A program made the translations under genes and the position numbers. A DNA stretch of 64,000 nucleotides from Deuterostichococcus epilithicus (Eukaryota; Chlorophyta; Trebouxiophyceae; Prasiolales; Stichococcaceae). The notes under the pieces were generated by a model, which saw only the letters and a list, made by a program, of their open reading frames with translations, made no database searches and had not been told where the DNA came from. Positions 1 through 64,000 of the stretch are shown one piece after another (positions within the stretch are counted from its first letter, which is position 1; each line of letters starts with the position of its first letter). Location of the stretch: assembly GCA_033439295.1 (NCBI GenBank), contig JAVTLE010000001.1, positions 1,612,001-1,676,000 of the forward strand, given 5' to 3'.

Positions 1-5631
<5,631 letters not shown>

Positions 5632-6524
5632 GGAGTGCTGTGCGGCGCGGCGTCTGCCGCGGACTTGGCTAATGGTCCAAACGGACCCCCTTGGGATGTG
5701 TCGCCCCGCCGTATTCATGTGTGCCGCTGGTGCAAACTGGCCAGCCCAGGCATGGCAATGCTCTGAGACGCGAGGATCTGACATCGGGATTGCCAATTTT
5801 GGACGGTGCCTCAGGTGCTTGAATCTGCATCTGCCTGAGAGAGTGGTTCAGATTAGGACCTGTTCCCATGAAGTGGTCCATTTTGTCCCGTCCCGTGACT
5901 CCAGGGGTGCTGCTTGCGCCTCACGCAGTTCGTGGTGGCAGAGCTCTCAAAATTACAATCACTCCATCCATGGACAGTCAAGAACTGTGTCGGCAACACC
6001 CGAGGCGTTTTCAGACGGACTGCCGACGATGAGCCGCGTGTCATCAACACCGCCATCCCGTCGACATTTGGCAGCAACACAGCGCATTTCTGCAGACGCG
6101 CTTGACTTTTAAAACGATAGTAAAACAAGCTGAAAGCAGCCAAGGAGCGCGCCTGTCCCGCAGCATGCAGACACGGGAAAGGTGCGGACACGTGCTTACA
6201 ACTGATTTCTGACACACACCTAGCATGCAGGATACCGAGCATGTGGTGGATCATGCAGAGTTGATTTCGGAACGTAGGTCCAAGCTGACTGACCAGCATG
6301 GATCCTGAACGGAAGGCGGCTTGCGTCTTCGCTGCTGCATATTTCGCCTGTGCGCCTATCATAACTGAAGGGCTCACTGGGCGAAGTCGCCGAAACAACA
6401 TTACGGATATCTGCTTGCGCATGTCAAGCAGATTGAGGCTATGACATGTTTCATGCCAGCTGCTGAAGTGAGCCGGTGCTGCTGAAGTGAGCCGGTGCAT
6501 CGATGCTGTGGCAGGTGGGTTGAC
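5632..6524. other. Intergenic region between gyrB and CslG-A
   Basis: About 0.9 kb between the gyrB stop and the putative first ATG of CslG-A. No conserved coding signal was recognised. It should hold the gyrB 3' UTR and the CslG-A promoter and 5' UTR. A short direct repeat (gctgaagtgagccggtgc) occurs twice in a row at about 6461-6498. An upstream first exon of CslG-A cannot be excluded, because the paralogue has an extra N-terminal exon. Confidence 0.5.
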
Positions 6525-9500
6525 ATGACGGGCGGCGGCAAAGAGGCGGCGTCACATGAGTACGACTTCAGCAACGAGCTGCTAGAGCTCACACCAGAGG
6601 AGAGGGTGCGCTGGCCCTGCTTCATACTGTCTGCTTAAAAAGTTCATGGCACCTACACCTGCGATCGCCGCCGTCAATTGAGTCGGCTGGACGCACTGAG
6701 TTGCAGCTTCCTGTGGGGGATCATCACTGTGTTCGACTCACAAGAAGGCATGCTTACGTTTCAACCTATCTGCAAACTCTTTGAGGTTGAGAGTGTTCGG
6801 TGGGGAATGCGCTCTCCGGGAGGTGAACCCTGCCCACCAGGTCCGGACATATATATTTGATGCCCAACATTCCAGCAGCCAATCGATATCTTAGCATGAG
6901 CTCATTGACGTTATTTCAGGCGATGCTGGACCAGTTTTCGGTGGAAGATGCGCGCTTCCGAGAGCTGGACCGGGCGCTGGGCGACGCGGTGCAGCTCATG
7001 CGCGTGTCTGACGCCCGCGTTCGTAATTTACGCAAGATGCACGCCATGGTCCTCCTGCAGCAGTGCGCCACCGCTGCCGAGCTCGCGACTTTCCCCTTCT
7101 GTCTGCACCACACTGCACCGATTCTGCCGTTCCAGCTGCAGGGTTTTGCGCACATACTGGGCAGTTGTCGAAGCACGCCGCAGGCATGCTGGCTGTCTGC
7201 GGCATCGTACAGGAGCCAGCATGACATGACGTGCGTTCAACGGCTGAGTCCACGCACTCCCTGACTTGGCTGGGTGCCATGAAGCCGGCAGTCGAATTGC
7301 TTGCGGCATGGGTTCAAAGATGAAAAGACGGTGGCCATCTTGTCTGCAGGGTCAAGCAGGCGCTTGACGGCTACCACCGGCACGGCGGCGATGGCAACGC
7401 CGTGGCATGGCCGCATGTGCGTGGACCGCTCTCAATGCAGTCCGAATGAGGCCGTGTGTCAAGGGGCAGACCACGCCGTGTTGCAATCCATTCATCAGCC
7501 ACGCTCTTCCAGCCAGCTGTGTACTGGATGAGTGTGTGGCAGTATCCAAGCCAAAGCGCACAACACATCACCGCTCAGAAGCCCAAAACCACTATTCAAA
7601 CCTTGCTGCAGGCCCGCATGGGACTAGACTACGCATCCTGCTCGTCGTCGGATGACGAGGACGAGGAGGTGAGCACAGATGTGAAACGAGAGATGTTGGT
7701 TGCCCGAACCAGCTTGAAAGTGACAAAAAGGCCTTTACCGCACGCCCTGGGTCTCATTGTGCGACAGTCTGAACTTCAGGCGCACCTGCAGTCACTCTGA
7801 GGCATCCTGTCAACCGCATGAGCGCTTGCACTGACAGGTGCAGCTACTCGGCCACAAGGGGTGGCTCCGAGGCAGCGGCAGGGTAGGCCACGGGTCGGAC
7901 TCCGATGGCATGCGCAGCACCTCCACCATCAAGGCGCAGTCGACAGGCTTTGTGTACAAGGACGGAGTTCTTGACGCTGAGGTGAGCGTGCGACGCGTGA
8001 GGATCGTGCACAGCTCGGCGGATCTTAGCAGCGCCTGGTTTTGAGCGGATTAACATCCTGCTATGAGAGTCCAATCAACTTCTGCTCTTACACACCTACA
8101 CCAGGATGTTGCAATGCTCTTGTTTAATCCCATTGCCCGAACCTCTGACGCAACACTGACGTGCTGCTCCGCCGCCGCAGGAGGAGGAAGCAGACCCATG
8201 GGGCACAGTGTACGCTGCAGATCCCTTCTGGAATGACAGCGCCGTGCTGCCATGGCGGGACGCCAACAGAGGCGAGCCGGAGACGGCGGCGGCGGCAGGC
8301 GGCAATGCCGACAACAGCGTGGAACCGGCGGATGCGGAAGGCGGCTGCAATGACGCCACAGGTGCGCCGGCTCGCCGTTGATCAGTCCCACAACTGCAAC
8401 ATGCGACCACAGCACGGCTGATCAGCGGTGCCCACATACAGTGGTTGTTGGTGAACTCGCAAGGCAGTTGGCAAGTAGGTTGCCAAGCATTCTGTCCTTC
8501 AGTTGCAAGGTCAGATGCACGACATGTTATGTGGTGAATTCGCAAGGCAGTTGGCAAGTAGGTCGCCAAGCATTCTGTCCTTCAGATGCAAGGTCAGATG
8601 CATGACACGTTATCGGCGCATCGGAGTGGGTCAGTGGGAAACTTGTACAGGGGCCTACCGCCAGCATCCTTACTTGTTGGCCCACCTGGACTGGACGCTG
8701 CGCATCTGATGTGGCGGTGCTGCACCATGCGCATGGACAGCTGCTGCTTCAAGGACACCGAAATCACGGTTTGCGGTCCTGCAGGCGCAGAAGCTGCCAC
8801 CGGCGTGCCGCCGGAGGCCGACGAGTTCAGCCCGGAGCGCTTTGCTCGGCGCTACACCCGGCGCACGCGGCTCAATTGGGCGGGCGCCAGTGTGTTCTGC
8901 TGCTGGGCGGTTTGCTGCGCAGCCTACCTGGTGCTGCGCGTCACCAAAACCCTGCATGGGCTGGGCGGCTACCTGCCTTACGGCGTCTTTGTGCTGGGCG
9001 TTGAGATCCTGGGCGCCACCGCGACTGCCATCTACGGTGACTCAAAACCCTGAACCCTGTTTTTGGGTATGATACATTTCTCTGCTGCTTCAATTGCTGA
9101 GCATGGAGGTCTTGGTCGCCATCGCTGCCGCCATCTGCGGCGCTCGAAATGCTGGAGTCGCCTCTGATGAAACATGCATATCCATGGCGGGCCGCAAACC
9201 GTTCTGCTGGCATTTGCTGTGTCAGCAGCTGAGCCAGCAGTGCAATGCAAAACATGTGAGCCCTGGGAATTGCCGATGCATCGGAGAGTGAGGAGCGCGG
9301 CATAAACTGGGTTCGACTGTGCGCGGGCGCGGCCCAGATTGGGTTCAACTTCCCAAGCAGAACACTTGCAGCGCCGCCATGCTCTCAGGCACATCTGCAA
9401 AAACCTACAGACCAGTGACAGTAGCCGCATCCGGTGCTCACAGGCCTGAACCTCATCTGGACGCCAATCAACCCGGAGTTGGAACGCGGCGGCAGGCGGC

Positions 9501-12500
9501 CGAAGTGCGATGCGGACACCGCCTCGTCAGTACAGGCCGATTCGATCCGCGAATCCGTCTCTGCCAGCGTCAGCGACAGCGGCGGGGACGTTGAGGAGGG
9601 GCGCCTGCCGAATCGGCTGGGACTCCCTACCAAAACAGCTGCCGACATTGAAGAGGCGAGTCCAGTTCGATCCTCCTGTGGAAGGTCAGTGCTCATCAAG
9701 TCTTGCTGGCTTTTAACCTGGCGACATGTCTGGAACCTGTCAGAGACATGCTCCTCCCACAGCGTCCTCCTCCAGAAAATACCATGAACACTGCCTGCGC
9801 ACTCGGCATCTCCGGCTGCAGGTATGGTGTTGTGAAGGGCTCGAGCGCCTGACCCAGACCATCTTTCTGGTTCACTGGGCCTCAAACTCAGTCGAGGCCC
9901 TGCAATGACGCCTTGGTGCCGTGACCCTTCTTCCCCCTGTCGTTCGTCCACAGGAGGCGACCTACGCCCCGCTGACGGGAGCATACCACATCCGGGTGCT
10001 CATCCCCTGCTACAAGGAGCCGGCGGACATTGTGCGCAAGACGGTGGATGCGATCCGCGCCGCCGTGCTGCCTGAAGGTGCTGCTTCCATTGCTGGACAC
10101 CTGATACCTCTGCAGAGGTTGTGAGGTCATAAGCATCTTGCTGCGCTGTGCTCTGCATGGGCTCACGGCGTGGTTGCGTGATGGGATGGCATCAAACGTA
10201 CCCTCTGGGCGCACGGTCATGTGCAGAACACGGAGAGGCGGCAGCATGTGGCAATAGAACGCAATTCACGCCGCAGGCTGCCACCGCACCATCTACCTGT
10301 GCGACGACGGCGCCAACAGCCGGGAGGGCTGGCAGGAGGCCAAGGAGAAGCGGCGCATGTGCCTGCGCATGGGGCGCGGCGTGCGGTACGTCGCCGGCCG
10401 CGAACGGCGGCCGTGCGAGATGAACGGCAAGTCGGGAAACCTCAACAACGCCTGCCGCCAGATCTACCCCGACAGCTGCGAAATTCCTGGCGGCGAGGTC
10501 ATCTGCGTCATGGACGCCGACCAGGTACGGCACTTGATCGGGTGTGCTGGACCCTTGAGGGTCTCCAAACACTCTGCAGTCCACCCAGTGGCGGCGCTGC
10601 ATGATATTCGGCAGGGGAATGGCTGCCTACCCTGTGGTAGGTTGCATATCCAGTGCCCGCTGCCTGGCAGGCTCTTACGCATTCATGCCCTGTTGTGTGG
10701 GTGCAGTTGCTGCCGGTAGCTGGTCCACTGGCACTGCGCCGGGAAGGAGGCTGCCTCATAGTAAGCTGCCTGTCTTGATTCGGAAACCGACTCACCGATT
10801 CCCTGAGCAGGTGGCCAACCCCGACTTCTTCCTGCGGCTCATCCCCATGCTCGACGGCGGCGATGATGTGGCCATGGTGCTCAGCCCGCAGTGCTTCAGC
10901 AACCTCAACCAGGACGGCGACATCTTCAACCACTCCAACATCCACTTCTGGGAGTGAGACAGCCAACACACCTGGTTCATGCCACATTGTGTTTGTGCAC
11001 AAGCGCCAAAGAGCAGTGATGCCTGCTGCTGTTGGTCAAATTTGATGCAACTTCTTGGGACATATTAGTATTGTTGATGTGGCAGCCGATCAGGGTTCGA
11101 TGGTCCCTTATGCAGCATTTGATCTCCACTTGTAGGTACATGCAGCCAGGTGCGTGGTGATGTGTCTATTATTGCAGCGTCTGCACTGCATCTGACAAGT
11201 GCTTTGTGAAACCCCTCTACATTCCGACAGCCCTTGCGGATGCGCTGTAAAATCTTTGGGACCCTGCTCTGTTGCGCAGGCTACGACGCCCTCGGCTTCA
11301 TCTCCTGCACAGGTGCCCTTGCCCTTGCGCCTAATCTCTACAAAGGCTGCTGCATTCCTTGATTTGCTTTGTCCGGCTCAGCCGCTGTGCCGCTGGGCAC
11401 CATTGTGTCGCCTAACTCGACTTCAGAAGAGCGAATCGACTTGACATGAACTCAGCACATGCAGCTGACAGTTTCCTTTGTCCACCCTCATCCTCACCCG
11501 GCCTCCGGATATCAATGCGGCGCAGGCACCAACTTCCTGATCCGCAGCAAAGCGTTTCAAGAATGTGGCTGGTCGCCAGAGTACACGCTGACAGAGGACT
11601 TCGCGCTCGGCATGGAGCTGAAAATGCGTCACTGGCAGGTGCCGCTTTACTGCTGCTGTTGGTCATGCACTGTTAAATCACTGCCGCAACATGCCCGCCG
11701 AGCCCTTTGTGTGTGCAAGCAAAGGCTCATCTCGGGTGAATGACACGAATCCGTGTGTTGCAGTGCCGCTACGTGTGCGAGTACTTGGCCATTGGCGACG
11801 CACCAGATCAAATCCGAAACTGCTTCCAGCAGCGCTCCCGCTGGTGCAAGGTGAGCGACACTGTGAGATGCGAACCGCTTCGAAACAGCTGTAGCATAAT
11901 GGCTGCGGCCGCACTGTGCGGAGCCCAACGTTGGCGGACGCATCATGTAAAATTGAGCAAGGAATGCAACCACATCGTATGCATCCGATGCAGGGGCACT
12001 TCCAGGTCGTGTTCTCAAGGGAGCACTGCCCGCTGCTGAAACCGAAGCTGTCCATCTTCATGCGGGTATGCTGTTCCTGCTCGCGCGCATGATCTCTGTC
12101 GTCGCACCACACGAGCCATGGGGTATAAATGCTTCTTTAACATGCGATGGCTGCGATGCCAGCCGATGTAGACGAGCACAGAATGAAAGCCGCCGCAGTC
12201 GGCCGCCGAGGCATCTTGTGTCATGTGCAAAGTGTAAAGTTGTCCATGAAGGCCCTTGCCGCGCCCTGTCCGGCCCGCAGATCCTGTTCTGCTCGGGCGT
12301 GTGGTCGTACATCGTGGCGTCGGTGGCGACGCCCACCTTCATCCTCGTGCCGGTGCTGACCATCTGGTTCGGCGTCTTTCCCATCGTGCTGTCGTTCTGG
12401 GCCGCCCTGGGCCTCAGCGTCTACTACGCCGCTTCCACCTCGGTGCGGCACCCTTTTGGATGGAGATGTGATGCGGAGTATACTCGTCTGATCAGGCCGC

Positions 12501-15500
12501 AGCTGTGCATGCCGCCGCAAGCAGCGCGCCGGCAAAGGTCCTGTCCTGCATGGCTTGCTGCGGCCAGTCAGAGGCACCCTGACATCTGGACGAAACATAC
12601 ATACAGCTCTGCATCTCGACACTGTAGGTACCATTGAGGCCCTTCTGTTCACAAATGAGGGGCAGCGTGCCGACATTGTGCAGGTGCTGATGTATGCGCG
12701 GGATCGCAAACACCTCAAGCCGCTGTGGTTCTCCAACATCTGCACCTTCATCATGTTCTGGACATACATCAAGGCGCTGTTCCGGACGCAGCTCGCCAAG
12801 ATCTTCGGCACAGGCATCAGCTTCAAGACCACGCTCAAGGTGAGGCGGTGCCGCGGCGGACATGGATACTGAGCGCCTGCAGCCGGCATTTCACATGTAA
12901 TGCAGCACCAGCTCAAAGGCAGTTGCGTCAGATGCGGTCCGACAGCACTGAAGGCTTGCCGCCCTCGGACCCCGCCCCCAGACGCCGCCCTCCTACCAAC
13001 AGTTCAGCAACATGTACATGCACACATGTCAAATATGCTTTGCAGCACATGCAGACGATCTGACTTCTATCTTGACCGCGGTTGAATCGCAGGGTGCCGG
13101 ACGGCTGAAGGCTGATGCCGTCATGGACCTTGCGGTGCCGGTCGGCCTTTTCGTTCTGTGCGCCGTCTCCTTCGGCATCGGCGTCAGGAAAGTCGCTGAC
13201 GGCGCCTCCGGGGTGAGGTCCTGTTCCTCGTAGTCGTGCTGATGCATGATTGCCAGCAGTCTCCGTCGCTTTCCTGGCCCAAAGCACCCTCGTGCCTTCC
13301 TGCCCATGTATCAGCTGGCACTGAGATGCCGGCCTCAGCGTCACCAGCCCCGAAATGACGCTGCGGCGGCCTGCACGCAGGCCAAGACCACGCTGCTGGT
13401 GTCGCTAGCGTGGATGGTCTTCAACATGATCCCCGGCTATCTGCTGCTGCACTACGCCCTCGGCGGCAGGGGCACCACCCTCAAGTTCGCTTGCAGGCGC
13501 GCCTGTCAGCTGTGATGAGCTGCATATGCGGAGAGTGATAATCAGGAGGAAAACCTGCCAAACACCGTCGTGCTCGTTCCACCAGCATTCTGCACACGCT
13601 GCGGCACTGCGGTATCAGTGTCCTGTGACTCGTAGCAGCAATGTCGAATGCTTGGCGACTCTTGCAACTCGCGGCTGCGCATCCACTGCTGCTTGGGAAT
13701 TGCGCAGGATGTGCAGGGATTCGAGGTACTTCCGTGCATGACATGTATGCTTACGGTCTGCAGGATCGCCTTCTGCGTGTCCGTCCTCGTCAATCTGGCG
13801 GCGCTAGCCTTCATCTGGATGCTGTACCCGCGGCCGATGGATTATGCCGGCGCCACACGCGCCGCACTGACCTACCTCCAGGCGCGCTCGTTGCCTCGCT
13901 TGCAGGGACGTATTGTCTCTGGAAGTCCCTTTGTGGCAGTGTCCAGCAGGATTCCCCCTTGAGATATCTCCCGGGAGCCTGTCCCGCGGCACGGCGGCGA
14001 CCATTTACCTGGCGCCGGCATGTGCGGAGGATGCTGCTGACGTCCGCAAGGTGGTGGTGACTCCCGGAGTGGCTCTTCGACGACCGCAGAGCATGATGCT
14101 GGAGCCGCTGCCGGGCGTCGGCTTTGGGGTGCCCTGGCGCGCGCCGGCCTACGCACAGGACGCCTCCAGCCCGCTGGTGGCGCCAACGTCCGCGGTGCTG
14201 AGCAGCAGCCACGACTCCGCCGGGGGGTGGATGACCGGCGGCGCAGGCGGTGCGGACCTTCCACTTTGTTGTGGGTGCAGCGCTGCTCCGAGTAGCTGCA
14301 AATTGAACTCTGTGAGCGCGCCAGGGTTCATCTTCTGGATGAAACTGCTGATGGCGCCGGCGCGGCAGGTAGCCTCAACGGCATGCTGGTGTGGGAATCC
14401 GACCTGCGCCATCGGAGGCTGCAATCAGGGATTGGCAAGCATTATCTTGAAGCCAAACGGTCAGGGTCTTTCGGACACACCATCTTGCGCCTCCCGCAAG
14501 CAGGTAGCATCAAGATGACGCAGCCAGCCGCCTTCACGACCGCCCTGCTGGCCTGGAGCCTGCTGTCGTTCCCATGCGGCTTCAACCCTGCCACCAGGGC
14601 GGCGATGCTGCAGCAGATCCAGGTGCCGCGAAATCCTCCACACCTGCTGTCATGCGCATGAGACATCGCTGCCTTCGCCCATTGGGCTCGCAACTCACAG
14701 ACGTGCCCAAGGGCCGTTGCGCTGCTGGTCAGCCTGCTCATGGCGCAGCATCGTCGGCGTGCTTGCACTGACCAACAGTCATGTCCCTCGCGTGTCCTGC
14801 TGAATGTGCAGGTGGGCGCAAACTACCTGAAGAAGACGCTGATGTCTCTTACGCCAGGAAACCCCGACTTCTTCGTGATCCATCAGGTATAAATGGACAA
14901 CACTTGACGCTAGTGTCCGCTGCAGTGGCTGCGGCAATGCAGCGCTACCAGATCGTCATGCCGAACAGAAGGCTGTTCTGAGACGGATTGCCCACCAGCG
15001 CAGTGTGCAGGCAATTGCCAGTGCGAGCTTGCAGCCTTTTTGTCTTTTCCTGGACAGGTGGGCAACGTCAGCACCGAGAGCCGGTACTGGGGCTACCCGG
15101 AGGCCTTTTCCGGGCCGCGGCCGTCATACTTCGTCAACACCTCCAGCGGAGCTTCCGACCTGACGGGCTCCATGGCGGCCGCCTTCGCCGCCTCGCACCT
15201 GGCCTTTCGCACAGCCGACCCGCCATACGCTCAAGTATGTCGCATTGTCAAGCCTGCTCTGTGCGCAGCCGCCCTCCTCACCTCCCCGAGCTGATGTTCC
15301 ATGGTGTGCGTGTATAACTGTCACCTGACCCTTCTGCTCGGAGGGGTTGCATCTCAGATGACACCATCAGACCTTGATGCCGCAGCGTCCTGCAACACCC
15401 GCCACTGCTTGGCGCTGTGTAGGGAGTGTGGGCACCTGCTGCATGTCGAGTCGGTGCAGTCGCGGGGTGGCACACATGACGTCCTTGACTGATGCTGGGA

Positions 15501-18015
15501 ACCTGCAGGAAATGCTAGGCTTGGCGGTGGACATGTATGGAGCAGCAAAGAGGTATCCTGGCTGGTGAGCGCCAGTCATTGGCAGGGGCACTTGTTGCTT
15601 CACCTTGAAGTCCTCCTGGAAGGTCGAAAATCCTTGCCTGGCGGCAGCCTGTCAGCACCCCGAGCACTTCGGCATGATTCAGTGCTGCACAGCAAACGCT
15701 TTCAGCCCAGCGCTGCACAGCAAATGTTTCCAGCCCAGGGCAGGCTTCACCCGTCCGTCTGTTATGCGATTCCTGCAGCTACACAAACGGCATAAAGGGG
15801 ACCATGTGCTACACGCACTACCAGCGTGCCAACCTCAACACGCTGGACCCGTACGGCGAGCTCGCAGTGGCGCGCCAGGACGTCTGCCAGGGCCCGGCTG
15901 ATGCCTTCAACGGCTCCGTCGTCGCGTGGTGCGCTCCCGGCCGCCCTGCCGCTGTGCAGCCACAGATGCTGAGAGGTGCAGGCTTACAAATCCCGCACAG
16001 CTGCCCTCGAACACCACAAGTAGCCTCAAGTACGTAAGCAATCCATGTAGGTGGACACGGCGCAGTCGTCTCCACTGCGGATTGCGCGCACCGCCGCAAT
16101 TTGAAGGTCACATATCTGGCCAGAGTCGCGATGCGTTCTGCCGCCGTGGTCCGGCAGGTACAACAGCACCACATACTACGACGACATGATGTGGGCGGCC
16201 ACCTGGATGTACGAGGCGACGCAGCAGCGGCAGTACCTCAACGACTCCATCAATTTCTACATCAAACACACCCAGGTCGGCGCAGCCACCATTTCCCCCT
16301 TCCAGCCGTGGCACGCAGTCGCACGGGTGCCGGTGCAAAGCGGCAGCAGCACCAAGTCATTCACTAGCGGCCGACCAGTGTCTTCTCTCTGTTGCCTGAC
16401 GGCTGTCCCTCAAGAGTCACCAAAGCTGGCGGCCCACTTCAGCTCGCACATTTGCCCCTCGGTGTTCCTCGCATCAGCATTCGGGCATGCGCTATCGCTG
16501 CAGGGGCCAGAGAGCCACTACGTCGACAAGCTGGTCTTCAATTGGCAGAACACCTTCTGGGGCGCCAACCTCAAGCTGGCGCAGCTGCAGGTGGGCTGTG
16601 GCACGCTCTGAGCAGCTCATTCGACCTGTGGGGACCAGAACCGACCTGTGGGAAGCCAGAACCGGGCGGCCAGATCCCATGCAGTGTGCGACATTGATGT
16701 CGCTTGGAGGAATGGCTCGTAGGTGCTGCTCACAGGGGCAGCATGTGTTGACCCTCATGAGCGCCGCACAGCAGTGCATCATGCACCAGCTCGAGATGCC
16801 AAGCGGCAACATGTCTTCTGAACCCTTGACTCTTGGTATCATGCGTGCGGCCGCAGGGCGACCCTGCGTACCACCGGCAGATGCAGTATTTCCTCAAGTT
16901 CTGGCTGTGCGGCACTGACGGCAACCCCATCATGTTCACGCCCCTCGGCCGCGCATGGAACGCCAACGATGGAGTGCTGGGCACCACCGCCAACGCCGCC
17001 TTCTTGTCTGCCGTGTACGCGCAGGCCACAGCGTGAGCCGCTTCTGCCCGATGCTGCCCCAGATCATCTGGCTCGTGGCGCATCCTCATTTGTAAAATGT
17101 CGTGGTATGGCAGATCAATATCCAGGGTGACCTGTGGTTTCCGACACAGCGCAATTCTATCCACTCTCGCATCCATGAACACAGACGCACGTACGCGGCC
17201 AAGGCCAAGCGGTACGTGTGCTTCGCGCGGGCACAGACGCGATTCATCCTTGGCGCCTCATCGGCATCATACCTAGTGGGCTTCGGCAGCAAGTACAGCA
17301 GAGTCCCGCAGGTCATGGGCGCCTCCTGCCCCGGCACGCCCGTCCCTGGCAGGCGGCAGGTGCGCGGGGCTTCTTTTCGAGGACTTCAGAGGGAGCATCT
17401 TCTACACATTGCGCACCCTCTGATGCGCCATGTCCCGAGAGCTGGGCGTGTCAGCTGTTTGGTTCGCAGCGATTTCCACCAGTGTCTCGCCTTTTCAGCC
17501 ATGCAGCACTGGCACTCGCACTCAGCACATTGCATCTCTTTCACGCTCGCTGACTGTGCAATTGCGGCTGCACGGCGCAGCCCTGCGGCAGGGCGCAGGC
17601 CCTGTCACCGCTGCCCAACCCACATGTGGCGACCGGCGCGCTGCTCGAACAGTCTGACTTCACGGACGATATCTCGGCCGTGCGCGGCTCCAACAACAGC
17701 CGCACCGCCGTCGAGTACAACGCCGGGCTGATAGGTGCACGCTCTGCCCACGCCAGGCACCATGCAGCATGCCATCGAACATCACTCTTCTTCGTACAGC
17801 TGAGCAACGGACGATGCGGTGTGCTTCAGAGGCTGCGATTATGATGTTGCGATGTATCTCTCGTCTCTGTTGGAAGCTGCTTTCAGTCTGGGCTGCTGAT
17901 ATTATCCGCAGGCGCGCTGGCAGGGGTGCAGCAGGCGCCAGGCGAGTGGAACGAATGCCTGCAGGGAAACGGCGTGCTGTCCCGCGACCACACCATCTGC
18001 CTAGCAGTGACTTGA
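6525..18015 (+). CDS. CslG-A: cellulose-synthase-like GT2 fused to a degenerate GH9 domain
   Basis: Membrane-embedded processive beta-glycan synthase, probably using UDP-sugar at the cytosolic face and extruding the chain. Main exons: 6525-6605, 6920-7062, (7345 region uncertain), to 7668, 7838-7981, 8181-8361, 8785-9036, 9444-9655, 9954-10077, 10277-10524, 10811-10953, 11136-11149, 11280-11312, 11526-11638, 11764-11850, 11994-12065, 12281-12442, 12684-12839, 13093-13212, 13381-13496, 13764-13881, 14090-14249, 14504-14622, 14812-14886, 15058-15234, 15509-15564, 15779-15928, 16158-16275, 16504-16590, 16857-17032, 17185-17359, about 17579-17734, 17912-18015. GT2 motifs: LIPCYKEP, LCDDG, MDADQ (DxD), TEDFALGMEL, QQRSRW (QxxRW) and a gating-loop-like FKTTLKG. 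Two helices precede and about five follow the catalytic core. The C-terminal ~500 residues match the GH9 fold but lack its catalytic residues (separate entry). Product (cellulose or another beta-glucan) cannot be told. Three introns begin with GC. The start ATG is provisional. Confidence 0.85.
8447..8612. repeat. Tandem duplication, unit about 83 bp, in a CslG-A intron
   Basis: Two adjacent near-identical units (about 8447-8529 and 8530-8612) share gaattcgcaaggcagttggc-like and ccaagcattctgtccttcag blocks with only a few differences. The repeat lies in the intron between exons 8181-8361 and 8785-9036. The low divergence suggests a recent event. Confidence 0.85.
11136..11149 (+). other. 14-nt micro-exon in CslG-A
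   Basis: Codes for the junction residues Y-M-Q-P plus two split codons between the HFWE exon and the YDALGF exon. It is flanked by tag at its 5' side and gtgcgt at its 3' side. In CslG-B the same residues lie inside one 47-nt exon (24267-24313), so CslG-A has one extra intron here. Confidence 0.8.
14090..18015 (+). other. GH9-like pseudo-cellulase domain of CslG-A
   Basis: Exons from 14090 onward encode a glycoside hydrolase family 9 fold. Recognisable blocks: PWRAPAYAQD, GGWMTGGAGG, MAAAFAASHLAF, YYDDMMWAATWMY, FNWQNTFWGANLKLAQL, TTANAAFLSAVY, YLVGFGSKY, MGASCP, NPHVATGALLEQ and VEYNAGLIGALAGV. Where active GH9 enzymes have the Asp pair in the DAGD motif after GGW, this protein has MTGGA. 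Where they have P-H-x-R before GASCP, it has PQVM. Where the catalytic Glu lies six residues before the Asn of YNAG, it has Arg. Hydrolysis is therefore unlikely. Because it follows the last membrane helix, the domain should sit outside the cell, near the glycan exit. No ATG, signal peptide or promoter-like gap separates it from the GT2 part. Confidence 0.8.
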
Positions 18016-18684
18016 AACATGGGACTGGAAGCGGCTACCCAGGCACTGGTCTGCATGGTGCCGTCCGCATGGGAGCAAGGGGCGGCTGCCAGCTGCTGGA
18101 GGCACATCGAACTTCGGGGTCGAAACTGCAGTCGATCCACACTTTCGAATTGCAAAGAGGATTTGCGACAGGTGACTGGAATTCACCGACTCACGACTTG
18201 CACCTGCTGTGTGCCGCCGCGCGCTGATACAGCATTTTGGGAGTCTTCGAGCCTAATGTGAGTAGGTGTTCAGCTGGAAATGCAAGGGCAATCTGCTTCT
18301 AGGTTGCAGGCTGCTCACCAAGCCGGCCGCGCTGTTTCGGGGCGCGCCCATAAGTTCCTCTAAGGGGCCAGACCTAAGACTAAATAGCAGACTAGCATCC
18401 CGCAGATTGCAAGGGGAATAACGCGATGCATCTGAAGCAGGGGGATTACAAGGGCCTAGGACAACAGCTGGCCGAGCGGGAGCGGGCGCTTCACCTGTTT
18501 CGTGCGGCGCGGGAGGCGTGCGATGCTTGACTGAGACCGTCAGATTAGCCAGCAGCAACCTCCACTGTCAAGCACGCACGCGGCGTGCTGCACCAGGATT
18601 TCTTCTAGGTCGTTGTGCAGCAGGCCAGCCGAGAGCCGGAGGACCGCATAGGAGTTTTGGGCCCGGCGTCCGCGCCGCGGCGCC
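18016..18684. other. Intergenic region between the tandem synthase genes
   Basis: About 0.67 kb between the CslG-A stop and the first ATG of CslG-B. No coding signal was recognised. It must contain the 3' end of CslG-A and the promoter of CslG-B unless the two are co-transcribed. No clear TATA box was identified. Confidence 0.5.
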
Positions 18685-21600
18685 ATGGATCCAGCAGACG
18701 AGCATCACCTGCAGGACGACCTCGTGGACGACTATGAGGAGCAGCCGGACGACAGGTGAGGTTCAGAAGCAGCGGGTTTGCAACGGTTTGGGATGCCATT
18801 CTGGCGGAAGCAACACCTGGGCGCCCAGGCCATGAACTGCAGGGTGTCAGGTGTATAGAGACTTCTACGGTCCATACAACTGCTGTGCATTTCCGGGGCC
18901 ACAGTTGGCAGGCGTAACACCATGTGGGCTTCAAGCGAGCTTCACGAAAACCCGCAAGGGCCACCGGCCGCGAGAGGAGGCCTCCACCCATCTCAGCGTG
19001 TGCAGCTCGTACACGCTGTCGATCGTTGGTACACCGCTGGTTCTGCACGCATTCTGCAGCGTTCCACACCGGCTGCATGCGGTACTCGTCGGGCTGGGCC
19101 GGCGTCCCAGGCTGCGTGCCTGGCCGACGTGCACCGTTTCCATCAAATTCAAACGCTAGTGGCAGGGTTCCTAGCCGCACCCCGGGCGTGATCTGGCGCT
19201 AGCGCCCTCCACCGAGCCTGGTGGCGTGAAGCGGATCTGTCTTCTCACCAGGTGCAGCCCGACACTGTTGTTGCCCGCCTGCAGGTGGGACGTCGGCGGC
19301 ATCGACGTGCCGGACGACGACAATGAGTTCCGGGAGCAGCTGGAGCTGTCCCCGCAGGAGCGGGTGAGCGACGCCTTTGTTGGCAGTCCCAGCTTCGGCC
19401 ACCGACAGCCAGGAGACTGCAGCCTTGCACCGCTCGGCAGCGTGACACACGCTGAAGGCTGTTGCAGAGCCCGGAGCCGGAGGTTGCGGAAGATGCAGAG
19501 CGAAGCTCGGTCGCAGCTGAAGGGATGTCACCCCAGACTGCACAGCTGCACAGTGGCCGGCGCGATGGCCAGCGGCACCTGAGGCCGCGTCGTGCGCCAG
19601 AGTCAGCCGCGAAGCCGCGACACGGCCGGTGCCGCAGCAGTCGTGTGACCGAAATGGGCGGCGCCGCATCATGGCGGTCGAGCGGCTGGCAGCAGGGAGG
19701 CAGCGTGCAAGCTCAGCGACAGCAGGCCAGGCGCCGCGGCGTTTACAGTCAGACGACAGCAGCAAAACTTGCATGCCAGCAGCCAATTCACCTCCGCACA
19801 CAGTCGACATGCTCATGCCGCAGCTGGCATCACTGCGCCGAACTGTGCTTTGCCAACTGTGCCGCCTCTTGATTTTGCAGGCGATGCTCGACCAGTATTC
19901 TGGGGAGAACAGGGGCCTGCGGAATCTGGACTCCGCGCTGCGGGACGCGGTGCAAATGGTGCAGGTGTCCGACCAGCGGATCACCTACCTCCGCAAGATG
20001 CACGCCCTGCTGCTGCTCAGAAAGTGCGCAATTCTGCGATCTGATGGCTCTGTGCTCATGGCTTCGTCACTCCATGCTAACAGTGACAGTTCGTGCGAGG
20101 CCTGCCCTAGTGCCTGCCCGCATTCCGTGCACCCTACACATGACTCGCCCGCCGCAGAGGCGCTGCAACGGCTCGTTCCAGCGGCTGTCCGCTGAGCGAC
20201 AGATGCTTGCTGCACAGGGTCCGGGGGGCGCTACAATCATACGAGGAGGAGGAGGAAGAAGAGGATGACGACCGGCGAGACGAGGTGCTGTTCATACACT
20301 TGCCATCCTCCGCTGCGAACCTCATTCTACAACGCACACACAGCAACTTGCCATAGCAGCCTCGAGGCCTGTCTACACCAGGCACTGCAAATGACATCCT
20401 GCACGCATTCTGCATCGAGAGCACCAGACTCGGACGACACACTCGCATGCGCCCTTGCCCTGTGGTTTGCACCAGGCTCAGGAGTCGTTGGCGCTTATCT
20501 GCCTTCCTCCCTGCGGCACACCAAGGGTTTCAAACCAAGGGTGCCAGGCCTGACTGGTGTTGATGCCCAGAGCCGGAGCGTGGCGCGGGACATGCTGCCG
20601 GAGGACTACCCGGAGTTCTCGTCGGAGGAGGACGACGACCAGCTGTCGCGTGATTCCGCGTTGCGGTCGGCGCGGAAACACAAGGTGCGCCGCCACCGGC
20701 GCCAGCGCCGGCACGGCCCTCGCGCAGGCGGGAGTGTGCTGCACCTCTGGCTGTCCACCCTGGCGACTGCCCGCCTCAGCGAGCGACTTCAGCAGGGAGG
20801 GCTGCGAGGGGGCTGGTGCTCGCAGCCCGGGAGGCTCAGAACTGCTGGCATGCATGGCAGCGGTCTGGCTGGCTTTGCCGTGTACCACAACGAACAAGCT
20901 CTCGACATGTTTGGAGATCCAGGCGGTGGAAGCAAACATATCATCCATGCCCCTGTTACCTGCAGCGCCTGCTGTCGCGGCGGGGGCCCAACTCCGACGA
21001 CTTCATCCCGGTGAAGGGCGGCAGCAGCGACTATGGCGGCCACTCGCGCGGCGGCAGCCTCGGCGGCAAGGAGGAGTCCATCTTCGACCCGGAGGAGGCC
21101 CTCCTCGTCAAGGTGCTGATATGGGCTGGAGTGTATCTGAGAGTATCTGTTGGATCTGGATGTCGCCATTCAGAGTGCGGCTGCAGCAGCGGGGCTGGAG
21201 CGTCCCTGGTCACTACACAATTGGGTTGCGGCAGCGGCGGCATTTTCGCGCGGCAAGCCCTGAGGCTGTGGCGGCGGCACTGCAACACGCTCGCAAAGAA
21301 ATCAGGGCTTTGATGCCATCTGAGGCGCCAGCCGTCTGGTGGGCCTTAGGACCTGCCACGATCTGGCAGTGCATTTCACACATGTAAACGCATCCTATTG
21401 TGCCTGTGATGCTTTTGATCAGGACGACGATGAGGACGGTGCGGTGTACCCGGCAAAGCCCTTTTACACAGACAGCGGCGCGCTCGCGCCAAACAGCTTT
21501 GACAGCGACCTGGAGAAGGTAGACGCAGACAGCGGCTCCTCCGGCACGCCCCCAGACGGTGAGCGGAGGGGAAACTCGTTGAACCGTTTTGAAAATGTGA

Positions 21601-24600
21601 CCCAGATCGGTTTCCAAGCACCCTTACATGCAAGCCAGACGGACGCGCCGGCATTGAGGGCGGCTGCAGCCTGGCTGCAAAGCAGGAAAACGCCTTGCGG
21701 GAGGCTGGTTCCCGGTGATTGTGCCTGACATACCTTTGGCCGCTGCTCTGGAGACCAAACCTGCTGCCGACAGCTCCAGCACTGGACATCAAAGTTGAAC
21801 TCAGGATTACCGTGCTGCAGGCAGCACCATCGAAAAGGATGGCGAGGGTGACGGCAAGCTGGACAAGAAGGAGGCCAAACGGATCGAAGATGCGGCCTAT
21901 GACCCGTCCCGCTTCGCCCGGCGCTACAAGCAGCAGCGCCGCATCAACTGGGTCGGCTCCACAGTCTTCTTCCTGTGGATCTGCGCCTTCCTGGCCTACA
22001 TGTTCATCCGCGTCACCAAGACGCTGCAGCTGGGGAGCTACCTGGTGTACGGCATCTTCGTGCTGGGCGTGGAGGTCCTTGGCGCGTCCACCACCCTCAT
22101 CTATGGTGCGCGGCATCGCCCACACAAATGCAGCCTGCAGCTGTGTGCGAGCTCTGGCGTCGGACAGCGCCCATGAGGCGCAAGTAAACGAGTCTGGGAT
22201 GTGAGCAGCACGTGAGCAGGCGCTGTCTCCTGAATGCACATGCCTGTGCGTCCACACCTCTTACACAACCCTGCACTGGCGTGGAACACACAGCCTTAGG
22301 TGGCGCGATGGGCTCCCGACGCAGGCACCAACCTGATCTTCACGCCAGTCAACCCGGAGCTGGACCGCCTCAAAAGGAAGGAGCCAGTGGCCGCCAAGCC
22401 GGCGGCGAAGACGGGCGGCTGGTTCCGGCGCAAGGGCAAGAAGGGCGGCAAGGACGAGCCGGAGCTGCCAGTGTCGACAGACGGTCCGTCCGTGAAGAGC
22501 GGCGCGGGTTCCGAGGCCGGCGACCTGGAGGAGGGCGGCCTGCCCAAGGTGAGGCTGGGAATCAGGATTGAAAACTAGTATCGGGAATCAGGATCGGAGC
22601 TCTACTCCGATCCGGCATCTGGAGGTTCGGAACCTGAGCGGGACGGGAGGGGCTACCCTGGCCGGGGACCTGGAGAGGCAGCTTCCCAAGATCAGCTGAG
22701 GAGTTGTCGAGCATGCCAACCACGACATCTGCGAACCTGAGATTGGCCGGCGGCGGTCTCGCTGGCCGGCGTCCCGCAGGAGGGCGACCTGAAATGAGGC
22801 TGGGAGCCAGGTGTTTAGGGTGTAAGGTTTGGGTAGCCGCAGCTGGGACGACTGGTGGAGGTCGGACAGTGCGGGCGCTTGGCAGGGCCCTGGAACGTGA
22901 TGGCCGTCAGCATATGTACAGCGACGTCGATTGCCAAACCCAGTGGGGCATGCTCATGCTCCAATGCGTCCGACACGCTGGGCTACCTTGAGGATGTGGG
23001 GTGGCACCTCCAAGGGGCCTTCGCAGCTGCGCTTGAAGAAAGGCTCAGCACCGCAAGCTCAGAACAGGTTGGGGGCGGCGTGTCACGAACAAGGCGTGGT
23101 CCTATGTCTGAGCACCTCTACATCTGAAATCCTTGCAGGACCCGGACTACGAGGAGCCACCGCCGACGGGGCACTACCACATCCGTGTGCTCATTCCCTG
23201 CTACAAGGAGCCCGAGGAGATCGTGCGCCAGACCGTGGCCGCCATCCGCACCGCCGTGCTGCCGCCCGGTGAGTGACAGGAGACCTGCCGCTGTGTCGAG
23301 CATGCCCACCGCCGCCGCTGGAGCTCGTTGCCGCTGGCACCGTCCCTGGATGGTCGCCTTGCGCGACGTGCCCAGCCCCGAAGCTTGCTGCCATGCTGTG
23401 CTCCTGGAATTTGTCTCTGCAGGAGCGCCAGAGGCGGTCGGTGCAGGTGCAGCCAGACTCGCCATGCCCACACCACACAGACGCTGATGTGCAGACGCGG
23501 ATCCCCTGACGCTGCTCCGCTTTTCCGCAGGCTGCCACCGCACCATCTACGTGTGCGACGACGGCAAGGACAAGCTCAAGCGGCGCATGTGCCAGCGCAT
23601 GGGGCGGGACGTGCAGTATGTGTCGGGGCGCAACCGGCCTTCGGGCGAGATGAACGGCAAGTCCGGCAACCTGAACAACGCGTGCCAGCAGATCTACCCT
23701 GCCGGCTGCAAGATCCCGGACAACGAGCTCATCTGCGTCATGGACGCTGACCAGGTGGGCTGGCGGAGCTGGTTTCCCTTGCTCAGAGGCGACTGTGCCT
23801 ACTCAGCAGTGCATCTCCCAGAGCAGCCAGCCGAGGCTGCACGCTGCTGGCAAGCCACAGTCAATCTGCAGTCGCACTGCAGCACTTGCACGCGAAACAG
23901 TGCCCGACGCCAGGAACGGTTTGCATACAACACGCTGCCTGGCTGACTCTGGCGATAGTTCACACCGTGGCAACGCCTCGCTGCCGCAGATTGCGGACCC
24001 CACCTTCTTCATCAAAATGCTGCCGATGGTGGATGGCGGCGACGACGTGGGCATGGTGCTCAGCCCGCAGTGCTTCCACAACCTCAACCAGGAGGGCGAC
24101 ATCTTCAACCACTCCAACATCCACTTCTGGGAGTGAGTCCTGAATCTCGGGATTCAGACTTGCGCAACATGAACAACACTTGCCGTCTGTACTCGTGCAC
24201 ACTGATTTCAGTCTCACATTGTGTTCAATGGTTCCTGAGTCGTTCACACTTACTTCCTGCTTCCAGGTACATGCAGCCGGGCTACGACGCGCTCGGCTTC
24301 ATCTCCTGCACAGGTATACTGATGCGGGCGTGCAAGCACAACCTGCTGCCACCTGCTGCAAGCCGAGATCAAGTGCAGCCCCCCCGCGACCTTGTGTGCA
24401 CTGCGGCGTACTGGTGCCTCTGCGCGCAATCCTACGCACGGTCCGAGCAGGATGTGCATTGCCACTGCGCAGGCACCAACTTCCTGGTGCGTTCCAAGGC
24501 GTTCCAGGAGTGTGGCTGGTCGCCAGAGTACACGTTGACAGAGGACTTCGCCCTCGGCATGGAGCTCGTCAAGCGCAAGTGGCAGGTGCGGGCTGCTTGG

Positions 24601-27600
24601 AACGGGCCTTGAGGATGCGCTTGGAAGGCTCTCTCCGAAATACTTCGCCGCCGTGCTGTCAGGCAGCTTGCTGCACTGTGCTCAATGTGCAAGTCGCGTC
24701 TTGACACACCACGACCTCGGGAGCCTGATTTGGAAATACTCATTGACTGCCTGCGCCTGAACCTTGTTCAAGAGCGCAGGGAGGACATGGCCAAACCTAC
24801 CCTTCATGCTTGTTGCAGTGCCGCTACGTGTGCGAGTACCTAGCGGTGGGCGAGGCGCCCGACCAGGTCCGTAACTGCTTCCAGCAGCGCTCCCGCTGGT
24901 GCAAGGTGAGCCTCGGTGCCTCCCCTCCTGGCGTGCCGCTGTCCGCCCTGGCATGCTGCTGAGCTTCGACCTTCCTGCCGCCGCTGCTGGTAGAACCTCT
25001 GGAGAGCTGCTGGGTGTGGCGGCTGCAGAAGTCCCGGCTAAAAGTACTGCGTTGTCATACCGTCCGGTGGTGCTTCCAGTGGGAACTGCGGGGCTGCCGC
25101 AACATCGCGCCGCCCTGCATACTTGCTTGGGCCTACGGATTGCTCGACACAGCGGCGCAGCCTGGGTGCAGCACCCAGGCTGCGCCGCTGTGGCGACACA
25201 GTTGTTGTCCAAGCACCCAGAGCAGGCCGGCGTGCAGCAGCAGCAGCCCCGTCACTGCAATCAGCCGCACCGCCGACGGGCATGGCTGTGCAGCGATTCG
25301 AGCCAGGTCCATCGCAGCCGCTGGACACAGCAGCTTCTTCAGCGCTGTGCTGCTGAATTGAGACAACACGAAAGATGTCTGCAGACATGCGTGCTGATAT
25401 CCGCATCTGATATCTTCTGCTGCAGGGCCACTTCCAGGTCATGTTCTCCAAGCAGCATTGCCCGCTGCTGCAGAAGCGGCTGTCCTTCTTCATGAAGGTG
25501 CGCCCAAATTTGTGTGTTCTATATGTATGTGCCTCCCAGCAGCAGTTGCTTCCTGGAGTACTTGTTTGCCGCTCGCATTCCCACAGCATCCGGCCTGTTA
25601 CCACCTGATGCCAGCTGGCTGCTCTGCGCCTTTCGTTACCCTGCCGCTACAAAGTTTCAACAATTGATTGGCATGTGACGCCAGTGCTGCATCGCTCGCA
25701 GATCCTGTTCTGCTCGGGAGTGTGGTCGTACATCGTGGCCTCCATTGCGACGCCCACCTTTATCCTGGTGCCGCTGCTGACCATCTGGTTCGGCATCTTC
25801 CCCATCGTGCTCTCCTGGTGGGCCGCCCTGGGCCTCAGCGTCTACTACGTCGCCACCACTGCGGTGCGCATAGCAGTCTTTCCACCAAAGCCGCCTTGCT
25901 CTGCAGGTCACTCGCAGCCAGTCTCCTCTGCAGCCTTCAATACTGTTGTTTCAGTGCTGTTGACATTAAGGGAAGACAGCCATTGCCCGCGCTCCCCTGC
26001 CTGATTGCGTACGCACAGGACCTCCTGCATGCCTTTGACCTGACTGCCGCCAATTTGTGCTTTCTTCTGCCCCAGGTGCTGAACTACTCCAAGACGCGCA
26101 AACACATCCAGCCGCTGTGGTTCTCCAATGTGTCCACCGTCATCATGTTCTGGACGTACATCAAGGCGCTGTTCCGATCGCTGTTCGCCCGATTTACAGG
26201 CGGTCTCAAGTTCAAGACCACGCTCAAGGTATGTTCATCACCATTTGGTATCTTCCGGGCATGTGCCTCTGTAGTGGGCATGTGTTTCCATCAGTGCGAT
26301 GGTGCTTCTCTGCTGTCCAGGACCCTTGTAGCTGTATCATAGAGCAGCACCTTGGAGGAGACAGCAGACAATGCGCATGCCCAAGAGAACGGTGGACAGG
26401 ACGAATCGTGGTCATTCTCAACAGCATGCGCAACTGCTCAGAACACCCTTCTTGCCGTGCAGGGTCTGGGCAAGCTGCAGGACAGCGCCTTTGGTGATCT
26501 CATCGTGCCGGTCATCGTGCTCATCCTGTGCACTGTGTCCCTGGGCATCGGTATTGGCAAGGTCGTCAACAATGCGTCTGGGGTGCGCTCCTTTCCTCGA
26601 ACTTGCTAGAAGATCACATATGAGAATGCGGCCTGTTGACCGTTTTCTATGCAGCAGCCTGCTCCGCACTCTCCCGACCAGCTCGAAACGCCTGTACAGC
26701 TGCAAGTTTCACTGTCATCCTAGGCCCTGCAGCGGCGATGTTCGCCTGCAAGCGCTACATGCACCCCTCACGGTGTTCAATTTTCTTGTTCCGAAACTGT
26801 AAATCCGTCCCTGCAGGCCAAGACGACGCTGCTGGTGTCGCTGGCTTGGATGGTCTTCAACATGATCCCGCCCTACCTGCTGCTGCACTACCAGTTCATC
26901 GGGCGGGGCACAACGCTGAAGATTGTCTGCAAGTGCGTCTCCCTGACCCGCACAGATAGGCCCTCCTCGCAATGCTTTGGTCTCAGACTCATGCGACCGT
27001 GTCAGGCCGCGCTGCACCAGCGACCCTAGGGCACTGGAAGCCTGCCTTGTGGCAGTACACACCCCCTACCCACTGCTGAGGCCTGTGCCATCCAGGTTTA
27101 GGGTTTTCCATTTAGGGTTTAGAGTTTAGGGTTTAGGGTTCAATTCCATATGTAAAGTCACCTTCTGTTTTGGCGCCCGCAGGCTGGCGTTCTACCTGTC
27201 CTTCTTCGTGGGAGTCGCAGCGCTGGTGCTCATCTGGCTGCTGTACCCCAAGGGCTTTGACTACCCGGGCGCCATCGCAGACAACATCACCTACTTCCAG
27301 GTGCGCCTCTGGGACTTCTTGACATTTCATGGATTTGCGATATGAGCTACACACTCGAACTGGCCCTTGCTTTTCTGCTTCTCGAGCCTCGTCAAGCGTC
27401 GGCCACGCAGGCCTGCAGGCGCCTGCCTGCGGCTCTCGTTTGCTGGCAGTTGCAGTGGGCTGGGGGACTGGGCAACTGCCCCTGGAGTCCCTGCAGCGGC
27501 CCTGGCTGTGACATGGCCCATTTGACCTTGCTCATGCAACTGCCTTGCGCACAAGCGATAGGGACGCTGCTGACGGCCGTCACTGTCGCCGCCCCGCGCA

Positions 27601-30600
27601 GAGCACGATGGTGGGCACGCTGCCAACAAATGGGTACAACGTGCCCTGGCGGGGCGTCGCGTATGCACAGGACGCGCGCAGCCCCATCGTCGCGCCGCTG
27701 ACGGCGACGCTGGGCGCTGTGCACGACTCCTCCGGCGGCTGGATGACCGGTGGCGCCGGCGGTGAGCCGCCTTTTCATGACCTGCCCCTCCGCAACCTTC
27801 CCCTGTCCACCCCTGTGCAATGCTGTGCACTCCTGTCTGCCTCTGTGCAACCTGTGTCCGTCCCTGGGGCTGCACGGCATTGGCTGGAGCCCTGCCGGGC
27901 GGGAGCTGTGACTGAGACTGCACACGTATGGCCGCACAGGCAACATCAAGATGACGCAGCCGATCGCATTCTCAACGGCAATGCTGGCCTGGAGCGTGCT
28001 GTCCTTTCCCAAGGGCCTGGGCGGCAGCAAGACGGCGACGCTGCAGCAGGTCCAGGTGCGGACGTGTCTCACTTCCTTGGTGCCTGCCGATTCAGCTGAG
28101 GCGCTTCCACCTGTACCTTCCACCTGTGCACATCTCTGCGTCCCACACTCACTGGGCAGCGTCGGCTTTGTGCAACTCGAAGCAAGCCAGCTGCTGAGCC
28201 CCGGAGATGACACGGACGCAGATCGGGGCGGAGTATCTGAAGAAGACGCTGCTGGAGTACACCGCCAACAACCCCCAGTTCTATGTCATCTACCAGGTGC
28301 AGTCTTAGGGTTCTAGGGTTCCAACCTAAACCCGCAAGGCCCATTCCCTCGGCTGCCCACCCTCTGCCCTCGCCTCCTGAGTGCTGGACCTGCACTGCCA
28401 GCACAGCCTGCAACCGGCAGCGCTGTTCTCGATGGCGGGAGGCTGCTGGCTGCGCCACCGCACCGGGGCAGCGCCCGCGCTCGCAGGCATGGCAAGGCGT
28501 GCACCTGGCTGTCTCTGTCCTTTTTGCTTACATGTTCCAAACATGACACTCACTCACTCCTTCATGTTGCGCCAGGTGGGCAACCTGAGCACAGAGAGCC
28601 GGTATTGGGGCTACCCGGAGGCGTTCACAGGGACCCGCCCGTCCTACTACGTGCCCACCTCCATCGGCACCTCCGACCTGACAGGCTCCATGGCCGCCGC
28701 CTTTGCCGCCTCCTCCCTGGCCTTCCAGACCGTCGACCGCGCCTACGCGCAGGTGTGCGATTTCTTGACTGCGTCTGCCGCTTCGGTTCCGGGGGTGCAC
28801 AGCAAGCCTGCGCAAGCACCCCTCCCAATATGGGCAGACGCTGCTGCGCGCTGGCTGGAAGCCTCAACGGGAAAGGCGACAGCAGGGGCCTGCGCATGAC
28901 ACTGTGATGCACCAGGAACGAAGACGTCAGCGGCGCTGCCGTCCTTGCATGTGTGTGGCGGCTGCTTATTCTGACGACCAGCGGCGTGCTGCGCGCAGGG
29001 CCTGCTGAACCTGGCAGCCAACATGTATGCGGCAGCAAAGGCCTACCCTGGCTCGTGAGTCCCTGCCCTTGCCTTTTGCTTGCACCGCTCATGTGTTGTG
29101 CACAGTGTCACATCTGCAACCGCAAGTGCACACCATGCTTGCCCGCTTTGCTGGCGGCCGGTCGTGCAGACGCTGTCCCCGTGCACATCAACCGGTCTGC
29201 TAGCGCGGCCGACAATTCTCCCCCAGACCCACCAGTGGCGCACACCTGACACGCCTTCCTCCCTCGCAACGTGACGCTGCCGCATGACGATACCCAAAAC
29301 CCTCTCAAACCTTACCGCAGGTACTCCTCCCGCATCCGCGGCAGCGTGTGCACGTCGCAGTTCGAGCGGTCCAGCATCGGGCCGACGGGCGCGGTGCTGG
29401 CCACCTCCGGCGTGTGCAAGGGCCCCTATGACGCCTTCAACGGCTCCGCCCTGGCCTGGTGCGCCGTGTCGTGCCCTGGGCAAACTTTTGGGGTTTTGTG
29501 GATGGACACGCGGGCGGCCTGCCTGCGTACATTGGGCCGCGCGGCATGCCAGCAGACGCTCAGCAGCGTGCGGTCCGTGCTTGAACATGGAGGGGCGCAA
29601 GCCAGGTGTCTACATTCCAGTTCCCGCCCCTCAGCCGCAATTCATCACGTTTTACAAGTTTTGAGACGCCCCTCTTACCCCAAACAGGTACAACAGCACC
29701 TCTTACTATGACGACATGACGTGGGCGGCCAGCTGGATGTACCAGGCCACCGGGCAGGCGACGTACCTCAACGACGCCATCACGTTCTATGTCCTGCACT
29801 CCCAGGTGCGTATGCGGCTTGACACCAAGTATTGTCGGCTGCCGTCGCGCTGACGCGTGCCACTGGCGGCGGCAGTGGCAGACGGTGCTGAGTGTCACCT
29901 TGGAGGGAACCTGCGAGCCCGGCCCAGTGCGGGGGCCCGGGGGAGGGGTGTCGACATGGTCCCGGTGCTGTGCTGACAGCAAGAGCATGCCAGAGACGTG
30001 CATTCAGTCGTCTGCGGCACCGACTGCAGGCAGCCTGACGCTGTGGTGAACATGTGCGCGCAGGGCCCCGAGCAGGTGTACGACGACGAGCTGTTGTTCA
30101 ATTGGCAGAACGTGTTCTGGGGCGCCAACCTCAAGCTGGCGCAGCTCAAGGTGCGCATCTGACATCTGGGCAGCAAGTGCAGCTGAAAGCAACCAGCAAC
30201 CTCCAAACACACAGGATGCGCGAAAGGGCCAAATGACTCTTTTGCAATGCGCCTCTGCTGCTCGGCACCCCTGCTCGTGATTGCCTGCCCTGCTTCGGAG
30301 CCCCCGCGTGCCCGACCGCACAGCCCAGCGCCCACTCTTCCGGGTTCGGTCACCGCAGGGCGACCCGGCGTACCACCGCCAGATGCAGTACTTCCTCAAG
30401 TTCTGGCTGTGCGGCACCGGCGGCGTCCCCGTGCAGTTCACCCCCCTGGGCCGTGCCTGGAACGCCAACGATGGCGCCCTGGGCACCACCGCCAATGCCG
30501 CCTTCATCGCCACGCTGTACGCCCAGGTCGCCAGGTGCGCGCCTTGAGGCCGTGCCAGCCCATCGATGCTGAAAAACAGCAGCACGCGAGCTGAGGAATG

Positions 30601-31833
30601 CTGCTCGTGATGAAGTGCCGGCAGCCGCGTGCACGGGATACAGCCGCGAAGCATCGCACCTCGTCACCCCGGCCTCGAATGGCAGGGGAGCTGCCATCGG
30701 GCTGCATGCGGCGTGGGCTCTGGCGGGCAGTGACCACCCTGCGCATCAGAACACCGAGCACCCTCGGCCCTGTGCCGACAGCCTGCGTCCGGAAACTGCC
30801 CGGGGACTGACCTCCCACACACGCAAGCCGCCCGGGACTCAGCTCGCCCACCCTCGTGCTGCAGGAAAAAGTACGCGGCCAAGGCCAGCCGGTATGTGTG
30901 CTTCGCGCGGGCGCAGACGCGCTACATGCTGGGCGACTCGTCGACGTCCTTCCTGGTCGGCTTCGGCAAAAAGTACAGCAAGTTTGCGCAGGTCATGGGC
31001 GCCTCCTGCCCCGGCTTCCCGGTGCAGGGCAAGGCACAGGTGACTGCCCGCTCCAATCTCGCTGCCCTGCCTCGCTCGACGTCGCCCATTCCCGTGCCTT
31101 GCTGTCCACCTCCGACTGACTGGCTGTGGGGAAGTGCTCTAGCTAGCTAGCTAGCTAGCTAGCTAAACGCTCCAGAACCGGCATCCTTGCCATCCCCCTG
31201 TGCTGCTGAACATGCCCAGCCCGCCTGCCTCGCTGTGCGGTCCTTCGCGCCCGCGCGCTGCTTCTGCATGGCTGTGCCTGAAGGAATGGCGCCAGTCCTG
31301 CCCACACACCGCCCGATTGCACCCGCAGAACTGCACGGCAGCGCAGCTGGTGAGCAAGAAGCCCAACCCGCACGTCGCGGTCGGCGCGCTGCTGGAGCAG
31401 TCCAGCTTCTCGGACGAGGTGTCGGTCGTGCGCGCCTCCAACAACAGCCGCACCGCCCCCGAGTACAATGCTGGCCTCATGGGTGCGCTCCTTTCAAGGC
31501 CTGCACCATACCTTGAAGGCGTGTCGCGCACGGTTTGCGCCACTGCCGCTGCATACATCGTTTCGGCATATCGTTCGGCAAAGGCCGCTCCTACTGCTGG
31601 TCGATCAGTCGTGTCACTATATACCTGACCTCCAGTTCTGTTAAAGGCTGGGCTTCAGTTGCCTGCATGCCCTCTTTCGACAGCTCTCGTCCAAAAGCTG
31701 ACTGCCATTTTCATTCTCGGCTGCTGCAGGTGCGCTGGCGGGCGTGCAGGAGGCGCCCGGCAACTGGAACGAGTGCCTGCAGGGCAATGGTATCCTGTCG
31801 CGGGATACCACTATCTGCCAGGCGACCGTCTGA
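18685..31833 (+). CDS. CslG-B: cellulose-synthase-like GT2 fused to a degenerate GH9 domain
   Basis: Tandem paralogue of CslG-A, about 1440 residues in roughly 33 exons with matching intron positions. Exons: 18685-18755, 19285-19363, 19881-20023, one near 20160-20281, 20571-20684, 20966-21112, 21423-21558, 21821-22105, 22325-22548, 23139-23268, 23531-23754, 23990-24132, 24267-24313, 24473-24585, 24819-24905, 25426-25497, 25702-25863, 26076-26228, 26463-26582, 26817-26932, 27183-27300, 27602-27761, 27940-28055, 28222-28296, 28576-28752, 28999-29054, 29321-29458, 29688-29805, 30064-30150, 30359-30534, 30865-31039, 31329-31482, 31730-31833. The first ~280 residues are acidic and probably cytosolic. 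GT2 motifs: LIPCYKEP, VCDDGKD, MDADQ, TEDFALGMEL, QQRSRW and gating-like FKTTLKG. Two helices precede and about five follow the core, predicting an outside C-terminus, which carries the GH9-like domain. A Lys/Arg-rich loop (WFRRKGKKGGK) follows the second helix. The start ATG is well placed with in-phase downstream exons. Confidence 0.9.
22549..22810 (+). repeat. Degenerate copies of an exon 3' edge plus donor in a CslG-B intron
   Basis: The exon ending at 22548 finishes with GDLEEGGLPK and donor gtgaggctgggaatcagg. Related fragments recur downstream at about 22660-22700 (gacctggagaggcagcttcccaag) and 22777-22805 (gagggcgacctgaaatgagg). The phrase gggaatcagga is also repeated near 22557 and 22583. 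They look like successive decayed tandem duplications of the exon edge. Confidence 0.6.
24995..25345. repeat. Long inverted repeat with perfect 22-bp central stem
   Basis: Positions 25148-25169 and 25171-25192 are perfect reverse complements separated by one base. Outward from the centre the arms remain alignable but diverged for roughly 150-170 bases each: both read, away from the centre, as AGRR..AAAP..APP.GM-like peptides and share gcagccgc...cagcagct blocks. The element lies in the intron between CslG-B exons 24819-24905 and 25426-25497. Transcribed, it would fold into a long hairpin. It could be a decayed foldback element or a small-RNA precursor. Confidence 0.75.
27095..27142. repeat. 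Interstitial telomere-like TTTAGGG repeats
   Basis: Several tttaggg units, some perfect and adjacent (tttagggtttagggttc), lie in the intron just upstream of CslG-B exon 27183-27300. Shorter relatives occur at about 28306 (cttagggttctagggttcc) and 44318 (gtttagggttttaggggttc). The unit matches the plant and Chlorella-type telomere rather than the Chlamydomonas TTTTAGGG type. Confidence 0.7.
27602..31833 (+). other. GH9-like pseudo-cellulase domain of CslG-B
   Basis: Same architecture as in CslG-A. Blocks: PWRGVAYAQD, GGWMTGGAGG, IAFSTAMLAWSVLSF, WGYPEAF, MAAAFAASSLAF, YYDDMTWAASWMYQATG, FNWQNVFWGANLKLAQL, TTANAAFIATLY, MGASCP, NPHVAVGALLEQ and PEYNAGLMGALAGV. The Asp pair (DAGD) is replaced by MTGGA, the P-H-x-R motif by AQVM and the catalytic Glu by Arg (SRTAPEYNAG). 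The substitutions match CslG-A almost exactly, so they predate the duplication and have been kept. The C-terminal tail (Trp-Asn-Glu-Cys, QGNGILSRD) is conserved in both copies. Confidence 0.8.
31141..31164. repeat. (AGCT)6 microsatellite
   Basis: Six uninterrupted AGCT units in the CslG-B intron between exons 30865-31039 and 31329-31482. The unit is self-complementary, so this is also a perfect palindrome. Confidence 0.95.
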
Positions 31834-33388
31834 GCAGCTGCGTTCCCGCTGCGGCGGCCTCTCGCGAGGTGCCTGCCGCTGGCGCCGCCCTGTTCTTCTG
31901 GGCAGCAAGCGTACGCTGTGCTGGCGGCCGGCCGGCTGGAGACTGCTGCACTGTTGCAGAGTGGTGACCGGAGACGTGGCCGGAGTGTTCGGCGGAGTGC
32001 GGCAGGCGCGGCGATACAGCTCACTGCGCCACCTGCCGCAGTGGACTGCTGAAAAAACAGAAGCTCGGGGGGAGGCATTCGAGCCGGACAGTGGACGGCG
32101 TCTTCTGCGCTGAGGCCGGCGCCGAGCTGCAGCGGTGGCGCCCTGATCGGGCTGACGCTGCCGGCGCCGGCGCACAAGTTGCAGTATTCTTACCTTTGGT
32201 TTGGACGGAACACACGTTTGAAGTACTGACAATGACGAACCGTTGCGCTTTCGTTGCGGGAGGAACGCCATGGTTCCTTCTGGGACAGTGAACGCACGTC
32301 AGAGCTTCAGGCGTCCAGGCCCGCTGTTCGTCGCACTAGGTCATGTGTTGGTGTACAGCCGGCAGAACGCCGCCCTCGAGGTAGAGGCGGCAGTCTTTCA
32401 GCGCTGCTGTTAGATTACTTATGATTGTGCCTCTATACCCTGCGCCGAAGCACGCAGGGTTGCCAAACCGACAGATTATTGAACCAATGCCCCATTGACA
32501 TCGTTGTGGGCATTGTGCAGTCTACTGTAAGAAAGGCTACCACGTTGCCGTCATCACACTTCTGTCATCGGCAGCACTGGGCTAGCTCGCCCTTCCGCCA
32601 CCCAATGCAGCAATTGATTGGCATTATAGGTACATGCGACAAACGACCACCCGCCCTGCAGCATCCACGAGCTACTCCCCCATGCCACTCGGCCCGTTAA
32701 ACGCAAGCAAAACGTCAGTTGCAACTCGAAACTTGTCTTGACAAGGTCGAGTTCTTGTACTTGCTGGCGACACCGCGTCACCACGTACCTGGCGGCATTT
32801 GACTGCTCTCATCTCTTGCAAACATCTGCAGACATCGCCTTCCCACACCGCTTGAACCACCTGCAAGGTACCTGTGATCGCCTCAGCGGGTGAGATGAGA
32901 TCCAGCTCACAGCTTTTTACTGCGATGTCCGTCGAATCCTCAGCATTGGACGCCAGCTGCATGCTCTGGCAGTCAACTCGAGATGCGGCCTGCCCACATG
33001 TCCAAGCGGAATATAACGCTTACAGACGGGTTGTGCGAACCTCCTGTCCGCGGCTCGAGCCCTGATATGGGATTCTAGAGGTGGCACACTCATTCGCAAG
33101 GCAGTGGCATGGTGGTACATTGGGTGGCTGAAAAATTGCAGCAACTTGGATCCTAAGGAATAGGGCCTGATTTGCATGGATAGCGCGGCCTGACGTCTGC
33201 AGCTTCACCAGTGCCATGCCTTGGTGTCGCCTGTGGAAATGACTTGCTGGCGGACTCGACAGGTCTTTAGCAAGCAAATTTCAGCACGTCGCTCGCTTTG
33301 CACTGGTGATCAACCTGCTCGGAATCACCTTGCAGACTGGCACACGGACGCACGCAGCCTGCAGGGGCGCGGACAGAGTGCCAGCGTC
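31834..33388. other. Intergenic region, no recognised gene
   Basis: About 1.55 kb between CslG-B and the cyclophilin gene. Short open frames on both strands show no family resemblance or paired splice sites that I could support. It should include the CslG-B 3' UTR and the cyclophilin promoter. The base composition is less GC-rich than the flanking exons. Confidence 0.5.
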
Positions 33389-35059
33389 ATGGTCGGAGTC
33401 GGCGCGCCGCAAGTGGAGCTCAAAACCTCGGTAGGCGTCTGGAATAGTGCTTTCCACCGTGTGGTCCATGGCAACCGGAAATGCAGCAAAAAACAATTTA
33501 AGTTATCGGCGACTATGATCCAGCGGTGCCTGCTTCCGATAGATGTCCAGGGCAAGGCATGCTGAAGGCGCAGTTGTGTCCTCCGCAGGTGGGCACGATT
33601 GTTGTGGAGCTGTATGCAAACCACGCTCCGAAGGCGAGTTCATCATCCTAGCCCCTCTGCATCCAGCTGGTCACACTTGCTGAGCTGCCAAAGCTGAGTG
33701 GCAACGCTGGCCTGCGTGCCATAGCCTAAGTAAGTTGGGCGGCCATGGGTGCCACGCCCACTAAAATTTTGAGTGTCGGCGGGTTGTGGGCGGCGCAGAC
33801 GGTGAAGAACTTTACAGAGCTGGCCAGTCGCCGGTATTACGATGGCACGATCGTCCACCGAATCATTCCCGGTGCGGCGCCACCCTTGAAACTGGCACCT
33901 TGCACGCTAGGTGCTGTCCTGCACGCAACAGCCTTGAGTTTTGGCTGCCAGCTGCTGAATAAAGCCAACTGCCATTAGAAAGGTGACCACTCTTCTGCTG
34001 GCTGGTAACACCTGTGTGTGCACATGTCGCAGGATTCATGGTCCAGGTGAGGCTGGCATGCTGATGCTCGCTGACTACAGAAGAACAAACATGCGACATC
34101 TGTCAACCTGGAACCCTATTGTACATTACCACCTGGGCATGCACTCGTGCACGGAATTTGCACTGGACAACAGCTCCTGCTCGGAGCGCAGGCGGGAGAT
34201 CCTACTGGGACGGGCCGCGGCGGCGAGTCAATGTGGGGAGGTGATTTGATCCCTGCAATTGACCCCCTGCTCGACGATCGCTCCCAGCGGTGCCGACAAA
34301 AGTGTGCTCAACTGAAGATGCACCCGTGCAACAAATCAGACTGCAGAAATACACTGCAGAGGCAGACTGCTTGGCAGGCTGTCAGGCAGCGCATGCTGCT
34401 TGCAGGCAAGTTTGAGGACGAAATAAACCCTGAGCTGAAGCACACAGGCGCTGGCATCCTGTCCATGGTGAGGCGCCGCGCCTTCTGGGACTGTACACCT
34501 AGACATCCACTTGATGCATGAACACATGGAAGTGAACACAACATGTTGATCTCGCAGGCCAATGCGGGGGCAAACACCAATGGGAGCCAGTTTTTCCTCA
34601 CACTGGTGCGGCACGTGTGGATCTCCCCTGTTTCCCTGCAAATGTCTGAGCCGCCGCTCTGTACCCTGGTCTCGTGCACACCAAACTCGCAGGCAGCGGC
34701 GCAAGATGCAAGCGGACCTAGTGACATATGGTGCCTTGTGCATAGGCGCCGACACCCTGGCTCGATGGGAAGCACACCATCTTTGGGTGAGCAACTTCGC
34801 TGCTTGCTGGCAGATCGTGCCTGCAAGTGTACAAACTGTTGCATCAAGCAGGCTTGTGGCAGCTCCTGCTGTACCTGTTTTCAAACTGAAACACTGTGGA
34901 GTTGAACAGGGTTCTGTTGACATGTGAGTCGGAGTCTGGTGATGCTGCAGGCGGGTGTATGGCGGCATGGAGACCCTGGAGCGGCTAGGTAACATGCAGA
35001 CGGATGCCACAGACCGACCTTTGAACCAGATCAAGATCCTCACGGCGCGGCCGCTGTGA
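33389..35059 (+). CDS. Peptidyl-prolyl cis-trans isomerase, PPIL1-type cyclophilin
   Basis: Catalyses prolyl cis-trans isomerisation; the PPIL1 (plant CYP18-2) group belongs to spliceosomes. Nine exons: 33389-33430, 33589-33633, 33799-33871, 34033-34046, 34192-34240, 34406-34467, 34558-34605, 34746-34786, 34951-35059, giving 160 residues, the usual size. Single cyclophilin domain with no targeting extension. Active-site residues seen: Arg in VHRIIPGF, Gln in FMVQ, NGSQFF (Gln and Phe) and the Trp and His of PWLDGKHTIFG. GDPTGTGRGGES is the family signature. The N-terminus MVGVGAPQVELKTS resembles PPIL1. The intron after 33633 starts with GC (gcgagt), and the fourth exon is only 14 nt. The start is the only in-frame ATG in the first exon. 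Confidence 0.93.
34033..34046 (+). other. 14-nt micro-exon of the cyclophilin gene
   Basis: gattcatggtccag supplies the end of a split Gly codon and then F-M-V-Q, including the catalytic Gln. It is bounded by gcag and gtgagg. Skipping it would shift the frame. Confidence 0.85.
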
Positions 35060-35287
35060 TGAAGCTTTCAAGTCAGCTTTGTTTGAGTCGCGTGGTCATC
35101 GGTGATGAACTGTGATCCAGTTGCAAGTTTGATAGACCTCCTCCACAAAGCCGTCTTTAAAAGAAAAATGTCTACCTTCCTCTTGCACAAGGCTCTGCCC
35201 AGCACTTCTTAACACTTTACTCAAAGCGAAGACCTATCCACGCTATCTCTTGAAGACTACTGGACTGTGCCAGAAAAATGCTTAGCA

Positions 35288-37362
35288 TCACACAGCAACC
35301 GGCACACCGCTCGGGCTGGTGCACTGTTGACCTGCCGCCGGCGCCGGATTGGTGCCCTGCAGGCCCACAGCCTGCTGCACTCGTGGCGGCGGCTGCTGCT
35401 GTGGCAGGCTGGCAGCTGCATTTGCCGGCTGGTGTGCGGCAGGCGCCAGGCGCAGCGTCTGCGCTGCTGCCGACGCCGCTGGCGGTGCCAGCCTGGCCGG
35501 CGCACCAGCAGGTTCCAAGCCCAGTACCTGATGCTGCTGCTGCTTCTGCTGCGACACTGGCGGCTCAGCTGGCAAAGCGCCTTGGTGCTGCTGCTGCTGT
35601 GCTGCAAAGGCCGCCTCAGGAGTATGCCAATGGTCGCAAGCTGCAAGCTGTCGGCCGGCAGCACCCGCCGCCGCCGCCTGGCCTGCCGTCACGGGTGGCA
35701 CCTCGCTCGAAGGAGGTGACGCCCGACCGCGCAGTGCTGCTTGTGCGTGAGCGGGCGGCGCGTCCCCCTCCGGCGCCTGCCGCGACGACCCCGCGTGCGC
35801 GCTCTGCAGTCGCTCCGCAGCCGGGCCGCCGGTCGCGGGAGGCTGGCTGCCTGCCGGCGGCGCTGCGCCCGGGACGGCCACTCGGGGGTGTTCTGGCCCT
35901 GCGTCCCACGATGCCGCCGGCAGCGCTGCAGCTGCCACGGCAGGTCGCAGCACAGCCGCCGCGGGGCCTGCGGCGGCAGGCTCCATGCGGCCGCAGCCGT
36001 CCCGCTTTCCGCATCCGACCGCCCCGCCCCCGCCGGTAGTGGCCTCCTTCTCCCGTGCGGTGAGAAAGCGGCCGCCCTCTCCGCGCTGCCGCTTCGTGGC
36101 GTGCTGGTGCCGCGACTCGTGCAGGTACGGCTGTACCAACAGAGCAGGGGAGGTGAGCGCCGGGCCCCAGCCCGGTTCGCCTTGCTCAGCTCGGCTTGGC
36201 TTGCAAGTTTGCATAGCGATGGAGTACGCCATCGACGAGCAGCACACGATGTGGCCCCTTGCAGGAGTGCGGCGCCTCCCTGCGGCTGCACCTGTACTTC
36301 CATGGGCTGTGCGACGCTGTGCAATGCTGCTCGGCCCGGCCCCTGCAGCCGCCACACATGCAGATGTCGAGGCGCCGCGCACCTGCCGCGTGCGCAGCAG
36401 CCGATTTTCCCGCTCCGCCTTGGCGCGCTGCTCCCGGCGCCGCATGATGCGCTCGTACTGCTTCGCATTCACGTACACCTTTTCCTCCTCGGGCTCCGAC
36501 GCCTCGCACCCCGGCAGCGCAGCCCGCTGGCCATACGCCGCGAGCAGTGCCACCGCGTCCGCCTGCCGGTTTGGAAGCGTTGGGTCTGTGGCCCTGGAGT
36601 ACCCGAATAATTGGCCGGCTGCTGACGGTTGCTTGCGCCACAGGCAGCCTGGCGAGCACGGCATCACGCGCAGAGGCTGCCCTGCTGGCGCCATCCTCAA
36701 AGGTTTTGGCATCATGCAATGTGACATCGATGCAGAAAGCCGCGCACCATCGGCATCGCCTGCTGCGCCTGTCCGTAGACGCTGCTCACGTACTGCTCAT
36801 ATGTTTGCCGTGCCTGTGACACAGCAGCGAACATCGTCAGCGTGCTCACGGCGCAGGCATGGTGAAAACCATGCCGTCGGGTCCACTCTCGGTGTAAACC
36901 TCATCGTCGCTGCGCACCTCAGCAAAAAGCTGCTCCGCGTTTGCAGGGCTCGCTGGCGCCGGGGCGGCACTGCCCTGCTCAATGACGGCACCGCCACTTG
37001 CCGCATCTGCCGCATCCGATTCTGCGTTTAAATGCACACATCGGCGGCTCTGCAGCTGTCGGCACGTCGCAGGAAGCGTGTTTTGCGAATCAGGCATACA
37101 ATACAGCAAGCGATGCCTTGCCTGATGCAGTTCCCGCTGAGAGAGCTGCCAGCTGCGCAGGGTTGGGGTCCGCCAGGTGCTGTCGCTGCGCAGCCGAGAT
37201 TTGCGCTTGCCACGCCTGGTATGCTGCCATCTGTGCCATCTGGTACGAGTACATGGTAGACAGGTCTGTGGCTGCCGGCTGCGAGGCGTTGGACTGGGTG
37301 CTCGCACCCATGCCATCGCTTACAGCATTGCTCCCATCCGGTGTCATGTAAACCACCCCCAC
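35288..37362 (-). CDS. NF-YA (CBF-B/HAP2) subunit of the CCAAT-binding factor
   Basis: Sequence-specific subunit of the NF-Y trimer; its first helix binds the NF-YB/NF-YC dimer and the second contacts CCAAT. Seen on the minus strand: EEKVYVNAKQYERIMRRREQ, then AKAERENRLLRTRQ, a splice (exon edges 36383 and 36130), then PYLHESRHQHATKRQRG and GGRFLTA. This is the complete NF-YA core. A long Gln/Pro/Ala-rich C-terminal tail runs to the stop at 35288, and the N-terminus is Gln/Ala/Ser-rich, both typical of activation regions. Exons: 37362-37122, 37021 to about 36850, a short one near 36800 (YEQYVSSVYGQAQQAMPM), about 36680-36383, and 36130-35288. The first intron appears to be GC-AG. The core is certain; the junction near 36850-36950 and the exact start are not. 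The intron at 36131-36382 is a multiple of three without a stop, so retention would also read through. Confidence 0.85.
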
Positions 37363-37706
37363 TACGATTTTGGAGGTTTTTAATGTCTGTTGTGCCCAAT
37401 CCTGCGGCCGAGGGCAAGTTCTTTAACGATTATGGACTGTGGCAGGATGCCCGTTTGACACTGTTTGCTGAGTGGCGCGTGTCCGAACGTCGACCGGTGC
37501 GATGATTGCAGTTGACGGCTCTTCTGGATGACGCTCACTTTCACAACGGCACATGAAAGCAAGATCTGAGGCGCGATTGAGGCGCGCGCAGCTGACCACT
37601 TGATCAGATCTGTGGGCACGTGTCGGTTGCTGATCGTCAACGAAAGCTCAACCGTTAAAGCAGCCATATGCAACTCGTCAGCGGTCGCGACACCAATCTC
37701 AGCGCG
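37363..37706. other. Spacer between ELP1 3' end and NF-YA 5' end
   Basis: About 340 bases separating two genes read in the same (minus) direction. It probably contains the NF-YA promoter and the ELP1 3' UTR. No specific element was recognised. Confidence 0.45.
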
Positions 37707-40700
37707 TCAGGTGACCGGGCGGAGCATGTCCCACTTCCACTTCACGTTGCCGCCAGGCTCAGCGCCGCCGGCCTGCGGCTGCTGCGGCGCCTGCGAGATA
37801 GGCTCGCCTGCCGGCGGATGCTGCTTCATGTACTCTGCGGCGGCCTGCATTCATATCACAAAGCGCATCAGCAGTCACGCTTTCGACAACAGCAAGCGCA
37901 GGCTGGACTGCAGCGTCCAGCTGCCCAGGACGCGGCAACTGCTGCTGCTGCACCATGCTGCCTCCACTCCCCGCGCCTCGACGGCACCCGCAGGCCTGCG
38001 GGCGGGCTGCCAGCTCCACCGCGCTTGTTATCTCAACCAGCAGAATGCACACAGCGATTGCAGTCCCTCTGCAAGAATTAGGAGTTCAGGAGAGGGACAT
38101 GCTACAGCCACCAACCACAGCTAAGACGGGTATCTGCGTCAGATCAGCGCGCCTGCTGCTCAGACACGAGCTGCGACAGCCGCCGCTGCAGTCCCGCTGC
38201 TTCCTGCGGCCGCCCCAGCAGCACCAGGACCTCCGCGAGGGCGCCGGCGTCCGCCAGCCGGGCTGGCGACGGCGCGAGGCCCGCCACGTGCTCCGCGAGC
38301 GCGTGCTCCTCCTGCGGGCTGCCCTGCCGGATGCGCGCGCTCTTCCGCGCCTGCGCCCCATTTGGGAGACACATCCTTGAGGTCCCTTCTCTTGTCCTTG
38401 TCTTTCCCTCCACGGAGCTTTGCAGCGACTCAACAGGCGGCGCTCCAGCTCGATGACAGAGTTGGCGGGAGCGGCTCAGCAGGCACCCGCGCCGGCACAG
38501 TCGCGACGCGTCGCAGAAACAGACAGGCGGGGGCTTGGTCCTAACCTTCTGCCGCGACTTGCGCGCCGCGGTGCGGCCACCCACTGTCGACGCCGGGCGG
38601 CCCGACTGCGTGACCGTCGACGCCGTCAGACCAGACCCTGTGGTGTATGCGCTCAGGTCGCTGACGGCTGAGGACTCGGCCTCGGAGCCGCTGTCTCCGT
38701 CGCGGCCGGCGGCGGCGCTGCCGCTGCCGCCAGCGACCTGACCCAGCGCGGCCTGCGAGGCGGGCGGTGCACAATGAAGCGAAGGAGAAGTGTCCCAGGC
38801 ACGGAAGGTCCCGCCTCCAGCAAGGCGATGCAGAACGCACGATCAGTAGCACGATGATCGGGAAGGCGCCCGCGTCAGAGGGGTCCGCCTTGGGGCTGCC
38901 ACCAGCGCTGTTGGTGACAGCAGCAGGACCAGCCTCAGGAAGAGGCTCTTCCAAGGATCGCGCACCTCCATGGCGAGGCGCTTAGCCTGAACCTCCCTGT
39001 AGCGCGCGAGGTACTTGGCCACCCGCTCCACGTTCGCGTCCGTCGCCTCTGCGAGCGCGGCTGCTGCCTCGAATGCCGACGGCGAGATGACACCATCCAC
39101 CAGGTCGGCCCGCTCCAGCCTGCACGGAGTAGCAGCGCCGCGTGTTGTCGGTACTGATGAGACCAACAACCAGCTGTTGTGGGCGGCGCCTAACGTGCAG
39201 TGAGAGCGGCAGCGGCAGGCGTCGCATGCTGCCGATTCCAGGCTACGATCTTGCGCGCTCTGCCCGAAAGATTTGCAGAGCCTTCCTGCTCGCCGGCCCC
39301 AGTCGCGCCGGCTCAGGCTTGCTACCTCCTGCAACACCTGCACCCTGTTCCGCTGTCGCCTCCAGCATCGAAGCAGCTCCCCGGCAGGCGCGCACCTGTA
39401 GGCGACGCGCAGTGCCTCGCGCCAGGCCTCCGCCTGCGCCAGCCGCGCGACGGCGGCCTCGGGGGNGCCGCNGTNCTNCAGCAGCAGGGCCGCCGACTCC
39501 GCGAGGCGGCCCACGCCCGCCAGCTCCTCCGCCATGTCGGCCGCCAGCTGCGCCACTCGCTCCCGCGGCCAGCCCAGGCGGCCTGGCGAACAGCAACGAG
39601 GTGAGAGCGGGGTGACCCTGTGAGGTACATGCACGAACAGGCTGCGCAACCGGCTCCTAAGGCCAGGCAGCGCGGCCAGGACTAGCAGCGATTAGTAACA
39701 CTACAGTCCATAGTGTCCATCGACACACCCGCGAGCACGAGCGCCGTCTGGGAGGCGCGGCCGGTGCCACAGGATGTCAGCGCTGTATCTGGCGAGCACC
39801 AGTGCTTTTGAAGCCCACCAGTTTTCTTGAACGCAGATTTTGACAAAAGTCAAAGGGAAGTTAACACACCCGCGAGCGCGAGCGCCATCTGAAACGCGCC
39901 GCCGGCACGGTAGGATGCCAGCGCCGGCTCCAACTGGCCTGCCGCGACGAACGCCACGCCGGCGTCCTCGTGCAGGTTACGCAGCGACAACGACTCGCCC
40001 AGCGCCGACAGCACCGCGGCGCGGCGTTGTCCGCCGTCGCCGTCGCCGACCAACGCCAGCAGCTCCCGCAGCAGGCCCTGCACAGTTGATAGTGACCTGA
40101 GACAATCTAGCAGCGCCTCCACCCACAGCGGGCGCGGCGTTCTCTGTCGTCACCATCGCTGCACAGCGCCAGCGGCTCCTGCAGGAGACCCTGTAGCATC
40201 GTATTTGTTTCTAGCAAATTATCAGAGAACTTCGTCCTTCGTTAAACGTTCGGACGCATGGCGCGTGCGACGGAACCACCCTGCCGCTCCGGGGCCAGCG
40301 GCAGCGGAGTCCTTCTGGGGAGCACTTGCATCACACCGAGGTGCCCGACATCGCCCGCACATCGCCAGCAGCTCCTATAGCAGGCCCTGCAGAGTCTATG
40401 GGAAATATACTGCAAGTTAGAGTTTTCAGCTTCCTAGCATTGCGCCGCGGCACCTGGCGTCGGCGTCGCCGCACAGCGCCAGCAGCTCCAGCAGCAGGCA
40501 CTGCAGGGTGGTGTTTCCTCTCGTTTTAGAAGTGCCTTCTCAGCCACCGCAAAGCACACGAAACCAGCCGCCGGCCGGCTTACAGGTGCTGCATCACCGG
40601 TGGCGGCGACCAAGGTGCACATCGCTCAAGTGACCGGGGCTCAGGAAACCCTCCCACCTTGCTGCGAGCCAGCTGCAGGGCGCCGTCCAACCGTGGCGGG

Positions 40701-43700
40701 TCCGCAGCCATGAGGTGCCCCAGCGCCGCAGGAAAGCGCCCGAGGTGCAGGTCCACAGCGTGCCGCTGCAGCGCCGGCGCCCCCGCGGAAGCGAATTGCT
40801 GCAGCTGCAGCATGTACTCCCCCGGGTCGCGCTGCGAAGCGGCGATGACCATGTAGGCGAGTCCCAGCTCGTACTCGCCGAGCGCCGCCCTGCGAATCAG
40901 CGAGCTTCATCCTGTCGGAGGCTTGACGAGATTGTTGTTTCCGCGGACCGCAATGTATGCGAGTCCCAGCTCGTACTTGCCGACCCCCGTCCTGCGGCGC
41001 GGGGTAAAAAGTGGCATGCAGTACGCCATGGCAGCACGTGAGCCTGGAGTATGTTCTGGTTGTATGAGTGAGTGAGTGCGTGAGTGACGAGCGGCAGTCC
41101 GCGCCCGTCGCCAATGTGGCGGCCAGTCAGACGACACAGCAGCAGTAACCTGAATACGTGGTGCCAAGACAGTCAGGTGCCAGCTATGCCGGGGGTCAAG
41201 TGCTGACAGCCACAGACCCCCACAAACCACGCCTTCATCCTCACAGACTGCATCCCCTGAAGGCCCGCATTTTGTGGAGCTGTCGCTGCGCAAACGAGCT
41301 GCCCACCTGTACAGCGTCTCCACGCTGGTGGACAGCATCAGGTGCTTCAGCCCCTCCTCCGCGCTCGGCACCCGCTCCCCGGCCGCCTCTGCTTCCTCTG
41401 CTTCCCGCCCCGCCACCTCCGCCGCCAGCTCAGCCTCCTTGGCGTCCTTTATGAGCCGCAGCGCATCCGGCAGCCGGTCCACCTGCCAGCGAGCAATAGG
41501 CTTTTGAGCTCGCGAATCAAGTTGTTGTTCAACATGAGACGCGACGCTGCCTCTGCCTCTGCCTCCCGGGCGCTTATTTGGAAGGGGGTTGTGCAGCATG
41601 GTGGCAGAGGCGGCGAGTACTTAGTTCCGGATGCAGTTTGTGTAGTGTCGGCCTGGAAACCCAGACACAACAGCACTGTCCCCGCGGCAAGGCAGCGCAT
41701 TTGTCGGTGCATGCGCCGGTAGTGGCTTCACGCATGGGGCAAGTCGTGCGTCGGCAGGGCCGGGGTGAACTTTGCAGCATTGCTGCGCAATGGCGGTTGG
41801 CAGCGCCCTTGCGTGCCGCACTCCGAGCTTGGCCCTTCCCAGCCGCCGCTGTGGCCGCACTTCCGAAACAAAGAGCAGGGAGTGGCATGCAGCCGGCTCA
41901 TGTGCACCTTGGCCAGCGACGTCAGGACGGCCTTGAAGTAGCGCCGCGGCCCGGCCGCCAGCATCGCCTCCCGCAGAGCATCGCATGTCCGGGCTACCTT
42001 GCCCTCAATGCTGGCGTCATGCCCTGGCTCGCTGTCCCCGCCATTGGCCTCCTGCACCACAAAACCATGGGCTTAGCGCCAGGAGGGCCTCGGGTTTGCT
42101 GAGGGATATTCCCAGCTGCTTGGCTGGCTTGAAACAGCCGACACACCAGCCCGACCAAGCCATTCGAGATGCGATGGCAGCGACAGCGCCGCAGCAGCTC
42201 TGCGGGCCCTCGATCGGCTGGCATGCAGGCCTCCTCAACATGCAAGGCTCCCCACACCTAGCCAGAGAAGGCAGTTGCATGGCGTGCGAATTGCTGTCGT
42301 TCGTATGCTGAAAGCAGCCACAAGCGGCCCCGCTCAGGCATTGTGAGGGCAAGGCCCCGCATCAGGCCACCTGCTGGCGCTTGCTGGTGCTACAGGGCTT
42401 GCTTTAAAATGAAATGACACGATGGTTGTTGCCATGGCACGTTTCGGACGATGTTGGACAGCTGCAACAAGCAAATGGCCATTCACTACCGCTCGGCTGC
42501 CATCCACTCGGAGTAACACCTCTTACTCCTCCTACACACCTCCCGTGGCTGCGCCGGCGCCGCCGCAGCCATGCCGGCGTACAGGCCGCCCGGTGTGACG
42601 ACGCTGCCGGGCTGCAGCGCCGCTAGCAGGTCGGCGATGTCCGAGTCGCTGTTGACTGAAGCCACGAAAGCGCCGGCGGCGCCCAAAAAGGCCGGCCAGC
42701 CGTAGTCGACAAGGCAGTTGAGGTCCACACGGCTGGTGATGGCCGCCTCCCAGGCCGCAGCGTAATCCTGGGCCTGCAGCAGCGCGGCGGCGAAACGGGC
42801 TCAGTTCTTGGGCTATTCTCGGAATTTCAACTCCCTCGTCAGTGTCAATGCAGAGTCATAAGAAATCGCGCCAGGTCAAGACATGCAATCCAGGTGTGTG
42901 CACGGCAGCGCCATGCCTGGTGATGTCAGGAAGGTTGTCAATGAGCAGGCCGGGACAGTGCCTGCAGCCGGTCGGCGATGGCGGCCAGCACGAGGGCGCG
43001 CGGCGACACCACCTCCAGGTTGCCGCGCGGCATCTGCAGGATCGCCTCCGAGGCGTCTGCGTGCCGGCAACAGCGGCCTTCTTCGGTGTGATGTCAGCGT
43101 GGGACGGCAGCAGACAAAGCCGCAGTGCGTGCCCTCTACCAGCAGTCCACAGTCGAATGCGAGAACAACTTTGAAAGCACAGCGCCGTGTGCACACCAGC
43201 TGAGGAAAGTGCGCTGTTTGCATACGGCAGTATGCTTTGACAAAGCCAGTCACTTGGAGGAGCTGTGATGAGGCGGCCGCCCTGCTCGAAGGCGCGCTCC
43301 GTGATGGCCTTCGACGCCGTTGCCGCGGACGTCGGCCTGTGTCGCCGCCAGCAAACCGGGAGGTCGCGGTGGCAGCTGGATGGGCCGGGGCCCTTGGCCC
43401 TCGGCTGCAAAGGGTGAAGAGTGCGCTGCCACAAGACAGCTCCGAGGGGCACCTCAGCCGCTCAAGAGAGCTACTGCCTGCAGGACGGCGGTGGTGGCGG
43501 CCAGGCCAGTGACGTTGTAGAGTCACTTGATTCTCAAGATAATGAAGCTACGCACCGCATGGCGGCGTGCATGGCGGTATAAAAGTTGTCCTGCTTCCCG
43601 GCGCCAACGCCGCGGTTGCGGGGGAACTGGCCGGTCGCGGCCGGCGCCGCGGCCTGTGGTGCCGCGCGGCTGCGCAGCTCCGCAAAGCGCACCGTGTGCA

Positions 43701-46700
43701 TCGAACCAGAGCGCTCTGTGAACAGCAGGTATGCACCGCCAGGCCCGTGCGTGCGCACCTGTGCAATATCCGTCGCATTTGTTGCGATTCGGAGTGTCAC
43801 TACATGATGGACGCATAGCTTCGAGCCACACACGTATCTGATGTATCACACACATATCTGATGTATGGAAGGGAATGGTGTGAGATGATGTGTACGGGAT
43901 GACATGTGAATGGGTACCAGCCAGGAAAGTTTGTTCTCTCTGAGGAAAGCATGGCATCATGCGGTGGCTGCAGGCAGCAGCAGACCGCAGCGCCCACGGC
44001 GGGCTTCGGCACTGGGTACGCCATGGCAGCGCCGGCACTGGGAACGCACCGCAAAGGAGGTGACGGCAGAGGCGGTGGCCAGCTGCTGCGGGCCCCAGTA
44101 CAGTCTGCCATCGTCACTGAGACCGACCGCCGGCGGCGCGCCCGGGCCTGCGCGGTTAAGGCAGCTCCCGGGCTCCACATGGTATGCTTCTGGCCTTCTA
44201 TGCTTTTGAATATGGATGGCGCACAGTGCAACGTGCTGATGTCCTGCTACCTGGCACGATGCTGGTTTTATTGCAGTGAGCGCTTGAGCGGTCGTGGCAG
44301 GCCAAGATCTTCCTGGTGTTTAGGGTTTTAGGGGTTCCACAGCTGGCGGCTGCCATGCCTGCTTGCGGGGAGGGGCATACGAGAACTGACTTGCTGACGT
44401 GATTCCCGCATGTGCTCGGAAACCGTGCGTTCCAAGCTCGGACACGCAGACAACACGCACCTGTTGCTTCTGCAGGCGTGTGCGCCATGCGGGAGCACGG
44501 CACGGGGAAGCTGCTGCCAGCTGCGGGGCTGAGTTTCCCTTTCACCCAGAGGAAGAGGCTGCCGTCCCGCATCTGCAGCAGCGGCGGCGCGGCGCCGGCA
44601 GCGGGCAGCGCCTGCAGCACGCCCTGCTCCACTGCCTCCTCTGCGGGGCACGCAGCAACGGTCGTCGTTGATGGAGCCCGCAACCACAGCAACATTCAAC
44701 CCTGATCGCCCAGCATGCGGGGAGGCGTCAAGGGCCATCTCACAGGTGTCATTCCCGCTGTCTCTGGCAGCAGAGCTGGAGGAGGCAGGCATAGCTTCGT
44801 CTTCCACTTGGGAGTTTTCTTTGGCAGAATGCCAATGGTTCCTGCAATAAGCTGGATGCTCGACAGCGGAACGGCGGTGCATCGGCGTCCTGAAACCGTG
44901 TTACGACATCAAACTTCGACGTCGTGCCTGAAACGGTTTCGCCCGTGGCCAGGTTGACCGCCCGCAGCGCGTCTCTGCAGTTGAGCGTGGGCCCCTGCTG
45001 CTGCGACAGCTGCGTCCTGCCGACCAGCAGGATGTGGTGTGTGTCCAGCCACACCAGCTGCCGCGGCGCAAAGTCGCCTGTGCATGCCGCAGGCGGAGGC
45101 TGTCAGCATGTTTGGGTTTTTCACAGGTTTTGCAGCAGAGTGATTGCCTGGCGTGACTACTTAAAGCCTGGACGCGTCATGCATTGCCAGCCCGGGGCAC
45201 AAGGACAGATTTGCACGCTGGAGCTGTGACGCAGTGGACTTGGCAGCATCCCTGCAGGGGCTCAGCTTCGATGGAAGCTGCCAGCTTGAACGACGCCTGG
45301 CAGCTACCACGCTGCGATTGCAGTTGTGATCACACCCGTTGCGCAGGTGACGCTGCGCAGCGGCTGCAGCGTGACCTCCGCATCGCCCGCCTCCCCCTCC
45401 GCCAGCCCCGTGGTCGCATCTTCCGGCTCGCCCCAGAAATCTTCTTCTGGCGCTGCGAAATATGCTATGCTGCCGTCCGAGAGCAGCGCCGCCAGGCGCT
45501 GCACAGGCAATCAGAAGAGGTTGTGAGCTACCTGAGCGACAAAAGAGACTTCTAATTCGGCATGTCCACAAGGAACCTCGCATGCAATAGACCTCATCAA
45601 GCGCTTATTGACTGGGAGGTGCTGTAAGGGATCTGCAAGGGACTGGACGATCCACGACTGCCGCTCAAAGCACTCTCAGGTGGGGAACACGTGAGCGCCT
45701 CATGCCAGCCACTACGAGCACGTTTCGTGGCAGCTCAGAGGCCATCCAGGCAGAAAGCTTCCGAAAATTCACCTCGCGGCCGTCGCTGTCGCTCCAGAAG
45801 CTCACAGACTGCACCGGCAAGGCACACTTCGCCACTGCGGTGCACAGCGGTGGCGGCACCACCTCGTGCTGCAGCGGGCTCAGCAGCAGCCGGGCGCCGT
45901 CGACGACCGCCGCCGTGCCGCGGTCGCTGACCCAGTACTGCTGCTGGAAGGCGGCAGCGGACAGCCGCCCGCCGCCGCTGCAGGCGTGCAGCTGCGTCGG
46001 GCGCACCTCGTCCCAGGCGACCAGCAGGGGGCCCTGCGTTACAGCAAGCGGTGCTGCAGGTGACGAACGCCATCTGGATCGGAAGCTGGATAGGGAACGC
46101 CACCGGTTGAAGGAATATAAACAATTGCAGGACGCGCACACTCGCAGCCTGATTCCGTCACAAATGTGACAGCAGCCTTCTGTAAGGAACGTTCCTAGTC
46201 GGCTGCAGCATTGTCATACTGGACACTGTGTTCCACAGCCGCCGTTTCCAATTCAACAGCCTCCCACCCACCTGGCCGGCCCCGTGGCGCGCCTCGTGCT
46301 TGAGGTACCAGTGCCAGTTGCTGCGCTGCCACACCTGCACCCGGTGCTGCGGCCGCACGCTGCCGCCGCTGCCGCTGTTGCCGCCAGCGTCCTGGGCCAC
46401 CACTAGCGCCAGCATCTCCGAGTCCACACTCCACTCCATGGCCATCACCTCGCCTACGGGGTCCGCCATTCAAGGCGTCCTGACCGCACATGATGTTTCA
46501 CGCTTCGTTGACCTGCCTCCAGCATGCGCCGCCCGTCCTGGTGAACCATTGCGCCGGCGCTCAACGCATTTTGCCAGCTGCAAAGCAGCGCGGTCAGTCT
46601 CGAGCGCTGTCGACCATGTCGCACCCACCCGAATCAGCCACATCGAAGCCACCGTGCTGCAGGCCGTTCGTCTCGAACAGCACCGCGCGCGGGCCCAGCG

Positions 46701-48049
46701 GCGTGTGCTGCGCCACGTACAGGTGCCGCCCGTTGGGCTGCCAGGCGGCCACTGGCTGCAGGCCTGCGCCGCGCTCGCCGACCGCGTGCAGCTCGCAGCC
46801 CTCCCTCGCCCAGATCTTCAGGGNCNTCTCGGCATCCGCCGGCGGCTCGGCCGCCGCGCCGGCGTGCGGCGCCGCCGGCTTCCCGGGCCGCGGCGCCGCG
46901 CCCGGCTGTGCTGGTGGCTGCGCCGGCGGCTGCGCGGCCGCCGGCAGCTGCACCAGAGTCGCCACGTACTTGCAGTCGCCGCGCCAGCAGATGGCCACCT
47001 GCTCCGGGCTGAGGCTGGGGCCGGCGGCCGGCGCGGCCGCACCTGCTGCTTGGACGTCCATCAGCGACACCTCACCCAGCACGTCCCACTCCTGCGCACG
47101 TTACACATTATAGCATGAGCACGGTCCTTGCAAATGAGCTCCTCGTAATTTCATGCCCGTTCGGCCGTGGCTCCTGTGTCACGAGCAGCAGCAGGATGCG
47201 TTCCGCCGCAGCCGTGGCTGCTGGTCCACACATGGCAGCTGGACGACCGACCGTTGCGGTGACGGAGCGCTCGTCCGCGCAGCTGACCTTCGTCATGAGC
47301 AGCATCTGGCCGCGGCTGGTGACCAGGCACAGTGTCTCGCCATCGGGGCTCCACCGCAGCGCCGCGACGCCGCCATCCAGGTACCCGACCTCCTCCACCG
47401 CCCTGCTGCCGCAGTCCACCATGAGCAGGCGGCCGGCGGCGTCGCAGACGCACAGCGCGTCCGCCTCCGGCACGTGGGCGAAGCCGGTGACGGCGGCGGC
47501 GCCTGCGGGCCCGCCCAAGCAGCAGGGTGAGCTGCGGAGGCGGACGTTATTGACAACCCCAACACACGACCGTCGCTGCGGCTGTGGCGTGGCGATTGCA
47601 TGGCATCCAGCAGCAGCGGCTGGAACGATGGGACCAGCAGTCGCGGCATGGCTTGCACATGCACACTGCTGGCAACATTGCGCTGGCAGCTCAATGCGGC
47701 TGCTGCACCTTCTGTCGCATCCGGGTGAACAGCGTCCGCCAAGTCCAGAGACCACCCCTCCTGCACACCACATGGCCCGCCGGTCGGAACAGCTCACGAA
47801 CCCCCTGTTGAAGGAAACAAGTTACATTTGCATTCAAGTCATTGCGGCGCATGATGTCATCGAGGCTAATGACATCGCAATGGCGGCCGGCTGCACCTGC
47901 TGCGCGTCCGCCGGCACGAATGCGATCGCGCCGGCCGCGGTGCACAAGTAGGTTCCGCCCGACTCGCAGTCCCAGGCGCAGCGCGACACGTCGTCCGGCA
48001 GGCCCGGGACCTGCCGGTCCGAGGCACTGGACACCGCCAGGTTGCGCAT
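37707..48049 (-). CDS. ELP1: Elongator complex scaffold subunit ELP1/IKI3
   Basis: Largest Elongator subunit; the complex installs cm5-type modifications on wobble uridine of tRNAs. The start at 48049 gives MRNLAVSS, like the family's MRNL start; first exon 48049-47897. The N-terminal half holds WD40-like blocks (VAALRWSPDGETLCLVTSRG, VWQRSNWHWYLKHEARHG, LAWDEVRPTQLHACSGGGRL). A conserved middle block reads ILQMPRGNLEVVSPRALVL (about 43050-42970), then LNCLVDYGWPAFLG. The C-terminal half has helical repeats (DALRLIKDAKEAEL, YELGLAYMVIAASQRDP, QLEPALASYRAGGAFQMALA, WREALRVAYRC, NVERVAKYLARYREVQAKRL), then SDLSAYTTGSG and the basic RTAARKSRQK stretch before RQGSPQEEHALAEH; in ELP1 such a basic segment binds tRNA. 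The last exon is 37844-37707, ending NVKWKWDMLRPVT. More than 15 exons; not all junctions were resolved. Ambiguous bases near 39466-39478 and at 46824/46826 fall in exons. Very sure of identity. Confidence 0.9.
39725..40520 (-). repeat. Serial partial copies of an ELP1 exon in its flanking introns
   Basis: The genuine exon (about 40095-39865) starts with GLLRELLALVGDGD after an AG acceptor. Upstream in transcript order, three decayed copies of acceptor plus exon start lie at about 40195-40135 (GLLQEPLALCSDGD), 40397-40330 (GLL, stop, ELLAMCG) and 40512-40440 (CLLLELLALCGDAD). Spacing is close to 100 bases or twice that. Downstream, a decayed copy of the exon 3' edge plus donor lies at about 39790-39728. 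Confidence 0.7.
40851..40994 (-). repeat. Duplicated edge of another ELP1 exon
   Basis: 40851-40893 and 40951-40994 are about 85% identical. Read on the minus strand each has a cgcag acceptor followed by codons for LGEYELGLAYMV (genuine exon) or VGKYELGLAYIA (upstream copy). Only the lower-coordinate copy continues with the conserved SQRDPGEYMLQLQQF sequence, so the other is an intronic remnant. Confidence 0.75.
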
Positions 48050-48632
48050 GGCGACGCGTCCAATGCCGCAAACGCAGCGCAGGTTCAAAACACGCGGTGC
48101 GTGGCGAGGATCGTGCAGAGCGGACGGAAGGGAAGTCTACACAAAATTTGTTCACGAAGCTGCTGTCGGATTCTGCAAGACCCGAGGCCAGCCGTCCGTG
48201 CCATCCACTGTTTACGACGTTGCAATCATGATCGTGTGGCAAGTATCAGGTTTGACCATGCACATGCAAAGCGTTCCAATCCCAGATAGACTCCCTGAAA
48301 TCGCTGGAAATGAGCAAGGAATTTGTCCAGCTTGCTGATTTCCGGAAGGGGAAGAATGCAACCGCCCTCGCACGAAGGAAGTCACTGCTCACATTGACAT
48401 TTTCCAATTTGCTCGTGGTGCTAGTCAAGGGCTGAGCCAAGCTCCTGCAAGAGCTGCTGCCTAGACGCTTGCATACATACCGCTGGCCCTGGAACGTCAG
48501 TTTTGGCACTGTCGGTGTCCGCAGGCAGCAAGTGACCTTGCCTCAGCTGACACAGGAAAATTATCGCCGAACAACGGCTTCACCAGTGATCCTGCAAATA
48601 CACGCAGCCGGCCCCGGGTCGACGCGGGCAGC
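48050..48632. promoter_or_regulatory. Divergent promoter region, ELP1 / Fz-CRD gene
   Basis: About 580 bases separate the ATGs of ELP1 (minus) and the Cys-rich-domain gene (plus). The layout implies that both 5' UTRs and promoters lie here and may be shared. No TATA or CCAAT element was assigned. It is AT-richer than the flanking exons. Confidence 0.5.
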
Positions 48633-51600
48633 ATGAGGCCCGCGCAGCGCCTGGCGATGGCGCTGACGCTGGCCTCGCTTGTGACAGGCTGCTTGGCCCA
48701 GCAACACACTGGTGTGTCGCGCGGCACGGCCGTGAATATGCAAACTCAGATTCATGCAGGCTCGTGTGCGTCGCTGTTTTTCCGCGGTTTGCCGCTCTGA
48801 GATTTTGCGGTGTCCCGCAGGCGGGCTCCCCTCATGGCTCGGGAAGGCGGCCGGTGCCGCTGCCGGCGCGGCGTCGTCCAAGGCCGGCTACGATGGCGCC
48901 TTCCTCGCGCAGACGCACCCCTTCAAATTCCTGGAGATGCTGGCGGACATGCCGCCGGTGGAGCAGAAGATACTGCTGAGCGTCGCTGGGGAGGGCCTGC
49001 GCCAGCAGCTGGGCATAGAGTGCAACATCTTTGGTGGCGCGAAGGACTGCCAGCCGCTGCCGGCGGGCTCGGCGTTCGCGAAGGAGTGCAGGGGCCAGGC
49101 ACTGCAGGTGAGCTGATGCGCGAGGCCTGCTCAACCAGGGTCAGCTGCCGAGCAGCACATGCCAGCAGACTGCGCTCCGCCGGACTGCGCGGCTCTCCTG
49201 TGGCGAAGTAGGTCAGAAGGCCGAGGCCTGGCCGACTGCAGCGTCGGATGCCGACACTGTGCACAGCGCATCCAGTCGCTGGGCCTCCTGCCGCGGGCGG
49301 GCACTTGATGCATTATTTCCCACGAAAGGTGTTGCGAAAGGACTGCCCAATCCACCGTGCGCCCAGTTGCCGTTGTGCTGCCGCCAAGTGGAGTGCGTCC
49401 GTGCGGCCGGCGTAGGTGACGACTGGCTGAAACCAAAAATTGAAAGTGACGGCCTCCTGCCAGCGCCTGCCAGCCTGGCACTGTCAGGATGAGACGTTGC
49501 AGAAGGCCTGCCCACTCCGCAATGCGAGTTGTGCCCGATTGCTGTCCCCGTGCTTGCCGCCAGGTGGACTGCGCCTACGCCGCGGGCGTGGATGACGACT
49601 CGCTGGACACCAGCCCCGTGGACACCTTCAAGGCCAGCCTGGACAAGCAGCAGCTGCGGGACATCCAGGACGGCTGCCCCCAGTGCTTCTCCAACCTGCA
49701 GGCGCGCAGCGGACTCTGTCGCAGGGATCTGCTGCTAACAGAAGGACATCACTCACTGCCATGCGTGGCGGCACACCTAACAGCAACAGCGCACAAGCCT
49801 GCGCTGCACGCCACGGTGACCTGACTCGCAGACGTGTGCGGTGGACGGCGCCCCTGCAAGCCGAAGACTGTCGCACTGTTCGTGCGGCAAAGCCAATGCT
49901 GCCGGAGTCTTAGAGACGTGTGACGGGGGGTGCCGCCTGCCTGCAGGCCATGTGGTGCGCTCAGACGGTGCCCAAGTGCGGCAGCTTTGAGAGCGTGGTG
50001 GAGGGCGCGATACTGCCCGCGCTGAAAAAGGTGGGAGCGCTGTGACAGACAGCCAGAACCCGCTCAGACCGGTCACATGCACTCCTCCGCCGTCTTCCTT
50101 CGCCTGCGTCCCCACTCCTCCATGCATGCATGCTGCCAGTGGCGGGCAGTGCAGCGGAAGATACCCAGCTTGAACAGTCCTGGAAGTCGTGGTTGCACTT
50201 CGTGCACGGCAAGTCGCAGGCACTGAACGCCGTCGCCGCCTGCGCTTTGGTCGAAATTTTGCACCGGCAGCACACTGGAGTAGTCCGCCAACAGCCGCTG
50301 CACATCGCGGCGGTCCTTCGGTGTGGCCCCGCTGGCGGTGTCACTGCCCCAGCATTTCCACTTCCGCCAGGCTGCTGCAAACCTTGCGTGTTCCGGACGG
50401 GAAGCGACCTACGACAAACATCACAATGCAGGCAGAAGACGCGGCGGACCGCGGTAAGGGGGTGCAGGCGGCGCTCGCGGCTGCGCTGCCCGAGCTGGCG
50501 GATGCCGTCAGCCTGTCCATGCCCTGCCGCGAGATGTGCGAGGTGCGGTAGCGCAGCCTAAACTCTAAACCCACAGGCTGCTGCGGGACCCCTGAGTCGC
50601 ATCCGGCCGCCGATCTTCCCGACGCATGCCTTGCGCATCCCGCGACTTGGGCTGCTGTGACATCCCGTGACCACGACAACGGCTGCCCGTACCCGGAGGA
50701 GTCCTATGGTCTGAACTAGAAGTCAGTTCAGGCTGTGGGCTGCTCTGCGTGCAGTCTGTGATGGCCACCTGCGCGTGTGCGGACGAGCCGGGTCACAAGT
50801 TCCAGACATTCGGGCAGCTCATCGACGAGGTGCTGGACGACTACAAGACCCGAGGCGCGCTGGTGAGCCAGTCGGTGGGCGCCGAAGCGGCTACAAAGCG
50901 TTGAAGTGTCCACCGCATGCCGGCTGTGATGCTACTGTGCTCCGCCCGCGTCTGCACCACTCTGGCGGCAACCGCTCTGGGCACAAGATGCACCGGGCCC
51001 TGCTGGCTCTGTAGTGACGCACTGCCGTGCCTTTGCCTGGCTGCCAACTGCCGCAACGCTGCGGTTCCTGCCCGGGCCCGCTTGCCCCGAAAGCACCGCA
51101 GTTGGGTCTGCAGCGCAGCCAGCCGCTTTCCACCTCGCACTGTTTAATCGCTGCGGTGCAGGCACACATCCCGGAGGGCTTCTCGCAGACAATGTTCGGG
51201 CGGGTGCGCGACCGGCCGCTGTGCTCGCTGTTTGCGTGGAGCAACGCCACCGACTTTGCCGGCACCTGCGACACGCTGCCGTCGACGTGCCTGGAGAAAA
51301 ATTGGTGAGCTGCCTCTGCACGGCGACTTTTGTCATGCTGCCAGCTTGCCAGTGCCAATGGATGGCAGAGTTCATGGGTTGCCGTCCAACCCTAGGGCAG
51401 CAGCTCAGCAGCATGATGTGCTGGACCTTTTTGGAGCCTTGCGGTGCTGCTCCTCAGGTGCGGCAGCCGCGGCGGCGGCCCAAACGCCTTCGAACAGTCC
51501 ATGGCGCTTCAGCTCGCGAAGGTTGGGCCCCCACCACAGCGTCCTTGCACTCCCTCGTCCTGCGCTGCAGCCTCCAGGCCCTCAACTGGGCTCCACCACA

Positions 51601-52446
51601 GACAATGCGCCATTCCGCAGCATCTGCGCCAGGGCTGTGTGCGCGGTCCCCTGCGCTGCCGCCCGCTGCGGAGCCCGCCTGTGCATTGTACCTAGCGCGA
51701 ATGGCAATTGGTTGTCGTCTGCTGCACACTCCGCAATACCGGTCTCCGTGCAGACGCTGTTCGGCTGGGTGGGCGCCCCCGACGGCCCCGGGCTCTTCCA
51801 GACGCGGCAGGCGATCCTGGACAAGGCGGACAATGCTGATGTCAAGAAGTTGTCCGACAAGTACCTGCGGCATCAGGATGTGCCTGGTGGGTTCTGTGTT
51901 CGGATTTGTGGTGCACCCCCCTGATGACTCGAGTACGGAAGCGGTGCTGGGGGCATGCCGCTGTGGTGCTTGTCATGGCGTGCTCTCCAGGGGCCTACGG
52001 CGCGTCTGAGCAATTTCCTGCATGACATGCGCACCTGCCATTTTGAATATCTTGGCATCCTTCCACACGACGCTGGCAGCGTGACGCACGTTCTGCGCCT
52101 TACTTCAGCAATGGCTTCAGCCGGAATGACCACCGGTGCCGCGCGCTGGCGCGGCAGCGATGACCTTGGCCATACCCGCTGACACATTGGCTGACGCACC
52201 GGCTGTCCTGCTGCTGCAGGCGCGGGCGCCAACGGCAACAGGCACAAGCAGGCGGGCGCCGCCGTCATTGGCATCCTGATCGCCTTCACGACAGCCACCT
52301 ACGCTGGGCTGGCTCTCCTGTACTGGAAGAAGCGTCAGGCATTGCGCTCGGAGGAGGCGTTCCGTGAGGGCCGCAGCGGATATGACGCCATCCCGCTGGC
52401 GAGTGCCGCCGGCAGCGGCGACGGCGAGCCTACAACGGCGCTTTGA
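48633..52446 (+). CDS. Single-pass membrane protein with Frizzled-like Cys-rich domain
   Basis: 457 residues in ten exons: 48633-48711, 48821-49107, 49564-49701, 49947-50030, 50432-50542, 50755-50862, 51162-51304, 51458-51521, 51754-51886, 52220-52446; all phases agree. The N-terminus MRPAQRLAMALTLASLVTG is a clear signal peptide. The ectodomain has many cysteines, including CPQCFSNLQAMWCAQTVPKC and MPCREMCESVMATCACAD, which follow the second half of Frizzled CRD spacing (C..xxPxC ... PCRxxCexvxxxC). An exon of about 50 residues holds FSQTMFGRV and further Cys. A transmembrane helix (VIGILIAFTTATYAGLALLY) precedes KKRQ and a ~40-residue cytosolic tail ending near YDAIPLA, which contains a YxxPhi-type sorting motif. 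The intron after 49701 starts with GC. Function unknown; CRD assignment is by pattern, and a general algal Cys-rich ectodomain is the alternative. Confidence 0.75.
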
Positions 52447-52854
52447 CTTGCGCGCTGGGTTCGGCCTCGTGTGGCCCCCATTCATTAGGGTTAGGCCTCA
52501 AGAGGCCTCAAGAGCGGTCCAAAGGCGGACTCGGAGAGCTCTGTGTGCCGCAACAATTCTTTCGTTGGTAGGTTCCTATTGCATGAGGTGCGCAGCTAAC
52601 AGCGTGCTCAGTGGTGCCCTGCAGCTCGATGTTGCTGCTTTCTCGCGTGGTTTGCATTGGTTTTCATGTGGCGCTGCCCTTGTAAAGTAGTGTTTCTTGC
52701 GATGTACGCATTGTTGAATCACCCTTCGAGAGTGCACGAGAACCATTTGTGCCATACATTCCACATGCCAACCTGCAGCAACCAGCAGCTCCCGCCTGCG
52801 CAACTGTCGGCTTGCAGCCAGCTGCCGCTGCACCCCGCACACGGGTTGCAGCCG
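52447..52854. other. Convergent 3' spacer
   Basis: About 400 bases between the stops of the Cys-rich membrane protein (plus) and the small membrane protein (minus). It should hold both 3' UTRs. A small direct repeat (aggcctcaagaggcctcaaga) occurs near 52493-52513. Nothing else was recognised. Confidence 0.5.
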
Positions 52855-54207
52855 TCACGACCAGGCCAGGACGGGCGACCCCTGCTTTGCCATGTACTCG
52901 TTGATCTCCTCGGGACTCATGCCCTGCAAGACAAACAGCACCGCATAGTCTCCAAAGGAATGTCGGTTCTTGCAGACATGCAGCCCTGGTCGAACTTGCA
53001 AGACCCCAGATGTAAGCAGGCAGTCCGCGCGACCCAGCATTAGAGGCCCATCCCACCGTCGAAACTGCCGCTAGACGCGCCAGCAGTCGTGCCAGCAGGC
53101 ATGCGTGCAACGGTGCACGGGAGAGCTTGACCAGCGGGCGGCCTTGCGGGCACGACGCCCTGGCTCTGTCAGAGATGCAAGGTACACCGACTCAAACAGG
53201 AGGAGGCACAACACTTGATGAGCGCTCGCCTCGAAGGGGTCTGCGCTGGATGCGCCCTTCGTGGCTTTCGCCACATACTCCTGGATCTCCGCCGGCGTCA
53301 GACCCTCAAACACGTCGGCCTCCTCCCCGATGAGGCTGGCCTGCCCCGCCAGCAGCGCGCGCGCCAGCTGCGCCTTTCGGGCCTCCTTGGTCTCGTCCAC
53401 CACCTGCAAAGCATGAGGCTCTGGAAGTGGGTAGTCCACTTGTGTTCCAAACCAGCAAGCCTCTCAGATGTGTGCGTCGATGTGCAGCATGACCTACTTG
53501 TGGGCGAACATGCTGCAGAAGCGGCATCCGACATCGACATGCCGGCAAGGCCCCCTTGACAGGGCGCGCGCAGAGTGTGTCGACGGGCGCAGCCTCCGCC
53601 TCACCGGTTCGGGCGCCGCGGTCGGCGCGAGGATGCGGGAGAACAGGTAGGCGGAGATGGCAGTCACGAAGACGCCCCAGTACACCTTTTCCCAGGTGCG
53701 CAGCCCGCCGGGGGCACCGCTGAACTGCCGCCGCTCCCAGGGGAACAGCATGCCGGAGGTGACTGCGGAGCAGGGGAGGACGCACATCGTGTCTCGGGTC
53801 CGGGTCCTGGCGCGGGCGTGCCGGACTGATGTGATGCCGGATCACGGTGCCATGGCGCATGCCCATGGCACTTGTTGCAACGGCTGCAGGCATGGCCTTC
53901 GATGTTGAGCGATGCTGCACTGCACGGCGCGTGTGATTTGAGGATTTGATTGGATGTGCTCGCCTGCTTGCGCCGCCTGTTGCTGCTGCTTTGCGCCCTC
54001 CGCCTCCGCCGCCTCAGCCGCGGACATCGCCGGGGCTGCGGCGGTGCCCTCGCTTGCGACAACAGCCTGGCCCGTAGGAGCCTGGCCCGTAGCGGCGCCG
54101 GCCTCCGGGGCGACGCCGGCCACGGCACCACCGGCTTCAGGGGCTGCCGCAGATGCTGCGGGCTCCGCTGCAGGCGTGGCCGTGCTCCTAGGGTGCCGCA
54201 CCGGCAT
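52855..54207 (-). CDS. Small single-pass membrane protein, unknown function
   Basis: Four exons on the minus strand: 54207-53964, 53762-53605, 53403-53215, 52923-52855; about 219 residues with consistent phases. The first ~80 residues are low-complexity Ala/Pro/Glu with a KQQQQAAQ stretch. Next comes LFPWERRQFSG and a predicted helix (VYWGVFVTAISAYLFSRILA). The rest is charged (VDETKEARKAQLARALLAGQ) and carries the same short motif twice: GLTPAEIQEYVAK and, 20-odd residues later in the last exon, GMSPEEINEYMAK. The size and a single membrane helix followed by charged helices recall accessory subunits of respiratory complexes, but I do not recognise a family. The first intron starts with GC (gcgagc). 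An upstream exon with a targeting peptide is possible because AG precedes the chosen ATG. Confidence 0.65.
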
Positions 54208-54959
54208 CTGCGGCCTGGCGCCGGCAGCGGCACTTGACTGTGTGGCCCTGCACAGCCGGAGGAGCCCTGTGAATCGAATGCACGAGTCTAGGGTGCAAAT
54301 AAGTATGGTGCATCAATCCGATTTCCAGGTTCGTCCCACTCGCAACACAGTGGCAGGAGCCGCCAGGCGCGGGCCGATGTACCTGGATATGGTGCGAAGC
54401 TGCGAAGAGCATGTCTCCTCCAGCAGCGGTCTGAGATGCTGTATTACTCTGCGCATGCCGTAGACTGCTCGGCAAGGCTGTCCTGATCAGTTGGACCAGC
54501 TGTAACAGATGCTGCAGCCAAGGGTGATCGAGGCGGTGCGATTCGGGAAAGCGCCGCAGCGGCCCGCAGGGTGCCGACACTGAAGGACTTGGATTTTGGC
54601 TGGTGAACGCAAGCTGTCACTGGTATCGTTCCGCGAAAACATGTATTGGCGCATGTATTTTGACATGCGCCCGCCCTGAAGCGAGCGCGCACAAAGCCAG
54701 TTTGTCGGGTGTCGCCAGGCTCAGATCACAACTGATAGACTGAGCACGAAGCAATCTCTGATCAGTTCATCTGTGCAATGAGCGACCCATTCAACGGGAT
54801 GTGATCACTCGGGATCTGGCCAATCCTGCCGCGCTTCAAACTTCCAGATGGTCCCGCTCGCAAAGGCCTAGTCAACATCAGAACCTGTGGCACAAGTCGG
54901 ATTCTGGGCCTTTGAACTAACACCTGAAATACTCCCAGAACTGTCACAAATCTACGTAC
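54208..54959. promoter_or_regulatory. Divergent intergenic region
   Basis: About 750 bases between the small membrane-protein gene (minus) and the BPL_N gene (plus). No defined element was recognised. A minus-strand frame around 54692-54444 contains an Ala/Ser/Arg-rich stretch that could be a missed targeting-peptide exon of the membrane-protein gene, but no splice pairing was established. Confidence 0.4.
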
Positions 54960-56720
54960 ATGGTTGCCGGCGTTGCCGGTGCCAGCCGCACGGATGTGCT
55001 CGTCTACAGCGGCGAGGGTGCGGGCGCGCGGTCCGTGCAGAGCGCGGTGCAGCACCTGCGGGCGACGCTGCAGCTTTCGGCACCTGGCCGACCGCCGCTC
55101 AGGGCGAGTGCTCTGTCAGGAGCGAGCTGACCAATAAATTCGATTGGCTGATGGCATGACAGCGAGATTACGATGCTAACAATGATGCATGGAGCTGTTT
55201 TCAAAGCTGCAACACTGAGTCTGGCATCCACTTTCACATCTTTCACTCAAGCCAACCGTGTGCCGCCAAGTGCCGCCTGACATAATTTTCCAACAAAAGC
55301 TCAGCTGCCGCCGCGCAGGTGGCCACACTGAGCACTGCGGAGCTGCTGCAAGGCGCCTGGCGCCGGCGCTGCCTGCTGCTCGTCATGCCAGGCGGCGCGG
55401 ACCTGCCGTACTGCAGGCACCTGAACGGCGAGGGCAACCGCCTCATCAGCGGTGAGCAGTGTCACGCTGGATGGCGGCATGCTGCCAGGCCCGCTTGAAT
55501 ACGAACGAATGGCGACTCGGAAAGCTCCATATATATGTCAGTGGTGCGACAAGTGTGGTCTCCAGGCTTCGTCAGGAACAGTGGCGCTTACCTGGGCCTG
55601 TGTGCCGGAGCTTACTATGCGTCGTCGCGAGTGGAATTTGAGGTGGGCTCCAGGTGACGCCTCCTCGTCTGACGCAGCCTGCTGCGCTGCGGACCGTGGC
55701 TGCTGCTGATCCCCTAAACGGCATGGGTCCCCTGTCCATCTGATCACCCTGTCCTGTGCGCTCGCAGGCTGGAGGTGGTGGGTGACAGGGAGCTGAGGTT
55801 TTTCGGTGGCACGGCCCACGGCGCAGTGACGCCTGGATTCGACTACAAATCTGGTACGGCACAGGCTCATCTGCCCTGAGCGACAACGGTCATTGTCAAA
55901 CTGCATGATCACTGCCTGATGGTCGAAGCTGACCATGGATACGGTCACCACTTGCAGAGGCAGGTGCCGCGGCTGTGCAGCTGGACTTCATGCCACTTGG
56001 CAGCGCCGGCAGCCCTGAGCTCGACCAGCTCGGATGCAGAGGTGCGTCGTAGCAGCCGCTGCGGAGCAGCCTGCGTTGGCGCATGTGTGAAATGCTTTCC
56101 CTTCTTTCCAGCCTCAGACACGTCGGGTCGTGGCCACACGCTTGCCAGCACGACCACACACCCCTCGACGAGCAGATGCTGCCATCATGCAGCCTCCTGA
56201 AGCCCTGCCATCCGATGGTCACAGGTGCCCAGTCATGGGACAGCTGCCGTGACTACTCCAATGGCGGCCCGGCATTCCTGCCGCCCGCCGGCGGCACCTT
56301 CGAGGACCGACCTGGCATTGCAGTCCTTGCGAGGTGTGCGCTCTGTGCTGTTGTGCCCCCGTCTGATTCGGATGCCCCACCCTGCAGCCTGCCATGATGA
56401 AGTCATTTTCTGTCAGCCGCCGGAGCCTGTCTACAGGCAGGCGGCCTGGTAGGCGAGCAGGAGATGGCCACAGCACAGCGAGCCGGCAACACACAGCACT
56501 TCAACGGGTGTCGAGATTCCGCGCCTTTGACTCCAGGATCTGCACAGCAGGTACCGAGGTGGCGGCGCTGGCGACGCTGACGGCAATGTAGCGGCGCTGG
56601 CGGCGCGGGTGGGCGACGGCTGTGCAGTCCTGTGCGGGACGCACCCCGAGCTCCACCCAGACTGGTTGGCGCCCGCCTGCCACGCCAGCGAGCTGGTCGC
56701 AACAGGCGCGTGTGCAGGCT
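54960..56720 (+). CDS. Biotin-protein-ligase N-terminal (BPL_N) domain protein
   Basis: Class I glutamine-amidotransferase-like domain found at the N-terminus of eukaryotic biotin ligases and as separate proteins. Exons: 54960-55103, 55319-55451, 55566-55653, 55768-55853, 55958-56041, 56225-56333, 56551 to about 56717, with matching phases. Motifs: DVLVYSGEGA, LLVMPGGADLPYC, AYLGLCAGAYYASSRVEFE (the nucleophile-elbow Cys region), LRFFGGTAHGAVTPGFDY, RDYSNGGPAFLPPAGG and VLCGTHPELHPDWL. The intron after 55103 starts with GC (gcgagt). No biotin-ligase catalytic domain follows in the window. The 3' end is unresolved: an open stretch at 56966-57310 (LPTLKGIDRNLRSALVNMG) may be the last exon. The actual reaction is unknown; in full ligases this domain is thought to be regulatory. 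Confidence 0.8.
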
Positions 56721-56965
56721 GCACAGCGATGCATGGATTGACTTGACGACATGCACCCATATCTGCATCCCGGAAGGCTGCGATGCCGACAGATCGTGCT
56801 GGCGCATGGCTGGTGCCGTGTCTGGCACGCATTCAGGGCCGCAGCCTGGCTGGCTCCTGCGTGCGGGCAAGTCTGTAGGTTGTCGTTGAGTCATGCCTGT
56901 CGTCGACAGCAGCACGCCGGCCTGCGGGAGCTGCTTGACTGCCGCAGTGCTACTGCGAGCTGCTG

Positions 56966-57310
56966 ATGGGGCTGTGCAAGCTTTCCAGTCGCAGCCTCTG
57001 GATGCGGCAGCTGTGTATGGTTACAGCTGCCGATGCCACGGACCTGCCTACTCTCAAGGGAATAGACAGAAACCTGCGTTCAGCACTGGTCAACATGGGT
57101 AGGCAACTCGATCATTTGTTAAATACTGCAGGTGCATGCGAGGCGGCCGAGGCTGTTGAAATGGCAGCGGCCACCGCCACACTCAGGCAGCAACTGGCAG
57201 ACAGTCAACAGGGCAGGCTCCGATTCTGGCGGCTGTTGTTGAGCGCGGCTGGCTTGAGTCAGTACTTGCTGCAGCTTCAAGTGGACAGGAGCCACAAGAC
57301 ATTTACATGA
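56966..57310 (+). CDS. Possible last exon of the BPL_N gene, or no gene
   Basis: Open frame of 114 residues rich in Leu and Arg with a helical look, on the same strand and just after the BPL_N exons. It lacks recognisable homology and its splice connection to 56717 was not resolved. It could equally be 3' UTR. Confidence 0.3.
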   Translation: MGLCKLSSRSLWMRQLCMVTAADATDLPTLKGIDRNLRSALVNMGRQLDHLLNTAGACEAAEAVEMAAATATLRQQLADSQQGRLRFWRLLLSAAGLSQYLLQLQVDRSHKTFT

Positions 57311-57497
57311 TCCCGAAATAGTTGCACTCATAAGGTAGGTGATATCTAGTGGTGCACACAGCACTCAATGGAGCTTTTGACATTGACAAAAATGGAAGAA
57401 ACCACAACAAGGTTCTCGCTTGTCAATACGCCCGGTCCCAGCGAAGGACAACTTCTGCTACCTAGACTAGCAGGGAGGAGTTTACTCGTCCTACCTT

Positions 57498-60400
57498 TCA
57501 CTTTCTGCCGAAGAACGACATGATGCCTCGCTGATTGGGCGGCGGAGGCTTGCCCTGTGGCATGACAGTGCACACGAGTGGAACATCATAGGTAGCCCTT
57601 GCATTGATCGCATGAGGCCCGCCTGGTCGCTGACGAGCATGGCAGACAGGCGCAGACATAGAACTCAATGCTTGATGCACTTGCGGGAAGAAAGCATGGC
57701 AGGGAGTGGACTTTGTGTCACCTTGCCGGCCCTTTTGGCGCCTGCCGCGCCGCCAGAGCCCTTTCCACCCCCAGACGCCTTACCGGCGGCCCCGGAGGCC
57801 TTGCCGCCAGCGCCAGAACCCTTCTTTGCCGGGCTTGAGCTCCGCGCTCCGGCTGAGCCCTGCAACGATGAACCCATAAGCTTTCTTGAGGCGCAATTGC
57901 CACCAGGAAACGATGTCGCAAGGCAACGACCCAACTTTGGTGGTTGCCGCAATGGGATCAGCCGCAGAGACACTCTTGAAATGATAGAAAATTGAATCTG
58001 CAAGCGACACAGACCAGCTACACCGCAGCTTGCTGTCCGAGCCTGTTGCACCTTGGCTGACGAAGCTGCCTTTGCCGGACTGGTCGCCCGCGCCCGCACC
58101 TCCGGCTTCTCCGCAGCACGGGCCGGCGCCGTGGCCTCCTCAGCCGCCTCCGCCATCGGCTCGTCCGTGGCGGCGGCGCCATCACCGTCGGCTGCTGCTG
58201 CGGCACCGTTGGCGGCTGCGGGCTCCTCTGCAGGCTGCTCATCCTCCCAGACCATTTCGGTCACCTGCAATTGTGCGAGGGAGCCTCCAGGCGGTGGCTA
58301 CCAGGCTGAGCAAGTGATGCCGGGGAAACTCCATGCTGGTGCGTGAGCACAATGCGGGCTGCGCATCGGCGGGTCCAAACGTTCGAGCTTTCAATCATTG
58401 CATTTCCAACGCCTCACCTCCTCGCCGCTCGAGTCGTAGGTCACCCGCATCACCTTTCTCCGCTTCCCGCCGCCTGCGCAGGGCAATCAAGCCGCCGCTG
58501 ACTCGCAGGCCGTCACTGACGGCCGCTCAGGCCTGGCACAGTAGATGCGGTTTGGGCGCATTTCAGCATCTTGTTGTTGTGACACAGGCATTCCAGCTGT
58601 GGGCGGCGCGGTACTGCAGTTTGGGAATATAGCTAAAGCTTTCTCCTATGCAAACCTCAAAAATGACAGGGGGCACACACCGAGCTCCGCGCCGAGCTTC
58701 ATGGGGCCCGAATTTGGCGCCGGCTTGGCTGCTGGCTTGGCCGACTTGCCCCGTGCCTTGGGCTGTGGCACCTCCTCCTCAGCCTCTGCTGCTTCCGCTG
58801 CTTCTGCCACTTCCTCGGCATTCTCGCCGGCGGCAGCAGCCTTGCGCGGCCGCTTCGTGGCCGGCGCCTGCACCCAAGGCAGCATTCGTCTGAGCGGTGA
58901 GACCCTGTGCTGGAGGTATGTGGCAGTGTCCGGTGGGCATGCCGCCATCCTCGAGCATGATGCTGTGACCAGTCACAGCTCTGCTGGAACGCAGCGTCAC
59001 GGGTGAGGCAGCAGGGCCTGACTCTTTGAGGCCCCATCCAGGCGCCGCAGCGACGCACAGGTGTTGATTGGGACTGCTGCTCATGGCAAGGACTCACCTT
59101 TTTGGCCTTGCCACCCCCTTTGCCGCCGGCTGGCTCTGATGCGACCGCTGGCTTTCCTGTGGCCGCAGGCGAGTCGGCGCTGGAGCCGCCCTTGTCTGAA
59201 GCTGCCTACACATGCACGGCAACCGTCCACCGTCGATTGCGTGTAATGTCTCGCGCCAGCTCGCAGGCTGTGTGTGCGCCTGCACCTGAGCCAGAGGGCT
59301 GCCAGCCGGCCACCAGGAGCCAAATGCCAGCAACCCCGTGGAAACCCTCAACCCCAAACTCATGCACAAACAGCTGCTTGCATGCTGCAGCCCCGGCTCC
59401 ACTTCCTCGAGGCGCCTCCTGCCGGCCCAGCACGCCCCTTGGCAGATGTGTGATGCGAAGCGCAGCAAGCCTTGACACCCAGTGCAGGCGGCGCAGGCAC
59501 CTGCTGCACGCTGACAGAGTCGGCGGGCGCCGTGCGGCGCGACTTGGTGGGCTGCGGCGCCGCCGCCTCACCCTCCTCCTCGTCGCCGTCTTCCAGGTCC
59601 AGCAAGATGCGCTTGCCGCGCCCCGCCCGCCCTGGTTGAGTCATGGGAGCGACCCATGAGAGCCCACCTCATTTTACGTTTGGCCCTCGAGCCCGCGACA
59701 ACCAGGCGGCATGGCGGCTGGCACAGTGGCAGGCGCCGCCCCGTCCGAGGCCAGAGCGGTTCCAAGCTTGCACATCAGCGGTTTGGCAGCTCGCACAGCA
59801 GCTGCTTTCCGAGAGCTGCTGCATGCCGTGTGCAGGGTGGGCCGAGTGGTGGACTGGATCAATGGTGGACATGTTTCCAGTTGGTCCAGCAGTGGAGGAA
59901 TGACTCACCCCTGGGCGCCACCGCCGCCTCCTCGTCGCTGCTGCTGGACGTCTCCTCCTGCGGTGAGCAACCGGCGTCAGTCAGCATCGCCCTGGCCGGA
60001 TCGCACGACTGCCGATAGAGGCCTCCTCACGGCTGCCGCCGGCGCTTGCGCTCGTGTGCGACCGCGACCGCGCGTATCTGATGGCAGGAACCCTCGCAAG
60101 GCAGGCTGGGAATGGCTGTTTGGCAGCCTAGCTGGGCAGACAACTAAGGGCGGGTGTCCTGACATCAGCTGGCACCTGCTGTGCGGCGCGCAGCGCCGCT
60201 TCCGCATCGCCGCCGGCCGCCGGCTTCGATGCCGCCGCCTTTGGCGCCGCCTTTTGCGCCGCCGGTTTTTTCTTCGGCGGCGCCTTGCTCCACATGCCCG
60301 CCAGCGCGCCGCCAGAGGGCTTCTTGGCCTCCGCTGGCGCCGGTCTGTTGGCGCCTGCCGGCCGGCTGATGCCATTCGCTGCCGGCACCGCATTCTCTGC

Positions 60401-62042
60401 AGCCGCGCGGCCTGCGTGGCGACAGCAGGAGTTATGGCGTCGGTCTGTTGCTTCCTGGCTGGCTTCATGGCTGGCTGAGCCCGGCTCGGCTAGGTTAGCA
60501 CTGACTGCCGGCGTTCGAGAATGAATCACACACATGAGTATGCCAGAGGACTGCTCGGTTCCTGATCACCATGCCTAGCAGAGGTGCGTTTGCAGGCAGG
60601 ATGCAGGCACGAGTCCTGCCGTACCTGCCGCTGCTGGAGCCCCTGCCTCCTTCGCCGCCACCGGTTTGCCGGCTTTCACAGCCTCGAGCACCTCCGCAGC
60701 CCTCGACGGCTTGGGCGCCGGCGGCGCGGCCGCCGGCGGCTCCTGCGGCGGCTGCGCGGCGCCCACCTGCCGCGGCGCCCGCAGAGGGTCCCGCACCTGT
60801 CGTCCCAGCACAACAGGCAGCGATCTCGCACCAGACGGTGTGCTACACAAGCTGCCGTGGAGGCTCTGCTGTACCTTGGACATCCGGCGGCCTTCCGTCT
60901 GTCATTGCGACCTGCACCGACATGGCCGCGCACAAGGCACTGCACAAGGCAGGCGGGCGACCAAATCGTCAGACGTCGGTTCATCTCGAGAGCAGGGCGC
61001 CGCACCGCGGCCTCGCAGGACACTGCGCTCAGCGCGGCGCCCGCCACGCAGCCGCTGTCCGTCCCGCCGCCGGCGCCGCCTCCCGCCGCCGGCGCCGCCT
61101 TGAGCAGCTTTGCGAACAGCTCCTCCATCTGCAGCTGGTCCGTGTTCCACAGCTCTGCGGTGTCCTGCGGGCGGGCGCGGCCGCGGAGCGTCAGGAGGGA
61201 GCTCGAATGCCGAGACGGCCAGGACAACACGAGCTCGAGGGTGGCGCTGCATGTTACGACTGCTGCAGAGCGCTGCTTTTGTATGGCCAAACGAGCAACT
61301 GCAGCCGGCCATCCGCCCGCAACGAGGGCACCAGAACCTGAGCCGTCCTGCTGATGGCGTCACTCACACTATGCTCATTGCCAACCCTTGGCCCTGCACG
61401 GCGCTGCGCCTTGTCACGCACGCACCTTTGGCTGCGCGGGCTGCACGCTATACACGTGCAGGCTGGTGACGGAGTCGAGCTCTGCTCGCAGCGCCTCCAG
61501 CCGCGCGTCATCGACCAGCTGCGCCACATGCCGCCTGCCGCTGCCGTCGCCGGCGCCATTGGTCGCCGCTGCGCTGCCATTCTGCTGTGAGGCTTTCGTC
61601 CAGCCGGACAGAAAGTATGTCGCTCGGGCATTGCCGCGATGTGCCTCCACAAAGGCGAACAGCAGCTGCTTGGCGAGCGAGGCCGGCAGCCCGAAGTGCC
61701 TCGCCAGCCACTTGTACGTCACGACCTAGGAGGCAGGCAATCAGATGAGCGCAGGAAAGTGGTGTTTCGCAGGCCCAGGCAGAACACTCAGCGAGCTGCG
61801 TGGTGGTTGTGAACAGCGTGGCAGACTACTGTGCGAATCGAGGATGTCAGAAGACCTGGTGCATGAGCTCACGAACGTGACGATTTCCAATCCTGACCCC
61901 GGACAGCCTCACACAGCATCATGCATACACCCGGACATCCCTTTTACTATGCCAGCCGTACCCTCACCTGAAGCTGTTCCCCGATTAGCTCCTTGAGCTT
62001 CGCCTCGATCTCCGCTGGGCTGTGCGGCCTGGCAGACGCCAT
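57498..62042 (-). CDS. POLD3: DNA polymerase delta subunit 3 (Cdc27/p66)
   Basis: Accessory subunit that links replicative polymerase delta to PCNA in the nucleus. Start at 62042: exon 62042-61968 (25 residues, ASARPHSPAEIEAKLKELI), then 61725-61426 with VVTYKWLARHFGLPASLAKQ, LLFAFVEAHRG and ATYFLSGW, the conserved winged-helix N-domain that binds the catalytic-core B subunit. The next exon starts at 61164 (DTAELWNTDQLQMEELFAKL). The long, acidic and Lys/Ala-rich middle contains PKPSRAAEVLEAVKAGK, GALAGMWSKAPPKKK, EETSSSDEEAAVAP, GKRILLDLEDGDEEEGE and KRRKVMRVTYDSSGEEVTEM. The last exon 57554-57498 encodes GKPPPPNQRGIMSFFGRK, a C-terminal PCNA-interacting (QxxIxxFF) box. The low-complexity middle makes some exon borders uncertain. 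Identity is well supported by both ends. Confidence 0.88.
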
Positions 62043-62458
62043 GCCTTGCGCGCTGCGAGATCACCGCAATCAAATTCGAAATCCGCAGCTCAGCTTCCCT
62101 TGCTGACTGGGTCCATCCGCACAAGCTCCGGCACCTCCTCTACCTTTGCGCATGCCCCAGGCCCTCGAATCTGTGCTGCTGAGGCGCTGCCGGTGTCGGA
62201 ATTCCAAACAAAAGGGTGCGAAACATGATCGTCCCTCGCATTTGCATTCTTGAATTCGCGCGACGTCAAGAGCGCCGGTGCGGTGTCATGCCTTGTGGGT
62301 TGCAAGTGCACATGCATTTTTGGTCCTGCCTACGCTCTGTAGCGTGTGCGCACCACGCTGCTTAGCTCAGGAATCAGTCAAGGGTGTCAGTTCGTTCATG
62401 CCACCTGCGCGCTGACAGACTGGGAGCTGCCTGAACGGACACCAGTGCAGGGCAGTGG
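62043..62458. promoter_or_regulatory. Compact divergent promoter, POLD3 / LYR gene
   Basis: Only 416 bases separate the start codons of POLD3 (minus) and the LYR protein (plus). Both promoters must lie here unless a 5' exon is missing. No core element was assigned. Confidence 0.5.
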
Positions 62459-62836
62459 ATGTCAGTGTCGCCCGCATCGGCACGCGCCGTCAGCTTATAT
62501 CGTCAGATACTGCGCGCGGCCATCCACTGGCCAGACGCGGAGGTGGGTGACCCGCATGTTGCGCATCCGCTGATCCCGCACTGTGCATGCGCCGGTCCGC
62601 TTCCGCGACCTCCCCATTATGCAGACATCATCAATCATTGGCCAGCTTGTAACGACGTCTCGTGCTGCTATATCTGCCAGGAAACGCGGTACATCAGGTC
62701 GGAAGCGGGGCAGCAATTCCGCGCCAACCGGCATGCGCTGGGCACAGACCAGGAGGTTGCTCTAAAGGAGGCAGAGACGCGACTGCACTACGCCCTGCAC
62801 TGTGAGAAGCTTTATCTCAAGGAGCCTTCAACATAA
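62459..62836 (+). CDS. LYR-motif protein, LYRM1-like
   Basis: Two exons, 62459-62542 and 62681-62836, spliced in phase 0, give 79 residues. The first exon encodes ARAVSLYRQILRAAIHWPD, with the L-Y-R signature in helix 1. The second encodes ETRYIRSEAGQQFRANRHAL, whose Phe corresponds to the conserved Phe of the family, and ends LHYALHCEKLYLKEPST; the His-Tyr near the end fits the LYRM1 subgroup. Family members are small mitochondrial adaptors that bind acyl carrier protein and assist Fe-S or respiratory complex assembly. The exact partner is unknown. Confidence 0.85.
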   Translation: MSVSPASARAVSLYRQILRAAIHWPDAEVGDPHVAHPLIPHCACAGPLPRPPHYADIINHWPACNDVSCCYICQETRYIRSEAGQQFRANRHALGTDQEVALKEAETRLHYALHCEKLYLKEPST

Positions 62837-64000
62837 GCTGGCCAGCAATCCTCCTGCAGATTGCATGCATGTTGGCATGGTGACTCCTTTAACTGCATGG
62901 GGCACCACGGTGCAACGCCACAACTGCTGCGGCAAGCATTCCTTGCTGCTGGACCGCATAACCGAAGTGACCGGGCTTTTCGATGCGCTGCAGATGGCAT
63001 CCCATACCCACGGCTGCACCACACGAAGGTCCGCAACCGCTTTGCGCCGCAGACGGATTTTGGCCATACGGTGCCGCACACCAGGTGATCTGATAGCTGC
63101 GGAGGCTGTGGGGCAGAAAGTGCTGCAGTCTTGCTGGATGCACACTTGGGCTCGAGTTCACTGACCTAGAGTGTGATTGGAGGTCGTTGGCTGGATCAAG
63201 CACTCAAAGTCTTGCTGGACCGCCTGCTGCTGCAGTGATCCAGGGGCCGACTCGAAGCTTGCACGGGCCGCCAAGAGGATTGGGCCGGTGAGTCCTCTGC
63301 CAGCGATGATTAAGTGCCTGCAGCAGGAGCAAGGCATTGAAGTTAGCGTGCGTTTGCAGGCAGCAATGTGCCATGCATCAGGCCCTCGCAACATGGCGCA
63401 GGACGTCTGCAGTGTTCATTCATGGTCCAGTTGACATTGCGCAATCTTAGATGCCCTGACGCAGCAATGTCATGCTGCAGCGACAGCGACAAGCCTCCGG
63501 GGAAGGTGAAGCGCGGGAGCAGTAATGTCTGTTGAGGCTTCGTGGCGGCAGCTAATTGCTTGAGAAGTATTGACGCTTGGTGCTGGAGTTATCAGCTACG
63601 ATATGTTACACATACGTTTTGGGCATGCTGGCTACTCGTTGCGACAGAATTTGGGGCTCGAGGCCGATTCCGATGCAGTTGACTGATCAACTAAGGTTAA
63701 TGTCCCAGAAGCAATCACTCTCAGCCATGCAGTCCAAACAAACCAGGCATTCTCTTCGTCAGAATCGGGCTCCACTTGGAGGGTACTGCTCGCCCTAGAA
63801 CGAAACTGCAGGCGCGCGCCACCAAAGCGTGTGCCAATAGCTGACAGCCTGCATGAATTATTGCACCACGCGACATGCCGCCGTCTGCACTCTCGTCTGT
63901 ATGTTCTCATTTTCAGTTGCCGAAAGCCTTTGAACAAACGGACCCCTTGTTGGCGTTGCAGTTTTTCCGGCCCTTGCGGCCCTTGCAAGGGTTGCGGGAG
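62837..64000. other. Terminal region without confident gene
   Basis: About 1.16 kb. A plus-strand stretch at about 63237-63289 (DPGADSKLARAAKRIGP before gtgagt) has a plausible exon look with a gcag acceptor, and a minus-strand open frame at 63988-63632 contains VEPDSDEENAWFVWTAWL. Neither could be joined to other exons or a family. One of them may belong to a gene continuing past the window. Confidence 0.35.

Follow-up and report, generated by a model that had tools for sequence, protein, structure and literature searches.

Two tandem green algal genes join a cellulose-synthase-type GT2 to a GH9-fold domain that has lost its catalytic residues

In a 64,000-nucleotide stretch of DNA from the green alga Deuterostichococcus epilithicus (the window), two tandem genes on the + strand each encode a cellulose-synthase-type GT2 fused to a GH9-fold domain whose catalytic set is lost. 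On balance, we think that each product is a synthase carrying a disabled GH9 domain, which was active when it was joined and now would handle the emerging chain without cutting it. The features of the two copies are as follows.

6525..18015, + strand: copy 1 gene, GT2-GH9 fusion; CDS modelled from the TM1 exon at 8826 to the stop at 18013-18015
6525-8825, + strand: copy 1 N-terminal exons, modelled in part only
9954..13881, + strand: copy 1 GT2 catalytic core and C-terminal TM region (motifs and Pfam)
10300-10311, + strand: copy 1 GT2 motif CDDG, followed by DAD within 10510-10524, TED within 11591-11605, QQRSRW at 11827-11844 and FKTTLKG at 12822-13095 (intron-split)
13882..14089, + strand: copy 1 GT2-to-GH9 junction intron, phase 0, GC-AG
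14090..18015, + strand: copy 1 GH9-fold domain, catalytic set lost (Pfam and alignment)
14222-14505, + strand: copy 1 GH9 site GGWMTGGAGG (split), followed by PQVMGASCP at 17306-17332 and NNSRTAVEYNAG at 17692-17727
19316..31833, + strand: copy 2 gene, GT2-GH9 fusion; CDS modelled from the TM1 exon at 21898 to the stop at 31831-31833
19316-19363, 19884-20024, 20975-21112 and 21417-21566, + strand: copy 2 N-terminal blocks matching relatives, unspliced; start codon not fixed
23139..27300, + strand: copy 2 GT2 catalytic core and C-terminal TM region (motifs and Pfam)
23554-23565, + strand: copy 2 GT2 motif CDDG, followed by DAD within 23740-23754, TED within 24538-24552, QQRSRW at 24882-24899 and FKTTLKG at 26211-26465 (intron-split)
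27301..27601, + strand: copy 2 GT2-to-GH9 junction intron, phase 0, GT-AG
27602..31833, + strand: copy 2 GH9-fold domain, catalytic set lost (Pfam and alignment)
27734-27941, + strand: copy 2 GH9 site GGWMTGGAGG (split), followed by AQVMGASCP at 30986-31012 and NNSRTAPEYNAG at 31440-31475

Both genes are modelled by paralog-guided splicing. Counted from the TM1 exon, copy 1 has 27 exons (8826-18015), with GT-AG borders in 24 of 26 introns and a GC donor in the other two, at 13497 and 13882. Copy 2 has 26 exons (21898-31833), and all 25 introns are GT-AG. The upstream ATG of copy 1, at 6525, reads MTGGGKEAASHEYDFSNELLELTPEERV and resembles the N-terminus of the relative P0003; the block at 6923-7075, upstream of the TM1 exon, is common to relatives, and the first two N-terminal blocks of copy 2 are counterparts of those of copy 1. 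Both spliced models read in frame from the GT2, through seven hydrophobic segments, into the GH9 domain, as the earlier note had proposed for a single polypeptide. The junction introns fall between the exons that it named; the splicing search required the two to share a phase, so that agreement carries no independent weight. Identity between the copies is 69% in the GT2 half and the GH9 half alike, with dN/dS of 0.38 (GT2) and 0.37 (GH9); the fusion is therefore not due to chance. The dead GH9 domain is as constrained as the GT2 half, and on that ground we rejected chance or a decaying pseudogene as explanations. Four further loci of the genome likewise have GT2 exons with GH9 exons behind them on one strand, giving six fusion genes in total; a full catalytic set is seen in none of the six.

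Its motifs, together with the fold predicted for a homolog, identify the GT2 half as a BcsA/CesA-type processive synthase. In particular, CDDG, DAD, TED, QQRSRW and FKTTLKG occur once each in both copies, supplying the D, DxD, TED, QxxRW and gating-loop elements of such enzymes, and the predicted fold includes the TM channel helices. In accordance with the earlier assignment, the PDB sequences that match the GT2 half, six in total, all belong to bacterial cellulose synthases. The product of this half is probably beta-1,4-glucan.

The C-terminal half matches Pfam GH9 in both copies, with an E value of 1.1e-66 over profile positions 1-444 in copy 1 and of 7e-70 over two stretches in copy 2, and is predicted to keep the GH9 barrel fold. 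In T. fusca Cel9A numbering, we take Asp55, Asp58, His376, Arg378 and Glu424 to be the GH9 catalytic residues. In both copies these align with T, G, Q, M and R, respectively, and the alignment reveals no intact Asp or Glu elsewhere in the window copies. The replacement of the catalytic residues in a fold that is predicted to be preserved, claimed earlier from the window alone, is thus confirmed by profile and alignment. With both Asp, the His and the Glu gone from the aligned positions, the GH9 mechanism is closed to the dead domain.

The cleft is partly retained. Trp128, Tyr206 and Glu132, presumably cleft-side residues of T. fusca Cel9A, are kept in 51, 42 and 47 of the 52 GH9 domains of the dead set. 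In contrast to the intact set, where Trp313, Arg317 and His125 are all kept (8/8), the dead set keeps Trp313 and Arg317 in 0/52 and His125 in 2/52; the cleft is therefore incomplete, and the domain may bind glucan weakly or not at all. New residues are conserved in the dead set, namely Cys at 293 (48/52), 344 (51/52) and 382 (48/52) and Arg at 307 (48/52) and 351 (47/52). Searching the literature for the cleft residues of the T. fusca enzyme yielded nothing useful.

The seventh membrane helix would lead to the GH9-fold domain, which is probably extracellular, as previously suggested. Sequons number 1 in the 646 aa GT2 part and 6 in the 516 aa GH9 part of copy 1, and 5 in 639 aa and 5 in 511 aa in copy 2, which by itself has no clear bias. 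The predicted fold and the equal constraint on the two halves point to a module that probably lies outside the cell, at the exit of the synthase, and does not cut. Placed at the channel exit, the dead domain would most likely use its remaining cleft to bind glucan and to hold, guide or separate the emerging chain.

The same architecture is present in two Chlamydomonas species and in trebouxiophytes of ten named genera, answering the earlier call for a search in other chlorophytes. We retrieved 78 proteins that combine the two domains, five as transcriptome ORFs of relatives; 67 are without at least one catalytic Asp, 10 carry both Asp (plus Glu, His and Arg where covered), and in one the catalytic sites are not covered. 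Elliptochloris and Symbiochloris each have dead and intact fusions. This family-wide loss and the related intact fusions were not visible to the earlier note, which had the window alone. A P0134 search of the D. epilithicus genome for an intact fusion (38 of 54 candidates scored) returned the known GT2/GH9 loci and one weak match on C18. Searches of this genome for GH8 and GH5 cellulases recovered their controls and gave no candidates, though short exons could hide either; the GH6 search recovered no control, and short exons could likewise hide GH6.

In the GH9 tree (79 rows; 15 of 80 bacterial loci used), the fused GH9 domains all group in a single clade with an intact and a dead side; the tree is without stand-alone plant or algal GH9, and this single origin holds relative to bacterial and animal GH9 only. 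In a rebuilt tree, a branch with support 96 sets the dead domains apart, and does so too when the catalytic columns are removed. Placing the four chlorophycean-type rows outside the dead side is not rejected (p-AU 0.217), so the tree also allows two losses. A clade of intact fused and animal GH9 is rejected (p-AU 0.008). The 79-row tree is without 20 of the 78 two-domain proteins, namely the intact P0127 and P0133 and 18 others (P0007, P0021, P0026, P0030, P0034, P0043, P0047, P0048, P0049, P0051, P0052, P0055, P0056, P0071, P0079, P0093, P0094 and P0135); P0107, P0126 and P0129 were trimmed at a misread tail, and in the rebuilt tree P0124 was dropped and T. fusca Cel9A added. In the GT2 tree (125 rows, after 35 had been excluded manually and others because their matches were short; 5 of 10 intact fusions included), GT2-only rows, some of which may be truncated models, are interspersed among fused ones. 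P0113 and P0120 are labelled GH6 there; the listing shows no GH6 for either. Both trees are of a quick kind and carry long-branch warnings. Used on its own as a query, the GH9 part returned five hits of little use. The split of one fused clade suggests that the active GH9 domain was probably joined to the synthase before it was disabled. Consistent with the trees, the ancestor of these green algae would have had the active fusion; one branch would have kept the active site and the other lost it, with the fold held under selection.

It is hardly credible that each fusion is a modelling artefact made of two head-to-tail genes or transcripts. The copy 1 junction does depend on a GC-AG intron, and both fusions here are modelled from genomic DNA, but both copies stay in frame throughout, copy 2 across a GT-AG intron; the transcriptome ORFs carry both domains, and the four further loci repeat the exon order. 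Separate genes were ruled out by the in-frame models and the 78 two-domain proteins. The dead domain might instead cut or transfer glycans via other residues, given that Asp214 (52/52) and Asp411 (49/52) are conserved in the dead set and that many of the proteins still carry the name cellulase in UniRef clusters. This is quite improbable: Glu at 424 occurs in none of the 57 covered dead proteins, and Asp214 is no sign of a new catalyst because it is invariant in active GH9 as well.

There is a real, if smaller, chance that the dead domain is a structural or assembly module without glucan contact, serving dimerisation, synthase packing, folding or trafficking. The loss of Trp313, Arg317 and His125 and the newly conserved Cys and Arg residues would fit such a role; the retained Trp128, Tyr206 and Glu132 speak against it, as does the presence of Cys at 382 in both animal GH9 enzymes of the alignment. 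It is unlikely that the product of the GT2 half is another beta-glycan (mannan, mixed or chitin-like), handled by the GH9-like domain. The Pfam Cellulose_synt model scores under its cut-off in both copies, and a review associates chlorophyte walls with glucan, mannan and chitin (PMC10762512). However, the PDB matches are all cellulose synthases, and Blanc et al. expect the walls of Coccomyxa to contain cellulose, citing Calcofluor staining and protoplasting by cellulase (PMC3446292).

The fusion itself has been known since 2012, contrary to the earlier remark that no description was known: Blanc et al. reported Coccomyxa GH9 proteins with a cellulose-synthase-like domain (PMC3446292). The C. 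subellipsoidea C-169 fusion has the same domains and lineage as the window copies, and the C. subellipsoidea protein P0014 aligns with copy 2 over its full length (46% identity, 99% coverage) and is without catalytic residues at the same sites. In the passages concerned, Blanc et al. refer to the GH9 part as a glycosyl hydrolase, leaving the catalytic residues undiscussed (PMC3446292), and the window differs in having two tandem copies in a genome of six fusion genes. A dead GH9 half common to many green algae, with a sister version that kept the cutting residues, seems undescribed. We tentatively put forward that synthases with a built-in cellulase domain come in two related kinds in green algae, the first retaining every catalytic residue and the second disabled early, strongly selected and multiplied, and that a cellulase-fold partner came to be needed for a non-cutting role at least twice. 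If so, algae with both kinds would offer a natural comparison of cutting and non-cutting, the related intact-site fusions would make a non-hydrolytic role testable, and the database name cellulase on the dead proteins would be corrected.

The other occasion would be tunicate CesA, a GT2 with a C-terminal GH6 domain that lost its catalytic Asp, a loss dated in the relevant sections to before the larvacean branch (PMC10334666, PMC7464555). The likeness drawn earlier stands as a parallel: a cellulose synthase carries a C-terminal cellulase-fold domain with the catalytic Asp gone. In contrast, the tunicate domain is GH6 rather than GH9, in an animal gene of separate horizontal origin; Pfam finds no GH6 in the window proteins at E 0.01 or better. 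The GT2 part aligns with bacterial BcsA, which also has a cellulase in its pathway. That cellulase, BcsZ, differs in being a separate active enzyme of another family (GH8), and PilZ is not found by Pfam in the window proteins. KORRIGAN (plant GH9A) is a separate membrane endoglucanase, anchored by an N-terminal TM and catalytically intact, which acts outside the membrane beside cellulose synthase. The window domain would resemble it in placing GH9 beside cellulose synthase outside the membrane, but is fused to GT2 and has no catalytic set. The fusion bears on why cellulose synthesis needs a cellulase such as KORRIGAN or BcsZ: a long-disabled, still conserved cellulase fold joined to a synthase would argue that part of the cellulase role is not hydrolysis.

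Each of the two tandem GT2–GH9 genes (copy 1, 6525..18015, + strand; copy 2, 19316..31833, + strand) forms a long stop-free spliced frame. The genome containing the window comprises 46.8 Mb in 21 contigs; introns and homologs point to a green alga, probably of the trebouxiophytes. Exons were found by comparing both regions in translation, and the joints were then picked simultaneously in the two copies. The product of copy 1 is 1162 residues, counted from the first TM exon, and the modelled frame of copy 2 encodes 1150 residues. Exons upstream of the modelled frames, partly modelled, contribute an N-terminal part common to the relatives P0001-P0003. Every intron has GT-AG borders except in copy 1, where two are GC-AG, the GT2–GH9 junction intron among them. 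These two introns, at 13497 and 13882, both read CAG|GCGCGC; copy 2 has GT-AG there. Intron phase was forced to be equal during modelling; therefore, phase sharing between the copies is no test of the models.

Pfam assigns GT2 families and a GH9 domain to both copies. Among solved structures, the GT2 half matches bacterial cellulose synthases only (six of six sequences), and all 18 chains matched by the GH9 half bear the name endoglucanase, glucanase or cellulase. The GT2 motifs named in the earlier note are each found once in a motif check of copies 1 and 2. In an alignment with 17 bacterial and three animal GH9 sequences, both copies carry T and G at Asp55 and Asp58, Q and M at His376 and Arg378, and R at Glu424; these positions are the catalytic sites of T. 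fusca Cel9A. Both copies retain Trp128, Tyr206, and Asp214 and lack Trp313, Arg317, and His125. The in-frame models and the substituted sites confirm the proposed fusion with lost catalytic residues.

A protein search with copy 2 gives 172 matches, 120 of them listed. Among those listed, GT2 and GH9 are combined in named members of Myrmecia, Coccomyxa, Trebouxia, Elliptochloris, Symbiochloris, Botryococcus, Apatococcus, Auxenochlorella, Chlorella, and Micractinium, all trebouxiophytes; two Chlamydomonas members, C. eustigma and Chlamydomonas sp. UWO 241, combine them as well. Later searches brought the collection to 160 proteins, and our own profiles find both domains in 78. Ten of the 78 have both Asp55 and Asp58 (intact fusions); where their models reach, Glu424 is present in 5/5 and His376 and Arg378 in 4/4. 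In P0135, which is close to the intact set, the Asp sites lie outside coverage. Excluding these eleven leaves 67 dead fusions, in which Asp55 is retained twice (P0077, P0080) and Asp58 twice (P0090, P0091). Among the 57 covered at the later sites, His376 is retained in two, Glu424 in none, and Arg378 in 43, indicating that the catalytic site is not wholly erased. Elliptochloris has both kinds (P0132 intact; P0012 and P0017 dead), as does Symbiochloris, in which P0134 is intact over its covered part, P0020 and P0023 are dead, and P0030 is partial. The annotated model of P0132 (1963 residues) also includes a kinesin domain, which puts the N-terminus of this model in doubt.

At four further loci in the same genome (G000), on contigs C10, C12, C11, and C5, GH9 exons come after GT2 exons; in the stretches read, none of the four shows the complete catalytic set. 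Neither Asp is kept on C10 and C12, and the C11 and C5 loci are possibly intermediates of decay.

Related loci in the source genome
L035 with L041, G000:C11:121500-134500: divergent fusion; DFGDSFVKY, both Asp of DFGD kept, no His/Glu
L036 with L042, G000:C5:2857000-2869500: divergent fusion; DAGTSFVKH, first Asp only, no His/Glu
L038, G000:C5:2648500-2654500: GH9 only; YYEAGG replaces YDAGD, Glu retained in YAE[PS]TT stretch
L039, G000:C14:2472500-2478500: GH9 only; YYEAGG replaces YDAGD, Glu retained in YAE[PS]TT stretch
L037, G000:C5:679500-686500: GT2 relative, no GH9 match nearby
L040, G000:C6:39500-46000: GT2 relative, no GH9 match nearby

No canonical GH9 site is seen among the eight GH9 loci from the Pfam search of the genome. 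L037 and L040 resemble Coccomyxa 'Cellulose synthase 1' and similar proteins.

The GT2 tree (125 rows) places every named green algal row in a single 104-row clade (support 100). It unites its five intact fusions with five GT2-only rows in one clade (support 100) and allows more than one branching order for the three main groups. In the GH9 tree (79 rows; also rebuilt without the catalytic columns), all 60 fused GH9 domains form a single clade (support 99) apart from bacterial and animal GH9, with eight intact domains on one side (99) and 52 dead domains on the other (96). This supports a shared origin of the dead and intact fused forms. Since both sides belong to one fused clade, an active GH9 most likely joined the synthase first and its site was lost afterwards, once or twice.

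The genes combine one frame, synthase motifs, a dead site, and equal constraint on both halves. The GH9 fold is predicted to be kept in the dead domain, and an extracellular location is supported. The earlier interpretation largely stands; as its putative role, we infer, the dead domain would hold or guide the emerging glucan and not cut it. The main rival explanation is that the domain is purely an assembly module.

The fusion, of which the earlier note knew no description, is already in the literature. The accessible text of Blanc et al. 2012 (PMC3446292) reports four GT2–GH9 fusion proteins in Coccomyxa, limits the occurrence of the synthase domain in algae to Coccomyxa, C. variabilis, and Emiliania, and already draws the tunicate parallel. 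In the literature searched, including the accessible text of PMC3446292, PMC10762512, PMC3797821, and PMC11839794 and mostly outside subscription journals and supplements, we find no passage that calls the fused GH9 inactive or describes an intact sister fusion; either may be in print. What appears to be new here is that the catalytic set is lost family-wide and that related fusions keep it.

The metagenomic proteins P0114-P0117 and P0119 show the tunicate-type combination, GT2 fused to GH6 (PF01341). In the GT2 tree, they make up a single clade (support 99) together with P0113, for which no GH6 is listed, and this clade adjoins that of the green algae. In the bacterial proteins P0156 (Anaeromyxobacter sp. 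Fw109-5) and P0159, a single chain carries GT2, PilZ, and GH8 (PF01270), uniting a synthase with a hydrolase of the BcsZ type. The closest parallel to the dead GH9 domain is the GH6 domain of tunicate CesA, which, according to the accessible text of PMC10334666 and PMC7464555, is without its catalytic Asp.
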